From assembly GCF_039536205.1 (NCBI RefSeq), contig NZ_BAAAYL010000001.1, forward strand, positions 682,001 to 746,000: a stretch of DNA of 64,000 nt. Reading direction: 5' to 3'. Below, one piece after another: positions 1-64,000 of this stretch. Under the pieces are notes generated by a model. That model made no database searches. It worked only from the letters and a program-made list of their open reading frames with translations, and had not been told where the DNA came from. This DNA is from Streptomyces sannanensis. Its GTDB lineage: Bacteria > Actinomycetota > Actinomycetes > Streptomycetales > Streptomycetaceae. Made by a program: the position numbers and the translations under genes. Position 1 is the stretch's first letter, and each line of letters opens with the position of its first letter.

Positions 1-2401
1 GACGCCCGTCCTCGGCGCCGGGGCGGCCATGTCGGCGTCGGTGGGCGCCGTCCTCGACGCCGTCATCATCGTGGCGGTGACCGCTCTGTCCGGGTTCTTC
101 GGCGGCTTCCAGCGGTACCGGACCGACCGCGCGGTCGCCCAGCTACGGCGGGAGTCGGCCGTCATGACCAACGTCGTACGGGACGGGGAGGAAACCATCG
201 CCGCCGCCGCGGAGCTGGCCGTGGGCGACGTGGTGAACCTGACCCCGGGCGACGTGGTGCCGGCGGACGGCCGCCTGCTGTTGACACATCAACTGGAAGT
301 CGACGAATCCGCGCTGACCGGCGAGTCGCTGCCCGTGGCAAAGAACGCGGCGCCCGTTCTCGCCTCGGACCTCGGGGACCGTACGTCCATGGTCTACGAG
401 GGCACCACCGTGGCGGCCGGCCGTGGGCGCGCAGTCGTCGTCGCGACCGGCACGGCCACCGAGGCCGGCCGCGCCGCGGCGGAAGGGCGCGGCGCGGCGC
501 CCCCCGCCGGCGTCGAGCGCCGACTGACCCGGATCACCCGTACCACGCTCCCGGTGGCCCTCGGTTCGGCCGCTGCCGTGGTGGCGGCGGGCATGCTGCG
601 CGGGCGCCCCACCCGGGACACGGTCGGGGCGGGTGTGGGGCTGGCCGTCGCCAGCGTGCCCGAAGGACTGCCTTTTCTGGTCTCTGCCGCCCAACTCGCC
701 TCCGCCAGAAGGCTTTCCGCACGCGGAGCCCTGCTCAGGCATCCCCGTACCATCGAGGCGGCCGGGCGCACCGACGTCCTGTGCTTCGACAAGACGGGAA
801 CCCTCACCCTGGGGCGTATCTCCCTCGTCGCCGTCGCCGCCGACGGCCACGGTCGCCCCCTCGAATCGCTCGAGGACGAGCAGCGCGCCGTCCTCGCCGC
901 AGCACTGCGGGCGACACCACGCCCGCACAACGGTGAAGCGCTGGAACACGCCACCGACGCCGCGGTCACCGAGGGCGCTCAGCGAGCGGGAGTGAACCGG
1001 AATACGGCCGCACCAGGATGGCGACACACCGCCAGCCTGCCGTTCGAACCCAGCCGCGGCTTCCACGCAACGCGAGGCCGCTCCGGCCGGCGCCGGATCC
1101 TGTCGGTCAAGGGGGCACCGGAGGAGGTCGTGAAGCGCTGCGCCACCCGCGGCGGCAAACGCCTGGACCGCAAGGGCAGGAGGGCCGCCCTCGCGGAGGG
1201 CGAGAAGCTGGCGGCCAAGGGCCACCGGATTCTCGCGATCGGCGAACTCCGGGACGCGCCCGGCGGCAAGCTCACCGACGAGGCAGTGGACGGCCTCGAC
1301 TTCCTCGGCTTCCTCGCGTTCGCCGACCGCGTGCGCGGCACCGCCCGCGACGCGGTGCGCCGACTCACGGACGCCGGGGTGCACATCGTGATGATCACCG
1401 GAGACCACCCGGGCACCGCCGAGTCGATGGCCCGCGAACTGGGCGTCCTGGACGGCAGGCGGGTGGTGACAGGAGCCGAACTCGACGACCTGGACGACCG
1501 CGCCCTCGACAGGCTGCTGCCCGACGTCGGCGTCGTCGCCCGTGGCACCCCCGTGCACAAGGTCCGCGTGGTCCAGGCGTTCCAACGTCTGGGCCGTACG
1601 GTCGCGATGACCGGCGACGGCGCCAACGACGCCCCCGCCATCCGGCTCGCCGACATCGGGATCGCGTTCGGAACACGGGCCACGCCGGCCGCGCGTGCGG
1701 CGGCCGACCTCGTCGTGACGGACGACCGGTTGGAGACGGTACTCGCCGCGCTCGTGGAGGGCCGCGCGATGTGGGCCTCCGTACGCCAGGCACTGGCAAT
1801 CCTCGTCGGCGGCAATCTCGGCGAGATCGCCTTCACCCTCCTCGGTGCGGCCGCCACCGGGACCTCGCCCCTGACGGCCCGCCAGCTCCTGCTGGTCAAC
1901 CTCTTCACCGACCTCGCCCCGGCCATGGCCGTCGCCCTGCGCCCACCGCAGCCCGAGGCCGCCGAACGCATGCTCCACGAGGGACCGCAGGTCTCGCTCG
2001 GCACGGCTCTGACCGAGGAGATGGTGTGCCGCGCCGTGGCCACGACCCTGGGCGCCACGGCCGCCTGGCTCGCCGCACGGTTCACCGGCCGGCCCACCCG
2101 CGCCCGCACCGTCGCCCTGGTTGCGCTCGTAGGCGCACAGCTCGGCCAGACCCTCCTGGTCGGGGGCCGCAGCAGAGCGATCGTCCTCTCCTCCGTGGGC
2201 TCCCTGGCCGCACTGGCGGCCGTCGTCCAGACCCCGGTCCTGAGCCGGTTCTTCGGCTGCACGCCCCTCGGCCCCATCGCCTGGAGCATCGCCCTGTCCG
2301 CCGCGGCCGGGGCAACAGTGAGCTCACTGCTCCTCCCCCCGCTGATCACGCGCGTCCACACAGCGGTTCCCGGACTGCGACCGGCCGCCTCCCAGGCGTA
2401 G
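1..2401 (+). CDS. Cation-transporting P-type ATPase, C-terminal part (gene starts before the window)
   Basis: ATP-driven cation pump of the inner membrane, HAD-type P-type ATPase. Counting from the ATG at 29, the actuator motif TGES lies at residues 97-100, the membrane motif PEGLP at 211-215 (typical of P2-type Ca/Mg-like pumps), the phosphorylated aspartate of DKTGT at 254, and the hinge motif TGDGANDAPA near 530. A hydrophobic C-terminal bundle follows. The frame is open to base 2 upstream of the ATG and the usual N-terminal half is missing, so the real start is probably outside the window. Large actinobacterial pumps of this kind (CtpI-like) exceed 1,400 residues. The ion is not predictable from what is visible. 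The gene ends with TAG at 2399-2401. Confidence 0.85.
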   Translation, partial: TPVLGAGAAMSASVGAVLDAVIIVAVTALSGFFGGFQRYRTDRAVAQLRRESAVMTNVVRDGEETIAAAAELAVGDVVNLTPGDVVPADGRLLLTHQLEVDESALTGESLPVAKNAAPVLASDLGDRTSMVYEGTTVAAGRGRAVVVATGTATEAGRAAAEGRGAAPPAGVERRLTRITRTTLPVALGSAAAVVAAGMLRGRPTRDTVGAGVGLAVASVPEGLPFLVSAAQLASARRLSARGALLRHPRTIEAAGRTDVLCFDKTGTLTLGRISLVAVAADGHGRPLESLEDEQRAVLAAALRATPRPHNGEALEHATDAAVTEGAQRAGVNRNTAAPGWRHTASLPFEPSRGFHATRGRSGRRRILSVKGAPEEVVKRCATRGGKRLDRKGRRAALAEGEKLAAKGHRILAIGELRDAPGGKLTDEAVDGLDFLGFLAFADRVRGTARDAVRRLTDAGVHIVMITGDHPGTAESMARELGVLDGRRVVTGAELDDLDDRALDRLLPDVGVVARGTPVHKVRVVQAFQRLGRTVAMTGDGANDAPAIRLADIGIAFGTRATPAARAAADLVVTDDRLETVLAALVEGRAMWASVRQALAILVGGNLGEIAFTLLGAAATGTSPLTARQLLLVNLFTDLAPAMAVALRPPQPEAAERMLHEGPQVSLGTALTEEMVCRAVATTLGATAAWLAARFTGRPTRARTVALVALVGAQLGQTLLVGGRSRAIVLSSVGSLAALAAVVQTPVLSRFFGCTPLGPIAWSIALSAAAGATVSSLLLPPLITRVHTAVPGLRPAASQA

Positions 2402-2419
2402 CCCATGACCGACGACCGT

Positions 2420-2795
2420 CGTGTGGGTCGGCACCCCGGGTGGTGATGACGGTGTCGTTGACCTTGGTCGCCAGCAGGTGCGCGACGCCGCGTTGCTCCA
2501 GCCAGTACCTCAGCCGCTCGACCTGCCCGTACGCCTCGTCCGCGGTCACCCACACGAACGACACCTTCGCGTCCAGGGCACGCTGGATCATGACATGGAA
2601 CTGCTCGATCTTCGTGGCGAACGGCACGTCGTCCGGGATGCCGGCCGCCCTGCACCGCTCCCGGTCGTCCGTCCAGGACTTCGGCAGGTACAACTCCCGG
2701 TCGACCAACGCTCGCCCCCGCTTGGAGGCGTAGGCGAGGAAGGTACCGATCTGGCAGTTCTCGGTGCGGCCGACGGTGCCGGAGTACTGGCGCAC
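2420..2795 (-). pseudogene. IS701-like transposase fragment
   Basis: The minus-strand frame reads RQYSGTVGRTENCQIGTF, then RALVDRELYLPKSW and an alanine/threonine-rich stretch ending near ATKVNDTV. This is the central DDE region of IS701-family transposases. The N-terminal third and the C-terminal end are absent: the frame runs directly into the 3' end of the ATPase gene, and no start or terminal inverted repeat is visible. It is a dead relic marking an old insertion or rearrangement next to the ATPase. Confidence 0.75.
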
Positions 2796-2894
2796 GGATC
2801 CTCGCGAATGCGCTTCAGTGCAGCTGGGTGCGGGTGTCCGCGGAGTCCTCCGGCTGGTGGGCCGCGCTGACTGTTATGTCGAAGCGGTAGGCAA

Positions 2895-2926
2895 GACTGG
2901 CCCGGGCCCCTTGGCCCGGGCCAGTC
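2895..2926 (-). terminator. Rho-independent-type hairpin after the phosphodiester glycosidase gene
   Basis: A perfect 13-bp stem (2895-2907 with 2914-2926) and a 6-nt loop lie 18 bases beyond the stop of the minus-strand gene ending at 2944. No U-tract is present, which is normal for Streptomyces terminators. Confidence 0.7.
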
Positions 2927-2943
2927 GCCACTGTGGTGCAGCG

Positions 2944-4236
2944 TCAGCCCTTGCCGCTGCGGTAGGGGGTGTTCATGAAGACAAGTGCGTCGCCGACGGC
3001 CCGCTCGGTTGCCCCACTCGGCCGGTTGACCAGTGCGCCCTCGACCGACATGGCGGTGGAGCCGCCGCCGTCGAGGTTGACCGCGTTGTGCATGCCCAGC
3101 GCCTGAGCGACGGCAGCGGTCTCGTCCATCGTGGTGCCGACGCTGGTGGTCATACGACCGTCGATCGTTGCGAGCACGATCTTTCCGTCTTGTGTCGTTC
3201 CGGCGATGGTACGGGGGTTGCGCGCGAAGAAGCTGCCCGAACCGGCCGGTACCACGATCTGCCCGTCCGCCGTGAGCCGGTAGCGGCCGTTCACACCGAA
3301 CATCCCCTTGCGCGCGGGGAGTTCCTCACCCTGCTCGTTGATCAGGGTGGAGGTCACCTTGAGGCAGCCCTGTCCTGCGACCTGCAGCAGGGACGCTGCG
3401 TCCCGGCCTGTTGCCTGCAAGGAGGTCTGACCTTCCGTCAGCACAGTGCCCCGGGTTGTCGAGGTACGCACCACGCAGTGGTGCTCGTCGAGGACGACCT
3501 CCATACCGGCTCCGGACGGGGTGGCGTCGGCGAACTCCGGGGTGAACTGAACCACATCGCCGGGCACGGTGCACTGGGTCTGGTCGGAAAGGTTGGCACA
3601 AGCGCTCGGAACCACCGGCGGATGGTTGATGTACTCCAGCGGCAGGGTGGCCTCGGTCTTTTTGTTCTGCGCGCTACCGGACCAGTGCAGCTTGCCCATG
3701 AGGACCTGGTTGCTGTTGGCGTCCACGACGAAGTTGACCTCAGCCTTGTCCCGGGTGGGCTCGCTGAGGAGTTCTCCCCCGTACAGTCCCAGGCCCACCG
3801 GGTCACCGGGGTACTGCTGGCTACCGGTGAAGGTGAAGAAGGAGGCGTTGACCCCGGCCAGGGCGCCGGAGGACCGGACGAGGTCGGTGGTCTTCTCGGT
3901 CTTGGCCAGGTCCGGCCCGTAGGTCGCCTCCAGGTGCCCACGGGTTTTGTGGGGGTCGATCGTCAGTACGTTGACCACCCACGGGCCGCGCGTCGTGGTG
4001 TTGATCTGGTCGGCCTGAGCGGGCTCGGTCCCACGGACGATGCGGGTCAGCGTCACACCGTCGGCCAAGGTCTGGCTGCTGCGAGTCTCTTCCAGATTGG
4101 CATCGCCCAGCGGAAGGGATACGTCAGCGGCTGCGGCGTAGCTGGTCGGGACGAGAACGAGGGACAAAGCGGCCGCAGTTGCCGCGACCGCTGCGGCACG
4201 CTTCAGCCGGAAAGCATAGCGGGAGTGGGAATTCAT
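2944..4236 (-). CDS. Secreted phosphodiester glycosidase (NAGPA domain) family protein
   Basis: Exported protein of about 430 residues. The start is the ATG at 4236, because it opens a classical Sec signal peptide: basic RYAFRLKR, a hydrophobic alanine/valine/leucine core, then SYAAAA near residue 35. A longer reading from 4380 would put a non-coding-looking leader in front. The C-terminal domain matches the NAGPA-type phosphodiester glycosidase fold (DUF2233), with VNGRYRLTADG, IDGRMTTSVGTTMDE and the hallmark NLDGGGSTAMS near the end. Family members hydrolyse phosphodiester-linked sugars or act in cell-surface glycan turnover; the substrate here is unknown. A strong hairpin follows the stop. 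The upstream DNA (4240-4380) is notably AT-rich and probably holds the promoter. Confidence 0.8.
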   Translation of the reverse strand: MNSHSRYAFRLKRAAAVAATAAALSLVLVPTSYAAAADVSLPLGDANLEETRSSQTLADGVTLTRIVRGTEPAQADQINTTTRGPWVVNVLTIDPHKTRGHLEATYGPDLAKTEKTTDLVRSSGALAGVNASFFTFTGSQQYPGDPVGLGLYGGELLSEPTRDKAEVNFVVDANSNQVLMGKLHWSGSAQNKKTEATLPLEYINHPPVVPSACANLSDQTQCTVPGDVVQFTPEFADATPSGAGMEVVLDEHHCVVRTSTTRGTVLTEGQTSLQATGRDAASLLQVAGQGCLKVTSTLINEQGEELPARKGMFGVNGRYRLTADGQIVVPAGSGSFFARNPRTIAGTTQDGKIVLATIDGRMTTSVGTTMDETAAVAQALGMHNAVNLDGGGSTAMSVEGALVNRPSGATERAVGDALVFMNTPYRSGKG

Positions 4237-4589
4237 GCTGACGAGCTTCTTTGGCTTCAGAAAACTTTGTCGCTTTGGTAGTTGATCGATTGGCGGCAGG
4301 CGGATTAACGATCCAGTGCGGTTCTGTATTTTTATCGTTAGCGTGCCTTTTAAATGCCCGATCAGCCGACTTTTCGCCATTATGGCGCGTGAGAGGGTTG
4401 CGCCGTTCCCGCGGAACGCCCGGTTTGATGGGGAATCATGCGACTAGGGATGCCAGCCGTGACGACATCGACGGCACTGTGCGGTCCGGATGGTCGGCAA
4501 GCCGTGCGGAGCTCCCACTGTGACGGCGATGTGTGGCGCCGCCCAAGTGCACTAGTACTGCAACGGTGCTGACCGTGACGGCTGTTCGG

Positions 4590-5025
4590 GTCGCTCTTTG
4601 GCGGGTGCTTGCGCAGGCGGGTGCGGTTGTACTCGACCTCGATAAAGCGGAAGACGTCAGTGCGGGCTGCCTCGTGGGACTCCCAGACGGTGGTTCCGAT
4701 CTCTGCTTTCAGCAATCCGAAAAACTTTCAGCCGCGGCGTTGTCGTAACACGAGCCCGTTCTCCCCATGCTTTGCCTCAGCTTCAACTTCCATATCTGAT
4801 CGCGGTATTCACGAGAGGTGTACTCCGATCCGCGGTCCGAATGGGCGATGCAGCCCTCTTTCAGCCCGCCCCGGCCTGCGGCCATCTTCAAGGCGTCCAC
4901 GACGAGTTCGGTGCGGTGATGGTCGGCCATCGCATACCCGATCACCTCGCGGGTCGCCAGATCGATCACCGTCGCGAGATACCACCAGCCGGCGAGCGTC
5001 GGCAGACAGGTGATATCAGACTGTC
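4590..5025 (-). pseudogene. IS3-family transposase (OrfB) fragment with frameshift
   Basis: The frame from about 5025 reads DITCLPTLAGWWYLATVIDL, REVIGYAMADH and HSDRGSEYTS, ending in SCYDNAAAESF. These are the DDE catalytic segments of IS3-type integrases. After AAAESF the frame ends at a stop near 4709, but the family sequence resumes one base out of phase (LKAEIGTTVWESHEAARTDV, then EYNRTRLRKH). One T appears to be missing from the T-run at this point. The N-terminal region and OrfA are absent. Non-functional relic. Confidence 0.8.
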
Positions 5026-5254
5026 CAGCTCAGAGGGGGAACCTCACCCGACGGCCCCGCCCGTGACAGTTACAGCGTCGGCAAGTGACCTCATGAACCC
5101 GATCCAGCAACTCAGCACTCTGCCGAACCTCGGCTGACCGCAACGTTACCCGTCCTGGCGAACATGATCAGCCCATCGGAGCCGTGGAAGCCGGCGCCCA
5201 CCCGGCGCGACAGCCGGGCCCTCGGCACGCCCACCCGCACAGAACCAAAGCAAA

Positions 5255-5280
5255 GGGACCGTCAGCAAACTGACGGTCCC
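5255..5280 (-). terminator. Hairpin terminator with T-rich tail on the minus strand
   Basis: Perfect 11-bp stem (5255-5265 with 5270-5280) with loop CAAA. On the minus strand it is followed by a T-rich tail (TTTGCTTT), unusually classical for this GC-rich genome. It sits immediately after a minus-strand reading frame that stops at 5281. Confidence 0.7.
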
Positions 5281-5535
5281 TCATGCAAGGTCGAGGCCAA
5301 TCACTGTACCCGGTGCGTTGACGGCATGCCAACATCCCGGCTCGGGCTGCCAGTTCACGGTCTTGTGCGCACGCCTTCGGAGCCTCTGGGCAACGCGTGA
5401 CGCCGTCGATCCCCGCCGTGGCGTCGGGAGTTTCAGGGTCATCCCCGAGACGCTGGACCATCGAGCGCAGGATCGACCGGCCTTCGCGCCACCCGTGACC
5501 AACGAAACCCGCTCCGCTAGCATGATCGAACTCAT
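5281..5535 (-). pseudogene. Possible C-terminal remnant of an unidentified gene upstream of the 5255 terminator
   Basis: A short minus-strand frame ends in KTVNWQPEPGCWHAVNAPGT and GLDLA, with its TGA abutting a strong terminator. The last 25-30 residues look protein-like, but the upstream 55 residues do not resemble a known family and no convincing start or ribosome-binding site is visible. The rest of the 5025-5573 interval has no supported gene. Together with the neighbouring transposase scrap this suggests a gene cut off on its 5' side. No function can be assigned. Confidence 0.25.
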
Positions 5536-5621
5536 GAACGATCGCCCTGAAATCTAACAAATCGGCTGAAAAATTGATATCTACACCATCGCGGGTGTCC
5601 TCGCGAACAAAATGCAGAATT

Positions 5622-6938
5622 ATGTTCGCCGCGTGGCGTCAACCACGCGCGATACTGTGGGCCGTGGTGGGTGTGACGGCCCTTGGATTCCTCATCACAC
5701 TGGAAATCGCCGCGCGTCGCTACGGCCTACCGGGGCCGATTACCAACCAGGCGCGAGAGGTGATATTCGCCCCGAAATCAGGGCCGCTCCTGTACGCCAG
5801 TATGGCGTTGATGATGGTGGTGCTCCCCTGGCGGCAGCGGTTCATCGCGGCTGGTGCCGCGATCGGCATCGACGTCGCCTTCTGGGTGGTGCGGTGGGCG
5901 GTCGACGCCAAGATGATGGTCGGCAACGGCGCCTTGTGGGTGATCTTGGGCTATGCGGTCATCGCTGTCACGCGCCGCACCGGCCGGGAACGTGTCCTGC
6001 TGCTGAAGGGCGTCGGGCTGGGCCTGCTGCTGGTGGCCGGCCGCAAGACTGGCGATACCTGGCTGCTCATCACGTCGAAGACCCGCCCGGCGGTGCTCGA
6101 CCAGTACGTGGCAACCGCCGATCACGCGCTGGGCAACCCGTCGTGGCTGGTAGGCCGCATTGTCACGGCCGCCGGCCCGATCGGCGCCCATATTCTCGAC
6201 TGGGTCTACGTCCAGCTTGCGGTGGCCGCGGTCGTCGTCGCGCTGTACCCGCTGCGTAACGTGGCGGTCGAGCGCCGCTTCCCGCGCCATCATCTGGTGC
6301 GCACATTCCTGGTCATCGGCCTCCTCGGGCCTGGCATCTACATGATCTTCCCGGTGGTCGGACCGATCTTCGCCTACGGCACCGGCGCCTTCGGCACGGG
6401 AGGCGAGCACTGGGCGATGGCCAACCTGTGGCCGGACACGCCACCGCCGATCAATACCCCCCACCCGATGCCGTTCGACGAGATCACCCCCCGCAACTGC
6501 ATGCCCAGCCTGCACACAGCGTGGGCTACCGCGATCTTCATTCATTCCCGCAAGGGCCCACGGATTCTGCGTTTTGCGGGCACGTCCTGGCTGATTGCCA
6601 CACTCGGCGCAACGCTGGGATTCGGCTACCACTACGGCATGGATATTGTCGCCGGCGTGGTGTTCGCGTTCACGATCGAGGCAGCGCTGCGCTCGCTCGA
6701 CCGCGGCTGGGACCGGTCAGGAATCCAGCTGGTCGCTTACGGGGCAACAGTCTTCGCTGCGCTCTTGGTGTCATATCGCTATCTGCCCATGGAAATGGCC
6801 GAATATCCGTGGGTGTTCGGACCACTTCTCATTCTGGCGATGGCCTCAGTGGTGCACGGCTACGTACGGACCACCAAACTGTGGGAACCGAAGACCGCAC
6901 CAGCGCAGCAACCGGAACCTCAAGCCGCACTGGTTTGA
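5622..6938 (+). CDS. PAP2-superfamily membrane phosphatase/phosphotransferase
   Basis: Integral membrane protein of about 438 residues with many hydrophobic segments. In the C-terminal half it carries the PAP2 phosphatase motifs: RNCMPSLHTAWA (PSxH type) and FGYHYGMDIVAGV (HYxxD type), with an upstream basic motif near RKTGDTW. In actinobacteria this PAP2 subgroup dephosphorylates or transfers phospho-alcohols on lipids, for example phosphatidylinositol-type synthesis; the exact substrate is not visible. Two starts are possible: TTG at 5574 or ATG at 5622. Neither has a clear ribosome-binding site; the ATG is chosen because it places the first membrane segment close to the N terminus. The flanking genes are unrelated, so it is probably transcribed alone. 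Confidence 0.75.
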   Translation: MFAAWRQPRAILWAVVGVTALGFLITLEIAARRYGLPGPITNQAREVIFAPKSGPLLYASMALMMVVLPWRQRFIAAGAAIGIDVAFWVVRWAVDAKMMVGNGALWVILGYAVIAVTRRTGRERVLLLKGVGLGLLLVAGRKTGDTWLLITSKTRPAVLDQYVATADHALGNPSWLVGRIVTAAGPIGAHILDWVYVQLAVAAVVVALYPLRNVAVERRFPRHHLVRTFLVIGLLGPGIYMIFPVVGPIFAYGTGAFGTGGEHWAMANLWPDTPPPINTPHPMPFDEITPRNCMPSLHTAWATAIFIHSRKGPRILRFAGTSWLIATLGATLGFGYHYGMDIVAGVVFAFTIEAALRSLDRGWDRSGIQLVAYGATVFAALLVSYRYLPMEMAEYPWVFGPLLILAMASVVHGYVRTTKLWEPKTAPAQQPEPQAALV

Positions 6939-7114
6939 GGGATGTTGCATCAGGTTGTCGGCTGAGCGCTTCCCGAGTGGGCCGGGATGCTGAAGTGTGC
7001 GGGCGAAGACCCGCCGGCCAATGGGAAGCCGCTTGCATTCGCAGCACCCATCGGCGCGTTGCACACCCTCTGCCGCTGAGGCCACAGCCGCGGCACGCTG
7101 CAAGGGCGCCGGTG

Positions 7115-8194
7115 TCAGGCGGCGCGACGGTATTGGACTGGCGCGACCACCTCGGCGCCGAGTTCGCGGGCGGCGTGGCGGGCCCAGTACGGGTGGCGGA
7201 GGAGTTCGCGGCCGAGGAGGACCGCGTCGGCCTCGCCGTTGGCGAGGATCTTCTCGGCGTGCTCGGGTTCGGTGATCAGGCCGACCGCGGCGACGGGGAG
7301 GCCGGTCTCGTTCTTGACGCGGGCGGCGAAGGGGACCTGGTAGCCGGGGGCGACCGGGATGCGGACGCCGGAGGCGTTGCCTCCGGTGGAGACGTCGAGG
7401 AGGTCGACGCCGTGTTCCTTCAGGTGCGCGGCGAAGCGGACGGTGTCGTCGGCGGTCCAGCCGTTCTCTTCCAGCCAGTCGGTAGCGGAGATGCGGAAGA
7501 ACAGCGGGAGGTGGTCGGGCCAGACAGCACGCACGGCGTCGACGACTTCAAGGGCGAAGCGGGTGCGGTTCTCGAACGAGCCGCCGTAGGCGTCGGTGCG
7601 CTTGTTGGAGTGGGGGGAGAGGAACTCGCCGATGAGATAGCCGTGGGCGCCGTGGATCTCAGCGACCTGGAAGCCTGCGTCCAGGGCACGGCGGGCGGCG
7701 TCCGCGAACTGGGCGACTGTCTGCTGGATTTCGTCGGTGGTCAGCTCCGTGGGCACCGGGTGGTCCTCGGCGAAGGCGACGGGGCTGGGGCCGAGGGGCT
7801 GCCAGCCATGGGCGTCGGGGCCGACCGGGGCGCCGCCCTTCCAGGGGCGGTCGGTGCTGCCCTTGCGTCCGCTGTGAGCGATCTGGATTCCCGGGGTGGT
7901 GCCCTGAGCCTTGAGGAAGTCGGTGATGCGGCCCAGGGCCTCGGCCTGTTGGTCGTTCCAGATGCCGAGGTCGTAGGGGGAGATGCGGCCCTCGGGGGAG
8001 ACAGCGGTGGCTTCGAGGAGGATGAGGCCGGTGCCGCCGGTGGCGCGTGCGGCGTAGTGGGCGAAGTGCCAGTCGGTCGCGACTCCGGCCTCGGGGCCTT
8101 CGGGGGCGGCGGAGTACTGGCACATGGGTGCCATCCAGATCCGGTTGGGGATCGTCAGCGACCGAAGTGCGTAGGGCTCGAAGAGGGCACTCAC
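7115..8194 (-). CDS. Old Yellow Enzyme family NADH:flavin oxidoreductase (YqjM/XenA type)
   Basis: FMN-dependent ene-reductase of about 359 residues, reducing activated alkenes and electrophiles in the cytoplasm. The sequence starts SALFEPYALRSLTIPNRIWM and has the YqjM-type cysteine motif APMCQYS, the substrate-binding histidines in IAHSGRKGST, the FMN-barrel motif EIHGAHGYLIGEFLSP and the dimer-arm motif AYGGSFENRTRF. GTG at 8194 is preferred over in-frame ATGs at 8206 and 8245: GGAG lies six bases before it and family members begin exactly here. The region upstream has a duplicated semi-palindrome (8247-8278), so repression by an electrophile- or redox-sensing regulator is likely. Confidence 0.88.
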   Translation of the reverse strand: MSALFEPYALRSLTIPNRIWMAPMCQYSAAPEGPEAGVATDWHFAHYAARATGGTGLILLEATAVSPEGRISPYDLGIWNDQQAEALGRITDFLKAQGTTPGIQIAHSGRKGSTDRPWKGGAPVGPDAHGWQPLGPSPVAFAEDHPVPTELTTDEIQQTVAQFADAARRALDAGFQVAEIHGAHGYLIGEFLSPHSNKRTDAYGGSFENRTRFALEVVDAVRAVWPDHLPLFFRISATDWLEENGWTADDTVRFAAHLKEHGVDLLDVSTGGNASGVRIPVAPGYQVPFAARVKNETGLPVAAVGLITEPEHAEKILANGEADAVLLGRELLRHPYWARHAARELGAEVVAPVQYRRAA

Positions 8195-8246
8195 GAAAGA
8201 CTCCATTTCATCTGATGCGCCGCACGGGTGCGCTTGATGCGACATT

Positions 8247-8278
8247 CATCGTACTACGACAATCATCGAATTACGACA
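8247..8278 (-). promoter_or_regulatory. Tandem operator-like repeats upstream of the Old Yellow Enzyme gene
   Basis: Two 15-bp direct repeats, CATCGTACTACGACA (8247-8261) and CATCGAATTACGACA (8264-8278), match at 13 of 15 positions with a 17-bp period. The first contains a perfect 11-bp palindrome, TCGTA-C-TACGA. They lie 53-84 bases upstream of the GTG at 8194. The spacing of about two helical turns suggests cooperative repressor binding. The regulator is not identified. Confidence 0.5.
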
Positions 8279-8656
8279 CCTCTCGTACAAGCCGTGGAAG
8301 CGCACGCCAGGCCACTCGAGGCCCGACCGGCAAAGGGGACAGCCGGACAGTCGAGCACCAGGAGCTCCTCCGCCGAACCGCGACCCCGATGCGCATCAAG
8401 AGCATCACCCGGCCGCACTTGCAGGCGGCCGCGCGCCAGGCCACGTCCGGGTCGGCGCGCCCCCTCGGCCTGCCGGCGGCACCGGCCCCGGTTACCATTC
8501 GTCGCGCCCAGTTCGAGCAGATCCGCAAGTACTTCCCCGAGTGACCCGACAAGACTGCCCAACTCCCCGGCAGCGCCCACGACCTGCTCCACCTGTAGAC
8601 CGGCTGCACACCACCGCGCCGACGAGCCCAGCAGACCGCCCATGAAGGAACCGCGC
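8279..8656. other. Intergenic region without a supported gene
   Basis: A plus-strand frame from ATG 8387 to 8544 encodes 52 residues ending in VTIRRAQFEQIRKYFPE, which looks protein-like. It has no ribosome-binding site and no recognisable family. It may be the tail of a lost gene or a small protein. Nothing else is visible. Confidence 0.3.
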
Positions 8657-9331
8657 ATGACTGACCTGTCACCCGACACCAGCCACAGCTCCACCCCGGA
8701 CCCCCTGCGTAGCGTGTACCTGCGGCTGGTCGCCGAGGAATCGATACCCGCACAAGCGCGGGGCCACTACACTTACCTGCGCCCGGTGGCCACGGACCTG
8801 CTGGTGGGCATTGCCCTCGACACCCCCGAAAACGTCCGCATCCTTACCGACCGCGAGGTGGCCCTCGTTGAGTGGGACACCCTCGTGGCGGCCGCGCGCA
8901 CCAACCTGCTCAACGAGCCGGTCAACTACGACACCATCGACCTCCCCGGCGGCGCCGTCCTTCACATCCTCGGCCACCCGGAGTCGGTCTTCGCGGCCAG
9001 CAAGGCTCTCGTCCTCGACGAGGCGGTGCGCGCCGCCGGCGGCCCCGAGTTCCCGGCCGAGGGAGTGCTGCTCACCGTCCCCAACCGGCACAACCTCGTC
9101 TTCTACCCGCTCGCCGACAGCCACGTGGGCGAGGCCGTCAACGCCCTCGCCCAGTTCGGCCAGGGCGCCTACGAGGACGGTCCCGGACGCATCTCCCCCC
9201 GGGTGTTCTGGTGGCGCGCCGGCACCCTGATCTCGATCACGGTCTTCGACCACGAGAGCCGGACGATGAGCATCTCACCGCCCGACGAACTCATGACGAT
9301 CATGCGGCGCCTGGCCCACCCCGGCAGCTGA
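8657..9331 (+). CDS. Hypothetical protein, 224 residues
   Basis: Soluble protein without signal peptide or membrane segment. The ATG at 8657 is chosen because AAGGA (8645-8649) stands at ideal distance; upstream in-frame sequence is low-complexity and non-coding in character. After a short acidic/serine-rich N terminus the protein has alternating beta and helix-like segments, for example HYTYLRPVATDLLVGIALDT, NVRILTDREVALVEWDTLVA and VPNRHNLVFYPLAD. The general layout resembles DUF1444-type proteins of unknown function, but this is only an impression. The neighbours are transcribed away from it. Confidence 0.7.
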   Translation: MTDLSPDTSHSSTPDPLRSVYLRLVAEESIPAQARGHYTYLRPVATDLLVGIALDTPENVRILTDREVALVEWDTLVAAARTNLLNEPVNYDTIDLPGGAVLHILGHPESVFAASKALVLDEAVRAAGGPEFPAEGVLLTVPNRHNLVFYPLADSHVGEAVNALAQFGQGAYEDGPGRISPRVFWWRAGTLISITVFDHESRTMSISPPDELMTIMRRLAHPGS

Positions 9332-9660
9332 GGAACCCGCGGCGCGGCGGACCGAGCGCTGTCCCGGGCCAGCAGGTATCGCTCCAGGAAGGGGGATTGT
9401 CGGTGGGGGCTGTCATCGACGTCGACCGCGCCCAGCCGGCTTCGGCAGGACAACCGCCTCCTCCGGACAGGCACCAGCGTCCAGGCCCTTGCAACCGTGG
9501 AGAGCACGTTGCGTCGAGAGGCGCATCGGCGAGAGGGCCGGGAAAACGGACCGGGAGCAATCCCGGCACCGCGCCCCGGGCCCACTCAGCGGCAGGTCGT
9601 CCGGCCGCTGCTGCCCGTGCCTGCCTGGCTTCAGGCGTGGGGATGGCACTGGGGCCTCGG
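9332..9660. other. Intergenic region with no recognisable feature
   Basis: This 329-bp gap lies between the 3' ends of convergent genes. No frame on either strand resembles a known protein and no clear terminator stem was found. Confidence 0.4.
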
Positions 9661-11247
9661 TCAGCGGCGGCCCCCGCCCGTCGTCCCCGGCCCGTCGGGG
9701 GCGCCCGGCTCGTCGGCCGACTTCGGCCCGGCCGCCCTCGCTCCCGGCCCTCCGCCCGCCGTCCCCGGCCCTCCCCCGGGCATCCCCGGCCCGGCCCCCA
9801 CCGCCGTCAGCGGTCGGGCGATATCCTCCAGGGAACGCCGTTCCGCCGGCACCGCCAGAGCCAGCGCCACCACGCCGGCCGCGCACATCAGGCCCGCGCC
9901 GATCCGGAAGGCGAGGACCGTGTCGCCGACCCGGCCCGTGCCGGTCAGCTCGGCGAACAGCAGGGGGCCGCTGATTCCGCCCGCCGCGGTGCCCAGGGCG
10001 TAGAAGAAGGCGATGGACATGGCCCTGGTCTCCATCGGGAAGATCTCGGAGACGGTCAGATAGGCGCTGGAGGCGCCCGTCGAGGCGAAGAACAGCACCA
10101 CGCACCAGCACGCCGTCAGCGTGTCCGCGCTCAGCACGCCCCGGTCGAACAGCCAGGCCGTGCCGAACAACAGCAGGCCCGACAGCAGATAGGTCGAGGA
10201 GATCATCACCCGGCGGCCCAGCGAGTCGAAGAGCTTGCCGAGCAGCAGCGGGCCGAGGAAGTTGCCTACGGCGATGACGGCGAAGTAGTAGCCGGTGTGA
10301 CCGGTGGGGACGCCGAAGAACGTGGTGAGGATCGCGCCGAAGCCGAAGGTGATCGCGTTGTACAGGAACGCCTGGCCGATGAAGAGCGAGAAGCCGAGGA
10401 TCGCGCGTCTGCGGTAGTCGTGGAAGACCGTGCGGGCGATCTCCAGGAAGCCGACGCCGCCGCGCTGGCGAATGACCAGTTCGCCGTGGGGTTCGGGCAG
10501 CGGCCCGCCCTTCTCGGCCCGTACCTTCTCCTCGATGGCGGCGACGATGCGTTCCGCCTCCTCCTCCCGGCCGTGAATGAGCAGCCAGCGCGGGCTCTCC
10601 GGGACGTGCCGCCGGACGAGCAGGATGACCAGGGCGAGGGCGGCGCCGAGGGCGAAGGTGAGCCGCCAGCCGATGTCCATGGGCAGCAGGTCCGTGTCGA
10701 GGGCGACGATCGACAGCAGCGAGCCGCCGACCGCGCCCAGCCAGAAGCTGCCGTTGATGAGCAGGTCGACCCGGCCGCGGCAGTACGCCGGGATCAGCTC
10801 GTCGATGGCGGAGTTGATGGCCGCGTACTCGCCGCCGATGCCGAAGCCGGTGAGGAAACGGAAGAGGAAGAACCACCAGGGCGCGAAGGAGAACGCGGTC
10901 AGGGCGGTGGCGGCCAGATAGACCGCGAGAGTGACCATGAAGAGTCTCTTGCGGCCGTAGCGGTCGGTCAGGCGTCCCCAGAACAGGGCGCCGACGCAGG
11001 CGCCCGCCACATACAGGGCCGCCGCGACACCGGTGACCTGGCCGGAGCGGATCGGCAGCCCGCTGCCCGGCTCGGACAGCCGGCTGGCGATGTTGCCTAC
11101 GACGGTGACCTCCAGGCCGTCCAGAATCCACACCGTGCCGAGGCCGATCACGACCGACCAGTGCCAGCGCGACCAGGGCAGGCGGTCCAGCCGGGCGGGG
11201 ACGGCGGTGGTGACGGTCCGGCCGGCCGTGGTGTCGGCAGCGCTCAT
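9661..11247 (-). CDS. MFS transporter, sugar/aromatic-acid porter type
   Basis: Twelve-segment inner-membrane secondary transporter of about 528 residues. The signature loop WGRLTDRYGRKRLF between segments 2 and 3 and the motif RFLTGFGIGGEYAAINSAI are typical of the metabolite:H+ symporter/sugar porter branch. A PESPRWLL motif follows segment 6 and a second GKLFDSLGRR loop follows segment 8. The C terminus is a long glycine/proline/alanine-rich tail, unusual in length. The ATG at 11247 (MSAADTT) is preferred over an upstream in-frame start at 11268. The substrate is not predictable and no metabolic neighbours help. Confidence 0.85.
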   Translation of the reverse strand: MSAADTTAGRTVTTAVPARLDRLPWSRWHWSVVIGLGTVWILDGLEVTVVGNIASRLSEPGSGLPIRSGQVTGVAAALYVAGACVGALFWGRLTDRYGRKRLFMVTLAVYLAATALTAFSFAPWWFFLFRFLTGFGIGGEYAAINSAIDELIPAYCRGRVDLLINGSFWLGAVGGSLLSIVALDTDLLPMDIGWRLTFALGAALALVILLVRRHVPESPRWLLIHGREEEAERIVAAIEEKVRAEKGGPLPEPHGELVIRQRGGVGFLEIARTVFHDYRRRAILGFSLFIGQAFLYNAITFGFGAILTTFFGVPTGHTGYYFAVIAVGNFLGPLLLGKLFDSLGRRVMISSTYLLSGLLLFGTAWLFDRGVLSADTLTACWCVVLFFASTGASSAYLTVSEIFPMETRAMSIAFFYALGTAAGGISGPLLFAELTGTGRVGDTVLAFRIGAGLMCAAGVVALALAVPAERRSLEDIARPLTAVGAGPGMPGGGPGTAGGGPGARAAGPKSADEPGAPDGPGTTGGGRR

Positions 11248-11470
11248 GGGCGGGGGCTCCCTCCTCACCGGGGCGTCGGGGCGTCAGGGCGTCGGATGCC
11301 AAGGCATCGGATGCTGGGGTGCCGGGGCGCCCGACGCCCAGGTGGGGCCGGGCGTCGACGCGCCGTGGCATCGACAGACCGTGGCATCGACGGAGCCGGA
11401 TCGGCACCTGCGCCGGCGCCGATCCGCGCATCCGCTTCCCGTGATCCGCCCGGCTGAGTACCGAATCCGG
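11248..11470. repeat. Degenerate short repeats upstream of the MFS gene
   Basis: The stretch is rich in imperfect iterations such as GGGGCGTC/GGGCGTCGG (11272-11300), CATCGGATG, and two copies of GTGGCATCGAC around 11371-11391. It looks like slippage-prone low-complexity DNA rather than an operator array. Confidence 0.35.
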
Positions 11471-11557
11471 CTAGGCGCCGAACGCCCGCGACACCGTGTA
11501 GATCAACAACCCTGCCAGGGAACCCACCACCGCGCCATTGATGCGGATGAACTGCAG
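11471..11557 (-). pseudogene. C-terminal scrap of a DUF445 membrane protein
   Basis: The last 28 codons of a minus-strand frame read RDLQFIRINGAVVGSLAGLL followed by IYTVSRAFGA and a stop. This is the conserved C terminus of DUF445 proteins (the FIRINGxxVGxLxG segment). Everything upstream is replaced by a Tn3-type transposase fragment on the opposite strand. Confidence 0.7.
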
Positions 11558-11812
11558 GTCGCGGCGATGATCGAGGGCGTGCTGCGGCACTGCGCCGACC
11601 TGGAGATCGACCGGCAGTACACCGACACGCACGGCGCCTCGATCGTCGGGTTCGCCTTCGCCCACATGCTCGGCTTCAACCTGCTGCCCCGGTTGAGCAA
11701 CGTGGGCTCCGCGCGGCTGTACCGGCCGGCCGCCGGAGTAGACCAGTCCTGGCCACACCTGACGCCGGTGCTGTCCACGAGACGATCGACTGGGAACTCA
11801 TCCGGCTTCCGT
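11558..11812 (+). pseudogene. Tn3-family transposase (TnpA) fragment
   Basis: The plus-strand frame reads AAMIEGVLRHCADLEIDRQY, TDTHGASIVGFAFAHMLGFN and LLPRLSNVGSARLYRP. These are the conserved DDE-core segments of Tn3-type TnpA, including the YTDTHG motif. Near 11778 the frame shifts by one base, after which TIDWELIR continues the family sequence. About 85 residues of a protein of about 1,000 are left. It abuts the DUF445 scrap, so a Tn3-type transposon probably inserted there and was later mostly deleted. Confidence 0.8.
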
Positions 11813-11889
11813 CCCGGTCGCGGGCGCGGTGACTGGCCGTTCGCCCGTCACCACGCCCGCGGTGTTACTTTTCGTTATTTGACGCCATG

Positions 11890-13533
11890 TCAGGCAGCTG
11901 ACGCCGGGAACGGGTCGAGGTCCGGCTTGAGCACCTGGCCGGGCTTCGGAGCGGCCTGGTCCACCAGGTAGGAGGTCACCAGCCCGTTGAGGGCCTTGCT
12001 CCGGCCGACCGCGCAGTGCTCGATCACGTCGACCGTGACCAGCACGGCGTTGCCGAGCTCCCGCTGCATGTTCTGGGAGAACTTGTACTGGGTGGCCGGG
12101 TCGAAGGTGTTGCCGATGACCATGACCGGGTTGGCGGTCTGCTTGTTCCACGGGCCGGGGTACTGCTCGGCGGCACGCGCCGGCGACGGCCAGGTCGCGC
12201 ACGCCGGCGCGTCGTAGGCCTGGTACCGGCCGAAGGTGGGGGCGTTGAGCTCCCAGGCACGGGCCAGGTTCGCGAACACCTTGGGGTTCGTCGGGTACGG
12301 CTTGTCCTGGCAGTTGACGCCGTAGTAGGAGTCGTCCGAGGTGTACGGGGAGTCGGCGGGCGCCTCGCGCAGTGCTGACGGAGCGACCTTGGCCAGCCGG
12401 TCCGCCTCGTCCGTGGGCACCGTCCCGGCCACGGCGCCGAAGCCCGGCTGCGGGTTGATCACCTCGTCCAGGGCCTGCAATGAGCGGGCCAGCGGCGCCA
12501 GCCGGGTCTGCGCGTACAGGGCGTTGGCGACCTGGCTGGTGAAGCTGCTCAGAGTGACCTTCGAGCCGCTCGGCAGGGTTACGGGGTTGGTGCGAAGGTG
12601 GTCGCGGATCGCGTCGAATCTGGCGCGGGTGTCGCCCTCGGCGAACGCACAGCCCGGCGCACCGGCGGCCTTGCAGCGCTTGAGGAACTCGTCCAGGGCG
12701 AGCTCGAAGCCGCCCGCGGCGCGCTGCCGGTCGTACTCCAGGCCGTTGTGCAGGCGCAGGTGCGGGTCGACGTTGCCGTCGATGATGAGGGCGCGCACCT
12801 TGTCCGGGTACATGTTGGCGTAGGTGGCGCCGATCAACGTGCCGTAGGAGAACCCGGCGAAGTTGAGCTGTGCGTCACCGACGGCCTGACGCATCCGGTC
12901 GAGGTCGCGCACCACGTTGATGGTGGACATGTGCTGGATGAGCGCACCTGCGTTACGTGCGCACGCGTCGGTGTAGTCCTTGGTGGCCGCGAGCGTGCCG
13001 TCCACCTCCGCCGGTGTGACGGGCACGCCGGTGATCCGGTCGAAGACCGCGTCAGCGTCCTCCTGGGTCTTGAAGCACTGCAGCGGGTTGCTGCGGGCCA
13101 CGCCGCGGGGGTCGAAGCCGATCAGGTCGAAGTGCTCCATGACGCGGGGCTCGAACCGGGTCGTGGTGGCCCACAGGTAACCACTGCCGCCGGGGCCGCC
13201 GGGGTTGAGGAACAGTGATCCGATGCGCTTGGCCGGGTCGCCGGCCCGCCGCCGCATCATGGCGATGCCGATCTTCTCCCCGGACGGGTTCGCGTAGTCC
13301 AGCGGCACCGGGTAGACAGCGCAGTCGTAGATCTTCGGATCGGGCTTGGACGGGTCCGGGTTGCAGGGCGTCCAGACCACCGGGGCGGCCTGCTGACCGG
13401 CTGTGGCCGGGGCGGTTGCGGGCGTCGTTGCTCCGGCGGGTGCCGCCGGCGCTGCCGACGCCGTGACGGTGACGCCGGAAACGAGGGCGAGGGCGGTGGT
13501 GAGCGCTGCCGTCAGAGTCGATATGCGGGACAA
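11890..13533 (-). CDS. Secreted tripeptidyl aminopeptidase (alpha/beta hydrolase, TAP-like C-terminal domain)
   Basis: Exported serine peptidase of 547 residues, S33-type alpha/beta hydrolase, expected to remove N-terminal tripeptides from extracellular proteins. The start is TTG at 13533, because GAAGGAGGT lies just upstream. It opens a signal peptide (SRISTLTAALTTALALVSGV, then an alanine/proline-rich cleavage region). Visible motifs are the oxyanion region FLNPGGPGGSG, the nucleophile elbow GFSYGT, the acidic triad residue in NTFDPAT and the histidine in EHCAVG. The last hundred residues match the TAP-like domain. Family members are abundant in Streptomyces culture fluid. It appears monocistronic. 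Confidence 0.9.
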   Translation of the reverse strand: MSRISTLTAALTTALALVSGVTVTASAAPAAPAGATTPATAPATAGQQAAPVVWTPCNPDPSKPDPKIYDCAVYPVPLDYANPSGEKIGIAMMRRRAGDPAKRIGSLFLNPGGPGGSGYLWATTTRFEPRVMEHFDLIGFDPRGVARSNPLQCFKTQEDADAVFDRITGVPVTPAEVDGTLAATKDYTDACARNAGALIQHMSTINVVRDLDRMRQAVGDAQLNFAGFSYGTLIGATYANMYPDKVRALIIDGNVDPHLRLHNGLEYDRQRAAGGFELALDEFLKRCKAAGAPGCAFAEGDTRARFDAIRDHLRTNPVTLPSGSKVTLSSFTSQVANALYAQTRLAPLARSLQALDEVINPQPGFGAVAGTVPTDEADRLAKVAPSALREAPADSPYTSDDSYYGVNCQDKPYPTNPKVFANLARAWELNAPTFGRYQAYDAPACATWPSPARAAEQYPGPWNKQTANPVMVIGNTFDPATQYKFSQNMQRELGNAVLVTVDVIEHCAVGRSKALNGLVTSYLVDQAAPKPGQVLKPDLDPFPASAA

Positions 13534-13994
13534 AGAACCTCCTTCAGTTGTCAAACCCGGCCAGAATGGCAGCACTTGAAGATCTGGTAAAGATCGTGCG
13601 CAAGATGTCGGTGGGTCGAAACGCAAGTGGGGTGACGCCTGGTTCGACACCACCCCATCGCCATGCGCTACGCCTGGTCCCGGCGTCACCGGCCGCACCA
13701 GCGCCCTCACCCCGCTCCGCCTGACCCGCCCTCCGCCCGCGGCAGCGGAGTGCATCGTTTGCCGCGGACGAACACAGCCCCGCACCGGACGCACCTCCGT
13801 CGCCTCCCCTGCCGTGACCGGTCCGCGCCGGACACCCACGCTCCCCCGTTGCGGCAGCCTGTGTGGGCCGACGGTCCGGGCGCGGTCCCGGTGGATGTCA
13901 CAAACGCGGGCCCTGCGGTCTCTTGATATCGGAAAGGCGCACGTGCAAGGTGTCGCCGTCACGAAGCGGCGGGTTCACGGAGGGACAAGGTCCG
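13534..13994. other. Divergent intergenic region with a possible ECF-type promoter
   Basis: No coding frame is supported in this 460-bp gap. TGTCACA at 13897-13903 matches the -35 element described for ECF41-type sigma promoters. A GGTCTC-like -10 sits 14-16 bases downstream, pointing to the MBL-fold relic that begins at 13995. The -10 does not match CGTC well, so this is tentative. Confidence 0.3.
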
Positions 13995-14340
13995 ATGTCG
14001 TTTTTGCGGCGGGCTGTGTCGGAGACGGGTATGCAGCTTCCGATCTGTGCCACGTGCGGTGTGCAGTACAAGGCATCGCGCGACGACTGTCCGGTATGTC
14101 TCGACGAGCGGCAGTACGTCGGGGGGAATCGCCAACACTGGGTCATGCTGGCCGAGTTGCGCGCCAGTGGCCGTCATGGCCGACTCCAGGAGGAGGGACC
14201 CGGTGTGATCGGGGTCGGCGCGGAACCTCGACCGCATCTACGGGGCGTTCTGGGGACGCGTGGTCAGCGCCGACGGGTCGGCCGCGGTCCGCCGTTCCGC
14301 GGACCGATATCTGCGCTTCGCGCGGGACGACGGCGTGTAG
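13995..14340 (+). pseudogene. MBL-fold metallo-hydrolase gene with large internal deletion
   Basis: The frame starts at ATG 13995 (GGAGGG ten bases upstream) and gives MQLPICATCGVQYKASRDDC, then CLDERQYVGGNRQHWVMLAE. This is the cysteine-rich N terminus of a Streptomyces MBL-fold hydrolase family. Around 14215 it breaks. In another frame, from 14221 to the TAG at 14338-14340, RNLDRIYGAFWGRVVSADGS and AAVRRSADRYLRFARDDGV correspond to the C terminus of the same family. The central 150 or so residues, with the metal-binding HxHxDH region, are missing. The gene is dead. Confidence 0.75.
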
Positions 14341-14356
14341 CGCTCCGTAAGCCTTG

Positions 14357-14656
14357 TCAGCGCCCCTGCTCGGCCGGGTGCCACGGTGCATCGGGGCGGG
14401 TCGGACGCGGGTCGGCGGCCAGCCGTAGCTCGTATACAGGCCGGTCACCAGACGGGAGGGGGCCGAGGTAGGTGTGGCCGGTCATGTGGCACCAGGCGGG
14501 CAGGTCGAGCGGGGCGGCCGGGTCGGTGGCGACGACGTGCACGAGGGTGCCGGGCGCGGCGTGCGCGATGCGGTCCCGCAGCCGCAGAAGCAGGGTGACA
14601 CACAGCAGACCGGTGCCGTCGACCACCAGCACGTCCGCCTCGGCTGGGGTGGTCAT
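14357..14656 (-). CDS. TusA-like sulfurtransferase family protein
   Basis: Small cytoplasmic protein of 99 residues with the TusA-like two-layer fold. VVDGTGLLCVTLLLRLRDRI carries the single conserved cysteine, but the usual CPxP motif is reduced to CVTL. LPAWCHMTGHTYLG is the C-terminal signature. It is translationally coupled to the ArsR-rhodanese gene: its ATG (14654-14656) overlaps that gene's TGA (ATGA). The pairing suggests that the cysteine accepts sulfane sulfur from the rhodanese domain. The family is usually annotated from Streptomyces genomes without biochemical proof. Confidence 0.75.
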   Translation of the reverse strand: MTTPAEADVLVVDGTGLLCVTLLLRLRDRIAHAAPGTLVHVVATDPAAPLDLPAWCHMTGHTYLGPLPSGDRPVYELRLAADPRPTRPDAPWHPAEQGR

Positions 14657-15321
14657 GCGGCGTCGGCCTCTACGGGCAGGGCGGCCAGCCGCCATTCGAG
14701 GATGCCGTCCACGTCTCGTTTCGCGTCCCGGCCATGCGCGGTGAGCAGGCGTACGGCGTCGTGAGCGAGGACGCAGTTGGTGCCGCGGCAACAGGCCACG
14801 ACCTCCGTCTCCGGAGGGAGTTCGCCGAGGCGGGCTTCAAGTTCGGCCAGGGGCAGGGCGAGAGCTCCGGGAATGTGGCCGGCGGCGTACTCCTCGGCGG
14901 GCCGGACGTCGATGACGACGGCGGTACCGGCCTTGACCCGCTGCAGCAGTTCCTCGCGGGTGAGGTGGTCCGTGTCCTCGGGGCCGAGATGGGCGGCGCG
15001 GGTGGCGTCGGCGGCGGCGGCCTGGTGGGAACGTGCGACCTGCTGCAGCAGAGCGTGAAGGGCAGCCACGTCGTCTCCGGCGAGCCGGTAGTGGATGCGG
15101 GTGCCCTCACGGCGAGTGGTGACCGGCTCGGCCTGCTTGAGCGTCTGCAGATGGGCGGAGGCCGTGGTCAGGCCGAGCCCGGCGGCCTTGGCGAGGGCGT
15201 CGACACTGCGTTCGCCCTGGGCGAGCAGGTCGAGCAGTTCCAGGCGCTTGCCGTTGGACAACGCCTTGCCGGTGCGGGCGAGCACGTCGAACAGCGCGGC
15301 CCTGCGGACGGGGTCTCCCAT
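14653..15321 (-). CDS. ArsR-family regulator fused to a rhodanese domain
   Basis: Two-domain protein of 222 residues. Residues 10-95 form an ArsR winged helix (LARTGKALSNGKRLELLDLL, then the recognition region GLGLTTASAHLQTLKQA). Residues 120-215 form a rhodanese domain (VVIDVRPAEEYAAGHIPGAL), with the sulfur-carrying loop CCRGTNC. It probably senses reactive sulfur or thiol electrophiles through the active-site cysteine and controls its own operon. ATG 15321 is used with AGAAGGGA upstream. It overlaps the TusA-like gene by four bases. Next to it lie the ruined MBL-fold gene (14031-14340) and an MFS scrap, both plausible former partners of a sulfur-handling locus. Confidence 0.85.
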   Translation of the reverse strand: MGDPVRRAALFDVLARTGKALSNGKRLELLDLLAQGERSVDALAKAAGLGLTTASAHLQTLKQAEPVTTRREGTRIHYRLAGDDVAALHALLQQVARSHQAAAADATRAAHLGPEDTDHLTREELLQRVKAGTAVVIDVRPAEEYAAGHIPGALALPLAELEARLGELPPETEVVACCRGTNCVLAHDAVRLLTAHGRDAKRDVDGILEWRLAALPVEADAA

Positions 15322-15685
15322 TAACGCCCGAGTCCCTTCTCCATAATTCCATCGAACAGAGTAGCGGCGTAGTGGCGTCAAGTCGGCCCGCTGCTCGCAC
15401 CTGGGTGGCAGCGCCATGGACTTCACCATCTCATTCCGCCGACGGACGCCGGTCTGGGCAACAGCTCCTGCCTGCCCGACCTCGGTGACGGCCGTGGGCT
15501 GGTGGTCGACGCCTCCAGGTATCCACGCGGCCGCCGCCGGGCGCGGCGCGAGCTTTGCGTTCGCGGCGACACCCATCCGCACGCCGGCTTCCTCACCGGC
15601 GCTGCACTGCTCGCTTTCTCAGGCCGGACGTCCACCAGGTACGCGCCCTCTCGAAGGCCACCGCCCACGCGCCGCAGGAAGGCAA
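15322..15685. other. Intergenic region, no supported gene
   Basis: This 364-bp stretch lies between the ArsR-rhodanese start and the MFS remnant. It has no frame matching a known family. The promoter of the minus-strand operon should lie around 15340-15400, but no box is convincing. Confidence 0.35.
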
Positions 15686-15844
15686 GTGACCACTGCCACT
15701 CCCACCGGCTGCGACGCCGTGGAGGAGCGTGTGCTGCGGCTGGGGCTGGGGCTGCGCGCGAACCTGCCGCAGTTCGTCCTCCTGGTCGCGGTCAACGCGC
15801 TGGTCGACGGGATGCTCGGCCAGAAGCGCACCGTGCTGCGCTGC
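15686..15844 (+). pseudogene. N-terminal fragment of an MFS transporter
   Basis: From GTG 15686 (GGAAGG just upstream) the frame gives LRLGLGLRANLPQFVLLVAV followed by NALVDGMLGQKRTVLR. This matches the first membrane helix and the GQERTVLP loop of a Streptomyces MFS subgroup. The sequence is lost after about 52 codons, exactly where the convergent TetR gene ends, so the transporter was truncated when that gene arrived or by deletion. Confidence 0.65.
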
Positions 15845-16438
15845 TTATCGGGTCCTGTCCTCGCCCTTCGCCGACGGCCAGTGCTCCAGCAGCACATGCA
15901 GCGCATCGACGGCCCGCTTCCAGGACGCCTCAACGTCTCGGGAGTGCCCGAATCCGCCGGTGGCTTCGAGGCTGGTGCAGCCGTGGAAGGCGCTGCGCAG
16001 GAGAAAGACCGCGTCGGTCAGGTCGGGCTCGTCGAGGCTGTACGCCCGCAGCATCCCGTACGTCAACTCGATGCTGCGGAGATGACCCGGGGATTCGGCG
16101 ACGCGGTCCGGGTCCAACTGGATCCATGTTGCCGCATAGCGCCCGGGGTGTTGCAGCGCGAACTCCCGGTAGGCGTGGGCGAACGCGGCGAGCGCGTCCT
16201 TCCCGGAGCGGCCGGCTACCGCCATGCCGATGCGGTCGGTCATCTCGCCGGCGGCCAGCACGGCCACCCGGGTCCGCAGGTCCTGGACGTTCTTGACGTG
16301 TGAGTACAGGCTCGCGTCCTTCACGCCGAAGCTCCGGGCGAGCGCGGACACCGTGACGTTGTCGAAGCCGACCTCGTCGGCGAGATCGGCTGCGGCCCTG
16401 GTGACCCGGTCAGCCGTCAGCCCCACACGTGCTGCCAT
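15845..16438 (-). CDS. TetR/AcrR-family regulator with WHG-type ligand domain
   Basis: DNA-binding repressor of 197 residues. The helix-turn-helix lies at residues 20-55 (DEVGFDNVTVSALARSFGVK, then DASLYSHVKN). The C-terminal half (AFAHAYREFALQHPGRYAAT, then FHGCTSLEATGGFG) has the layout of TetR C-terminal WHG domains. ATG 16438 is used. The perfect 15-bp palindrome at 16457-16471, 19 bases before the start, is a likely autoregulatory operator. It may also affect the divergent M14 peptidase gene at 16626. The ligand is unknown. Confidence 0.85.
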   Translation of the reverse strand: MAARVGLTADRVTRAAADLADEVGFDNVTVSALARSFGVKDASLYSHVKNVQDLRTRVAVLAAGEMTDRIGMAVAGRSGKDALAAFAHAYREFALQHPGRYAATWIQLDPDRVAESPGHLRSIELTYGMLRAYSLDEPDLTDAVFLLRSAFHGCTSLEATGGFGHSRDVEASWKRAVDALHVLLEHWPSAKGEDRTR

Positions 16439-16456
16439 GAGTTGCCGCCTCCAACG

Positions 16457-16471
16457 CCTGGATCATCCAGG
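16457..16471. promoter_or_regulatory. Palindromic operator candidate between TetR and M14 peptidase genes
   Basis: CCTGGAT-C-ATCCAGG is a perfect palindrome with 7-bp arms, placed 19 bases upstream of the TetR start. The AT-rich CTAATACACATAG directly beyond it (about 16478-16490) could be a promoter -10 region. Confidence 0.55.
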
Positions 16472-16625
16472 TGTCAGCCTAATACACATAGGCACGGAGG
16501 CAGCCGCGGAGTGTCCCGGAGGCACCCGGACACGCCCCATTGACCTGGCCCTGACCTTCGGGTCAGCATCATCCGGAACGCCCCCCACGCCAGTCCCACC
16601 CGTACCGACGTGAGGAGCCCGCCCC

Positions 16626-17885
16626 ATGCGCACCTATCGCAGCACGCGGAATACCCGTCCGCGAGCGCTACGCACAGCCGTCGCCATCTTCGCGGCCTCC
16701 GCCGCCCTCGGCGCCACGTTGGTGACCGCACCGGCCGCCGCAATCGCCACGGCCGCCGAAGGCGAGCCCGGCAACTGCAGGACCTCCGATGATCCGTCCT
16801 GGTCCGGCTGGACCGACCACGCCCAACTCGGTGCGAAACTCCGGCAGATCGAGAAGACCAGCAAGGGCCGTATGCAGGTCGAGGTCGCCGGGCGCACCAC
16901 CCGGGGCCGCGAACTGTGGGCCGCGCGAGTGGGCAGCGGCCCGCGTGTCCTGATGGTGACCAGCGCCATCCACGGAAACGAGCGCGCGGGAACCGAAGCG
17001 CTCATCGGCATCCTCAAGGACCTCGGTTCGAGCACCGACCCGAAGACCACCGAACTCCTCAGCAGGGTCACCCTGGTTGCCATGCCGATGGTGAACCCGG
17101 ACGGCGGCGAGCTCAACCGCCGTATCAACGTACATTCCTGGGACCAGACCGTCGCCCAGTTCCCCCAGCTGACCGGGGCACCCCGCGCCTGGTATCACAG
17201 CCTCAGCGGCGACGGCATCGACCAGCCCGGCTATGACCTCAACCGGGACTTCAACCCGGACCTCGGCTACACCCCGCGGGCCACCGATCTCCCCGGCAGG
17301 CAGACCGACGCCGGCTTCTTCCTCTCCCCCGAGTCGCGCGCGATCCGCGACACGTATGTGAAGATGCGCGACGAGAAGGGTTCTGTCGACGCGTTCATCG
17401 ACCTGCACCACATGGGTCCCTGCGAGCGCGTCACCGGCGGCCCGCAGGACGGCAAGCTGATCACGGTCTCGCTGGACTATCCGCCGCTCGGCGTGAACGA
17501 CGGGGCCAAGTACAAGAAGCACTGGCCGAAGCTGGACCAGGACAAGTCCCGCCGCTATGCGCTCACGGTGGCCAACGGCATCGCCGACGCATACGGCGAG
17601 CAGTCGAGGCTCGCCGCGACCGGCCGCTATCTGCACCCTGCCGCACGCGAATACGCCGGCCAGGGCCGCTCCGCCTTCGCCCTCAACGGGACCGGCACGG
17701 TGCTCTTCGAGGTCCGTGGCCAGCAAGACGACTTGGGGCAGCGGCAGCGCGGGATGTTCGTCAGATCCGTACGTACCGGAGTGGAGTCCCTGATGACGGG
17801 CCTGGCCTCGGGCAGCGCCGACCGGGTCGACGGGGACGACTTCTTCGAGCTGCCGGACTACGGGTGGGAGACCACCGCGGACTGA
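16626..17885 (+). CDS. Secreted M14-family zinc carboxypeptidase
   Basis: Exported metallopeptidase of 419 residues. It begins with a signal peptide (MRTYRSTRNTRPRALRTAVA, hydrophobic core, cleavage near AIATAAEG). Zinc ligands are visible as the HxxE pair in TSAIHGNERAGTE and the histidine in FIDLHHMG. The catalytic glutamate is probably in TVLFEVRGQ near the C terminus. NPDGGELNRRINVHSW is the family segment following the active-site arginine region. It hydrolyses C-terminal residues or related peptide bonds outside the cell. An 11-bp hairpin follows the stop, so it is likely a single-gene unit. Confidence 0.88.
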   Translation: MRTYRSTRNTRPRALRTAVAIFAASAALGATLVTAPAAAIATAAEGEPGNCRTSDDPSWSGWTDHAQLGAKLRQIEKTSKGRMQVEVAGRTTRGRELWAARVGSGPRVLMVTSAIHGNERAGTEALIGILKDLGSSTDPKTTELLSRVTLVAMPMVNPDGGELNRRINVHSWDQTVAQFPQLTGAPRAWYHSLSGDGIDQPGYDLNRDFNPDLGYTPRATDLPGRQTDAGFFLSPESRAIRDTYVKMRDEKGSVDAFIDLHHMGPCERVTGGPQDGKLITVSLDYPPLGVNDGAKYKKHWPKLDQDKSRRYALTVANGIADAYGEQSRLAATGRYLHPAAREYAGQGRSAFALNGTGTVLFEVRGQQDDLGQRQRGMFVRSVRTGVESLMTGLASGSADRVDGDDFFELPDYGWETTAD

Positions 17886-17896
17886 CCTCGGGGAAC

Positions 17897-17922
17897 GGGT
17901 CCCGTGCACAGGCACGGGACCC
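17897..17922 (+). terminator. Hairpin terminator after the M14 peptidase gene
   Basis: Perfect 11-bp stem (17897-17907 with 17912-17922) and a 4-nt loop, starting 12 bases after the TGA. Confidence 0.7.
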
Positions 17923-18431
17923 ACGCAGCAACGCGACCCGCGTCGCAGCTGCTTGAGCATGCGAGTGGAGTGCGTGCAAGAGAGCGGCTGCGGAAGGCGG
18001 CACCGCATCGGCAGATCGAGGTCATTCAGACCTTGAACAGGAACAGGTCCCGGGCAGAGGCACTCGTCGAGTTGTACAAGGAGGCCAAGACGCACGTGCC
18101 CCATTCCCTCAAGGGCACCCCACGCGTGGTGGGACGCGACGGCGACGGCTCCTTCTGGATCTTGCCGAAAGAAGGCAAGCGCCACGCTCCTTCTCCGGAG
18201 ATCCTCTTTCAGTGCGTCTCACCTGCGCAGCGGACGAGGATCACGCCCCGCCCGGATCGACCAGCCGTGGCAGGCCAGGCCGTTCAGTCAGCGGTTCGGG
18301 CCGGCTCCTGGGAGTCGAGGACGGGCTGACCCACTGGAGCGCTGAAGAACGAGACCGGCACTCAGGGCACCAACCGGTACAGACCGGACAGGAGTTCATG
18401 CTGAGGCCTGCCTGCCGGTTCGGAGGAAAAC
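17923..18431. other. Intergenic region, no supported gene
   Basis: About 500 bp downstream of the terminator. A plus-strand frame covering 17904-18329 has one plausible stretch (RQIEVIQTLNRNRSRAEALV), but no start signal and no family. It may be a relic. Nothing else is visible. Confidence 0.3.
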
Positions 18432-18596
18432 ATGGATATGCTGCTGGCGATCCTGTTATTGATCACGCGCGAGGAGATGCCTCAGTCGGTGTGTTTGGGC
18501 ACCCCGCCCCTGGCGGCGAGCCTGCCGCAGGCCGCCGGCACAGCGCGCCGCTACCGCGGCTCGCGAGCTCCCTTTCGCACGAGTATCCCTCAATGA
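18432..18596 (+). CDS. Small hypothetical protein, 54 residues
   Basis: The ATG at 18432 has an excellent ribosome-binding site (GGAGGAAAAC directly upstream). It encodes MDMLLAILLLITREE and then a basic, proline/alanine-rich tail. The N terminus is hydrophobic. The frame contains a TTA leucine codon, so translation would depend on the bldA tRNA in Streptomyces. It ends 76 bases before the P450 gene at 18673 and might be its leader peptide or a remnant of a neighbouring gene. No family is recognised. Confidence 0.35.
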   Translation: MDMLLAILLLITREEMPQSVCLGTPPLAASLPQAAGTARRYRGSRAPFRTSIPQ

Positions 18597-18672
18597 TCAT
18601 CAAGTCGGCGGGGGGTGTTGGTGCGGCCGTCGATCGCTCCTTACTCCCACGCTGCCGTTTCTCGGAGGCCCC

Positions 18673-20103
18673 GTGACGACCCCGTTCTCAGACGCAACCG
18701 GCCCGTCAACCCCGCCGGCCCAATGCCCCGCGCACGCAGCCCAGGCCGACGGGCGCGCGCGGATGTATGGCCCGGAGGCAGACGCCCCGTACGCTCTGTA
18801 CGAGAGGCTCCGTCGCGAGCACGGCCCGGTGGCGCCGGTACTGCTTCCCGGCGATGTTCCGGCCTGGTTCGTGCTGGGACACCGCGAGAACCTCGAGGTG
18901 ATGCGCAGCGCCTCGAAGTACTCCTGCGATTCCCGCATATGGAACATCCAGCTGCAGGCGGACTCTCCTCTGCTCCCGATCACGGCCTGGCAGCCCCTGC
19001 TGGTCTTCACCGACGGCGCCGAACACGCACGGCTGCGTGCCGCCGTGACCGACAGCCTGGCCCGATTCAACCGGCACGGGATCCGCCGCGACGTGGTCCG
19101 CTACACGCTTCAGCTGATCGACACGTTCTCGGGCGCCGGCCGGGCAGACCTGGTGACCGAGTTCACCGAGAAACTGCCCATCCTCGTTCTCGCGCGCCAG
19201 TTCGGCATTCCTGAAGGGGATGCGTTGAAGCTGGGCGAGGCCGTGCGCGACATGGTCAAGGGAACCGAGACAGCACTGGAAAGCAACCAGTTCGTGGTGT
19301 CTGTCATGTCGGATCTGGTCAATCGGAAGAAGGGCCAGCCCGGGGACGACTTCGCCAGCTGGCTGCTGAGCCACGAGTCGACTCTCAGTGACGACGAGGC
19401 CATGGAGCATCTGCGGCACGCGATCATCGCGGCGCACGAGAACACCGCCAACCTGATGGCCAACGCACTCAAATGTGTCCTCACCGACGGTCGGTTCCGC
19501 GCAAGCCTCTCGGGCGGATCGATGACTCTGCCGGACGCGCTGGACCAGGTGATGTGGGACGCACCGCCTCTCGCGGTCGGGGGTTGCCGGTGGGCCACCG
19601 GTGACACTCGGCTGGGGGATCAGGAGATCAAGGCCGGGGACATGGTGATGCTGGGGCTGGCAGCCGGGAACGTCGACCCCGAGATCCGGCCCGACCTGTC
19701 CAAGCCGGTGCACGGCAACCGCGCACACCTTGCCTTCAGCAGCGGGCCCCACGAGTGCCCGGGCCAGGACATCGGACGTGCCATCGCGGACACCGGCATC
19801 GACACCCTGCTGGCGCGCCTGCCCGACATTCAGCTCGGGGTCGCCGAGGACGAACTGCGTGTGACCGGGTCTCTCCTTTCCAGCCGACTGGACGGGCTGC
19901 CTGTACGGTTCACTCCCCGGCGCCCAGGCAGGCAGAGCAACGCCAGTGCGGCCGCGGCGGACACCGGGGGACGCGCAGCTCTCGCAGGGCAGCCGCTGCC
20001 TCCGGCCGCGCCGGCGGCTGCACCCGCCGCGACGCCCGCCGGCGGCCACGCCTCCGTCCCCGTGCCCTGGTGGCACAGGCTCTTCGGCCGGCGCTCGGAG
20101 TAG
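18673..20103 (+). CDS. Cytochrome P450, CYP157-like, lacking the EXXR motif
   Basis: Haem-thiolate protein of 476 residues. The haem-binding loop FSSGPHECPGQ holds the cysteine ligand, and the I-helix reads IIAAHENTANLMANAL. Where other P450s have the K-helix EXXR, this sequence reads LDQVMWDAPP, so neither Glu nor Arg is present. That substitution is the hallmark of the Streptomyces CYP157 family, whose known members sit at the end of conservon operons (sensor-kinase-like, roadblock, DUF742 and small GTPase genes). No such genes are found here, so this is an orphan. The C-terminal 65 residues form an Ala/Pro-rich tail ending in WWHRLFGRRSE. It uses GTG 18673. Confidence 0.85.
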   Translation: MTTPFSDATGPSTPPAQCPAHAAQADGRARMYGPEADAPYALYERLRREHGPVAPVLLPGDVPAWFVLGHRENLEVMRSASKYSCDSRIWNIQLQADSPLLPITAWQPLLVFTDGAEHARLRAAVTDSLARFNRHGIRRDVVRYTLQLIDTFSGAGRADLVTEFTEKLPILVLARQFGIPEGDALKLGEAVRDMVKGTETALESNQFVVSVMSDLVNRKKGQPGDDFASWLLSHESTLSDDEAMEHLRHAIIAAHENTANLMANALKCVLTDGRFRASLSGGSMTLPDALDQVMWDAPPLAVGGCRWATGDTRLGDQEIKAGDMVMLGLAAGNVDPEIRPDLSKPVHGNRAHLAFSSGPHECPGQDIGRAIADTGIDTLLARLPDIQLGVAEDELRVTGSLLSSRLDGLPVRFTPRRPGRQSNASAAAADTGGRAALAGQPLPPAAPAAAPAATPAGGHASVPVPWWHRLFGRRSE

Positions 20104-20114
20104 TGACGAGCCAT

Positions 20115-20150
20115 GGCCGGGCCAACGGAGTCTGCGTGCTTGGCCCGGCC
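20115..20150. terminator. Bidirectional hairpin between convergent P450 genes
   Basis: Perfect 11-bp stem (20115-20125 with 20140-20150) and a 14-nt loop, placed between the stops at 20103 and 20225. It can serve both strands. Confidence 0.65.
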
Positions 20151-20224
20151 GTCCGCCGGCGTGGTACCGACGCGCGGCACGTCCCGCCGGAACGTGCCGT
20201 CTGCGGCGTTTCGGATTACGCGGC

Positions 20225-21511
20225 CTATGAGTTGGTTCCGACGTTGACCTGATGAATCGTTTCCCCGGAGGCTTCGGGCATCTCGCCGCCGTTCAGGTGG
20301 ACCCACAGGGATTGGTAGCCGTTGGTCGAGATGGACGCGAGGCGTTCCGGTTCAGTGGCCAGGGCGAGCTTCGGGTAACGGCTGAACAGCGACCGCAACG
20401 CGATTTCGGTCTCGATCTTCGCCAGGCGCGCACCGAGGCAGTAGTGAGCGCCGAACCCGAACGCCGCGTGATCGTGAGGCGCGGAGCGGCTGATGTCGAA
20501 CTCCTCAGCGTTCTCGTGCCGGCCAGGATCCCGGCCGGCGGCCACCAGACTGGCGATCACTGGGTCGCCCTTGGCCACCCTGACCCCTGCGATCTCGACG
20601 TCGACGACGGCGTACCGCATGAGGGCATGCCGCACAGGCCCGGACTGACGGAGTCCTTCGTCGACCGCGGCGCCCCAGGTCTGGGCGTCGTCCCTTTCGA
20701 GGGCCATGGCCAGTGATGCCGGGTTCTTCAGAAAGGCGTGGACCGTGTTGGTGATGGAGTTGAGCGTGGTCTCGTGTCCCGCGATGAGGATGAGGAAGAG
20801 GGTTTCCACGAGCTCCTGCTCGCTGAGCCGGTCGCCGGCATCGCGGGACTGGATCAGCGCGGTGGTCAAATCGTCCCCGGGCGACGTACGTTTGACCTCC
20901 AGCAGTGACGTCAGGGTGCTGAAGATGTCCGCCACGGCCACGCGGATGTCCGCCTCACCAGTAGCGCCTTCCTGGGGCGTCACGAGGCGTTCGAAGCGGT
21001 GGCGCAGCTCGGAGACCGCAGTGGCGGGTACGCCCAGGACTTCGCAGATGACCCGCACCGGAAGCGGGTACGCGAACCGCTCGCGCAGGTCCACCGGCTC
21101 GTCCGTGGAGCCGAGTTGGTCCATCAACTCGTCGGCGATCTCCATGATGCGCGGACGGAGGGCCTCGATGGGTGCACGTGTGAAGGCGGCGCTGACCAAC
21201 TGGCGCAGACGGCGGTGCTCGGCGCCGCCCTGATGGAGCATGCCCGCACCGCGAACAAGAGCGATCAGCTCCCATGAATCCGGTACACGCCCATCGGCCA
21301 GTGCCGGCCAATACGCCGGATCCTTGGTCAAATCCTCATGGCCGAAGATTCGCCGGGCGGTTGCGAGATCTGTGGCCGTCCATGCGGCGACGCCTCCGGG
21401 CAGCTCGACCGGGACGAGGGGGCCGAGGCCGCGCAGTTGTCTCGCTTCCTCTGCGGGGTCGGCGGCGGGGTCGAGACGGTAGAGCTTGCAGTGAGTCAGG
21501 TCCACGGACAC
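20225..21511 (-). CDS. Cytochrome P450
   Basis: Complete bacterial P450 of 428 residues. It has the I-helix oxygen-activation motif IAGHETT, the K-helix EGLRQSGPVRH with normal EXXR, and the haem loop FGFGAHYCLG. The start is GTG 21511 with GGAG upstream. It converges on the EXXR-less P450 at 18673, the two stops being 121 bases apart. In several Streptomyces conservons a CYP157 and a CYP154 are paired, but there they are in tandem; this one cannot be placed in CYP154 by eye. No ferredoxin gene adjoins. Substrate unknown. Confidence 0.88.
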   Translation of the reverse strand: MSVDLTHCKLYRLDPAADPAEEARQLRGLGPLVPVELPGGVAAWTATDLATARRIFGHEDLTKDPAYWPALADGRVPDSWELIALVRGAGMLHQGGAEHRRLRQLVSAAFTRAPIEALRPRIMEIADELMDQLGSTDEPVDLRERFAYPLPVRVICEVLGVPATAVSELRHRFERLVTPQEGATGEADIRVAVADIFSTLTSLLEVKRTSPGDDLTTALIQSRDAGDRLSEQELVETLFLILIAGHETTLNSITNTVHAFLKNPASLAMALERDDAQTWGAAVDEGLRQSGPVRHALMRYAVVDVEIAGVRVAKGDPVIASLVAAGRDPGRHENAEEFDISRSAPHDHAAFGFGAHYCLGARLAKIETEIALRSLFSRYPKLALATEPERLASISTNGYQSLWVHLNGGEMPEASGETIHQVNVGTNS

Positions 21512-21698
21512 TCCAGCTGTGAGACGGCAGACTCGATAGTCGGACGCGAGAGGAAGTCCTGATCACGATTCTGCCAAGTGGCCAGGCAACCATACGGCTT
21601 CCGCTGAGAAGCCAGACGGGCAGGTCAGGGCTACACACCGTGCCGGCGCGATGCCTGTGGCCGGCACTTGAAGTGACTTGCCGTCAGGTTCTCCAGGC

Positions 21699-21962
21699 TT
21701 AACAGTTGTTCGCATCCGGCCTGATCGACGTGGCGGTCGACAATCGTGCGAGGCGTCTCTGCAGCATGCGCGCCGCCCGCGGAACGTCCTCCAGTGCGAA
21801 CGCATTCTTCGGGAGGTGCCCGTTGGCCCGGGCGGGGGAAAGCAGGTCGCCGGTCTCCTCATCCACCGCGCAGCGGAGCACGGTGCGGGCGCACGCGGTG
21901 CGGGAGGTTTCGCCCTCGGCGAGCGGCAGCTTTCGGCTCACCGACCAGCGCTTGTGGCGCAT
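21699..21962 (-). CDS. Hypothetical protein, 87 residues (doubtful)
   Basis: The frame from ATG 21962 includes VLRCAVDEETGDLLSPARAN and NAFALEDVPRAARMLQRRLA, which look like genuine protein. No strong ribosome-binding site precedes it and no family is recognised. It overlaps the next upstream fragment by 25 bases, so both may be parts of one frameshifted gene. Confidence 0.35.
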   Translation of the reverse strand: MRHKRWSVSRKLPLAEGETSRTACARTVLRCAVDEETGDLLSPARANGHLPKNAFALEDVPRAARMLQRRLARLSTATSIRPDANNC

Positions 21963-22270
21963 TGGCCGGCTTCTGCCGGCAGACGGCGTCGCAGAGGAAC
22001 GCCGTCGGCCTGTTCGATCAGTTTCAGCGACGTGTCTCCGTCGTCGCTGCCAGGGCATCGGCCGATGCCAGGAGCAAGAGCGGTCCACATCCCCCAGGCC
22101 TCGGCGACGACTGCGATCTCGGCCCGCATGGCCTCGCTGATCGGCACGTGGTGTTCAAGGAGACCGGTGATAAGCAAGTCCAGGCCGGCCTCCTGCTCGC
22201 CGGTGTCCCAGCAGTCGGTGGATCGCAGGGCGAGGTCGCCACTGCCGCCGCGCGGCGGTCCCGGCCGGAT
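21938..22270 (-). pseudogene. Possible degraded small gene
   Basis: This minus-strand frame reads LALRSTDCWDTGEQEAGLDL, LITGLLEHHVPISEAMRAEI and VVAEAWGMWTALAPG, then becomes less protein-like before a stop at 21938. It resembles the C-terminal part of small helical Streptomyces proteins, but no start codon with a ribosome-binding site is visible. Probably a 5'-truncated relic. Confidence 0.3.
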
Positions 22271-22292
22271 CTGATTCCGCCCGAAGCACGGG

Positions 22293-24095
22293 TCATGAGC
22301 CGGGTGGGTGCGCGCCCGCCGGGCTCATGTCGGGGATGTCCTGCTCCGCCCAGACGAGCTTGCCGCTCGTCGTACGGCAGGCGCCCCAGCGGCGGCACAG
22401 CATGTTGACCAGCTGCAGGCCGCGGCCGCCCTCGTCAGTGAGGCCGCTGTGCTGGATCTGCGGCAGGTCGGGGCCGGTGTCGGTCACCTCCACCACCAGC
22501 CGGTCGTGCCGTAGCAGCCGCAGGTGCCCGGGCCCGCCGCCGTACCGCAGGGCGTTGCCGACCAGTTCGCTGACCACGAGTTCGGTCACATCGGTCAGCT
22601 CCGTCAGCTGCCAGTGGCCCAGCCGTTCCCGGACCAGCTCGCGCGCGATGCCGGCAGCCGTGCCGTCGTGCGGCAGCGGCCACACCCGCACATCGGGGTC
22701 CGTGACGCTCGGCCGGGTGGCCGCGACGATCAGCGCGGCCTCGTCGAGTCGGGGGTGTGCCACGGGGCCGAAGGCGGACAGGGCTTCGGCGTCCAGCCCG
22801 TCGGGCGCCATGCCGGCCACGTGGTGCAGCAGCCGCTCCATCTGGACGTCGATGTCCTCGGTGCGGGTCTTGACCAGCCCGTCGGTGAACAGGATCAGCC
22901 GGCTGCCGGGCGGCGCGGCCAGCCGGACCGGGTCGTACGGGACCACCCCCGCGCCCAGCGGCGCACCCGCGGGCACGTCCACGTAGTCGACGGTGCCGTC
23001 CACGGACATCAGCAGCGGGGGCAGATGTCCTGCGCAGGCCAGGGTGTAGCTCGCGTCGGCCGGATCGTGGACCGCGATGAGGCAGGTGGCGACCTGGTCC
23101 TCCTCCAGATCCCTGGCGACCATGTCCATGCGGTCCAGCATCCGGTCGGGGGCGAGGTCCAGCGCGATGAGGGCACGTGCCACCGTCCGCAGCCTTCCCA
23201 TCGTCGCGGCGGCAGGCAGGCCGTGCGCCATCACGTCGCCGACGACCAGGGCGGTGCGGCCGCCCGGCAGCGCGATCACGTCGAACCAGTCGCCTCCCAC
23301 CCCACCCGGGTCCGCGGTCGGTGTGTAGCAGGTCGACACGTCCAGCCCCGGGGTCTGCGGCACCGCACGGGGCAGCAGACTGCGCTGCAGGGAGACCACG
23401 TGCTCGCGTTCGCGCCCGTACAGACGGGCGTTGTCGACGAAGACGGCCGCCTTGGAGGCGAGCTCGACGGCCAGCGCCAGGTCCGTAGGGGTGAACGGCG
23501 GACGGCCGGGGCCCCGGATGAAGTCCGCGGCCCCCAGCAGCACCCCGCGGGCGATCAGCGGCACCACCATGTAGCTGTGCACGCCGAGCTTGCGGAGCTG
23601 GACCGCGCCGCTCTTGGTCGGAGCGATCCGGACGAACTCCTCCGGCCGGATCCTGCCGATCAGGATGGGCCGGCGCGTCATGATGCACTGCACCCCGATG
23701 AAGGCGTCCTGGCTGGTGACCTCCCCAACGCGCTCCGGCTCCAGGCTCGTCAGGTCGTCGATCAGTGCCACGGCCATGGCACGCATGGCGGGCAGGTCCG
23801 GGCCCATCCACCGCTCGCCCTCCTCGCCGCCGAGCACCGACTCCAGCAGATCGACGGCCGCACCGTCGGAGAGGGCCGGGACGGCGAACTCCGCGAACTC
23901 CCGGGCCGTCCGCTGCAGGTCCAAGGTGGTCCCGATACGGCTGCCGGCCTCGTTCAGCCAGGACAGGTGACCGCGCGCGGCCGAGCGCCCCGCCGCCCGG
24001 AAGCTGCCCGGCATGGCCCGGCGTGCGCGCGCCGCGAGGGGTGCCTGCGGGCGGCGCCGCCACGTGCTGCGGTTGCCTTTCACCTGCCCGACCAC
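22293..24095 (-). CDS. GAF-SpoIIE phosphatase with C-terminal anti-sigma-type ATPase domain
   Basis: Multi-domain signalling protein of about 600 residues. A helical N terminus (SWLNEAGSRIGTTLDLQRTA) is followed by a GAF sensor domain (about residues 80-220). The PP2C/SpoIIE phosphatase domain (about 235-440) has metal-binding segments GGDWFDVIALPGGRTALVVG, DVMAHG and LILFTDGLVKTR. A HATPase_c domain of the RsbW type (about 460-590) carries ELVGNALRYGG and DEGGRGLQLVN. Such proteins dephosphorylate anti-anti-sigma factors and may themselves bind sigma factors. The start is uncertain: GTG 24095 is the longest, GTG 24081 is also possible. No partner gene is adjacent. Confidence 0.85.
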   Translation of the reverse strand: MVGQVKGNRSTWRRRPQAPLAARARRAMPGSFRAAGRSAARGHLSWLNEAGSRIGTTLDLQRTAREFAEFAVPALSDGAAVDLLESVLGGEEGERWMGPDLPAMRAMAVALIDDLTSLEPERVGEVTSQDAFIGVQCIMTRRPILIGRIRPEEFVRIAPTKSGAVQLRKLGVHSYMVVPLIARGVLLGAADFIRGPGRPPFTPTDLALAVELASKAAVFVDNARLYGREREHVVSLQRSLLPRAVPQTPGLDVSTCYTPTADPGGVGGDWFDVIALPGGRTALVVGDVMAHGLPAAATMGRLRTVARALIALDLAPDRMLDRMDMVARDLEEDQVATCLIAVHDPADASYTLACAGHLPPLLMSVDGTVDYVDVPAGAPLGAGVVPYDPVRLAAPPGSRLILFTDGLVKTRTEDIDVQMERLLHHVAGMAPDGLDAEALSAFGPVAHPRLDEAALIVAATRPSVTDPDVRVWPLPHDGTAAGIARELVRERLGHWQLTELTDVTELVVSELVGNALRYGGGPGHLRLLRHDRLVVEVTDTGPDLPQIQHSGLTDEGGRGLQLVNMLCRRWGACRTTSGKLVWAEQDIPDMSPAGAHPPGS

Positions 24096-24407
24096 CTTCC
24101 ACCCCGCGAAGAGCCGACATCACCAGTGTGTCTCCGCCTCCTACCGGACCGCGGCGCACGGCGAGCACAGCCGGTGGATGTGCGCGTGCCGTGACAGCGG
24201 GTAGCGCGACGTGACCGTCCGAGATGTACGCCCGGCGCTCCTGGAACATCCGGGGCCGTGTACGTCGACGGCCCGCAGCCGGCCGCCGTGGCCGAGCCAC
24301 CGTCACACGCCGCCCGACCTGGGCGGAATCCCGCTCCGGAGGTCACTGTCAGTGGCCGGGTGCAGACTTGCCCGTATCCGAGACAAGGACGTCCGGGAGG
24401 TGTCGGA
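24096..24407. other. Divergent intergenic region
   Basis: This 312-bp gap separates the SpoIIE-type gene from the beta-propeller gene. It should contain both promoters; no convincing boxes, operator palindromes or genes are visible. Confidence 0.35.
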
Positions 24408-25493
24408 ATGACCGACGTACTGCTCACCGTGGGCACACGCAAGGGACTCTTCGTCGGCCGGAGGCGCGGCGGTGGATGGGAGTTCGAAGGACCTCACTTC
24501 AACGCGGAGGCGATCTACTCGGTCGCCATCGACAACCGCCGGGCCGGCCCCAGGCTGCTGGTCGGCGGGGTCAATTCGCACTGGGGCCCCTCGGTCATCC
24601 ACTCCGACGATCTGGGCCGGAGCTGGACCGAGCCGAAGCAGCCCGCCGTGAAGTTCCCGCAGTTCACGGCGGCTTCGCTGGAACGGGTCTGGCAGCTGCA
24701 TCCGGCCGGACCCGCCGCGCCGGATGTGGTGTACGCCGGCACCGAACCGGCCGCGCTGTTCAGGTCCCAGGACGGCGGAGAGACATTCGAGCTGGTCCGG
24801 GCGCTGTGGGAGCACCCGACCAGGGACCGGTGGGTGCCGGGCGGCGGCGGTGAGGGGCTGCACACGATCGTCACCGATCCGCGCGACGCACGGGCGGTGA
24901 CCGTCGCGGTCTCCGCGGCCGGGGTGTTCCGCACCAGGGACGGCGGGGAGAGCTGGGCGCCCTCGAACAAGGGTGTCTCCGCGGTCTTTCTGCCGGATCC
25001 CCGGCCGGAGTTCGGCCAGTGCGTCCACAAGATCGCCCAGGACGCGGTCGATCCCGACCGGCTCTACCTCCAGAACCACTGGGGTGTCTACCGCAGTGAT
25101 GACGCGGGGGCGAGCTGGACGGACATCGGTGGCGGGCTCCCTTCCGACTTCGGCTTCGCGGCGGCGGCCCACCCGCACCGGGCGGACACTGCCTATGTCT
25201 TCCCCATCAAGGCCGACGCGGACCGGGTGCCGGCCGGGCACAGGTGCCGGGTCTACCGCACCACCGACGCAGGGAGGAGCTGGGAGCCGCTGTCCGCGGG
25301 CCTTCCGGAGGGACGGCACTACGGCACCGTGCTGCGCGACGCACTGTGCACCGACAACGCCGACCCGGCGGGGGTGTACTTCGGCAACCGCAACGGCGAG
25401 GTGTACGCGAGCGCCGACGACGGGGACAGCTGGCAGCTGCTGGCCTCGCACCTTCCGGATGTGCTCTGCGTACGGGCGGCGATTATCGGATGA
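24408..25493 (+). CDS. Sialidase-like beta-propeller protein (Asp-box repeats)
   Basis: Cytoplasmic-looking protein of 361 residues with at least six Asp-box-type turns: SDDLGRSW, SQDGGETF, TRDGGESW, SDDAGASW, TTDAGRSW and SADDGDSW. These define a six- or seven-bladed propeller of the sialidase/YCF48-like superfamily. There is no signal peptide and the catalytic Arg triad of true sialidases is not evident, so it is more likely a glycosyl-hydrolase-like or scaffold protein. The start is ATG 24408, with GGGAGG upstream. The family is often annotated as WD40/YVTN or exo-alpha-sialidase. Confidence 0.75.
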   Translation: MTDVLLTVGTRKGLFVGRRRGGGWEFEGPHFNAEAIYSVAIDNRRAGPRLLVGGVNSHWGPSVIHSDDLGRSWTEPKQPAVKFPQFTAASLERVWQLHPAGPAAPDVVYAGTEPAALFRSQDGGETFELVRALWEHPTRDRWVPGGGGEGLHTIVTDPRDARAVTVAVSAAGVFRTRDGGESWAPSNKGVSAVFLPDPRPEFGQCVHKIAQDAVDPDRLYLQNHWGVYRSDDAGASWTDIGGGLPSDFGFAAAAHPHRADTAYVFPIKADADRVPAGHRCRVYRTTDAGRSWEPLSAGLPEGRHYGTVLRDALCTDNADPAGVYFGNRNGEVYASADDGDSWQLLASHLPDVLCVRAAIIG

Positions 25494-25531
25494 GGCGATC
25501 GTCCCGCCGCTGAACCACCAGAGTGACGCCT

Positions 25532-25738
25532 GTGGCAGCACGACCGTTGGAGGAAAACGTCGAACCGGGTTGGGCGGAAGCACTGGAGCCCGTGGCCGGA
25601 CAGATTGCCGCGATGGGCGACTTCCTGCGGGCGGAGATAGCCGCAGGACGCACCTATCTGCCGACCGGGCCGAACATCCTCCGCCCCTTCCAGCAGCCGT
25701 TCGACGACGTACGCGTCCTGATCGTGGGTCAGGACCCC
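25532..25738 (+). pseudogene. Uracil-DNA glycosylase gene, N-terminal fragment
   Basis: From GTG 25532 the frame reads [40 protein letters not shown] and [12 protein letters not shown], then loses the family sequence exactly at the catalytic motif GQDPY. It matches the first 69 residues of the intact gene at 43186-43863 at about 56 of 69 positions. The first 18 nucleotides are identical. It is on the opposite strand from the intact copy. Non-functional. Confidence 0.85.
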
Positions 25739-25740
25739 GA

Positions 25741-25825
25741 GTGCCCCTCCCGGCAACATTTGCTCCGTCGCGACGCTCCCCCAGCTACCGCTGGGGGTGC
25801 CCCCAGGGTGCCCCCGGGCACGCAC
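25741..25825. repeat. GC-rich hairpin repeat element following the glycosylase fragment
   Basis: Just after the break in the glycosylase gene lies an 8-bp stem, CCCCCAGC (25778-25785) with GCTGGGGG (25790-25797) and loop TACC, followed by a second C-run hairpin (GTGCCC...GGGCAC). Elements of this look are dispersed in intergenic regions of many Streptomyces genomes. It may mark the recombination point. Confidence 0.45.
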
Positions 25826-25981
25826 GCTCGCTGCGTTGGCCGAAAACCCAAGGAGCGCTGCTACGAGGGCCTTCGGCCGCCTTGCGATCGCACGCACCGG
25901 ACGCCGCTCCTCGACGGGCAACGTTGCCGACGACGCGTGCGGCGGCAACGCTGTCCGCCTCACGCCTCTCGAACACAACGA

Positions 25982-26017
25982 CACCGCCGCGCCCCGGGGC
26001 CATGGGGCGCGGCGGTG
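25982..26017 (-). terminator. Strong hairpin terminator of the P450/glutamine synthetase-like operon
   Basis: Perfect 14-bp stem (25982-25995 with 26004-26017) and an 8-nt loop, 16 bases past the stop at 26033. On the minus strand it is followed by a T/G-rich stretch. Confidence 0.8.
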
Positions 26018-26032
26018 GTTCTTGTCGGGCCG

Positions 26033-27349
26033 TCAGGCGAGGGTGACCTCGACCGGCAGGTGCTTGATGCCGTTGACGAAGTTGGAGCGGACGCGGGGGA
26101 CGTCACCGGCCAGCTTGATGTCCGCGAGGCGCGGGATGAGCTCCTCGAACATGATGCGGATCTCGGTGCGGGCCAGCAGGTTGCCCAGGCACAGGTGGGG
26201 GCTGCCCTTGCCGAAGGTGACGTGGTCGTTGTTGGTGCGGGCGACGTCGAAGTCGTAGGGGTTGCCGAAGACCTCCTCGTCGCGGTTGCCGGAAGCGAAC
26301 CACATGACGACCTTGTCGCCTTCCTTGATCCGCTTGCCGCCGAGTTCGACATCCCGGGTCGCGGTGCGCCGGAAGTGGTAGACGGGGGAGGCCCAGCGCA
26401 GGAACTCCTCGACGGCGGACGGGATCAACGACGGGTCGTCCTTGAGCCGTGCCAGCTGCTCCGGGTGCTGGAGCAGGGCGAGCATGGCGTGGGACATGGT
26501 GTGGCGGGTGGTCTCGTTGCCCGCGACCACCAACAGCAGGAAGTAGTTGTCGAAGTCCTGCGCCGAGAGCGGCACGCCGTCGCGCGGGGTGTCGTTGACG
26601 AGCCTGGAGACGATGTCGGTGCCGTCCTTGCCGCGCCGCTGGCGGGCGAGTTCACGGCCGTATTCGAAGACCTCCAGCGCGGCCGGGGAGCGGAACGGCA
26701 GGTCGCGGTACTTCTCGCTCTCCTCGCTCTCCAGCAGCACGTCCGCATAGTCCGGGTCGGTGTTGCCGACCATGCGGTTGCCCCAGTCGATGAGCTGCTG
26801 GTTGTCCTCCGGCGGCACGTCCAGCAGGCGGGCCAGGACATTGATGGGGAAGTCGGCGGAGACTTCGTTGACGAAGTCGAAGGTGCCCTTGGGGAGGGCG
26901 GCGTCCAGGGTCTGTGCGGTCAGGCCGCGCAGGAAGTCGCCGTAGCCGTTGATGACGTTCGCGCCGAACTGGCGCTGGATCACGCTGCGCAGGGCGCGGT
27001 GCCGTACGCCGTCCATCTCCAGGATGGAGGCGCGCTTCTTGATCTGGTCGTCGTCGACTTCTTCGAGGTTGACGAACCTGGTGGACGTGAAGGTCTCCGG
27101 GTCGCGGTCGACGGTGGCGATGTCCGCGTGCCGGGTGATGGCCCAGAAGCCGGAGTTGGGCGCCTCCTCCGGCTGCCAGTGAACCGGGTCCTCGTGGCGC
27201 AGGGTGTGGAACATCCGCCAGGGCTTGGTGGGGTCGGTGAAGTTGTCGAGGTCGGCGAGGTCGACCTCGTCCAGCGGGAGGGGCTCGGCAAGGCGAGCGC
27301 GCAGTTCGGCGCTGGTGGTGGGGGTGGCGGGGACGGCGGGGCTTGCCAT
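26033..27349 (-). CDS. Cytochrome P450 of the catabolic island
   Basis: Complete P450 of 438 residues. It has I-helix VVAGNETT, K-helix [11 protein letters not shown] (EXXR present) and the haem loop [14 protein letters not shown] 27349 follows AAGGACCC. It lies 76 bases downstream of the glutamine synthetase-like gene on the same strand and shares its strong terminator, so the two form an operon. Electrons most plausibly come from the divergently encoded ferredoxin (29135) and ferredoxin reductase (29329). The sequence type resembles P450s acting on terpenoid, steroid or aromatic substrates; in this context a role in oxygenating the (gamma-glutamylated) substrate is inferred, not shown. Confidence 0.85.
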
Positions 27350-27425
27350 GGTGGGTCCTTCCGGGCGGGAGCCTCACGGCTGGGAATGCGGCCTCGGTGG
27401 CCTACGGGTGAGGGCTGGGCGGGGC

Positions 27426-28781
27426 TTACAGGTGGTAGGCGTACTCGGTGAACTCCCAGTCGGTGACGTGCCGGCCGAAGCGTTCGGCCTCGTCCCGCTT
27501 GTAGGTGAGGAAGGACGTGGTGAAGTCCTTGCCGAGGACGTCGGTCAGTTCGGTGTCGGCCTCCAGCGCGTCGAGGGCGGCGGGCAGGGTCATGGGCAGA
27601 ACGGCGGAGCGGGCGGTGTCGTAGCCGTAGCCCTCCAGCGGCGTCGGGGGCTCCTCACCGGCCTGGACGCCCAGCAGGGCGGCGGCGATGGTGCCGGCGA
27701 TCAGAAGGTACGGGTTGGCGCTGGCGTCGCCGAGGCGCAGTTCGAGGCGGGCGCCGGAGCCGCGCTCGGGCGGGATGCGGACCATGGCGCTGCGATTGTC
27801 CAGGCCCCAGTCGATCAGCCAGGGCGCGAGGGTGTCCGGGCCGAAGCGCTTGAACGAGTTGATCGTCGGGTTGGCCAGAGCCGCGAGTGCGGGTGCGTGA
27901 GCGAGGACGCCGGCGATGGCGTGCCGTGCGGTGGCCGAGAGGCCGTACGCGCCGGAGGGGTCGTCGAAGGCGTTGCGGCCGTCGGCGTCCTCGCAGGACA
28001 AGTGCAGATGGAAGCCGGAGCCGCCCGCGTCGGTGAACGGCTTGGCCATGAAGGTGGCCAGGTTGCCCTCCTGGCGGGCCAGCTCCTTGACCGCCGACTT
28101 GAAGCGGAAGGCGCGGTCGGCGGCGTCGAGGGCCTCGGAGTGGGTGAGGTTGATCTCGTACTGGCCACCGTCGAACTCGTGGTTGCCGGTGACGGCCCCG
28201 ATGCCGAGGTCGCGCAGCTGCCGCAGGGTGCGCAGCAGGTGGTTCTCCGGGTCTGCGCGCAGTCCGGCGGTGTAGACGGATCCGGTGGTCTCCGAGGCGC
28301 GGCACCAACCGGCGGGGGCGCCGGGGGCGGGCGCCAGCAGGAAGTACTCCAGCTCGGGGCCGATGACGGGGCGCAGGCCGTGCTCGGCGCAACGGGCCAG
28401 GACGGTGCGCAGCAGGTCGCGCGGCGACTCGGGGGCGGGTCCTCCGGTCGCCGGGTCGGTGACCTCGCCGAGACAGGTGGCGACTCCGGGCTCCCAGGGG
28501 AGAGCGGCCAGGGTGGAAAGGTCGGGGCGTACGGAGATGTCGGGCAGGCCCGCCTCCAGGCCGCCGGCGACCGGGACGACGTCGCCCTGGGGCGTGGTGT
28601 GGTAGACGGCCTTGCAGAAGGCCAGGCCGTGGGCGCAGGCCGAGGGCAGGTGGTCGACCAGGACGTCGCGGGCGCGGTCGGTGCCGATGAGGTCGGGGTA
28701 GGTCACCCGGACCACGTCGATGCCCTCGGTGGAGAGCCACTCCTGGTACTGGCGGATGTCCGGGATGTGAGATGCGCTCAC
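27426..28781 (-). CDS. Glutamine synthetase-like gamma-glutamyl ligase
   Basis: ATP-dependent ligase of 451 residues with the glutamine synthetase fold. Visible active-site segments are [54 protein letters not shown] and [20 protein letters not shown]. It lacks the features expected of ammonia-assimilating GlnA and belongs with PuuA/GlnA3/GlnA4-type enzymes. Those attach glutamate through its gamma-carboxyl to polyamines or monoamines. The start is GTG 28781 with AAGGAG upstream. It is the first gene of an operon with the P450. The divergent promoter region carries two copies of the island-wide operator. The amine substrate is unknown. Confidence 0.85.
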
Positions 28782-28871
28782 CGATGTCTCCTTGGGCGGA
28801 CGGGATGGGTGGCGTGAGGAGGACCGGGGCGGGCCGGGGCGCGGGGGGAGGAGGCAGCCACCGGGAAACCG

Positions 28872-28891
28872 GTCGTTTGAACCCGAACGCT
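28872..28891. promoter_or_regulatory. Operator copy A (TCGTTTG-N4-CGAAC)
   Basis: TCGTTTG (28873-28879), four spacer bases, CGAACGC. The half-sites GTTTG/CGAAC match at four of five palindromic positions. It is 92 bases upstream of the glutamine synthetase-like start. Confidence 0.55.
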
Positions 28892-28979
28892 AAGGAGCTC
28901 GACCACTCTCCCGCAAGAGGGTGGTCCAATAAATTTATCCATCCGGACAGCTATTGACCACCCGATGGTGGCTTCTTAT

Positions 28980-28999
28980 CTTGTTTGACGCCAAACGAG
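28980..28999. promoter_or_regulatory. Operator copy B (GTTTG-N4-CAAAC, best palindrome)
   Basis: CTTGTTTG (28980-28987), ACGC, CAAACGAG (28992-28999): a palindrome with 7 of 8 matching half-site positions. Read on the minus strand it is TCGTTTGGCGTCAAAC. It lies upstream of the ferredoxin operon. Confidence 0.65.
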
Positions 29000-29134
29000 T
29001 CAGGAGTGCGGATCCCCCCGGGATTCCGGCGGGTCTCCCGCACCCCTTTGGCCGAGGGGCCCGGTCGTCAGCGGCCGGGCCGCTCTCCCCCCTTCGCCCC
29101 GCCCCGACGCGCCCAACCCCCAGGAGGACCGGCC

Positions 29135-29323
29135 ATGAAGGTCGTCGTCGACATGAACAAGTGCCAGGACCACGGCCAGTGCGTCTTCGCCGCCCCCGAC
29201 GTCTTCCAGATGGACGACAACGGCCGCCTGGCCTTCGTCCCCGACCCGGACGACACCCTGCGCGAAGAGGTCGAGGAAGCCGCCGACGTGTGTCCGCTGC
29301 AGGCCATCCGGATCGAGGACTGA
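29135..29323 (+). CDS. Ferredoxin, [3Fe-4S] type
   Basis: Soluble electron carrier of 62 residues. Cluster ligands are Cys10 and Cys16 in CQDHGQC and Cys53 in DVCPLQAI. His13 occupies the place of a second cysteine, a variant found in actinobacterial P450 redox partners. ATG 29135 with AGGAGG (29122-29127) seven bases before it. It is the first gene of a plus-strand operon and lies five bases before the ferredoxin reductase gene, so the two form a complete electron supply, probably for the P450 at 26033. Confidence 0.88.
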   Translation: MKVVVDMNKCQDHGQCVFAAPDVFQMDDNGRLAFVPDPDDTLREEVEEAADVCPLQAIRIED

Positions 29324-29328
29324 GCCCC

Positions 29329-30537
29329 ATGACCGGACGCATCGTCATCGCCGGCGCCTCCATGGGCGGCCTGCGCGCGGCAGAGCAGCTGCGCGCCGCC
29401 GGCTGGGCCGGCGCGATCACCGTGGTCGGCGACGAGCCCCACATGCCCTACAACCGACCCCCGCTGTCCAAGGAGGTCCTGGCGGGCAAGGCACCGTTCG
29501 AGTCGCTGGCCTTCGCCCCGAAGGCGGCCGCCGCCGACGTGGAGTGGCGGCTCGGTACGAAGGTCGTCGCAGCCCGTCTGGACGAGCGGACCGTCGAACT
29601 CGACGACGGTACGGCACTCGCGTACGACGGTCTGGTCGTCGCCACCGGTATGCGGCCGCGGCGGCTGCGCTGCGAGGGTCCGCTCGCCGGCCGTCACACG
29701 GTCCGCACCCTCGCCGACGCCCAGGGCCTGCGCGAGGAGCTGACCCGGCCCGGTGCCCGGGTGGTCGTGGTCGGCGGCGGCTTCATCGGCTGCGAGGTCG
29801 CGGCGACCGCCGTGGGTCTCGGGGTCACCGAGGTCACGGTCGTCGACCCGCTGCCGCTGCCGATGGTGGGCCCGCTCGGCGAGCTGCTCGCCCGGGCGCT
29901 GCTGAAGCGGCACGAGGAGCGCGGGGTGCACTTCGCGCTCGGCACGGGGGTCGCCGGGTTCGAGGGCGAGGACCGGGTCACCGGCGTCGTACTCGGCGAC
30001 GGGACCGTGCTGCCTGCCGACGTGGTCGTGGAGTCGGTCGGCTCGATCGCCAACACCGAGTGGCTGGACGGCAACGGGCTCGACCTCACCGACGGCGTAC
30101 TGACGGACGAGTTGCTGCGCGTCGGCGGCCTTCCGGAGGTCGTGGCGGTCGGCGATGTGGCCCGCTTCCCCAACGCCCGCTACGACGGCGTACCGCGCCG
30201 GGTCGAGCACTGGTCGATACCGACGGACACCGCCAAGCACGCGGCGAAGGCCCTTGTCGCCCATCTCGTCGGCGGGAAGGCGGAGTTGGCCCCGTTCGCG
30301 CCGCTGCCCACCTTCTGGAGCGACCAGCACGAGTTCCGGCTGCAGTCCTTCGGCTCACCCGTGCTCGGCAAGGACGACGTACGAGTCCTTGACGGCGACC
30401 CGGACGACGACGTTCTGGTCGGTTACCACCACGACGGCCGCCTCGTCGGCGTCGTAGCCCTCGGCGGTCAGGCCGCCGCGATGGGCGCCGCCCGTTACCG
30501 CGCCCAGCTGCTCAAGCAGCCGGCTCTCACCGCGTAA
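29329..30537 (+). CDS. FAD-dependent ferredoxin reductase
   Basis: NAD(P)H:ferredoxin oxidoreductase of 402 residues, putidaredoxin-reductase type. The N-terminal FAD-binding Rossmann motif is IVIAGASMGGLRAAEQLRAA, with a serine where GxGxxG normally has its third glycine. The PYNRPPLSKEVL segment, the NAD motif VVVVGGGFIGCEVAATA and the second FAD motif VVAVGDVARFPN are all visible. It starts at ATG 29329, five bases after the ferredoxin stop. It reduces the preceding ferredoxin and thereby the P450. Confidence 0.88.
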   Translation: MTGRIVIAGASMGGLRAAEQLRAAGWAGAITVVGDEPHMPYNRPPLSKEVLAGKAPFESLAFAPKAAAADVEWRLGTKVVAARLDERTVELDDGTALAYDGLVVATGMRPRRLRCEGPLAGRHTVRTLADAQGLREELTRPGARVVVVGGGFIGCEVAATAVGLGVTEVTVVDPLPLPMVGPLGELLARALLKRHEERGVHFALGTGVAGFEGEDRVTGVVLGDGTVLPADVVVESVGSIANTEWLDGNGLDLTDGVLTDELLRVGGLPEVVAVGDVARFPNARYDGVPRRVEHWSIPTDTAKHAAKALVAHLVGGKAELAPFAPLPTFWSDQHEFRLQSFGSPVLGKDDVRVLDGDPDDDVLVGYHHDGRLVGVVALGGQAAAMGAARYRAQLLKQPALTA

Positions 30538-30549
30538 GGAATCCCCGAC

Positions 30550-31356
30550 ATGACCGGCCTCCGTGGCTTCTTCCACCCCAAGACGGCGAGTGGCGCCTCG
30601 TCACTCATCCCCTCCCCGCCCTGGCGCTACTCCGGCGACCTGCTCACCGTCGAGTACCGCACCGATCCGGCGCGCGTGCGCGAACTTCTGCCCGAGCCGC
30701 TGGAGTTGGCCGACGAGGACCCGGGCGCGGTCGCCCTGATCTGGGCCGACTGGCAGTCCTGCTCGGCGTCGGGGGACGAACTGCTCGACCCCGTGCTCTC
30801 CCAGTACAAAGAGGCTTTCGCGGTCGTCCGCTGCACGTACAAGGGGCAGACCTACACACGCTGCGTGTACATCTGGGTCGACAAGGACTTCGCGATCGCG
30901 CGGGGGCTGCACCAGGGCTATCCGAAAAAGCTCGGGTCCATCCACCAGACCCGCCCGCACCCGTACGGTCCGGCCCCGCGCATCGAGGCCGGTGCCCGCT
31001 TCGGCGCCACCCTCGCCGCCGCGGACCGGCGGCTCGCCCAGGCCGTGGTGACGTTGCGCGAGCCGTCCGAGACCAACGGCTTCGTCAACGGCCACCCCAT
31101 GGCCCACCACCGCTGGCTGCCCTCCATCGAGAAGGGCAAGGGCCTCGCGCTCGACGAGCTGATCGAGTCCGGCGCCGCCTCCTTCGAGGGCGGTCAGCCG
31201 TGGGTCGGCGACGCCGAGCTGGAGCTGTTCGAGGCACCCACCGAGGAGCTGGCACGGCTGGAGATCCGCGAACCGATCGCCGCGTACTACCGGCAGGTCG
31301 GCGTGGTGTGGGACGGCGGGCGACTCCTGGAGTCGAACACCTCCGGCGCCGAGTGA
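30550..31356 (+). CDS. Acetoacetate decarboxylase-like protein
   Basis: Cytoplasmic protein of 268 residues with the acetoacetate decarboxylase fold (PF06314 type). The segment QGYPKKLGSIH contains the lysine expected to form the Schiff base. RVRELLPEPLELADEDPGAV and TYTRCVYIWVDKDFAIARG are family segments. Members decarboxylate beta-keto acids or act as hydratase/aldolase-like enzymes. It sits 12 bases after the ferredoxin reductase and 37 bases before the aldehyde dehydrogenase, in the same operon. A role on a ring-cleavage product or side-chain keto acid is inferred; the enzyme is not part of the classical homoprotocatechuate route. Confidence 0.75.
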   Translation: MTGLRGFFHPKTASGASSLIPSPPWRYSGDLLTVEYRTDPARVRELLPEPLELADEDPGAVALIWADWQSCSASGDELLDPVLSQYKEAFAVVRCTYKGQTYTRCVYIWVDKDFAIARGLHQGYPKKLGSIHQTRPHPYGPAPRIEAGARFGATLAAADRRLAQAVVTLREPSETNGFVNGHPMAHHRWLPSIEKGKGLALDELIESGAASFEGGQPWVGDAELELFEAPTEELARLEIREPIAAYYRQVGVVWDGGRLLESNTSGAE

Positions 31357-31393
31357 CCCGCGTACGACATCGAGTACTTGGAGACCGGACACC

Positions 31394-32860
31394 ATGACCG
31401 AACAGCACACCCTCACCGTCGCCGGGGTCACCGTCGACACCCGGCACTGGATCGGCGGCGAGCGCGTCGCCTCCGCCGAAACGTTCACCGATGTCTCGCC
31501 GATCGACGGCAGCACGATCGGTGAGATCTCTCGCGGAACGGCAATGGAGGCAGCTGCAGCCGTGGCCGCCGCGCATGAGGCCTTCCCCGCCTGGGCGGCC
31601 ACCTCCTGCGCCGAACGCGCCCGCATCCTGCACGCCATCGCCGACGGCGTGGAGAAGCGGCTCGAAGAGCTCGCGATCGTCGAGACGACCGACAACGGTG
31701 CGCTGCTGCGCTCGCACCGCCGCGGTGTGATGCCCCGCGTGGCACACAACTTCCGCTTCTTCGCCGACTGGTTGCTGAAGCTCGACCACGAGGAATTCGA
31801 GACTCGGGGTCATACCAACCACGTCTCCTGGGACCCGGCCGGCCCGTGCGTGCTGATCACGCCGTGGAACGCCCCCCTGATGTTGGCGACCTGGAAGGTG
31901 GCCCCGGCCCTCGCCGCCGGCAACACGGTCGTCCTCAAGCCCGCCGAGTGGTCCCCGCTGACCGCCTCCCTGCTCGCCGACATCGCGGCGGAGGCGGGGC
32001 TGCCGGCCGGTGTGCTGAACGTCGTGCAGGGCTACGGCTCCGAGATCGGCGACGCGCTCACCTCGCACCCGGACGTGCGCCGGATCAGTTTCACCGGCTC
32101 CGTGCCGACGGCCAAGCACATCGCTGCCTCGGCGGCCGCCCACCTGACGCCTCTGAGTCTCGAGCTCGGCGGCAAGTCACCGCTGCTGGTGTTCGCGGAC
32201 GCCGACCTGGACCTTGCCGTCGACCTCGCGGTCGAGCAGTACGACAACGCCGGGCAGGTGTGCCTGGCCGCGACCCGCTTCCTCGTCGAGGAGCCGATCG
32301 TCGAGGAATTCACCCGCCGCTTCGTCGAGAAGGCCGGGCGGCTCACGCAGGGGGACCCGCGTGAGGAGGCCACCGACATCGGGCCCAATATCCATCCCCG
32401 TCAGCTGGAGAAGATCGACGGGTTCGTGCAGCGGGCAATCGCGTCCGGCGCGCGGGCGGTCATCGGCGGGCACCGCAAGGACGGCCAGTACTACGCGCCC
32501 ACCCTCCTCACCGACGTCGCCCAGGACTCCGAGATCGTGCAGGAGGAGGTCTTCGGGCCGGTGCTGACCCTGCAGACCTTCGCCGACGAGGACGAGGCCG
32601 TGCGGCTGGCCAACGACACCCGGTTCGGGCTCGCCGCGACCGTCGCCACCGGGGACCACGAGCGCGCCGAGCGGGTCACCGCGCGGCTCGTCGCGGGCAC
32701 CGTCTGGGTCAACTGCTTCTTCGTCCGCGACCTGCAGGCGCCCTTCGGCGGCTCCCGCCAGTCCGGTGTCGGCCGCGAGGGCGGCACGTGGAGCTTCGAC
32801 TTCTACTGCGACCTGAAGAACACCGTCACCGCCCCGAAGGGTTGGAAGGACCATGGGTGA
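31394..32860 (+). CDS. hpaE: Aldehyde dehydrogenase, 5-carboxymethyl-2-hydroxymuconate semialdehyde dehydrogenase-like
   Basis: NAD-dependent dehydrogenase of 488 residues. The catalytic cysteine is in DNAGQVCLAATRF, the general-base glutamate in SLELGGKSPLLV, and cofactor binding in FTGSVPTAKHIA. Context favours HpaE function: oxidation of the semialdehyde formed by extradiol cleavage of 3,4-dihydroxyphenylacetate or an analogue. The next gene is an HpaD-type dioxygenase and the one after that is HpaG-like. The 3' end overlaps the dioxygenase start by eight bases (ATGGGTGA), indicating translational coupling. The symbol is assigned by similarity and context only. Confidence 0.82.
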   Translation: MTEQHTLTVAGVTVDTRHWIGGERVASAETFTDVSPIDGSTIGEISRGTAMEAAAAVAAAHEAFPAWAATSCAERARILHAIADGVEKRLEELAIVETTDNGALLRSHRRGVMPRVAHNFRFFADWLLKLDHEEFETRGHTNHVSWDPAGPCVLITPWNAPLMLATWKVAPALAAGNTVVLKPAEWSPLTASLLADIAAEAGLPAGVLNVVQGYGSEIGDALTSHPDVRRISFTGSVPTAKHIAASAAAHLTPLSLELGGKSPLLVFADADLDLAVDLAVEQYDNAGQVCLAATRFLVEEPIVEEFTRRFVEKAGRLTQGDPREEATDIGPNIHPRQLEKIDGFVQRAIASGARAVIGGHRKDGQYYAPTLLTDVAQDSEIVQEEVFGPVLTLQTFADEDEAVRLANDTRFGLAATVATGDHERAERVTARLVAGTVWVNCFFVRDLQAPFGGSRQSGVGREGGTWSFDFYCDLKNTVTAPKGWKDHG

Positions 32861-33779
32861 GATCGTCGGGGCGGGCCTGCTCGCCCACGTCCCCACCATC
32901 GTGCTGCCGGAGGAGACCCGGCTGGAGCTGAACGAGGGCAAGGAGATCACCCTCGTCACCGGCCTCCGGCAGCTCCGGAAGGACGTCTTCGAGCGCGACG
33001 ACTACGACACCGTCGTCGTTCTCGACTCGCACTGGGCGACCACCGTCGAGTTCGTCGTCACGGCACAGGACCGCCGGGCGGGTCTGTTCACCTCCGAGGA
33101 GCTCCCGCGCGGTATGTGCCGGATGCCGTACGACTTCCCCGGCGACCCCGAACTCGCCCACAACATCGCGTCGTTCGCCGACAAGCACGGCACCTGGATC
33201 ACCGCGATCGACGACGCCTACCTGCCGGTCTACTACGCCACCATCAACCTCTGGAAGTTCCTGGGCGAGGGTCTGCCGGACAAGCGGTGGGTGACCGTCG
33301 GCGTCTGCCAGACGGGGGACATGGAGGACCACCTGCGCCTCGGCCGCGCCCTCGCCGACGGCATCGCCGCCACCCCCGGCCGGCGGGTCCTGCTCATCGC
33401 CTCCGGCGCCCTCTCGCACACCTTCTGGCCGCTGCGCGAGCTGCGCGACCACGAGGCCGGCGACCCGTCGCACATCTTCACGCCCGAGGCCCGTGAGGCA
33501 GACCACGAACGGATCGCCTGGTTCAAGGAGGGCCGTCACGACAGGGTCCTCGACACGATGGACGAGTTCTGGAAGTACAAGCCGGAGGCGAAGTTCTTCC
33601 ACTACCTGATGATGGCCGGCGCCCTGGGCGAGCAGGCCTGCATCGCGAAGGCCCGCCAGTACGGCGAGTACGAGAACTCGATCGGCACCGGACAGGTGCA
33701 CCTCTGGTTCGACCGTCCCGCCGACGGCTGGACCGGCACCGGTCTGCCCACCCCGCGTACCCCGCACAGCCGTATCTAG
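32853..33779 (+). CDS. hpaD: 3,4-dihydroxyphenylacetate 2,3-dioxygenase-like class III extradiol dioxygenase
   Basis: Ring-cleaving Fe(II) dioxygenase of 308 residues, LigB superfamily. Metal-ligand and acid/base histidines are in GAGLLAHVPTIVLPEE and VVLDSHWATTVEF, with SGALSHTFWPLREL later. YDFPGDPELAH and SIGTGQVHLWF are family segments. It opens the aromatic ring of homoprotocatechuate or a related catechol next to a hydroxyl group. ATG 32853 overlaps the upstream dehydrogenase gene. The substrate could be another para-substituted catechol, because no HpaBC-type hydroxylase is encoded nearby. Confidence 0.85.
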   Translation: MGEIVGAGLLAHVPTIVLPEETRLELNEGKEITLVTGLRQLRKDVFERDDYDTVVVLDSHWATTVEFVVTAQDRRAGLFTSEELPRGMCRMPYDFPGDPELAHNIASFADKHGTWITAIDDAYLPVYYATINLWKFLGEGLPDKRWVTVGVCQTGDMEDHLRLGRALADGIAATPGRRVLLIASGALSHTFWPLRELRDHEAGDPSHIFTPEAREADHERIAWFKEGRHDRVLDTMDEFWKYKPEAKFFHYLMMAGALGEQACIAKARQYGEYENSIGTGQVHLWFDRPADGWTGTGLPTPRTPHSRI

Positions 33780-33789
33780 GAGTTCCACC

Positions 33790-34638
33790 ATGCCCGAGTA
33801 CCGCCGCATCCTCCTCGACGGCGCCGCCGTCCAGGTCACCGTCGACGGGGACGAACTCGTCGCCGGGGACGGCCGCCGCGTCAAGATCGAGGAAGCCCAG
33901 CACCTGCCCCCGGTGGTCCCCTCCAAGGTGATCGCCGTCCACCTCAACCACCGCAGCCGCGTCGACGAGTTCCAGATCGACCTGCCCGACACCCCCACCT
34001 ACTTCCACAAGCCGACCTCGGCCCTCAACTCCCACAAGGGCGCCATCGTCCGCCCCGAGGGGTGCAAGTGGCTCAACTACGAGGGCGAGGTCGCCATCGT
34101 CATCGGGAAGACCGCGCGCAACATCTCGCCGGCCGAGGCGGGGGAGTACATCGCGGGCTACACCGTCGCCAACGACTACGGCCTGCACGACTTCCGCGAC
34201 ACCGACGCCGGCTCCATGCTCCGGGTCAAGGGCTCCGACACGCTCTGCCCGCTCGGCCCGGGGCTCGTCACCGACTGGGACTTCCACGGCAAGTACCTGC
34301 GGACGTATGTGAACGGCGAGGTCGTGCAGGACGGTTCGACCGACGAGATGAAGTGGGACATGCACTACCTCGTCGCCGACATCGCCCGCACCATCACCCT
34401 GTACCCCGGCGACGTGCTGCTCTCCGGCACCCCCGCCAACTCCCGGCCCGTCCGGCCCGGCGACGTCGTGGAGGTCGAGGTGGAAGGGCTCGGACGGCTG
34501 ACGAACCACATCGTCACCGGCCCGACCCCGATCCGCAGCGACGTCGGCGCCCAGCCCACCGAGTCCGAGGAAGTCCTGTCCACCGCGCTCGGCGGCGACT
34601 GGGAGTTCCGCGGCATCCGCCCGCCGAAGCGCGGCTGA
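33790..34638 (+). CDS. Fumarylacetoacetate hydrolase family protein, HpaG-like
   Basis: Metal-dependent hydrolase/decarboxylase/isomerase of 282 residues. The divalent-metal site is seen as WLNYEGEVAIVIGK (two glutamates) and TVANDYGLHDFRD (aspartate). Also present are LRVKGSDTLCPLGP and GDVLLSGTPANSRPVRPGDV, both typical of the family. In the homoprotocatechuate route HpaG decarboxylates and isomerises the tricarboxylate made by HpaE. It lies ten bases after the dioxygenase gene and closes the visible operon. A hairpin (34723-34748) follows. HpaF, HpaH and HpaI equivalents are not present here. Confidence 0.82.
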   Translation: MPEYRRILLDGAAVQVTVDGDELVAGDGRRVKIEEAQHLPPVVPSKVIAVHLNHRSRVDEFQIDLPDTPTYFHKPTSALNSHKGAIVRPEGCKWLNYEGEVAIVIGKTARNISPAEAGEYIAGYTVANDYGLHDFRDTDAGSMLRVKGSDTLCPLGPGLVTDWDFHGKYLRTYVNGEVVQDGSTDEMKWDMHYLVADIARTITLYPGDVLLSGTPANSRPVRPGDVVEVEVEGLGRLTNHIVTGPTPIRSDVGAQPTESEEVLSTALGGDWEFRGIRPPKRG

Positions 34639-34722
34639 CGCCCTCGTGACCGCGCCGCGCCAGGCATGACGGGAACGTCGTCCGGTGCGGCGCGCGGACA
34701 TCGTCCGCCGGCCGGTCCGCCG

Positions 34723-34748
34723 GCGCATCGGTCGGATGGCCGATGCGC
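34723..34748 (+). terminator. Hairpin after the ring-cleavage operon
   Basis: A 9-bp perfect stem (34723-34731 with 34740-34748) and an 8-nt loop, between the HpaG-like gene and the amidohydrolase gene. Confidence 0.55.
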
Positions 34749-34843
34749 ACCCACCCGGCCAAGCCGCAGAGTCGCCGCAATTCCGGGTGCGTCATTCGTC
34801 AGGCGACTCGCCGCAGCACCCACGTACGCACTGGGAGGTCTCC

Positions 34844-36547
34844 ATGCCCGACTTCGCCGATCTGGTCTTCGTGAACGGCTCCGTGCTCACCGTCGACCCC
34901 GACTTCACCGTGGCCTCCGCGCTCGCGGTCACCGACGGCGTCATCACCGCCGTAGGGGCGCGAGCGGACGTCGAGGACCGCATCGGCCCGGACACCCGGG
35001 TCGTCGACCTCGACGGGGGCACCCTCCTGCCCGGTATCAACGACTCCCACCTGCACGGATGCGCCTGGGGGGTCACTTCTCCCCCGCTGGCGCTCGAACT
35101 CGGTTATCCCGCCGTGCGGTCGATCGCCGATGTGGCCGAGGCGGTGCGCACGGCGGCCGAGAGCACCCCGCCCGGCCAGTGGATCACCGGCACCGGCTGG
35201 GACCTGGGCTACCTGGCCGAGTCCGTGGAGGACCCCTCGCGCCTGCCCACCCGGCACGACCTGGACGCCGTCAGCCCGGACCACCCGGTACTGCTGATGG
35301 ACTTCTCCGCGCACGCCACCTGGGTCAACTCCGCAGCGCTCGCCGTCGCCGGGGTCGACCGGGGCACGGCGGTCCCGCCCGGCGGGGTCGTCGTCACCGA
35401 TGACGAGGGCGAGCCCACGGGCCTGTTCCAGGAAGGCGCCCAGGCGCTGGTCCAGCGGGCGCTGCCGCCGCTCACCCCGGACGTCCGGGCCCTGGCGATC
35501 CGGTCCACGCTGGCCAAGCTGCGGGCACTCGGCATCACCAGCTACACCGAGCCGGGCCTCGGTCCCGGCGGTGACCGGATCATGGGCGGGGCGCTGTCCC
35601 AGGAGACCCTCGACGTCTACCGGCGGCTCCTGGCCGACGGTGAACTGACCGCCCGCGTGAACGTGCTGCTTCTGCCCACCGGCATGTCGAGCACGGCGGC
35701 CGACTTCGCACGTGCCCTGGACGCCCTCGACGTACCGGAAAGCGATGACCCGCGACGGCTGAACGTCATCGGGGTCAAGATCTTCGCCGACGGCATCCCG
35801 CCCAACAGGACGGCCTGGATGCACGAGGCGTACCTCGGCGGTGGCTGCGGCGCGCTGTGCGTGAACGGCGAGACCGACGAGGAACGGGTCGCCGAGATCG
35901 CGGAGATGGTGAGGCACGCGCACGCCGCCGGCCACCAGCTCGGCGTGCACGTCACCGGGGACCGCGGCATCGACACCGTCGTCGACGCCTTCGCCGCCGC
36001 CACCGCCGGGCACCCGCGCCCGGACGCCCGGCACTACGTCATCCACGGGGACTTCCTCACCCCGCACAGCATGAAGACGCTCGCCGAGCACGGCTTCGGC
36101 GTCAACATGAACCCCACCATCAAGTGGACCATCGCCGACCTGGAGGAGGGGCTCGTGGGGCCGGAGCGGGCCGCCTACGAGTGGCCGTACCGGGACGCCC
36201 TCGACGCCGGGATCAGGGTGGCGAGCAGCTCGGACGCGCCGGTCACCTTCCCCGACTGGCGCCAGGGCATCACCACGATGCTGCTGCGCGAGTCGAAGGG
36301 AAGCGGCCGGGTCAGCGGGCCCGGACAGCGCATCACGCTGGCCGAGGCGGTACGCACGTACACGATCGACGCGGCCCGGCAGGATTTCGCCGAGGAGTGG
36401 AAGGGCTCCCTGGAGGTCGGCAAGGTCGCCGACCTGTGCGTGCTGGCCGGTGATCTGCTCACCGCCGACCCGCACGCCATACCGGAGCTGCCGGTGGTGC
36501 TCACCGTGCTCGGCGGGGAGGTGGTGCACGACGCGCTCGACAGCTGA
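34844..36547 (+). CDS. Amidohydrolase, YtcJ-like
   Basis: Metal-dependent hydrolase of 567 residues. The HxH metal motif is in PGINDSHLHG, further ligands are in LGVHVTGDRGID and VIHGDFLTPHSM, and the terminal aspartate is in VASSSDAPVTFPDW. The final segment SLEVGKVADLCVLAGDL is standard for the superfamily. ATG 34844 with GGGAGG five bases before. YtcJ-like proteins hydrolyse amides or carbamates of uncharacterised small molecules. In this island it may release an amine or aromatic acid from an amide precursor; this is inference. A TetR regulator follows. Confidence 0.82.
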   Translation: MPDFADLVFVNGSVLTVDPDFTVASALAVTDGVITAVGARADVEDRIGPDTRVVDLDGGTLLPGINDSHLHGCAWGVTSPPLALELGYPAVRSIADVAEAVRTAAESTPPGQWITGTGWDLGYLAESVEDPSRLPTRHDLDAVSPDHPVLLMDFSAHATWVNSAALAVAGVDRGTAVPPGGVVVTDDEGEPTGLFQEGAQALVQRALPPLTPDVRALAIRSTLAKLRALGITSYTEPGLGPGGDRIMGGALSQETLDVYRRLLADGELTARVNVLLLPTGMSSTAADFARALDALDVPESDDPRRLNVIGVKIFADGIPPNRTAWMHEAYLGGGCGALCVNGETDEERVAEIAEMVRHAHAAGHQLGVHVTGDRGIDTVVDAFAAATAGHPRPDARHYVIHGDFLTPHSMKTLAEHGFGVNMNPTIKWTIADLEEGLVGPERAAYEWPYRDALDAGIRVASSSDAPVTFPDWRQGITTMLLRESKGSGRVSGPGQRITLAEAVRTYTIDAARQDFAEEWKGSLEVGKVADLCVLAGDLLTADPHAIPELPVVLTVLGGEVVHDALDS

Positions 36548-36552
36548 CGATC

Positions 36553-36669
36553 GTGACGGTACGCACTGTCGCCACCGACATCGAGCACATCCTGGCCAAG
36601 CTCGACGTGCCCAACCGGGTGGCGACGGCCGCTCGTGCTCATGCCTGGGGCCTGGAGCCCCTGGCATGA
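36553..36669 (+). pseudogene. Scrap of a LuxR-family regulator
   Basis: The frame TVRTVATDIEHILAKLDVPN followed by RVATAARAHAWGL is the second half of a GerE/LuxR helix-turn-helix (RTV-H---I--KL-V--R pattern). Only 38 codons remain, and the stop lies in a hairpin (36634-36674). Confidence 0.65.
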
Positions 36670-36674
36670 GCACG
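36634..36674 (+). terminator. Long hairpin between amidohydrolase and TetR genes
   Basis: An 18-bp stem with one mismatch (36634-36651 with 36657-36674) and a 5-nt loop. Probably terminates the amidohydrolase transcript. Confidence 0.7.
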
Positions 36675-36727
36675 GGCGGTGCCCGGGCCTGTACCCCGGA
36701 GGGCCATGGCCCGGTAGGGTCGCAGTC

Positions 36728-37375
36728 ATGACCGGTTCCGCCGAGACCCGTGACGGGCGCAAGCCGCGAAGGAAGCGCATGAACTACGGGGAGGGCCGGG
36801 AGGCCCTGCTCAACGCGGCGGTGCGGGTCGTGGCGCGCGGCGGTCTGCGCGGGCTCACCTACCGGGCGGTGGCGGAAGAGGCGGGCACGACCCACGGCCT
36901 GGTCGTACACCACTTCGGCTCGCGCGACGCTCTGATCGAGGAGGCGCTCACCCACGCCGTGCGCACCAGCGTGAGCGTGAGCGCGGTCGAGCCGGGGACG
37001 GGCAAGGTCGCCGACTTCTCGGCCGGACTCTCCGAGATGGTGACCGCCGATCCCGACATCCAGGCGTTCCAGTACGAGTTGCTGCTGGAGTCCCGGCGCC
37101 GCCCCGAACTGCTGCCGCAGATCCGCGCCCTGTACGACGACTACATCGCCGCCACCGAGCGCGAGCTGTCCCGCATGCTCCCCGAAGGCGCCGGCCGGCC
37201 CCTGACCCGGTTGGTGTTCGCGGCCCTGGACGGCCTCGTGCTGCACCAGCTCGTGTTCGGCGAGCCCGAAGTCACCGACGCCGCTGTCGAGGAGCTGCGG
37301 TCACTGCTGCGGCTGCTCGACGCCGACGGGCACGCCGGCGCGGATCCCGAGATGGACACCGAACCCCGGGACTGA
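36728..37375 (+). CDS. TetR/AcrR-family regulator of the catabolic island
   Basis: Repressor of 215 residues. A basic N-terminal tail (DGRKPRRKR) precedes the helix-turn-helix (GLRGLTYRAVAEEAGTTHGL, then VVHHFGSRDALIEEAL). The ligand domain is helical (FQYELLLESRRRPELLPQIR). ATG 36728. It lies between the amidohydrolase and the permease gene and is one of two candidates, with the MarR protein at 42434, for binding the shared operator. No copy of that operator is seen directly upstream of it. Confidence 0.85.
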   Translation: MTGSAETRDGRKPRRKRMNYGEGREALLNAAVRVVARGGLRGLTYRAVAEEAGTTHGLVVHHFGSRDALIEEALTHAVRTSVSVSAVEPGTGKVADFSAGLSEMVTADPDIQAFQYELLLESRRRPELLPQIRALYDDYIAATERELSRMLPEGAGRPLTRLVFAALDGLVLHQLVFGEPEVTDAAVEELRSLLRLLDADGHAGADPEMDTEPRD

Positions 37376-37592
37376 CCCGCCGCCCTGCCCTTGCCAACCC
37401 GCTGACCTCTTCCGAGGCCCTGGACGTCTTGTGTCCCGGGCCTCGCCCGTTGTCGCCCGCCGCCCGGCGACCCGGTCGAGGCCACCGTCCGGGCTGTCGC
37501 CGCGGTAGCGGCACCGTAAGGAACCGCGCACATCCTGAGAAAGCCCACGCAACCCCTTGCCAAACGGATAGTTCGACCCCAGTATGAGGCAA

Positions 37593-37612
37593 CTCGTTTG
37601 GCCAGAAACGAA
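37593..37612. promoter_or_regulatory. Operator copy C upstream of the permease gene
   Basis: CTCGTTTG (37593-37600), GCCA, GAAACGAA (37605-37612). It lies just downstream of a possible promoter (TTGCCA near 37557 and AGTATG 18 bases later), a position suited to repression. Confidence 0.6.
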
Positions 37613-37639
37613 CCCCTCTTCCCCCGGCAGGTGATCCGA

Positions 37640-39097
37640 GTGGACAGTCCGACGGCGGTCAGATACCAGACCGCGGCCGACGCCTCCACCGCAGGCAAGC
37701 TCAAGCCCGACTCCCTCGGCGTTATGGGCATCCTCTTCTTCGTCCTCTCCGCCCAGGCGCCGCTGACCGGCATCGCGGGCGCCGTCCCCATCGCCGTCGC
37801 CCTCGGCAACGGCCCCGCAGCGCCCTCGGCCTATGTCGCGGCCGGTGTGATCACCCTGCTGTTCTCGGTCGGGTTCGTGGCCATGGGCCGGCACGTCGTG
37901 GACGCAGGCGCGTTCTACACGTACATCGGCAAGGGCCTCGGCCGCCCCCTGGGCACCGGCAGCGCCGGCATCGCCCTGTTCGCGTACTGCGCGATCCAGG
38001 CCGCCATGTACGGCCTGTACGGGGCGACCGTGAGCGGCCTGCTGGCCCAGTACGCGGGGGCAGACGTGCCCTGGTGGGTGTGCGCCGTGGCCACCATGGC
38101 GATCGTCCAGATCCTGGGTGCCTCCGGCATCGAGATGGGTGCCAAGGTCCTGGCGGTCTTCGTCCTGGCCGAGTTCAGCATCCTCAGCGTCTTCGCGCTC
38201 GTCACCCTGTTCAAGGGTGGGGGGCCCGAGGGGCTCGGTTTCTCCGGCAGCTTCTCGCCCGGTGCGGCGGTGAAGGGGGCCCCGGGTGTGGCGCTGATGT
38301 TCGCCGCCGCGTCGATGGTCGGCTTCGAGGCCACAGCCATCTACGGCGAGGAGGCGCGCGAACCCCGCAAGACGGTGCCCAGGGCAACCTACCTGGCCGT
38401 CGCCTTCGTGACCGGCTTCTTCGCCTTCGCCTCCTGGATGCTGGTCTCCTCGTACGGGGCCTCGAAGGCGACAGCGGCCGCGGGCAACGCGCTGGCGAGC
38501 GGCGACTCGACGAGCTTCGTCTTCGCCCCGATCGCCGCGCAGTTGGGAGCCTGGGTCAATGACGTCCTGCCCGTCCTGCTGGCCACTTCCCTGTTCGCCG
38601 GCATTCTGGCCTTCCACAACTCCGCAAACCGCTACCTGTTCTCCCTCAGCCGCGACGGGCTCCTGCCCCGCAGGCTGTCGTCGATCAACCGGCGGCACTC
38701 GCCCGGGGTGGCCGGCTGGGTCCAGACGGCGATCGCGGGCCTGCTGGTCGCACCCTTCGCACTGGCCGGCAAGGACCCGGTGCTGACCCTGTTCTCCTGG
38801 GGCAGCGGTGTGGCCGTGCTGGGGATCATGCTGCTGTACTTCCTGACCTCGGTCTCCGTGGTCGCCTTCTTCCGCCGGGAACACCTGGACACCCGGCCCT
38901 GGAACACCCTGATCGCCCCTGTCCTGGGCGCCGTCGGCATCGCCTGCGCGATCTGGCTGATCGTCCGGAACTTCCCCACCCTCATCGGCGGCGACATGAC
39001 CACCGCAGTCTGGCTCGGGATGACCGTCCCGGTGGTGCTGGTCCTGGGGGTCTGCGCCGACCGGCTGACCCGCGGCAGGGCACCCGCCGACGGCTGA
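37640..39097 (+). CDS. APC-family amino acid/amine permease
   Basis: Inner-membrane transporter of about 485 residues with 12 or more hydrophobic segments. SLGVMGILFFVLSAQAPLTG opens the first helix with the unwound GxG-type substrate site, FEATAIYGEEAREPRKTVPR is the conserved loop after helix 6, and FHNSANRYLFSLSRDGLLP is the helix-8 signature. GTG 37640 is preferred because AGGTGA precedes it. A TTG at 37598 would lie inside the operator. Related permeases import putrescine, other amines or amino acids, which fits the gamma-glutamyl ligase and hydrolase of this island. Confidence 0.83.
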   Translation: MDSPTAVRYQTAADASTAGKLKPDSLGVMGILFFVLSAQAPLTGIAGAVPIAVALGNGPAAPSAYVAAGVITLLFSVGFVAMGRHVVDAGAFYTYIGKGLGRPLGTGSAGIALFAYCAIQAAMYGLYGATVSGLLAQYAGADVPWWVCAVATMAIVQILGASGIEMGAKVLAVFVLAEFSILSVFALVTLFKGGGPEGLGFSGSFSPGAAVKGAPGVALMFAAASMVGFEATAIYGEEAREPRKTVPRATYLAVAFVTGFFAFASWMLVSSYGASKATAAAGNALASGDSTSFVFAPIAAQLGAWVNDVLPVLLATSLFAGILAFHNSANRYLFSLSRDGLLPRRLSSINRRHSPGVAGWVQTAIAGLLVAPFALAGKDPVLTLFSWGSGVAVLGIMLLYFLTSVSVVAFFRREHLDTRPWNTLIAPVLGAVGIACAIWLIVRNFPTLIGGDMTTAVWLGMTVPVVLVLGVCADRLTRGRAPADG

Positions 39098-39107
39098 CAT
39101 GCGTCAT

Positions 39108-39137
39108 CCGGTGCGGTCCCGTCCCGGCCCGCACCGG
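39108..39137. terminator. Weak hairpin between convergent permease and amidotransferase genes
   Basis: A 9-bp stem (39108-39116 with 39129-39137) and a 12-nt loop lie in the 72-bp gap between two stop codons. Confidence 0.4.
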
Positions 39138-39169
39138 GCGTCGACCGCGCAAGCGCCGGGCGCGGTCTG

Positions 39170-39886
39170 TCAGCGGCCTCCGGCCGGGTACGCCACCCGG
39201 TCGAGGAAGCCGTCCACCAGGCGGCGGGCGTTCTCGCGCGCCGTCGCTTCCATGGCGCGGCTGTGCGCGAGCAGCTCGTCGGGGTCGACGCCGTGCTGTG
39301 CGCACTGCTTGCGTCCGTCGAGGTCGAGATACGCGCGGATCACCGCCGTGGTGATCTCCGGGTGGAACTGCACCCCAAGGGCGCGGCCGGCGCGGAACGC
39401 CTGCGCGCATGTTGCGTTGCGGGCCAGCTCCACGGCCCCGGGTGGCAGGACACAGCGGTCGTAGTGCCACTGCATCCACGGGCCGGACGGCACCAGGGAG
39501 GGGTCGTCGGTGTCGACCTCGACCCAGCCGATCTCGGGGCGCGGGGCCGCCTCGACCGAGCCGCCGAGCGCAGTGGCCAGGGCCTGGGCGCCGAAGCAGA
39601 CGCCGAGCACCGGGACGCCGAGGTGGTGGGCCTTGCGCAGCAGCGCGAGCTCACCGCCGATCCAGGTACCGACGGCCGTCGCGTCGTACACCGACCAGGG
39701 AGCGCCGAGCGACACGACCAGATCCCAGCCGTCGGCGTCGGGGAAGGTGAAGGGAACGTCCGGCGTGCGGTGCTGGTGTTCGGGCACGACCGTCACGGTC
39801 GTGAGGTCGTACCCGCGCTCGGTGAGCCGGGCCCCGACCAGCCCGGGCTCCGTGAAGTGGTCGTGCTGGACGATGAGTGCGCGCAC
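39170..39886 (-). CDS. Class I glutamine amidotransferase-like protein
   Basis: Stand-alone GATase1-fold protein of 238 residues. The nucleophile cysteine is in LGVCFGAQALATALGG, and the His-Glu pair is in GVQFHPEITTAV. ATG 39886. Such proteins act as gamma-glutamyl or amide hydrolases or as amidotransferases for a partner ligase. Divergent from the aldehyde dehydrogenase at 40014, with operator copy D in the 127-bp gap between them, it is probably part of the same regulon. A GATase-like partner for a glutamine synthetase-like ligase is also known from aniline catabolism, which makes the pairing with the ligase at 27426 suggestive. Confidence 0.8.
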   Translation of the reverse strand: MRALIVQHDHFTEPGLVGARLTERGYDLTTVTVVPEHQHRTPDVPFTFPDADGWDLVVSLGAPWSVYDATAVGTWIGGELALLRKAHHLGVPVLGVCFGAQALATALGGSVEAAPRPEIGWVEVDTDDPSLVPSGPWMQWHYDRCVLPPGAVELARNATCAQAFRAGRALGVQFHPEITTAVIRAYLDLDGRKQCAQHGVDPDELLAHSRAMEATARENARRLVDGFLDRVAYPAGGR

Positions 39887-39975
39887 GCCTGCTGCTCCTT
39901 TCGCGGATCCGGCGAATCCACCGGACCGATGTCACGAGTCCTCGGAGCCCTTGTGGTGACTCCCCGGCCGATCAT

Positions 39976-39995
39976 ATCGTTTGACATCAAATGTT
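39976..39995. promoter_or_regulatory. Operator copy D between amidotransferase and aldehyde dehydrogenase genes
   Basis: ATCGTTTG (39976-39983), ACAT, CAAATGTT (39988-39995). It is 19 bases upstream of the dehydrogenase start. Confidence 0.6.
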
Positions 39996-40013
39996 CTCTC
40001 TCGGAGGTCCCGC

Positions 40014-41504
40014 ATGCTGGATGTCACCCACGACGAGTGGCTGCGCCGCGCCAAGGCGCTGGAGGTGTCCGGCGCCCATCACATCGACGGCGCAGACGAA
40101 CCCGGCTCAGGAGCGAGCTACGCCGCCGTCTCCCCCCGTGACGGCCAGGTTCTGGCCCAGGTGGCGGACGGGTGCGCCGCCGAGGTGGACGCGGCCGTGG
40201 CCGCCGCCCGGCGGGCGTTCGACTCCGGGCCATGGCCGCGCCTGGCCCCCGCCGAACGCGGCGGGGTACTGGTGCGGATCGCCGAACTGCTCGAGGAGCG
40301 GCGCGAGGAACTGGCGCTCGCCGTCAGCCTGGAGATGGGCAAGCCCATCACCGACGCCTACGGGATCGAGCTGCGCGCCGTCATCAACACCTTCCGCTGG
40401 TACGGCCAGCTGGCCGACAAACTCACCGACGAGTCGCCGCGCAGCGCCCCCGACACCCTCGCCCTCGTCACCCGGGAACCCGCCGGGGTCGTCGGCGCGG
40501 TCGTGCCCTGGAACTTCCCTCTGACGCTGGCCGGCTGGAAGGTCGCCCCGGCACTCGCGGCCGGCTGCACCGTCGTACTGAAGCCGTCGGAGAACTCGCC
40601 GCTGTCCGCCCTGCTGCTCGGGCGCATCGCGACCGAGGCCGGACTCCCACCCGGCGTGCTCAACGTCGTCAACGGCGACGGTCCGACAGCCGGGCAGGCC
40701 CTTGGCCTGCACCCCGACGTCGACGTCCTGGCCTTCACCGGCTCCACCGCCGTCGGCCGCCACTTCCTGCGCTACGCCGCAGATTCCAACCTCAAGCGCG
40801 TCCGGCTCGAACTGGGCGGCAAATCACCCAACATCATCCTCCCCGACGCCCCCGACCTGGAGCAGGCCGCCGCCACCGCGGCCTGGGGCATCTTCTTCAA
40901 CCAGGGCGAGATGTGCACCGCCCCCTCCCGGCTCCTCGTGCACTCCTCGATCGCCGAGCAGGTCACCGAGGCCGTGGTGCGCAGGGCGCGGGAGCTGCGG
41001 GTCGGTGACCCGCTCGACCCCGCCACGGAGATGGGCGCGCTGGTCGGCGAGGGCCATCTGGAGCGCGTCCAGGACCACATCGGCGCGGGTCTGGCCGAGG
41101 GGGCGCGGTTGCGCACGGGCGGCTCCCGCACGCTGGAGTCCACGGGCGGCTCGTACCTGCAACCGACCGTCTTCGACGAGGTGGCCCCCGGGATGCGCCT
41201 GGCCCGCGAGGAGATCTTCGGCCCCGTCCTGTCCGTCCTCACCTTCGACGATCTGGAGGAGGCGGTACGGCTGGCCAACGCCACCGAGTACGGCCTCGCC
41301 GCCGCCCTGTGGACCTCCGATCTGTCCACCGCCCACCGGGTCTCCCGCGCCCTGAAGGCGGGCACGGTCTGGGTCAACTGCTACGAGGAGGGCGACCTCA
41401 CCGTCCCCTTCGGCGGCATGAAGCAGTCCGGCAACGGCCGCGACAAGTCCGCCCACGCCATCGAGAAGTACACCGAACTCAAGACCACCTGGATCCAACT
41501 GTGA
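40014..41504 (+). CDS. Aldehyde dehydrogenase, PuuC-like
   Basis: NAD(P)-dependent dehydrogenase of 496 residues. The catalytic cysteine is in FNQGEMCTAPSRL, the glutamate in VRLELGGKSPN, and FTGSTAVGRHFL binds cofactor. ATG 40014 with GGAGGT (40003-40008); the longer reading from TTG 39981 would begin inside the operator. It overlaps the downstream hydrolase by four bases (GTGA). This tight pairing with a PuuD-like hydrolase suggests oxidation of a gamma-glutamyl-amino aldehyde to the acid, as PuuC does. The specific aldehyde is not known. Confidence 0.85.
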   Translation: MLDVTHDEWLRRAKALEVSGAHHIDGADEPGSGASYAAVSPRDGQVLAQVADGCAAEVDAAVAAARRAFDSGPWPRLAPAERGGVLVRIAELLEERREELALAVSLEMGKPITDAYGIELRAVINTFRWYGQLADKLTDESPRSAPDTLALVTREPAGVVGAVVPWNFPLTLAGWKVAPALAAGCTVVLKPSENSPLSALLLGRIATEAGLPPGVLNVVNGDGPTAGQALGLHPDVDVLAFTGSTAVGRHFLRYAADSNLKRVRLELGGKSPNIILPDAPDLEQAAATAAWGIFFNQGEMCTAPSRLLVHSSIAEQVTEAVVRRARELRVGDPLDPATEMGALVGEGHLERVQDHIGAGLAEGARLRTGGSRTLESTGGSYLQPTVFDEVAPGMRLAREEIFGPVLSVLTFDDLEEAVRLANATEYGLAAALWTSDLSTAHRVSRALKAGTVWVNCYEEGDLTVPFGGMKQSGNGRDKSAHAIEKYTELKTTWIQL

Positions 41505-42223
41505 CCCGTTCCTCTTCGCGCCCTCTCATCGCGATCCCCGCCCGCTTCTCCGCCACCACCTCCGCCCTGCGCTACGCCGCCGAGGTCAACGCCCGCGCCC
41601 TCGTCGAGGCCGTGTGGCGGGCCGGCGGCGAACCGGCCACCATCCACCCGGCCGACCCCGCCGAGACCGACATCGGCGCCCGGCTGGCCCGCTTCGACGG
41701 CATCCTGCTGCCCGGCGGCGGCGACCTGGCCCCGCACCGCTACGGCGCCACCGACACCCACGACAGCGTCTACGACGTCGACGAACTCCAGGACGCCTTC
41801 GACATCGAGGCCGCCCGCCAGGCACTCGACCTGGGGCTACCCCTGCTGGCGATCTGCCGCGGCCTGCAGGTCGTCAACGTCGCCCTCGGCGGCACCCTGG
41901 AGCAGGACATGGGCGGCCCGGAGCGCGAGCACCGCCACGTCGTGCACCCGGTGACCATCCGGCGCGGCACGCTTCTCGAACAGGCCACCGGCGCCGAGAA
42001 GGCGGAGGCTTCCTGCTACCACCACCAACGCGTCGACCGCCTCGGCACCGGACTCACGGTCACCGCACAGGCCGCCGACGAGACCGTGGAAGGGCTCGAA
42101 CTCCCTGGCATCCACGGCTGGTTCACCGCCGTCCAGTGGCACCCCGAGGACACCGCCCACGAAGACCCCGCCCACCAGGGGCTCTTCGACGCCCTCGTCC
42201 GGGCCGCCCGCGACCGACGCTGA
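41501..42223 (+). CDS. Gamma-glutamyl-gamma-aminobutyrate hydrolase family protein (PuuD-like)
   Basis: Class I GATase-fold hydrolase of 240 residues (peptidase C26 type). The nucleophile cysteine is in LLAICRGLQVVNVALGGTL, the His-Glu pair in AVQWHPEDTAHED, and GILLPGGGDLAPHRYG is the family oxyanion region. GTG 41501 overlaps the TGA of the dehydrogenase. It would cleave the gamma-glutamyl amide to free glutamate and the product acid, completing the cycle begun by the ligase at 27426. Confidence 0.87.
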   Translation: MTRSSSRPLIAIPARFSATTSALRYAAEVNARALVEAVWRAGGEPATIHPADPAETDIGARLARFDGILLPGGGDLAPHRYGATDTHDSVYDVDELQDAFDIEAARQALDLGLPLLAICRGLQVVNVALGGTLEQDMGGPEREHRHVVHPVTIRRGTLLEQATGAEKAEASCYHHQRVDRLGTGLTVTAQAADETVEGLELPGIHGWFTAVQWHPEDTAHEDPAHQGLFDALVRAARDRR

Positions 42224-42433
42224 CACCGCCACGGCACTCTTCAGCCGCAGACAGCAGGCGCCCCGCCTCGCCCCGGAACTGGACGACACCGCGCTCGGCC
42301 GGGTCCTCAAGGGCGTCGCCTCAGCCGCAGGTGGAGCCCCTGTTCGACCAGGCCCTGGGCCACTGGCTGCGGCCCGGCCACCCACGCCATGCCGCCAACG
42401 TCCGCCGACCTGGGCCTGGGCGGGCCTGCCCTA

Positions 42434-43006
42434 TCAGGCCTTCGGCCGCCGGCCACTGCGCCGCGGTGCCGGCTCCGCGCCGTCGAGCAGGGCGAGACGG
42501 CGCTCCTGCCCGTTTTCCTCGACCTGGAGCACGACCTGCCGCAGCCCCTCGGCGACGCTCGCGCACTCCGCGTCGCTGAGCCGCGTGCTGACGAACGCCT
42601 CCTCCTGGTTGAACGCCGGGAACAACCGCCGCATCAGTGCCTCACCCTCCTCGGTGAGGCTGAGCAGCACCAGTCGGCCGTCGGCCGGATGGCCGGTCCG
42701 CCTGAGGAGCCCGCGTCCCTCCAGGGTGCGCGAGACCCCGGTGAGCGTCCCCTTGGAAATCCCGGCCTCCTCCGCGACGTGCCGGGTCTCCGACTCACCC
42801 CAGACCCAGACCACCCAGAGCACGACGAACGCCGTCCACGTCAGGTCGGCACCGCGCAGCACGGAGTTCTCCAGGTGCTGCCGCACGGCCGAGGCGGCGC
42901 GGTAGATGTTGGAAACGAGGGCCATCTGCTCACTGCGCAGGGGTATGCCACCGAGCTTGGCAGCGGCAAGCTTCTCGGCTTCGGCGATGGATCGGTGGCC
43001 GGGCAT
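42434..43006 (-). CDS. MarR-family regulator
   Basis: Winged-helix regulator of 190 residues. Dimerisation helices flank the DNA-binding core: HVAEEAGISKGTLTGVSRTL is the recognition helix and LLRRTGHPADGRLVLLSLTE is the wing with its conserved DGR. ATG 43006 with AAGGAG (43013-43018) upstream. A degenerate operator copy (43049-43068) lies 43 bases before the start, suggesting autoregulation. HpaR of the enterobacterial homoprotocatechuate operon is also a MarR protein. That makes this the leading candidate for controlling the island, although the assignment is by analogy. Confidence 0.85.
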   Translation of the reverse strand: MPGHRSIAEAEKLAAAKLGGIPLRSEQMALVSNIYRAASAVRQHLENSVLRGADLTWTAFVVLWVVWVWGESETRHVAEEAGISKGTLTGVSRTLEGRGLLRRTGHPADGRLVLLSLTEEGEALMRRLFPAFNQEEAFVSTRLSDAECASVAEGLRQVVLQVEENGQERRLALLDGAEPAPRRSGRRPKA

Positions 43007-43048
43007 GGCACACTCCTTCGGCGCGGGGCGATACGACGGTTCGCGGAT

Positions 43049-43068
43049 GTCGTTCGGACTCAAATTGT
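43049..43068. promoter_or_regulatory. Operator copy E (degenerate) upstream of the MarR gene
   Basis: GTCGTTCG (43049-43056), GACT, CAAATTGT (43061-43068). It matches TCGTTTGACATCAAAT of copy D at 12 of 16 positions. The palindrome is weak. On the minus strand a TACAAT (43064-43069) next to it could be the -10 box. Confidence 0.4.
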
Positions 43069-43185
43069 ACGAAGTACCCGGAGGCCGGAGCGCCGCTTGC
43101 TCCCCCGGACGTGGGCAGACGGCTCCTCCGACAGGACGTGCCGCTCGAGGTGGACGCAGTGGCCGGTGGCGTTCTGCCCCCACCC

Positions 43186-43863
43186 TTAGGGCAGCTGCCA
43201 GTCAACCGGTTGTGCGCCCTGCCGGACCAGTAGCTCATTCGCACGGCTGAAGGGCCGGGAACCGAAGAAGCCACGGTCGGCCGACATGGGCGAAGGATGC
43301 GCTGATTCGATCGCCGGCAGGTTCCCAAGGAGGGGGCGCGCGTTTCGGGCGTCACGGCCCCACAGGATCGACACGAGTGGCTTGCCACGCGCGGCGAGCG
43401 CTCGGATGGCCTGCTCGGTCACTTCCTCCCAGCCCTTGCCACGATGTGCACCGGGCTTGCGGGGCGCCGTGGTCAACGCCCTGTTAAGAAGGAGGACACC
43501 CTGCTGCGTCCAGGGCGTGAGATCACCGTTCGAGGGCCGGGGCAGGCCGAGGTCCGACTGCAACTCCCGGAAGATGTTCTCCAGGCTCCCCGGCAACGAA
43601 CGCACATCGGGCGCGACGGCAAAACTGTGCCCGATGGCCATCCCTGGGGTCGGGTAGGGATCCTGCCCCACTATCAGCACCCTCACCTCATCGAAAGGCT
43701 GCTCAAAAGCACGCAGAACATGCTGCCCTGCCGGCAGATAAGTCCTCCCCGCCGCAATCTCCGTGCGCAGGAAGTCACCCATCGCCGCGACACGCCCTGC
43801 CACAGGCGCCAGCGCCTCAGCCCACCCGGGCTCTACAAGTTCACTCAACGGTCGTGCTGCCAC
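43186..43863 (-). CDS. ung: Uracil-DNA glycosylase
   Basis: Base-excision repair enzyme of 225 residues, family 1. The catalytic aspartate is in [20 protein letters not shown], the uracil-binding asparagine in [11 protein letters not shown], and the leucine-loop histidine in [13 protein letters not shown]. The start is GTG 43863. A truncated inverted copy of its first 69 codons lies at 25532-25738 at the other edge of the catabolic island. The enzyme removes uracil from DNA in the cytoplasm. Many Streptomyces carry more than one such gene. Confidence 0.93.
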
Positions 43864-43992
43864 AGCCCGTCACCCTATCGGCCCACACAACATCCACAAC
43901 TCAACGCCTGTACAGCAGCGCCTTCGTCGTCCGCGCCCACAACAACCCAATCCGATGCGACGGTCCCCAATGAACACGCCTCACGCTAGGCT

Positions 43993-44169
43993 TCACCCCG
44001 TTGTCACTCCTTCTTCTTCCTGGAGCCGGTCCATGAGGTCGCGTAGGCGTTCGCCCGAGAGCAGCGGTTCGCGTTGCTTCCAGTGATCAAGCCACTCGGC
44101 TTCCGTTATCGGCACCTGCCGGCACGGCAGGGGGCGCAGCCGGTCGACTGGCGGCTTCCGTGACAACAT
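43993..44169 (-). CDS. Small hypothetical protein, 58 residues
   Basis: The frame from ATG 44169 ends in ITEAEWLDHWKQREPLLSGE and RLRDLMDRLQEEEGVTTG. This looks like a small soluble alpha-helical protein of a kind common in Streptomyces. No strong ribosome-binding site is seen. It lies upstream of the glycosylase gene on the same strand and 67 bases from the divergent kinase gene. No family is recognised. Confidence 0.45.
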   Translation of the reverse strand: MLSRKPPVDRLRPLPCRQVPITEAEWLDHWKQREPLLSGERLRDLMDRLQEEEGVTTG

Positions 44170-44236
44170 CCCGGTGGCCGTGCCGGCCGCCCGGGGCGCG
44201 CCTGCTCCGCGGCGGCGGGGCCGGGAAGGGCAGCGT

Positions 44237-45217
44237 ATGAGCGGCACCGCCTGGGTGCTCGGTGTGGACTCCGGCGGGTCCGGGCTGCGTATCGGGCTGG
44301 CGGATGCCGAGTCGGGAACGCCGGCCGGGACGGTGGTGGCCAAGGAGCCGGTGCGGACCGGGGCCGAGGGGATCGACGCCGGGCACCTGCTGGAGCAGCT
44401 GCTGCCCGCGGCCGAGGAGTTGCTCGGCCGTGCGGGTGGGGTCCGGCCCGTCGCGGTCGCGATCGGCGCCGCCGGGATGGCGACGCTCGGCGACCAGTTG
44501 CGGGCCGCGCTGCCCGGGGCCCTGGAGTCCGCGCTGGGCGTACGACGGCTGGCGCTGGCCGCCGACGCCGTGACGGCGTACGCGGGGGCGCTCGGCCAGC
44601 GGCCGGGGGCTGTCGTGGCCGCGGGCACGGGGCTGATCGCGCTCGGCACCGATCTGGACTCCTGGCGGCGAGCGGACGGCTGGGGCCATCTGCTCGGCGA
44701 CTGCGGCGGGGGCTCCTGGATCGGCCGGGCCGGTCTGGAGGCGGCCCTGCGTGCGCACGACGGGCGGCGCGGCGGTTCGGCCGCGCTGCTGGCACGGGTG
44801 GAGGCGGTGTTCGGGCCTGCGTCCGGGCTGCCCGGGCTGCTCTATCCGCGCACCGACAGGCCCGCTTTTCTGGCCTCGTTCGCCCCGGAGGTCGCCCGCT
44901 GTTCCGGCGGCGATCCGGTCGCTGCGGGCATCCTTCGGGAGGCGGCGAGGCATGTCGCGGAGGCCGCTGCCTCCGTGTGCCCGCAAGCCTCGGGATGCGA
45001 AGTCGCACTCACCGGTGGCCTGTTCAAGATGGGCGACCCGCTGCTCGTACCGCTGCGCGGTGAGCTCGCGGCACAACTCCCGCACGCCCGGCCGGTCTCC
45101 GCGGCGGGTGATCCGCTCTCCGGGTCACTGCTGATCGCTTCGGCGCTCGCCGGGGGCGGTCTGCGGCTGCCGCACGATCCCTTGATGCTGTACGTCCCGG
45201 GAGAGTCGGGCAGTTGA
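44237..45217 (+). CDS. BadF/BadG/BcrA-type ATPase, N-acetylglucosamine kinase-like
   Basis: ASKHA-fold phosphotransferase of 326 residues. The phosphate-1 motif is VLGVDSGGSGLRIGLADAES, GDCGGGSWIGRAGLEAAL resembles the sugar-kinase segment, and VVAAGTGLIALG and EVALTGGLFKMGDPL complete the nucleotide site. It most probably phosphorylates an amino sugar such as N-acetylglucosamine in the cytoplasm, although the superfamily also contains dehydratase activators. ATG 44237 with GGGAAGGG upstream. It appears to be a single gene. Confidence 0.8.
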   Translation: MSGTAWVLGVDSGGSGLRIGLADAESGTPAGTVVAKEPVRTGAEGIDAGHLLEQLLPAAEELLGRAGGVRPVAVAIGAAGMATLGDQLRAALPGALESALGVRRLALAADAVTAYAGALGQRPGAVVAAGTGLIALGTDLDSWRRADGWGHLLGDCGGGSWIGRAGLEAALRAHDGRRGGSAALLARVEAVFGPASGLPGLLYPRTDRPAFLASFAPEVARCSGGDPVAAGILREAARHVAEAAASVCPQASGCEVALTGGLFKMGDPLLVPLRGELAAQLPHARPVSAAGDPLSGSLLIASALAGGGLRLPHDPLMLYVPGESGS

Positions 45218-45324
45218 CACGAAAGGTCTCCCCTGGCCCACTCTCCGGATAAATACGGACAGAGGCCGCACGAACGCCCCCTCCCCGAACGTGTCGGCAT
45301 CCGAAACAAGTAGCATGCGGCGCC

Positions 45325-46248
45325 ATGAGCTCCCCCACTGGGCCCGAACCCGGCCTGCCCGTACGAATGCCGCGACCTCGCCAGCCCGGGCGGCACCGCC
45401 GCCCGGAACCCGTGGTGGCGCCCGAGAACGCCGCCGCGCTCGTTCTCGCCGTGCCCGGCACCCCTTCCTCCGCCATACGCAGCCTGGCGGAGGAAGTCAT
45501 CAGCATCGCCCGCTCCGAGCTGCCCGGCCTGGACGCCCGCATCGGCTATCTGGACAGTGAGGACGCCGAGTACCCCACGCTCGAGGCCGCCCTCGTGAAC
45601 GCTGCCGCCGAGCGCACCGAGCGCTACGAACTGGCCAAGGCCGCCGGCCGTGACGTGGCCGCCCCCGAGGGCCCCTCGGCCGTCGCGGTGCCGCTGCTCG
45701 CCGGCCCGGACAGCGGGATCATGCGCCGGATACGCCAGGCCGTCATGGACAGCGGTACGCCCGCCGAGCTGACCGATGTCCTCGGTCCGCACCCGCTGCT
45801 CGCCGAGGCCCTGCATGTGCGCCTCTCCGAGGCCGGTCTGTCCCGTGCCGACCGCGCCCGCCTGTTCACGGTCGCCACGGCGGCCGACGGCATCATCCTG
45901 GGTACGGTCGGCGGTGAGGAGGCCATGCAGGCGGCCGGCATCACCGGCATGCTGCTCGCCGCCCGGCTCGCCGTCCCGGTCATGGCCGCCGCTCTCGACC
46001 AGGAGGGCTCGGTCGCCGCGATCGCCGAGCAGCTGCGGGGTTCCGGATCAGTGCAGCTCGCGCTGGCTCCGTACCTGATCGGTCCCGAGCTCGTCGACGG
46101 GCTGCTCGACACCGCGGTCAAGGAGGCGGACTGCTCCGCGTCCGAGCCGATCGGCGCCTACCCGGCGATCGGCAAGCTGGTGCTGTCGAAGTACGCGACG
46201 GCGCTCGGCATCACCCCGCAGCAGCCGCAGGGCTCACCGGCCTTCTGA
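45325..46248 (+). CDS. Sirohydrochlorin chelatase (CbiX/SirB)-like protein
   Basis: Cytoplasmic protein of 307 residues, with a basic/proline-rich N terminus and then two repeated half-domains. The first begins ALVLAVPGTPSSAIRSLAEE and the second includes AVAVPLLAGPDSGIMRRIRQ and VQLALAPYLIGPELVDGLL. This is the class II chelatase layout, but the usual GHGS-type metal-binding histidine is replaced by VPGTP, so enzymatic chelation is uncertain. No sirohaem or cobalamin genes adjoin. A strong terminator follows. Confidence 0.65.
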   Translation: MSSPTGPEPGLPVRMPRPRQPGRHRRPEPVVAPENAAALVLAVPGTPSSAIRSLAEEVISIARSELPGLDARIGYLDSEDAEYPTLEAALVNAAAERTERYELAKAAGRDVAAPEGPSAVAVPLLAGPDSGIMRRIRQAVMDSGTPAELTDVLGPHPLLAEALHVRLSEAGLSRADRARLFTVATAADGIILGTVGGEEAMQAAGITGMLLAARLAVPVMAAALDQEGSVAAIAEQLRGSGSVQLALAPYLIGPELVDGLLDTAVKEADCSASEPIGAYPAIGKLVLSKYATALGITPQQPQGSPAF

Positions 46249-46260
46249 GGCACATACCCG

Positions 46261-46293
46261 CAGGGGCTCGCACCGGTCCGGTGCGAGCCCCTG
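46261..46293 (+). terminator. Strong hairpin after the chelatase-like gene
   Basis: Perfect 15-bp stem (46261-46275 with 46279-46293) and a 3-nt loop, 12 bases past the stop at 46248. Confidence 0.8.
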
Positions 46294-46558
46294 GGCATGC
46301 CGTCCGCAGCGGCCAGGGCCTGGTGGTTTCCGTCCGACGGCGGCGGCAGAGGACCTGGATCCACTCGCTGCGGGAGGCATGTGCGGGACGCAGTACGGGC
46401 ACGCGGATGCCCGTCGGCTGCTGCCTGTCGCGGATCGGCGCATGGGGTGACCTGCGCAAATACATGTGCGCAAGGCAGATTGAAATGGGAATCCCACTTC
46501 GGCTGCGAATCCACGCTAGCCTCAATTTCACGAATCACTTTCGCGGAAGGCAATCGTG
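46294..46558. promoter_or_regulatory. Promoter/operator region of the toxin-antitoxin-like pair
   Basis: The region becomes AT-rich towards its right end. It contains TGCGCAA twice in direct orientation (46453-46459 and 46466-46472) and an 11-bp palindrome TGGGA-A-TCCCA (46486-46496), about 62 bases before the antitoxin-like start. Autoregulatory binding is plausible. Confidence 0.4.
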
Positions 46559-46843
46559 ATGAGCAGATCGACGTGGACGATTGAACGGATCCGCGATGCC
46601 CTCGGCAACCCGGCTCTGGCTCAGCGCTTCCTCGGCGAGATCAACCGGGCGCCGGCTCACGAGCTGCTCGCAGTGTTTGCCCGTTGGGAGCGCATCGCGA
46701 AGGACACTGTCGCCACGGTCGAACGCGGGCGCGAGCTCGCCGCCTACGACGCCCGTGGCGAGGACCCGCCGGGCGAGTGGGCCGATGCGACCGACAAGGT
46801 TCTGGCGGAGGCTGCACGGATTCGTGCCCGCGGCGCGGCCTGA
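46559..46843 (+). CDS. Probable antitoxin of a type II toxin-antitoxin pair
   Basis: Small soluble protein of 94 residues, acidic and helical: RIRDALGNPALAQRFLGEIN, APAHELLAVFARWERIAKD, then EWADATDKVLAEAARIRARG. ATG 46559 with GGAAGG eight bases before; a GTG directly upstream at 46556 is also possible. It is followed after 18 bases by a RelE/ParE-like small protein gene, and this order and size suit an antitoxin. No DNA-binding motif is obvious. Assignment rests on context. Confidence 0.55.
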   Translation: MSRSTWTIERIRDALGNPALAQRFLGEINRAPAHELLAVFARWERIAKDTVATVERGRELAAYDARGEDPPGEWADATDKVLAEAARIRARGAA

Positions 46844-46861
46844 TCCTGGCATGCTTGCTGT

Positions 46862-47104
46862 GTGTATCGGCTCAAGTACGATCCGTCCGCTGAGGCGGTC
46901 ATGGAGGCGCTGCCCCAAGCCGTCAGCGAGGCACTGACACTGGCCTTGGCCGACGTGTGCGCCGACCCGATCGGCGCCACGGTGCCCTACGGCGAAGACG
47001 ACGGCGTGATGCGCATGGCCGTCACCCCACAGGCGTTCGCGGTAATCCTTGCCGGTCACACGTTGAAGACCATCACCGTCCTCCAGGTCACCTACCTGGG
47101 ATGA
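46862..47104 (+). CDS. Probable RelE/ParE-superfamily toxin
   Basis: Protein of 80 residues: YRLKYDPSAEAVMEALPQAV, SEALTLALADVCADP, then MRMAVTPQAFAVILAGHTLK and TITVLQVTYLG. The initial beta strand, two helices and C-terminal beta hairpin follow the RelE/ParE layout. The start is GTG 46862, with no clear ribosome-binding site, so it is likely coupled to the upstream gene. RelE-type toxins cleave mRNA at the ribosome or, in the ParE branch, poison gyrase; which applies is unknown. A hairpin follows. Confidence 0.6.
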   Translation: MYRLKYDPSAEAVMEALPQAVSEALTLALADVCADPIGATVPYGEDDGVMRMAVTPQAFAVILAGHTLKTITVLQVTYLG

Positions 47105-47117
47105 AGTGACACGTCAC

Positions 47118-47152
47118 AGCGCCCCAGCCCGATCCGCGCGGGGTGGGGCGCT
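47118..47152 (+). terminator. Hairpin after the toxin-like gene
   Basis: A 9-bp outer stem (47118-47126 with 47144-47152), extended inward by CCCG/CGGG pairing, 13 bases after the stop. Confidence 0.6.
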
Positions 47153-47290
47153 TCGCTGCGTCGTCCATGCGGTGCTACGAACTCCTCGGCCGGTCGGCCG
47201 ACGGATACAGCTCCATCACGTGCCCACGGGGACGAGCGTGTCCAGGACAGCCGGCCAAGCAGCGGGGATCGCGGCCGTCGAAGCCGCAGG

Positions 47291-48802
47291 TCAGGCGGGT
47301 ATCAGCGGGGAGCGCGGAGAGGTACGCAGCGGCGCGGCGAGGTCCGTGAGCGCCCGCTCCAGGCCGTGCAGGTGACTCAGCGCAGCCTCCGCGCCGGGGT
47401 GGTGATGCGGTAGCTGTGCGGTCGACTCCGGACGCGTCTCCGGTCGCACGCCACGCGGTACCAGGGCCTCCACCGCGGCTTCCACCCGCCAGCAGGCGGC
47501 GGCCAGCCGGGCGTCGTGCGAGGCGTCGGGGTCGGCGGCGACCGAGGCGAGGCCGCGGATCTCCCGGGCGCAGTCATCGAGCAGCGTCAGCACCTGGCGG
47601 GCACGCGCCTTGCGGGCCCGCAGCGGACTGAGCGGGTGCACGAGCGGGGCGACCGACATCCGTACCCGGCCGAGCAGCAACTCCAGCTCGGCGGCGCGGG
47701 GCGCCGGGTCGGCGCTCTCGTCGCCGGCGAGCCGGCGCGCCGCCTCACTCGTGCAGCCGTGCACGCAGTGCAGGGCGCGCTGGATCCAGGCGTTGGTGGC
47801 GAAGTGCGTGGTGACCGGCAGGACGAGGCCGACGCCGACGGCGGCGGCGATCGCGCCCACGATGGTCTCCTCGAAGCGCAGGAGCAGCAGTCCGGGGTGG
47901 AGGACGCCCAGCAGTCCGTACAGCAGCCCGGCCATGATGGTGACGAAGAAGATCATCCAGCTGTACGAGGGCGCGGCCGTGTAGACGATTCCGAAGACGC
48001 AGACCGCGACCAGCGCGGCGGTCGGCGCGGGCGCTCCGTGCAACGGGACCGCGATCAGCAGTCCGGCCAGGATGCCGGTGACGGTGCCGAGTACGCGGCG
48101 GAAGCCGCGTACGAGGGTCTCGCCGCGCGAGGCGGTGTTGACGAAGATCCACCAGACGGTGCCGACAGCCCAGTACCCGCGTTCCTGTGACAGCAGCTGG
48201 CCCACGGCCATGGCGAGGCCGCATGCCACGGTCGCCTGGAAGGCCTGCCGGGTGGTGGCGCGGGCCAGTCCGCGGCCGGTGAGCAGGGCGGGCACGGCCG
48301 GCAGGGGCGTGCGGCGCTCGATGCACCACAGGCCGAAGCGCACCGCCGAGGTGGCGCCGAGGGCCAGCGCCACTGCCGTGTACAACTCCGGCAGCTGCGC
48401 CGGGACAGCGTGCAAAAACTGGGTGCAGAAGAACATCATGAACGCGAAGACGCCCAGGGCGTGGCCGCGTGGCCCCCAGCGCCTGGCGTACACCCCGCAA
48501 AACACCACGGCGAGCCAGGCCGCGTCGCGCAGCGGCGGCACGCTCTGCAGGGTCGTGGCGAGCGCGAGAACCGGGAAGCCCGCGACGGGCAGCAGGGCTG
48601 TGGTGACAGCCTGGCCGCGGACGGTGGCATCACCGACGTTGAAGAGCGCAAGGAGCGCGGCCAGCCCCGCGGTGATGGAGGCGGTGAGGGACATTCCGGC
48701 ACACTCGGCCACGGCGACCGCGAGGCCCACGCCGAGTACGGCACGCAGGGACGCACGCAGGCGGACACGCCCCGGATCCGGAGCCACAAACATCCTCTTC
48801 AC
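47291..48802 (-). CDS. FUSC-family membrane protein (aromatic acid exporter-like)
   Basis: Inner-membrane protein of about 503 residues with two sets of hydrophobic segments separated by a hydrophilic stretch. LRAVLGVGLAVAVAECAGMS opens the first bundle. The second starts around ATTRQAFQATVACGLAMAVG and contains YWAVGTVWWIFVNTASRGET, then VLGTVTGILAGLLIAVPL, the typical FUSC signature. The soluble C terminus is helical. Related proteins export aromatic acids or other organic anions. The start is uncertain: GTG 48802 is used, ATG 48871 and ATG 48793 being alternatives. Confidence 0.78.
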   Translation of the reverse strand: MKRMFVAPDPGRVRLRASLRAVLGVGLAVAVAECAGMSLTASITAGLAALLALFNVGDATVRGQAVTTALLPVAGFPVLALATTLQSVPPLRDAAWLAVVFCGVYARRWGPRGHALGVFAFMMFFCTQFLHAVPAQLPELYTAVALALGATSAVRFGLWCIERRTPLPAVPALLTGRGLARATTRQAFQATVACGLAMAVGQLLSQERGYWAVGTVWWIFVNTASRGETLVRGFRRVLGTVTGILAGLLIAVPLHGAPAPTAALVAVCVFGIVYTAAPSYSWMIFFVTIMAGLLYGLLGVLHPGLLLLRFEETIVGAIAAAVGVGLVLPVTTHFATNAWIQRALHCVHGCTSEAARRLAGDESADPAPRAAELELLLGRVRMSVAPLVHPLSPLRARKARARQVLTLLDDCAREIRGLASVAADPDASHDARLAAACWRVEAAVEALVPRGVRPETRPESTAQLPHHHPGAEAALSHLHGLERALTDLAAPLRTSPRSPLIPA

Positions 48803-49250
48803 GACGGTCGGACCGCCCCCTTTGCCGAAGGAAACACTGCTGAAACACTGCGGAAACACACCCACAGACATGACAAAGGCGCTGCGGTTCCGGATCCGGC
48901 TTCGTTGCCGCTCCGGCGCTGCGCAGCGCCATCAATAGGACAAGGAAAACATCAAGCGGGACAGTGGCTCAACCGCCCCTCGCATCACTGTGCCATTGGC
49001 CCAATCCATCCAGGGGTGATCAACCGCCGGCAAAGCCAACGGACCACGACGCTGGGCGAGCTCGACACACTCGTCCTATCTTTGCTCATTGAGTAGCTGC
49101 ACACGTGCACACGTCAGATTGGGCGCGCGCTCGGCATCGCCCGGGCACCCCTCCAGGCATGCCTCGACCGACTGGCGCTCGAGCGCATGACCGCTGACGC
49201 CGGTCGACTCCCACCCACGGCGTTCGACCACTCTGCACATCGACGAGTGG

Positions 49251-49607
49251 GCGATGATGATCGTGGCGTAGCGGTGCCGGCGGCGCAGGGCGAAGTCGTC
49301 GACCCCGATCACCCGTGGGACGCGCACCGTCGGCACGGGGATGCGCCGCAGCAGGCGCAGGGTGGTGGCGTAGGAGACGGGCACGGCCAGGACGCGGGTG
49401 AGCCGGGCGGCCGCCCGGCCGCATAACTCCTTGACCACCTTCGGCACCTGGCCGGTCAGACGCGTGGTGCGGCGTTGATGGCGCTCCAGCAGCCCTGGGA
49501 TCTGCTCGCGGAAGGTCTGCCGCCGGCAGCCCAGGACCGGGCAGACCAGGCGCCGGACGCGGACCACGACCCGGCGGCCGCCCACCGGCACATCCGCCAC
49601 CCGCGGC
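49251..49607 (-). pseudogene. ISL3-family transposase fragment
   Basis: The minus-strand frame reads VADVPVGGRRVVVRVRRLVC, RQTFREQIPGLLERHQRRTT and RLLRRIPVPTVRVPRVIGVD, then DFALRRRHRYATIII, after which the match ends. This is the N-terminal zinc-binding/HTH region of ISL3 transposases up to the first catalytic Asp. The C-terminal two thirds and the extreme N terminus are missing. Confidence 0.8.
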
Positions 49608-49776
49608 GCAGGTCGTCCTGGACATCGTCGCCGACCAGGCCCGTCAAGCGGCCGTACTTCGCCGCCGCCTGATTGGCCTGGTTCAGAGCAACGACCTGCA
49701 GATCCGGTTCGAGCCCGTCGGCGCCATTCCGGTCCTCTGGAACAACGACGAAGCACTCGACGTGAATCGGCAGTGA
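49608..49776 (+). pseudogene. C-terminal remnant of an unidentified gene
   Basis: The plus frame reads VVLDIVADQARQAAVLRRRL, IGLVQSNDLQIRFEPVGAIP and VLWNNDEALDVNRQ, then a stop. It looks like real protein and begins exactly where the ISL3 relic starts, as expected for a gene cut by that insertion. No family is recognised. Confidence 0.45.
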
Positions 49777-49793
49777 GGAAACCCGGAAAAGAG

Positions 49794-49982
49794 TCACTCG
49801 TCCAGCGGATCTCCGGGTGCGGCCTTGAGCTCGTCTGGTCGGTAAACCTCAGCTCCAGCGCGCGGGAACTTCACCAGTACGCCGCCGTTGGCCGTCACCA
49901 TGACCACTTCTCCGACCGGATCCTCGGGGTGGTCTGTACTCACCGTCGGCGTTACTCGATCGCCAACAGACCACTCGGTCAT
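49794..49982 (-). CDS. Small SH3-like hypothetical protein, 62 residues
   Basis: ATG 49982 is preceded by GGAGGT at good distance. The protein reads TEWSVGDRVTPTVSTDHPED, then GEVVMVTANGGVLVKFPRAG and EVYRPDELKAAPG. The VGDRV...G.V....GGVLVKF pattern is that of small all-beta SH3-like barrels such as DUF1918. Its role is unknown. It lies 35 bases downstream of a ruined secreted-protein gene on the same strand and may have been its operon partner. Confidence 0.65.
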   Translation of the reverse strand: MTEWSVGDRVTPTVSTDHPEDPVGEVVMVTANGGVLVKFPRAGAEVYRPDELKAAPGDPLDE

Positions 49983-50017
49983 GGCGTGACCTCCATTGCA
50001 CGAGCGCCCCGTCGCGT

Positions 50018-50556
50018 TCAGTCCTTCTTGCAGCCGGCTGGACCGACGTGCCCTGCAACCCAGTATGCGGTCCCCTTGACGCCATAGTTCTTGCCTCCAT
50101 AGACATAGTCGTTCGCATCGGAAACGACGCACATGGTCCTCTTTGCGCTGCCAGCCTTATATTGGTAGGTAAAGATGGTTCCCCCTGAGTATGGCGAGCT
50201 AAAACTTCCCTTGGCGAGGTTGCTGATGGCCTTGTCCCACAGCTTCATGGCCTGAGCGTCGATCGGGTGGTTTCCCTGGTTGTTAGTACTTCCACCCTTT
50301 GCGATGTGGTGTCGCCCGAACCTTGCATTCCCCTCTCTGAGCAGCGTCCCCGTGAAGTCTGCCGAGAATCACTTGACTACCTTTGCCGCATCGAGGCCGC
50401 TTTCTGCGTGGCAGGTATCGTCGAAATCTCGCGGGCAGTACCATCCGCTGGGTTTCGTGTCGTAAATGTCCGCCGCCTGTGAGGTGTTTCCACCCATGGG
50501 AGCGTAATCAAAAGGGCCATCGGGAGGGCCGAGAGAAGCCCGGAGTGGATTCGCAT
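50018..50556 (-). pseudogene. Decayed gene for a small secreted protein (frameshift plus in-frame TGA)
   Basis: From ATG 50556 the frame gives a signal-peptide-like MRIHSGLLSALPMALLITLP. One base out of phase, coherent protein then runs: MGGNTSQAADIYDTKPSGWY, CPRDFDDTCHAESGLDAAKV. A TGA (50369-50371) interrupts it, and the same frame continues FSADFTGTLLREGNARFGRH, QGNHPIDAQAMKLWDKAISN and, at the end, YWVAGHVGPAGCKKD. The base composition is less GC-rich than its surroundings, suggesting transfer. From ATG 50248 a 76-residue product could still be made. No family is recognised; cysteines and the leader suggest export. Confidence 0.5.
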
Positions 50557-50852
50557 GGAACTGTCTCGATTCACCGTTTGATGCCGGGTGGGGGCTGGTA
50601 ATTCGAGCACAAGGCCGTCCTGATGATCAACGCAAGGTACCGATCTTCACCCGAGCGGGCGCGCCAGCCGGTGATCCGAACGGCCTATCCAAGGGGGAGC
50701 CTTTGGCGCCAGCGATCCCGTATCTGCGGCGGCTCCGGCTTCGCGGTCCCTGCCGTCGGCCCGCCGGGAAACGATCTCTGGTGATCCGGGAAGCGATCTC
50801 CAAGTGGCCTCGTTGATGCACGTCATCCCCACTCGTGAACGGCCCCCCAACA
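50557..50852. repeat. Region upstream of the CRISPR remnant with a short direct repeat
   Basis: No gene is supported. CCGGGAAACGATCTC (50764-50778) and CCGGGAAGCGATCTC (50786-50800) form a direct repeat, 14 of 15 matching with a 22-bp period. It may belong to a former leader or to another relic. Confidence 0.35.
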
Positions 50853-51344
50853 GGCGGTGGCCGAGGATCACAACGAGCAGGGGCCCGCCACCGAGCTGCA
50901 CGAGGACTTGTGGCGGTCGCCCTCCGGGGCGGCCGAGGATCGCAACTCCACGATCCCCCCTTAGGGCGTGCAGATCCTGGTCACCGTGCTCCACCTGCGC
51001 AAGCTCGCCACCATGGACCTCCTCGGCCAACTCTTCGGCGTCACCGCCATGACCATCAGCCGCGCGAAACAGGAAGTCCGCCCGCTCCTGGAAACGCACG
51101 GCCACCACATCACCGCCTCCACCGCCCGCTTCCGCACACCGTCCGATATCGCGACGTTCCTCGCTTCCAAGCCCACCTAAAGCAAGATCAAGAACGCGTT
51201 TTAAAGATCTGCACGCCCTTAGTGATCAAGAGGGCACCCACGTGGCGGTCGCCCTCCGGGGCGGCCGAGGATCGCAACAAGATTTGGGACGGCGAGATCG
51301 TCAGCTCGGACGTGGCGGTCGCCCTCCGGGGCGGTTGAATCGCA
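50853..51344. CRISPR. Short, decayed CRISPR array
   Basis: A 37-nt repeat occurs twice identically (50910-50946 and 51242-51278). It starts GTGGCGGTCGCCC and ends GGCCGAGGATCGCAAC, and can fold by CGCCC-TCCG-GGGCG. A third copy (51312-51344) keeps the first 23 bases but is degenerate at its 3' end. A fourth (50853-50874) keeps 18 of the last 22 bases. Spacers are 35 nt (50875-50909), 37 nt after removal of an inserted element (50947-51241) and 33 nt (51279-51311). No cas gene is present in the window, so the array is an orphan. Degenerate ends suggest it is no longer active. Confidence 0.85.
50961..51221 (+). mobile_element. 255-bp IS-derived miniature element inserted in a CRISPR spacer
   Basis: The element (50964-51218) has perfect 13-bp terminal inverted repeats, GGGCGTGCAGATC at 50964-50976 and its complement at 51206-51218. 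It is flanked by TTA on both sides (50961-50963 and 51219-51221), a 3-bp target duplication of the TNA type used by some IS5-family elements. Inside, a 70-residue frame (50968-51180) encodes VTVLHLRKLATMDLLGQLFG and VTAMTISRAKQEVRPLLETH, the helix-turn-helix region of a DDE transposase; the catalytic domain is absent. It is a deletion derivative that can only move with help in trans. Confidence 0.8.
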
Positions 51345-51519
51345 GGCCCGCAGGCAATGAGTACACCCCTGAAGTAACTGACGAACAGTCAGCAAAGTTG
51401 GCGTCGGGTCAGCATCAGCCTGATGAGACCTGGCCGGACTTGACCACACCTGCGAACAGAGCGGCGCAGCAAATCTGGCGCTTGAGCTGGGAAAACAAGA
51501 GAAGACCGCCGCGCGGGCT

Positions 51520-51855
51520 TCATCTGGAGAGCGCGACGTAGCGCCACTTGCTGTCGCCCGGGTCCTGCATACCGTAGCTGAGGGCGATTTCGGTCCCGGA
51601 AGGCTCCAGGGCATCCCGCAGCCGGCGCATCATGGCCGCGCTGAGGTAGTGGTGCCGGAGGTCGAGCCACTTCAGATGAATGAGTGACCGGCCGCTGAGA
51701 AGCGCCGCGGCGCCGGTGTCCGACAGGGTGCCCATGGACAGGGCCAGGGACCGCAACTGTGCGACGACGGGAGCCTCGGCGACCGCCGCGGCAATCTCGT
51801 CCTGCAGCATACTGTTGAGCGCCTTGCGCGATGCCTTCCCCAGAAGGCTCAGCTC
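51520..51855 (-). pseudogene. Leucine-rich-repeat (STM4015-like) gene, 5'-truncated
   Basis: The frame ends SLIHLKWLDLRHHYLSAAMM, RRLRDALEPSGTEIALSYGM, then DSKWRYVALSR and TGA at 51520. This is the C-terminal repeat and tail of STM4015-family LRR proteins (HLDLxHHxL pattern, terminal WRYVAV-like motif). About 110 codons remain. The upstream part is replaced by the 3' end of the antiporter gene, which stops at 51849, so the breakpoint lies there. Confidence 0.6.
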
Positions 51856-53111
51856 GTAGTGACCCGTTGATCCTCCTGGGGCGCTGCCACTACGTCCGCC
51901 GTCGGATAGCGGTTGATCACCGACAGCAGCGGGCCGGTCATCGCGGTGGTGATCACCGCCATCACCACCAGTGCGAGATACAGGGCGGAGGTGAGCACTC
52001 CGGCGCTGTACCCGGCCTGCAGCAGGACGATCTCGGTGCCCCGGGTATTGAGCAGGACGCCCAGGCGGAGCGCCTCGGCGTGCCTCTCCCCGCCCCAGCG
52101 CGAGAACACATAGCCACCGCCGATCTTGGAGAGCACGGCCAGTGCCGTCGCCAAGGTTGCCACCAGCCAGGGAATGCCGGTTGATCCCGTCCATATCCTG
52201 AGTCCGGTGGTGACGAAGAAGACCGGCACCAGCCACAGGCCCAGCGTCGACACCCAGCGGACCGGTGCGTCCCAGTGCGGCGAACCGGGCGGGATCATCA
52301 GTCCCACCACGAACGCACCGAAGATCGCGGTGAGCCCCCAGGACTCCGCCATCGCCGCCGCGCCGAGCACACATCCACCCAGCATGACGGCCACCAGCCA
52401 GGGCAACCTGGCGCAGAACCGTTCGGCCTGGCGGGTCCTCAGCAGTCGGCGGCCCAGCGTGGTCGCCGGCACACCGAGAACGAGCACGGCGGCCGCGGTC
52501 GCGAAGCCGCCTGCACCCCCCTTGGCAATGCCGATCACCACGGCGAGGAGCAGCCAGGCAACGGCATCGATGAGCACTGCCGAGGTCAGCGCGAGCCGGC
52601 CGGCGCGCGTGGCGGTCAGGCCACGGTCGGCGAGGATCCTGGCGAGCACGGGCACCGCCGAGACCGCCATCGTGGTCGCAAGCAGCAGCACGAAGGCGAG
52701 GGCGGGCCCGGTCCCCCGCAGCTCGGGCCGGTCGTACCAGACGAGCCAGCCGGCGAATGCCGTACCGGCCGCCAGGGACGGTACGAGGGTGCCCAGCGTC
52801 GTCCAACCGATGGCTCTGTCCCGCAGGCGGGAGTCGTCCAGCCGCAACTCGTGGGCGACGCCGACCAGGAACAGCACGAGCCCGGCGTGCCCGATGTGAC
52901 GCAGCGGCCCGATCACGGGGTCCGGCAGCAGGACGGGCTGTGCCTGCGGCCAGACCCAACCGAGCAGGGCGGGCCCGAGCAGCATGCCCACCGCGATCTC
53001 GCCGACGACCCCGGGCTGCCCGACCCGGCGGGCGGCCCATCGTCCCAGGTACGCGATGCCCAGAAAGACGGCGAGTGCGGCCGCGGCATGGCCGGCCACG
53101 GTGAGCGTCAT
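51849..53111 (-). CDS. Cation/proton antiporter (CPA2 family)
   Basis: Inner-membrane antiporter of 420 residues with 12 or so hydrophobic segments. RRVGQPGVVGEIAVGMLLGP is the conserved helix-2 region. TMAVSAVPVLARILADRGLT and SAVLIDAVAWLLLAVVIGI carry the acidic transport residue. It exchanges Na+ or K+ for H+. It is the last gene of the minus-strand run that starts with the NRPS-PKS gene, 61 bases after an alpha/beta hydrolase. Antiporters of this family recur in polyketide clusters, where a resistance or pH/ion role is assumed. Membership of the cluster is inferred from orientation and spacing. Confidence 0.85.
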   Translation of the reverse strand: MTLTVAGHAAAALAVFLGIAYLGRWAARRVGQPGVVGEIAVGMLLGPALLGWVWPQAQPVLLPDPVIGPLRHIGHAGLVLFLVGVAHELRLDDSRLRDRAIGWTTLGTLVPSLAAGTAFAGWLVWYDRPELRGTGPALAFVLLLATTMAVSAVPVLARILADRGLTATRAGRLALTSAVLIDAVAWLLLAVVIGIAKGGAGGFATAAAVLVLGVPATTLGRRLLRTRQAERFCARLPWLVAVMLGGCVLGAAAMAESWGLTAIFGAFVVGLMIPPGSPHWDAPVRWVSTLGLWLVPVFFVTTGLRIWTGSTGIPWLVATLATALAVLSKIGGGYVFSRWGGERHAEALRLGVLLNTRGTEIVLLQAGYSAGVLTSALYLALVVMAVITTAMTGPLLSVINRYPTADVVAAPQEDQRVTTS

Positions 53112-53172
53112 CCTGCGCGCCGCCGGTCCGTCGCGCCGGGGGCCGTTCTCTTCGGTTCCGGAGCCTTGTGCA

Positions 53173-53961
53173 TCACCGACTCGATGCGCCGTCGCTCGCC
53201 GTCAGGAAGCCGACCGCTCGGCGGACCACGGCATCGTCGCGCAGGACCTTGGTGTGGCCCAGGTTCTCGACCCTGACCAGCTCGGCCTTCGCCCAGGCTG
53301 ACACCAGCACTTCGCTGTCCGCGATAGGTGAATCCGCGTCGTTCTCGTCATGCACGATGAGCAGCCGGCTGGAGAAGTCCGGAGCTGCGACGGCCGGCTC
53401 GATGGCATCGAAGGAGACGCCGAGCCATTCCTCCGCACGCCCACGGACCAGCCCGATGGCTTCCGGCGAGACCTGCATCACTTCGCCGGAGCGGCGCCAG
53501 AGGCTCGTGTAGCTGCCGATGGGGTTGACGAACACGACCCCTTCCGGGGTGACCCCGCGCGACATCGCATATGTCGTGGCTGCGGCGCCCAACGAATGGG
53601 CGACGATGGCGTGGAAGGGACCGAACCGGTCGTTCGCGGCCTCGATCGCCTTGGCGAAGTGAATGACGGATGATTCCGTTCCTTCCGACTCGCCGTGGCC
53701 GGGCTGATCGGCGACGACCACCGTGAACCCTGCCTCCGCGAGCGCGTCGGCCAGTACGGTCAGGTGCCCGGCATTGCCCGACCAACCGTGGACCAGCAGG
53801 ACCCGCCGCTCCCCTTCGCCCCAGATGTAGTGGACCACTTTGCTGCCGTCGACGACCTCGACCTCGGTCGCGGCCCGGTCGAGGGTCTGCCGGGTCGCGT
53901 TCGGGGGCTGCGTCCTCATGGGTGTGAACGCAAGCCGGCGCAGTTCTTCTGTCGTGTCCAT
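53173..53961 (-). CDS. Alpha/beta hydrolase (first of two)
   Basis: Soluble hydrolase of 262 residues. Oxyanion motif LLVHGWSGNAGHL, nucleophile elbow AHSLGAAATTY, acid residue in LIVHDENDADSP and histidine in ENLGHTKVLRD complete the triad. ATG 53961. It lies 10 bases downstream of a second alpha/beta hydrolase gene in the operon of the NRPS-PKS cluster. It could hydrolyse an intermediate, edit misprimed carrier proteins or act as a tailoring esterase. Nothing in the sequence decides this. Confidence 0.83.
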   Translation of the reverse strand: MDTTEELRRLAFTPMRTQPPNATRQTLDRAATEVEVVDGSKVVHYIWGEGERRVLLVHGWSGNAGHLTVLADALAEAGFTVVVADQPGHGESEGTESSVIHFAKAIEAANDRFGPFHAIVAHSLGAAATTYAMSRGVTPEGVVFVNPIGSYTSLWRRSGEVMQVSPEAIGLVRGRAEEWLGVSFDAIEPAVAAPDFSSRLLIVHDENDADSPIADSEVLVSAWAKAELVRVENLGHTKVLRDDAVVRRAVGFLTASDGASSR

Positions 53962-53971
53962 TGATCGCCCC

Positions 53972-54754
53972 TTATGTCATGTTCCGCAGGTATGCGGAGA
54001 TGATCTTCCGCACCGCGGGTGATTCCACGATGTCGAAATGGCCGGCGCCTTCGACGAGTTCCACGGTCGATTGCCGCCAGCTCGAGTGCAGTTCCTCGGC
54101 ATGCACTGGCGGCACGTAGTCGTCGGCCGTCCCATGGATGATCAGTCCGGGGACGTCGATCGTCCTGGCGGCCTCCAACGCCGAATACTCGGCCCACACC
54201 GCCTTTCCGAACCTGTTCTCGATCTTCCCGATCACCCCCTGGACCTGGTCACTGTCCAGTGCGTTCAACCCGGCGTACTTTTCGACCAGGAACATCTTGG
54301 TGGGCGGGGCCGAGATCGATATCAGTGTCCTGGCGCTCACTTCGCCGTGCCATGCCGAAAGAGCCCAGAGTCCGCCCATGGAATGGCAGACCACCGCATG
54401 AAGGTCGGCGAGCCTGCCGTACAGGCCGCGCAGCAGTGCGCGTATCTCGGCGGGATCACCCGTCGCTCCCAGGGCCTCCCCGTGAGCCGGCACATCGAAC
54501 AGCACCACCCGATAGCCCTGTGCGAGGAGTTCCTCGGCAATGACCACCATGCTTCCCAGGTTGGTGTTCAGGCCGTGGACGAGGAGAACGGTCGGGCCGC
54601 TGCCGCTCTGGAAGTACTTGTAGAACCGGCCGTTCACCTTGACGGTGTGCGACTGACACCGATTGAGGAATGCCTTCGCGAACGGATCGTGCGGAAGCTT
54701 CACGACCGTGTAGAACCGCTCCACGAGGTCGTGCACGGATTCGGCATGGCTCAC
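53972..54754 (-). CDS. Alpha/beta hydrolase (second of two)
   Basis: Soluble hydrolase of 260 residues. Oxyanion motif LLVHGLNTNLGSM, nucleophile elbow CHSMGGLWAL, acid in IIHGTADDYVPP and histidine in EGAGHFDIVES. The N-terminal extension (HDLVERFYTVVKLPHDPFAK) distinguishes it from the neighbour at 53173, so the pair is not a recent duplication. ATG 54754; the upstream 437-residue protein gene ends 54 bases before. Probably part of the same transcript as the megasynthase. Confidence 0.83.
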   Translation of the reverse strand: MSHAESVHDLVERFYTVVKLPHDPFAKAFLNRCQSHTVKVNGRFYKYFQSGSGPTVLLVHGLNTNLGSMVVIAEELLAQGYRVVLFDVPAHGEALGATGDPAEIRALLRGLYGRLADLHAVVCHSMGGLWALSAWHGEVSARTLISISAPPTKMFLVEKYAGLNALDSDQVQGVIGKIENRFGKAVWAEYSALEAARTIDVPGLIIHGTADDYVPPVHAEELHSSWRQSTVELVEGAGHFDIVESPAVRKIISAYLRNMT

Positions 54755-54808
54755 GTTGCAATCCTCAATCGGTGTCGGTGACTCGCCCGGACCGCGTCCT
54801 CGCCGGCC

Positions 54809-56122
54809 CTAGTTGCTCAGCGCGGCGAGGCACTGCTTCGCGCGCTCCGGGAGGACGTATTCCCCGTCCTTCACGATGCGGTCGTACAGGCTCTCGACCC
54901 GCTCGTAGTGGTCATCGAGGTTCTGGTCCAGGAGGTGGTACTCGGACTTGTTGTAGATGCCGAACTGGAGGTCCGTCATGAGACCGAAGGGATTGATGTC
55001 CTCCGCGCGCCGGGTGCTGCCGAAGACGAGGCGCAGGAACTCGTCGACGCTCTCGTAACCGAGCGTGGCGAGGAGGAAGTCTATCGACGCCCATTTACGC
55101 TTGATCTGATAGGCGCGCTCGTCCGGATCGACGATGAAGTCGAGGCCGCTTTCCATGCCCCGTGGATAGTGCACCTTGTTGAAACAGCGCAGGTCGATGG
55201 TCAGCCGGTCCTTGGAGGTCCGGGGCAAGGTGCTGTCCGCGTGCGCGCGGTAGTTGTCGAAGACCAGCGCGTCGCCCACCCTGCTGTCGCAGTAGTAGCC
55301 GGGCGAGGGCTTGTCTGCGTACGTCTTCGCCCAGTACATCGCCATCAGGAAGTCCCGCACGGTGGGCAGGTCGATCTCGGACAGCTTCCCCTCCAGGAAG
55401 AGGTACAGCGCCTTGTCGACCGCGGCCTTCTCCTCGCCCTCCAGGCCGCATTCCAGCATCTTCTCGTAGACGAACTGGAGGTTCGGGGCCTCCACCTCGG
55501 CCTCTTCGAAGATCACGAAGGGCTGTCGGTCCAGTGGCGTCGGGGTCAGCGCGGTGTGGAAGCTGCGGTACTCGGTGGGGAATCCGAGCTGCTTCTTCAC
55601 CAGTGACGGGATCTGCAGGGCGATCGAGCTGGCCGCGTGGGTGCCGTAGGGCCGCTTCTCGGCCGGCACGATGAAGGCGTTCACCACCGCGGTCTCGACC
55701 TCGGGGAAGTACTCCCGGACGATGTCCTGGTTCAGGTCGTAGAACCGCTTGGCCGAGGGCACGAACAGCACGCAGTTCTCGAACATGGTGGAGACCGGGA
55801 AGTAGCTGCCGATCGACGCGGCGGCGAAGCTCTCCTGGATCACTGCCTGGCACCGCAGTTGGCGGGCCAGGTTGTCCGCCAAGTCGTCGTCCAGGTTCAT
55901 CCGGACGACCTCGGTGGGATGCACCTCGGGGTAGAAGCAGCTCGGGTTCAATGCCCGGTGCGGAGGCAGCCGGGACTCCATCTCACCCTTGTCCACTTGG
56001 TACTTGTCCAGCACCGGTGACAGCTGCTCGGCGTGCGCGGCCGCGGAGGTGTGCAGGAAGGTGCCCGTCTTCCGGTAGGTCCCGGTGACCGTGGTCTCGT
56101 CTTCCACTGGGGCGTCGCTCAT
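54809..56122 (-). CDS. Unrecognised cluster protein, possible non-haem iron oxygenase-like
   Basis: Protein of 437 residues whose ATG (56120-56122) overlaps the TGA of the NRPS-PKS gene (ATGA), so it is translationally coupled to it. It has no signal peptide or membrane segment. Residues 282-312, VGDALVFDNYRAHADSTLPR followed by DRLTIDLRCF, resemble the C-terminal strand of Fe(II)/2-oxoglutarate oxygenases: GDxxxFDNxRxxH with an arginine 12 residues after His294. In that reading the proximal motif would be His189-Thr-Ala191 (or His162-Ala-Ala164), that is HxA instead of HxD. Alternatively His294-Ala-Asp296 is itself the HxD. The fold is unproven; treat as unknown with a testable hint. Confidence 0.6.
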   Translation of the reverse strand: MSDAPVEDETTVTGTYRKTGTFLHTSAAAHAEQLSPVLDKYQVDKGEMESRLPPHRALNPSCFYPEVHPTEVVRMNLDDDLADNLARQLRCQAVIQESFAAASIGSYFPVSTMFENCVLFVPSAKRFYDLNQDIVREYFPEVETAVVNAFIVPAEKRPYGTHAASSIALQIPSLVKKQLGFPTEYRSFHTALTPTPLDRQPFVIFEEAEVEAPNLQFVYEKMLECGLEGEEKAAVDKALYLFLEGKLSEIDLPTVRDFLMAMYWAKTYADKPSPGYYCDSRVGDALVFDNYRAHADSTLPRTSKDRLTIDLRCFNKVHYPRGMESGLDFIVDPDERAYQIKRKWASIDFLLATLGYESVDEFLRLVFGSTRRAEDINPFGLMTDLQFGIYNKSEYHLLDQNLDDHYERVESLYDRIVKDGEYVLPERAKQCLAALSN

Positions 56123-59100
56123 GACGTCGTGATCTCCGCTCGGTCCGAAGTCGTGTTGATGCGGTCCACGTAGGTGCGGACGAAGTGCTCGTCGACGGGC
56201 GGGGCCGGGTAGTCCTCCCCGCCGAAGACGGCGTCCCCCACCGGCAGTGCGGCGAACATGTCCGCCAGCCCCTCCGCCGTGAGGCCGTCCACCAGGGCGG
56301 CGATCCGGGCCAGGGAGCTCGTCGGATGCGCAGCGGCGAACGCCAGCGCCCGCTGCCGCCATTCGTCGAAGAGCACGATCTCCGCCCCGCCGTCGGCGGC
56401 ACCGACCATCTCGAAGAAGCGGTCGAAGGCCGGGGCCTTGGAGTTGACGAAGTCGTAGTCCTTTCCGATGCGCGCCAGATCACCGGTCATCACCTCGGCG
56501 ATCGTCCGGCACAGGTAGTCGACCGGCAGCACCGCCGTGAGGTCGGTGCTCAGCGACGGGAAGCCTCCCATGGCGATACCGCCGACGATCAGATTGTGCA
56601 GGAAGTCCCCGCGGTCGAGCCGGAAGTGCCCGGTGCGGGTCGAGGCGGCCACGAACGGCAGGCGGTACGTCGACGCCCTGGCGCCGCGCCAGCGGGCGGC
56701 CGCCACCATCTGCTCCGCCTGCCACTTGGAGGTCATGTAGCCGTACTCACGGTCGTCCTCGGTGACCTCGTACCCCAGGTACTTGGGGAGCGTGGCGAAG
56801 GTGGAGATGAAGTGGAACGCCTTGCCGCGACCGCGCGAGGCCAGGCGCAGCGCCTCGTGCGTGCCGACCACGTTGGGGCCGACGTAGTCGTCCAGCGGTC
56901 GCATCCAGTCCACCAGGGCGCCGGAGTGACAGATGGCGTCGACCTGGTCCGCCAACTCGTCGAAGCTCTCCTCGTCCAGGCCGAACAGCGGCCGGGTCAG
57001 ATCACCCACCACCGGGTTGAGCAGCGGCGCGTACTCCTCCTTCCACAGGCCGTAGCCGTCGAGCGTGCCGACCAGCCGCTCCATGGCCTGGCGGGCGTCG
57101 TCCGCCCGCACCAGGCAGTAGGCGACCACGTCGGACGCGAGCAGCTCGTGCAGCAGGTAGGCGCCGACGAATCCGGTGGCGCCGGTGACGAAGACCGCCT
57201 CCGGACTCTCCAACTCGCCAGTGACGTTGTCGAAACGAAGGTCGGGGTGCAGGCAGCCCTTCCTGGCCGTCGACAGGTCCGGGCCCGTGTGATCGGTCGC
57301 GCCCGCCCCGGTGGCCGCCGTGGCGACGGCGGGTTCGGCCGCCGCGTCCAACCCCGCTTCCCGCAGCTTCTCCAGCAGGAACTCGCCCAGCGACATCAGG
57401 TTGGGGTGATCGAAAGCGATCTTGGCGGGCAGGGCGAGTCCGGTCAGGTCCGCCAGTTGGTTGCGCATGAGCACCGCGGTGAGCGAGTCGATGCCGATGT
57501 CCTGGAGCGGCACGTTGACGTCCACGTCCTCCGGCGAGGCGAAGCCCAGGGTCTTCGCCACCTCCTCGCGGACCACCCCCAGCACCACGGCCGCGTGCTC
57601 CTCGGGGGCTGCCTCGCTCAGCAGCTTGCGCAGGTCCGTTCCGCCGCCGCTCCGGGAGCGTCCGCCGGCGTTGCCGCTGAGCAGCGAGCGGAACAGCGGC
57701 GGTATGCCGCCCCGGTTCTCGAAGTAGTGCTGGACGCGGTTCAGATCCAGCGCGGCGGCCATCGTCAGCGCGCGACCGCTCCTGACCGCGAGTTCGAACA
57801 GCTCCAGGCCCTCTTCCGGTGCCAGCCGGTCCAGGCCCAGCTGGGCGAAGCGGGCGCGGTCGAATTCGCTGAGCCCGGCGGCCATGCCGTCGCCCTCCCA
57901 GGGGCCGAAGGCCACTGAGGTGGCCGGCAGGCCCTTGGCCCGGCGCAGGTGGGCGAGTGCGTCGAGGAACGCGTTGGCGGCCGCGTAGTTGCCCTGACCG
58001 GGTGCGCCCATGACGCTCGCGATGGAGGAGAACATCATGAAGAAGTCCAGCTCCATGTCCTGCGTGAGCTGATGGAGGTGCCAGAGGCCGTCCACCTTGG
58101 GCAGGTAGACCGTGTCCAGCCGCTCCGGCGTCAACGCCGTCAGGGCACCGTCGTCCAGCACACCGGCCGCATGGACCACACCGCGCAGTGGCCGCTTCTC
58201 ATCGAAGAGGGCCATAACCGAAGTGACGTCGTCACGGTCGGCCGCGTCGCAGGCCACCACAGTGGCCGTGGCGCCCAGCTCGGACAGCTCGGCCACCAGG
58301 GACTTCGCGCCCGGGGTGTCCATGCCACGGCGGGAGGTCAGCACCAGGTCCCGCACGCCATGGGTGCTCGCCAGCCACCTGGCGACGTGCCGGCCGAGAT
58401 CGCCGACGCCGCCCGAGACGAGCACCGCGCCGTCCGGCCGGATGAACGGCCGCTGCTGCGCCGGGACCAGCACCACCTTGCCCACGTGCCGCGCCTGAGC
58501 GATGAAGCGCAGGCCGTCGGAGGTGTGGGTCATGAGGAAGGTACGCAGCGGCAGCGGCGCGAGCTTGCCCTCGGTGAACAGGCCGGCGATGGAGGCCAGC
58601 ATCCGCTGGATAAGGTCGGGACCCGCCTCGGGGAGGTTGTAGACCGTGTAGGTCACGCCCGGGTGGCTCTCGTCGATCGATGACTGCTCGCGGACATCGA
58701 TCTTGCCCATCTCCAGGAACCGGCCGCCACGACCCAGCATGCTCAGGCTGGCGTCGATGAACTCCGTGGCGAGGGAGTTCAGGACGACATCGAAGCTCCT
58801 GCCGGACGCGCTGCCGTCGGAGGCATTTCCGTCAGACGCGGTCTTTCCGAAGTGCTCGACGAAGCCCAGGTCACGGGAGGACGCGAGGTGGGAGTCGTCC
58901 AGACCCAGCTCCCGGAGCGCCGGCCATTTCGGTTCGCTGGCGGTGCCGTAGACCTCGGCGCCGTGGAGCTGCGCCAGCTGCACCGCCGCCATGCCCACGC
59001 CGCCGGCCGCAGCGTGGATCAGCACCCGCTCGCCCGGCTGCAGGGCGCCCAGTTCGTGCAGGCCGTACCAGGCGGTGAGGAAGGTCATCGGGATGGTGGC

Positions 59101-62100
59101 GGCCTCTTCGAAGCTGAGGTGCTCCGGCATGCGCACCACTTGGCGTGCGTCCGTGACGACCTCGGAGGCAAAGGAGCCACGGGCCAGGCCCAGCACGGGA
59201 TCGCCCACCTTCACATGGTCGACGCTGCCGCCGACCTCGGTGACGACGCCGGCGAATTCAAGGCCGAACGCAGGGATCTCCACCATGCCGAGAGCGTTGA
59301 GCACGTCGAGGAAGTTCACCCCGGCTGCCTTCACCTCGGCGCGGATCTCACCCGGCGCCACCGCCCGCTCCGGCAGGGCCCTGACCGTCAGGGGCTCGTC
59401 CAGGCGGCCCTTGGCGGCGATCTCCAGCTGCCACCGGCCCTCAGCCGGAATCTCCAGATCCCTTGCGGAGCCCACGCGGAGCAACTGCGGCACGAGCACC
59501 TCGCCGTGGCGCAGGGCGCACTCCGGTTCGGCCTCCAGCATCAACGCCGAAGCAAGAGCCTTGCGGTCCGCCTCTTCCTCGCCGAGGTCGATCAGGCGCA
59601 GGCTCAGTTCGGGGTGCTCGTTGCGGGCGGTACGCATCAGTCCCCACAGCGGGCCGGCGCCCAGCCCGGAGACCATGTCATCGGCGCCGGTGCCCACCGC
59701 GTGGCGGGTGACCCAGACCAGCGGCGTGCGGAACTCCGTCGTGACCGCTTCCTGGAGCTGCTCCAACGCCGTGGCGGAGAGCGCGTGCGCCTGGGACGGT
59801 ACGTCGGCATCGGAGTCCCACAGACAGATCAGACCGTCCAGGTCCTCGGCGTCCTCGAGCTCCCGAACCTTGATCACCTGAATGCCGGCCCGGGCCAGGA
59901 GGGTCTTCACCTCGCGCGCCCACGGCACGTCTCCGGCGGGGGTCATCAGGCCCCAGGAGCCGCCCATCTCGACGTTCTCGGTCTCGACGTGGCGCCAGTT
60001 GACGTCGAACTGGAAACGGTCCACGCCGGCCGCGGCCAGTCGGCGCAGCACCGCCCGGTCCACGCGTCGCGCGTGGAGGCGGTGCAGCCGGCCGACATGA
60101 GCGCCGTCCGCGTCGTGGATGTCCAGCGAGGCCCAGAACTCACCGTCGCCGAGCTCGAAGTCGGCGACCCGGACCCAGATCTCCTTGAGGCCCTTCACCC
60201 GCAGCGACAGGCGTTCGGCCTCGAACGGCACGAAGAGGTCGTCACCGGTCCTGTTCTGAAGCCGCTGCGTCAGCAAAAGCGAGTGCATGGCCGAGTCGAG
60301 CAGGGCCGGGTGCAACACATAACCGGCGGCGGACTGCTCCGCGTTCTCCGGCAATGCGGCCCTGGCCCACACCTCCCCGCCGACGTGCCAGGCCTCCTTG
60401 ATGCCCTGGAAAGTCGGCCCGTAGCCGTAGCCGAGGGCGGCCAGGTCGCGGTAAAGGGCGGACGCGTCGAGGGGCTCGGCTCCCCTGGGCGGCACGGTCG
60501 CGGTCGGGCCGGCGTCGGCCCCGGCGGGTACGAGCCTGCCTTCGGTGTGCAACTGCCAGGCACCGTCCTCGCCCTCGGGCGCGCTGTACACCTGGACGGG
60601 ACGGGCCTCGCCGATCGCCGGGCCCACGGTGACCTGCATCCGGACCGGCACGCCGGAGGCGAGCACCAGGGGCGAGGCGATGACCACGTCCGCCAGGTCC
60701 CACGCGCCCTCGTGAGCGGCGTCGCCCGCGGCCCGCATGGCCTCGAAGAACGCGGTACCCGGCATGAGGACCGCGTCCATGACCCGGTGCTCCTGCACCC
60801 AGACCGGCTGGTCCGCCGCCACCACATTGGTGAACAGGGCCATGTCGGTGCCGGCGATGTCCACGCCACCGCCAAGGAGCGCGTGGTCGGTGGCGTTCAG
60901 ACCGGCGCCGACCGCGCGGGAGACCGGCGGCTCGAACCAGAAGCGCTCCCGCTGGAAGGCGTAGGTCGGCAGGGCCACCCGTCCGCTGCCGAAGGGCGCG
61001 AAGTAACCCTGCCAGTCGACCGGCACTCCCCGCACGTGCAGCTCGGCGAGGCTCTTGAGGATCACCGCAGCGCCGTTCTTGCCCGGGGTGCACGACGGCA
61101 CCCAGGACACCGACCCCTCGTCGGCCAGGCAGGTCGCTCCCAGACCGGACAGCACGGGCTGCGGACCGAGCTCCAGGAAGGTGTTCGCACCCTCCCGGCG
61201 CAGGCTGAGCATGCCGTCGCTGAAGCGGACCGCTCGGCGTACCTGGCGGACCCAGTAGTCGGGACTCTCCAGTTCGCCCGGCGCGGCGGGCTCGCCGGTG
61301 AGGCTGCTGACGATGGGGATAGTCGGCGGGTGGAACCGGACGGTCTCCGCCACGGCCTGGAACTCCGCGAGCATGCCGTCCATGTGGTGCGAGTGGAAGG
61401 CGTGGGACACCGTGAGCCGCTTGGCCCTGCGGCCCTGCGCCGTGAAGTGTGCCGTGATCGTCTCGATGGCGTCGGCGTCACCGGACAGGACGGTCTGCGT
61501 GGGCGTGTTGAGCCCGGCGACGTCCAGCTTGCCGCGCAGCCCCAGGGCGTCCATGGCCGCTTCCGCTTCCTCGCCACCGGCCTCCAGCGAGACCATGGCG
61601 CCGCGGCTGGGCAGTGCCTGCATCAACCGGCCGCGCGCAGCCACCAGCCGGCAGGCGTCGGGCAGGTCGAACATCCCGGCCACATGGGCGGCGGCAAGTT
61701 CGCCGATGCTGTGACCGAGCAGCAGCTCCGGCCGCACACCCCAGCTCTCCCACAGCCGCCACTGCGCCACCTCCAGGGCGAACAGGGCGGGCTGGGTGAA
61801 GTCGGTGCGGTGCAGCACGGCCGCGTCGTCGCTGTCGGGATCGGCCCACATCACCTCGAGCAAGGGCCTGTCCAGCTCGGTGAACTGGGCGGCGATCGCG
61901 TCCAGCGCCTCGCGGAAGACGGGATAGACGTCGTAGACGTCCTTGCCCATGCCCGGGAGCTGGCTGCCCTGGCCGGTGAAGAGGAGGGCCAGCCGGGGTT
62001 CCTCTGCGTGGTTCCCGGCGCGCACCGACTCGGCCGGCAGTTCCCCGGTGCGGGAGAAGGAGGCCAGCTTGTCGAGGAGTTCGGCCTTGTCCTTGACGGT

Positions 62101-64000
62101 GAGCACCAGCCGCCGGCGGAAGTGGCTGCGGGTGGTGGCAAGGGAGCGGGCCACGTCCCCGAGGCGGTCCTGGATGTTCATGCCCATGTGCAGATGCAGG
62201 TTCTCCACCTGCCGGCGCAGGGCGGCGTCGGTGTAGCCGGACACCACGAAGGGCACCGTGGGCGGCAACGGGGCGGGCGCCGTGTCCTCGGCGTCCTCGG
62301 TGATGCGCTGCGGCGGCTCTTCGATGATGACGTGGGCGTTGGTACCGCCGATGCCGAACGAGCTGACGCCCGCTCTGCGCGGCACCTCCTTCGCCGGCCA
62401 TGGGCGTTGCTCCTGGACCAGCGCCATCCTGGCGCCCTTCCAGTCCACGGCCGGGGTGGGCTCGGCAACGTGCAGGGTCCGGGGCACCGCGTTGTGCTGC
62501 ATGGCCAGGACGACCTTCATCACGCCGGCCAGTCCGGCGGCCGCCTGGGTGTGGCCGAGGTTGGACTTGGCCGAACCGACCCACAACGGCGCCTCGTCCG
62601 AGTGGCTGCCGCCGAAGACCTCCGCGAGCGCCGTGCCTTCGATGGGGTCGCCCAGCTTGGTGCCGGTGCCGTGAGCCTCCAGGTAGTCGATGTCGCCCGG
62701 CTGCAGCCCGGACGCGGCCAGGGCCGCGCGGATGACCCGCTGCTGGGCGGGCCCGCTGGGCGTGGTCAGGCTGGCGCTGTGGCCGTCGTGGTTGACGGCG
62801 GTGCCGCGCAGCACGGCCAGGACGGGGTCGCCGTCCCGTTGGGCGTCGGACAGCCGCTTGAGGATGACCGCGGCGGAGCCCTCGCTCCAGCCGGTGCCGT
62901 CGGTGTCGGAGGAGAACGACCGGCATCGGCCGTCCGCCGACATACCCCGCAACCGGCTGAACTCGACATGCAGTTCGGGTGTGAGCATCAGGCTCACACC
63001 GGCCGACACCGCCAGATCGCACTCGCCGCTGCGCAGCGCGTTGCAGGCCAGGTGGGTGGTGACCAGCGAGGAGGAGCAAGCCGTGTCCAGGGTCAGGGTC
63101 GGACCCTCCAGACCGAACACATACGACACACGGCCGGACATGGTGCCTCCGGCGGAACCCGGGCCCACGTAGCCGTCGAGGTCGGACAGGCCACCGGCCA
63201 TGGTGAGGCCGTACTCGTGGTAGGCCGAGCTCTTGCCGACGCCGATGAACGCGCCCGTCTGGCTGCCGCGCAGCTGCTCGATGGTGTAGCCGGCGCGCTC
63301 GAACGCCTCCCAGGTGGTTTCCAGGACCATGCGTTGCATGGGGTCGAGAGAGTGTGCCTCGCGCGGCGAGATACCGAAGAAAAGGGCGTCGAACTGGTCG
63401 ATGGGGGTGACGAACCCGCCACGGCTGCAATACGACTTGCCGCGTGCCTCCGGGTCGGGGTCGTACAGGGCGTCGGCGTCCCAGCGGTCCTTGGGTACGT
63501 CGATGATCCCGTCGCCACCGCGCTCCAGCAGCTCCCAGAACTCTTCCGGGGTGTTCGCGTCGCCCGGGAGCCGGCAGGCCATGCCGATGATGGCGATCGG
63601 CTCGTCGTGGACGGCACGGCGGCGCGTGGGAACGATCTCCCGGCTGGTCTTCGCATCGCCGGCCAGGTGCGCGGCCAGGGCCTTGATGGTGAAGTGCTCG
63701 AACAGTTTGGCCGCGAAGACGGGGCGTCCGAGCAGTTGCTCCAGCCTCGTCTGGACCCGGACGACCCGCAGCGAATTGCCGCCGATCTCGAAGAAGTTCT
63801 CGTTGACGCCGATCCGGTCGTGGCCGAGCACATCCGACCAGATGGCCATGATGTCCCGCTCGAGCTCGGTGGCAGGCTTGGCCGTGGCCTCGACCTCCAC
63901 CACGGGGTCCGGCAGCGCGTTCTGGTCGATCTTGCCGTTCGGCGTCAGCGGAAGCTCGTCCAGCTCGACGATGAAGGCGGGCACCATGTAGTCCGGCAGC
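56119..64000 (-). CDS. Hybrid NRPS-PKS megasynthase with terminal reductase (N-terminal part outside the window)
   Basis: At least 2,622 residues, open to the right edge; numbering is from the methionine at 63987. The end of an adenylation domain (LTPNGKID, residues 14-21) is followed by PCP (FFEIGGNSL, Ser72), KS (about 127-560; Cys304 in DTACSSS, His439, His479), AT (about 668-960; Ser760 in GHSIGE, and HAFH at 862-865 predicting malonyl-CoA), DH (about 1030-1310; His1067, Asp1231), ER (about 1530-1840; GGVGMAAVQLA), KR (about 1850-2030; GGVGDLG, LDD at 1944-1946, Tyr2001), ACP (Ser2168 in DIGIDSLTA) and a thioester reductase (about 2255-2622; VTGATGFVGAY and YMTSK). It would extend an amino acid by one malonate, fully reduce the beta-carbon and release an aldehyde by NADPH. 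Confidence 0.92.
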   Translation of the reverse strand, partial: LPDYMVPAFIVELDELPLTPNGKIDQNALPDPVVEVEATAKPATELERDIMAIWSDVLGHDRIGVNENFFEIGGNSLRVVRVQTRLEQLLGRPVFAAKLFEHFTIKALAAHLAGDAKTSREIVPTRRRAVHDEPIAIIGMACRLPGDANTPEEFWELLERGGDGIIDVPKDRWDADALYDPDPEARGKSYCSRGGFVTPIDQFDALFFGISPREAHSLDPMQRMVLETTWEAFERAGYTIEQLRGSQTGAFIGVGKSSAYHEYGLTMAGGLSDLDGYVGPGSAGGTMSGRVSYVFGLEGPTLTLDTACSSSLVTTHLACNALRSGECDLAVSAGVSLMLTPELHVEFSRLRGMSADGRCRSFSSDTDGTGWSEGSAAVILKRLSDAQRDGDPVLAVLRGTAVNHDGHSASLTTPSGPAQQRVIRAALAASGLQPGDIDYLEAHGTGTKLGDPIEGTALAEVFGGSHSDEAPLWVGSAKSNLGHTQAAAGLAGVMKVVLAMQHNAVPRTLHVAEPTPAVDWKGARMALVQEQRPWPAKEVPRRAGVSSFGIGGTNAHVIIEEPPQRITEDAEDTAPAPLPPTVPFVVSGYTDAALRRQVENLHLHMGMNIQDRLGDVARSLATTRSHFRRRLVLTVKDKAELLDKLASFSRTGELPAESVRAGNHAEEPRLALLFTGQGSQLPGMGKDVYDVYPVFREALDAIAAQFTELDRPLLEVMWADPDSDDAAVLHRTDFTQPALFALEVAQWRLWESWGVRPELLLGHSIGELAAAHVAGMFDLPDACRLVAARGRLMQALPSRGAMVSLEAGGEEAEAAMDALGLRGKLDVAGLNTPTQTVLSGDADAIETITAHFTAQGRRAKRLTVSHAFHSHHMDGMLAEFQAVAETVRFHPPTIPIVSSLTGEPAAPGELESPDYWVRQVRRAVRFSDGMLSLRREGANTFLELGPQPVLSGLGATCLADEGSVSWVPSCTPGKNGAAVILKSLAELHVRGVPVDWQGYFAPFGSGRVALPTYAFQRERFWFEPPVSRAVGAGLNATDHALLGGGVDIAGTDMALFTNVVAADQPVWVQEHRVMDAVLMPGTAFFEAMRAAGDAAHEGAWDLADVVIASPLVLASGVPVRMQVTVGPAIGEARPVQVYSAPEGEDGAWQLHTEGRLVPAGADAGPTATVPPRGAEPLDASALYRDLAALGYGYGPTFQGIKEAWHVGGEVWARAALPENAEQSAAGYVLHPALLDSAMHSLLLTQRLQNRTGDDLFVPFEAERLSLRVKGLKEIWVRVADFELGDGEFWASLDIHDADGAHVGRLHRLHARRVDRAVLRRLAAAGVDRFQFDVNWRHVETENVEMGGSWGLMTPAGDVPWAREVKTLLARAGIQVIKVRELEDAEDLDGLICLWDSDADVPSQAHALSATALEQLQEAVTTEFRTPLVWVTRHAVGTGADDMVSGLGAGPLWGLMRTARNEHPELSLRLIDLGEEEADRKALASALMLEAEPECALRHGEVLVPQLLRVGSARDLEIPAEGRWQLEIAAKGRLDEPLTVRALPERAVAPGEIRAEVKAAGVNFLDVLNALGMVEIPAFGLEFAGVVTEVGGSVDHVKVGDPVLGLARGSFASEVVTDARQVVRMPEHLSFEEAATIPMTFLTAWYGLHELGALQPGERVLIHAAAGGVGMAAVQLAQLHGAEVYGTASEPKWPALRELGLDDSHLASSRDLGFVEHFGKTASDGNASDGSASGRSFDVVLNSLATEFIDASLSMLGRGGRFLEMGKIDVREQSSIDESHPGVTYTVYNLPEAGPDLIQRMLASIAGLFTEGKLAPLPLRTFLMTHTSDGLRFIAQARHVGKVVLVPAQQRPFIRPDGAVLVSGGVGDLGRHVARWLASTHGVRDLVLTSRRGMDTPGAKSLVAELSELGATATVVACDAADRDDVTSVMALFDEKRPLRGVVHAAGVLDDGALTALTPERLDTVYLPKVDGLWHLHQLTQDMELDFFMMFSSIASVMGAPGQGNYAAANAFLDALAHLRRAKGLPATSVAFGPWEGDGMAAGLSEFDRARFAQLGLDRLAPEEGLELFELAVRSGRALTMAAALDLNRVQHYFENRGGIPPLFRSLLSGNAGGRSRSGGGTDLRKLLSEAAPEEHAAVVLGVVREEVAKTLGFASPEDVDVNVPLQDIGIDSLTAVLMRNQLADLTGLALPAKIAFDHPNLMSLGEFLLEKLREAGLDAAAEPAVATAATGAGATDHTGPDLSTARKGCLHPDLRFDNVTGELESPEAVFVTGATGFVGAYLLHELLASDVVAYCLVRADDARQAMERLVGTLDGYGLWKEEYAPLLNPVVGDLTRPLFGLDEESFDELADQVDAICHSGALVDWMRPLDDYVGPNVVGTHEALRLASRGRGKAFHFISTFATLPKYLGYEVTEDDREYGYMTSKWQAEQMVAAARWRGARASTYRLPFVAASTRTGHFRLDRGDFLHNLIVGGIAMGGFPSLSTDLTAVLPVDYLCRTIAEVMTGDLARIGKDYDFVNSKAPAFDRFFEMVGAADGGAEIVLFDEWRQRALAFAAAHPTSSLARIAALVDGLTAEGLADMFAALPVGDAVFGGEDYPAPPVDEHFVRTYVDRINTTSDRAEITTS

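Follow-up and report, generated by a model that had tools for sequence, protein, structure and literature searches.

The semi-palindromic motif TCGTTYG-N4-CRAACGA, which recurs in a catabolic gene cluster of Streptomyces sannanensis, very probably serves as operator for the MarR-family protein of 42434-43006, which would act as a repressor at five promoters; a TetR-type lock appears to have been added later. The cluster lies in a stretch of 64,000 nucleotides of contig NZ_BAAAYL010000001.1 (the window; Table 1). In the proposed mechanism, a MarR dimer would bind the motif at the promoters of GS-P450, of the operon running from ferredoxin to the amidohydrolase and TetR, of the permease, of the amidotransferase together with ALDH-hydrolase, and of marR itself. 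Since each site either overlaps a −10 box or comes immediately after it, bound MarR would block transcription; a pathway compound would release it and end the block, and site E would make marR autorepressed. In Streptomycetaceae, a TetR protein may have been added that reads a palindrome of its own (TATCCR-N2-YGGATA) beside the −35 boxes of the GS/Fd promoters and probably also a variant at the permease −35; these promoters would then carry two locks. We infer the gene set behind sites A-E to be the MarR regulon from the sites themselves, their conservation, their position and their co-occurrence with the regulator.

Table 1. Features of the window, numbered from its first nucleotide
Feature	Position	Strand	Remarks
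Cytochrome P450	26033..27349	-	closest solved chains CYP125/CYP124
Glutamine-synthetase-type ligase (GS)	27426..28781	-	putative gamma-glutamyl-amine synthetase
Putative operator A	28873..28890	+	TCGTTTGAACCCGAACGC; overlaps predicted −10 (TTAGCG, minus strand 28888-28893) of GS/P450 operon
Putative TetR operator	28936..28949	+	TATCCATCCGGACA; 2 mismatches to ideal palindrome; between two divergent −35 boxes
Ferredoxin operon promoter, predicted	TTGACC 28954, TATCTT 28977-28982		
Putative operator B	28981..28998	+	TTGTTTGACGCCAAACGA; overlaps −10 of ferredoxin operon
Ferredoxin (Fd)	29135..29323	+	
Ferredoxin reductase (FdR)	29332..30537	+	start codon not fixed
Acetoacetate-decarboxylase/MppR-like protein	30550..31356	+	
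HpaE-like semialdehyde dehydrogenase	31394..32860	+	
LigB/HpaD-like extradiol dioxygenase	32853..33779	+	
FAH-family hydrolase	33790..34638	+	HpaG-like
Amidohydro_3 amidohydrolase	34844..36547	+	flanked by FAH and TetR in this cluster; not in other mapped clusters
TetR-family regulator, 215 aa	36728..37375	+	TetR_N + TetR_C_31
Putative TetR operator variant, less certain	37557..37570	+	TTGCCAAACGGATA; 3 mismatches; overlaps predicted APC −35
APC permease −10, predicted	CAGTAT 37580-37585		
Putative operator C	37594..37611	+	TCGTTTGGCCAGAAACGA; directly 3' of APC permease promoter
APC-type amino-acid/amine permease	37640..39097	+	
Class-I glutamine amidotransferase-like protein	39170..39886	-	
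Putative operator D	39977..39994	+	TCGTTTGACATCAAATGT; between divergent amidotransferase and ALDH genes
PuuC-like aldehyde dehydrogenase (ALDH)	40014..41504	+	
C26 (PuuD-like) gamma-glutamyl hydrolase	41501..42223	+	start overlaps ALDH stop
MarR-family regulator, 190 aa	42434..43006	-	predicted winged-helix fold
Putative operator E	43050..43067	-	TCGTTCGGACTCAAATTG; 5' of marR
marR −10	TACAAT 43064-43069		shares bases with left half-site of operator E

Rarity and placement of the motif

All five sites listed in the initial annotation were found where it had placed them, with an offset of at most one base, and the identity it gave for copies B, C and D (about 13 of 16 positions) is a fair estimate (12-14 of 18 by hand count); site C is asymmetric at one inner position. 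Its further claim, that such a motif is rare by chance, holds genome-wide: TCGTTTG-N4-CAAACGA with up to two mismatches occurs only six times in the whole genome of 7.83 Mb (two for the reversed pattern), and four of these are sites A-D. The other two, at 457503 and 6951833, belong to the two copies of one terminal inverted repeat sequence and fall inside the 5' part of an ORF; they were set aside as coding, which does not prove them idle.

With up to three mismatches allowed, the window contains five matches, namely A-D and a further one at 63747; 100 shuffles gave a mean of 1.03 and a maximum of 4. Four matches within 11.1 kb at the background rate have a Poisson probability of about 2 × 10−10 to 3 × 10−12. 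Site E has more than three mismatches and fails this cut-off alone, its weakness being attributable to the bases that it shares with the marR −10. Under a matrix trained on distant loci only, however, it ranks fourth, and the top five positions of the window are, in order, A, B, C, E and D. Shuffled windows also yield single matrix scores of 12-16, as would be expected if the repeated motif were chance or a general promoter element; the weight therefore rests on the set of sites and not on any single one. That explanation retains a negligible probability, being contradicted by the genome-wide rarity, the unbiased recovery of the motif from distant loci and its absence before internal genes. 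By these sequence comparisons, the operator motif is real. The loosened pattern TCGTTYG-N4-CRAACGA with two mismatches (32 genome places versus 20 for the reversed control) is too noisy for extending the regulon in this genome.

The placement of the sites also bears on the sign of regulation. Some MarR proteins activate, as HpaR does at a distant site in Yersinia according to the portion of the report considered (PMC7180172), and binding by the MarR protein could in principle activate these promoters. Against this, the sites coincide in part with a −10 (A, B and E, probably also D) or lie just after one (C), positions that are typical of blocking, which makes activation improbable and repression the preferred reading.

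Probable assignment of the operator to the MarR protein

The window MarR protein matches PF01047 (precomputed annotation), and a phmmer search returned 30 distinct PDB sequences, mostly of the MarR/OhrR family by name. Its structure model (pLDDT 89) matches PcaV, HpaR-DNA and BpsR, a comparison that confirms the fold and nothing beyond it. The protein scores 42.7 bits against the NCBIfam HpaR equivalog, whose cut-off is 121.2, and the sites differ from the HpaR operator TTAA-N4-TTAA. A palindrome in the gene's own promoter, as in other members of the family, is present at the level of sequence in site E and its counterparts.

Distant loci were fetched through MarR, which is hence present by selection; 18 of the 20 were kept, L216 and L217 being removed for MarR proteins more than 70% identical to that of the window, and the MarR proteins of the distant loci are 42-61% identical to it. 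At least four partner genes accompany MarR in 18 of the 20 fetched loci. An unbiased search of 16,384 half-sites over 155 upstream regions of the 18 loci (those of TetR, AmdH and UDG matches left out) placed TCGTTCG (66 regions) at the top, followed by TCGTTTG (34 regions); each scored 0 after one shuffle, when the maximum for any half-site was 6. Sites precede the operon heads GS (17/18), GAT (14/14), HpaE (12/14), ADC (12/15), MarR (13/18), APC (6/8) and P450 (5/19), and none was found 5' of the internal genes LigB (0/13), FAH (0/14), FdR (0/10) and Fd (0/9), nor of ALDH (0/3). The first matrix did not include L133, L134, L146 or L147. In the 18 loci, the motif and the gene set accompany MarR, and stretches of up to 19.5 kb around them contain one partial TetR match (47%, at the edge of L204).

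Family-level loci fetched through GS instead of MarR carry the site in 17 of 18 cases, and MarR is present in all 13 of their genomes that were searched. Across the Actinomycetes, MarR was found in 16 of 137 genera sampled. In loci of named genomes, a site lies 5' of MarR in 64 of 79 cases; for comparison, 98 of the 7,251 remaining windows in these loci contain one (L228 is cut upstream in this count). Of the 15 loci without such a site, 13 show a weaker copy on inspection by eye. Additional sites were seen in relatives, where they lie between genes for a LuxR-type regulator and for an ABC-type binding protein.

Within the genus, 43 GS promoters were compared (the GS locus of G144 is cut upstream). 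The MarR-type site is present in 32/32 loci with both regulators, in 8/8 with MarR but not TetR (one of them a second locus in a genome with TetR elsewhere), in 0/1 with TetR but not MarR and in 1/2 with neither. At up to one mismatch, the motif goes together with MarR: of the 42 genomes with the motif, 34 encode MarR, versus 51 of 199 overall. The reversed pattern occurs in 10 genomes, three of them with MarR; the eight motif genomes lacking MarR are at about the control level. Conversely, 17 of the 51 MarR-positive genomes lack the motif, 11 of these having no GS match and six having one. One genome (G081) carries a MarR-type site without any MarR match; its contig is 5 kb long in an assembly of 700 contigs.

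These counts bear directly on whether the TetR protein at 36728, the alternative reader proposed in the initial annotation, binds the reported motif while MarR does something else. TetR is encoded inside the cluster and co-occurs in 33 genus loci, and the form of site C has been seen only beside TetR. Yet the motif is kept in all eight TetR-less, MarR-positive promoters and in 18 distant loci with a single partial TetR match among them, and the sole TetR-positive genome without a MarR orthologue (G147, whose only MarR-like match is 30% identical) keeps the TetR palindrome described below and has no MarR-type site. TetR is thus rejected as reader of this motif, a role that is highly improbable for it, and the annotation's first choice, MarR, is supported.

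Counterparts of operators B and C are found in 30/30 and 29/29 TetR-positive genus clusters, respectively, and, with orphan copies counted in, a counterpart of E passes the cut-off at 36 of the 52 MarR genes in the genus. A counterpart of D before ALDH is within three mismatches in 12/31 TetR-positive clusters and beyond them in 19/31, so the ALDH promoter is not a fixed member of the regulon. The earlier view that the motif unites the cluster into one regulon is supported by comparison, least so at site D.

A second palindrome and the TetR protein

The palindrome TATCCR-N2-YGGATA was absent from the initial annotation. It is present at the GS promoters of 33/33 TetR-positive and 0/10 TetR-negative genus loci. 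Among further genomes, from other genera and the same genus, TetR occurs in 10 of 11 that have the palindrome and in none of six that lack it (L198/G551, with a partial GS match and no MarR-type site, was left out). These contrasts partly follow phylogeny, most GS proteins of TetR-negative loci being more distant, and include near-copies (G055, G150, G165) and one TetR-negative locus from a genome with TetR elsewhere. The palindrome also precedes three of the four TetR paralogues found in the genus sample. At the permease promoter, relatives carry a variant with 2-4 mismatches to the TetR palindrome, and this variant (up to one mismatch) recurs in 27 of 29 TetR-positive permease promoters. The window TetR protein matches PF00440 and PF17940 above cut-off.

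The second palindrome therefore appears to belong to a later-added TetR-type regulator. It could instead be an activator site, or a different regulator, not the linked TetR, could read it: at the Fd promoter it lies about 46 bp 5' of the predicted start, an activator-like distance. The tracking of TetR in both comparisons and the palindromes 5' of its paralogues speak against this, and we consider it unlikely, though less so than the alternatives for the MarR-type motif. Assignment to the linked TetR is preferred.

Proposed pathway and comparison with known systems

The gene content suggests that an aromatic amine is capped with a gamma-glutamyl group, oxidised by the P450 and cleaved at its ring, substrate and ligand both being deduced from the genes. 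The ORF of the C26-type hydrolase (41501-42223) was missing from the initial list. In betalain-type chemistry, an amine cyclises onto a ring-opened semialdehyde. More tentatively, and at somewhat less than even probability as a whole, the cluster may represent a class-wide actinomycete pathway of gamma-glutamylation, P450 oxidation and LigB-type ring opening, in which the cap blocks cyclising, under an ancient MarR lock; Streptomycetaceae would have placed a TetR lock as well on two of these promoter regions, and the pathway would open only in response to two signals. Relatives of PLP-dependent amino-acid decarboxylases near 6 of 20 distant loci would be consistent with an amine derived from an amino acid.

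Catabolic repressors of the MarR family are an established class of regulator; this regulon, operator and pathway were not found described in the titles and opening lines of abstracts searched. The analysis supplies a candidate operator, regulator and gene list for an actinomycete catabolic system, and assigning the likeliest regulator to each site makes ligand and substrate testable. If the pathway reading holds, gamma-glutamyl amine catabolism would extend to ring cleavage. The comparison further illustrates how an existing regulon may have gained a second regulator in one lineage, through sites set beside the old ones.

The cluster resembles the Puu putrescine pathway, whose regulator is PuuR, in the roles of its ligase, PuuC-like dehydrogenase, PuuD-like hydrolase and permease. 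It differs in that its proteins score below the equivalog cut-offs (PuuA 254.6 of 650 bits, PuuC 565.5 of 850), and no PuuB-type oxidase model is among the matches listed for the 17 window proteins scanned. In Streptomyces coelicolor, ethanolamine utilisation (GlnA4/EpuRI) places a GS-like gamma-glutamyl ligase under a repressor, as proposed for the window, and its cluster figure shows aldehyde dehydrogenase, transporter and amidotransferase genes as in the window; the likeness is by description and not by EpuRI sequence, and the parts of the source considered name no P450 or ring-cleavage genes (PMC6529630). The Streptomyces regulators SAV4189 (PMC6036246) and PcaV (PMC5487221) share their family, and the proposed repression, with the window MarR, and the palindromes of SAV4189 lie over its own −35/−10; unlike the motif here, the SAV4189 site reads TTGCCYKHRSCAA over 13 bp (PMC6036246), and, in the same portions of these sources, the target genes of both differ from those of the window MarR. 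HpaR, the MarR-family repressor of the homoprotocatechuate meta-cleavage operon hpa-meta, binds a palindrome, defined by footprinting, whose 4 bp arms are separated by 4 bp, one site being centred at −8, in the text considered (PMC7180172); its TTAA-N4-TTAA contrasts with TCGTTYG-N4-CRAACGA. Like hpa-meta, the window cluster has HpaD-, HpaE- and HpaG-like enzymes (HpaD 126.1 of 315.95 bits and HpaE 540.5 of 638.35, both below the equivalog cut-offs), to which, unlike hpa-meta, it adds the ligase, the P450 and the hydrolases.

Operator copies and genes of the cluster

The initial annotation had described five copies of one semi-palindromic operator, rare by chance, and all five were found at the positions it gave (A–E in the table). 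At two or fewer mismatches, TCGTTTG-N4-CAAACGA is found at 6 places across the 7,832,297 bases of the genome and the reversed pattern at 2, which bears out that rarity; A–D account for four of the six, and the Poisson chance of four matches within 11.1 kb is about 2 × 10−10 to 3 × 10−12. Site E, taken by itself, does not reach the cut-off of this genome-wide palindrome test. Its degenerate look may come from an overlap with the marR −10 (TACAAT), with which it has bases in common. The remaining two places are one sequence, present twice in a terminal inverted repeat (or assembly duplication). On contig C1 of G000, loci L133 (452000-463000) and L134 (6946500-6957500) share an inverted stretch of 10,854 bases with 100% identity and lie at mirrored distances from the contig ends. 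They belong either to a terminal inverted repeat of very large size, spanning about 460 kb or more if it is unbroken, or to a duplication made in assembly.

Operators, promoter element and genes, in window coordinates
Feature	Position	Strand	Promoter or description
Site A	28873-28890		GS (glutamine-synthetase-type ligase)/P450
Site B	28981-28998		Fd (ferredoxin) operon
Site C	37594-37611		APC permease
Site D	39977-39994		amidotransferase/ALDH
Site E	43050-43067		marR
Fd −10 TATCTT	28977-28982		overlapped by B
Putative TetR operator	28936-28949		GS/Fd; TATCCR-N2-YGGATA
Variant of putative TetR operator	37557-37570		permease
Amidohydro_3 gene	34844-36547		between FAH and TetR
TetR	36728-37375	+	regulator
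ALDH	40014-41504	+	PuuC-like dehydrogenase
C26 gamma-glutamyl hydrolase ORF	41501-42223		directly after PuuC-like dehydrogenase
MarR	42434-43006	−	regulator

Pfam and NCBIfam identified the glutamine-synthetase-type ligase, P450, ferredoxin, ferredoxin reductase, an acetoacetate-decarboxylase/MppR-like protein, HpaE-like dehydrogenase, LigB-type dioxygenase, FAH hydrolase and an amidohydrolase, as well as MarR, TetR, APC permease, class-I amidotransferase and PuuC-like dehydrogenase. The equivalog scores for PuuA, PuuC, HpaD and HpaE fell short of the cut-offs, which marks the enzymes as related to the Puu and Hpa pathways without belonging to them. The position of the Amidohydro_3 gene is not shared by the other genus clusters mapped; homologues (61-63%) lie near MarR in three loci (L077, L085, L091), and one is present in 19 named-genome loci. 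The ligase can exist outside this regulon: in L112 (G158), a 77% identical ligase stands beside other genes, without MarR, TetR or either palindrome.

Conservation of the operator in distant and close relatives

Searched for across the class, MarR was present in 32 of 394 genomes, which fall into 16 of the 137 genera sampled. Twenty distant loci were fetched through MarR (G+C 0.45 to 0.73), 18 of them with at least four partner genes; the exceptions were L215 (ligase and permease) and L216 (MarR only). In 155 upstream regions from 18 of these 20 loci, an unbiased count covered every 7-base half-site, paired with its inverted copy across a spacer of 4 bases. TCGTTCG (66) and TCGTTTG (34) came out on top, and each fell to 0 in a single dinucleotide-shuffle run, where the highest half-site reached 6. 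A first matrix, from genus sites at two or fewer mismatches, included the window's own sites and was not independent; a second was grown from the TCGTTCG winner on distant loci only. Applied to all window positions, it placed A, B, C, E and D at ranks 1-5, in that order. Its evidence is this ranking, not single scores: D reached 11.8 bits, rank 6 (63747) was just below at 11.3, and 20 shuffled windows gave maxima of 5.4 to 16.2. Sites in distant loci lay upstream of operon heads and none before internal genes. Loci fetched through the ligase carried a site, at family level, in 17 of 18 cases. Among 80 named-genome loci, 79 with readable upstream DNA, a site preceded MarR in 64/79, against 98 of 7,251 other 170-base windows, some of these being other genes' sites.

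Within the genus, TetR was found in 34, the ligase in 43 and MarR in 51 of 199 genomes (E 1e-20, 1e-120 and 1e-20, respectively). At one mismatch or fewer, the motif occurred in 42/199 genomes, 34 with MarR, and the reversed-pattern control in 10, 3 with MarR. In fetched TetR+ clusters, a site (three or fewer mismatches, within 260 bases upstream) preceded Fd in 30/30, APC in 29/29, GS in 29/31 and ALDH in 12/31, which makes D a variable member; its poor recurrence limits the regulon's edge, not the regulator's identity. A-to-B spacing in these clusters was steady, near 103-108 bp. Site C, in the copies inspected there, is asymmetric at one inner position (G, A or T for C). A site also preceded 36 of 52 genus MarR genes, orphan copies included. 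In several relatives (for example, L092:18259, L093:1406 and L147:3201), sites TCGTTAGG..CCAAACGA lie between LuxR-type regulator and ABC-type binding-protein genes, with an LLM-type oxidoreductase gene nearby; these are possible further MarR targets.

Probable assignment of the two palindromes to MarR and TetR

At the GS promoter (43 of 44 genus loci, one being cut off), the MarR-type site was present in 32/32 MarR+TetR+, 8/8 MarR+TetR−, 0/1 MarR−TetR+ and 1/2 MarR−TetR− loci. Not all of the eight are independent: one is the second locus of G033, with TetR elsewhere in that genome, and G055, G150 and G165 are near-copies. The best MarR-like match in G147 (MarR−/TetR+) is just 30% identical; the exception is G081, a fragmented assembly with MarR-type sites and without a match to MarR. 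Across an alignment of 22 MarR proteins, the most distant at 42% identity, recognition-region residues S84, K85, T87, L88, G90 and V91 are invariant.

Alignment of 15 GS/Fd intergenic regions revealed an invariant TTGACC and a TA..TT fused to site B; the stretch that separates the two promoters contains a conserved block resembling TATCCA..TGGATA. At two or fewer mismatches, this palindrome was present in 33/33 TetR+ versus 0/10 TetR− GS promoters (the second G033 locus included), a contrast that in part follows phylogeny. Variant TTGYCANNYGGATA, at one mismatch or fewer, preceded the permease in 27/29 TetR+ clusters and was absent from the sole TetR− permease; this is a weaker claim, because the variant was drawn from the same sequences and differs from the palindrome at 2-4 positions. 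The palindrome also lay upstream of 3/4 TetR paralogues in the genus sample. In further genomes, where it served as a predictor, TetR was found in 10/11 palindrome-positive and 0/6 palindrome-negative genomes, the single positive without a match (G682) being an assembly of 1,260 contigs; MarR was found in all 13 genomes searched from this set.

Proposed mechanism and relation to known systems

Site A, like B, overlaps a −10, that predicted for GS; C lies directly downstream of a predicted −10, and D could begin at one, the candidate CATATC. In the simplest reading, MarR bound at A–E would repress by blocking RNA polymerase, with autorepression of marR through E. Next to the Fd −35 lies the putative TetR site, and its variant sits on the permease −35. 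A promoter under two repressors might form a two-signal lock.

Taken together, the amine-type ligase, gamma-glutamyl hydrolases, P450 system and ring-cleavage enzymes suggest an aromatic amine substrate. Relatives of the C26 hydrolase occurred in 12, of an F420-type LLM oxidoreductase in 11 and of a PLP-dependent decarboxylase in 6 of the 20 distant loci, the last with diaminobutyrate, aspartate and tyrosine decarboxylases as top family matches. The literature searched for the pathway or operator gave no title or abstract opening that describes this regulon. PauA7 and GlnA4 are GS-like enzymes able to glutamylate aromatic monoamines and ethanolamine (PMC6529630), and MarR repressors of aromatic catabolism are already known, PcaV in Streptomyces among them (PMC5487221); the regulon here therefore belongs to an established type. 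Its motif, TCGTTYG-N4-CRAACGA, differs from the operators given in two further reports, TTAA-N4-TTAA for HpaR (PMC7180172) and a 13 bp TTGCC palindrome for SAV4189 (PMC6036246).
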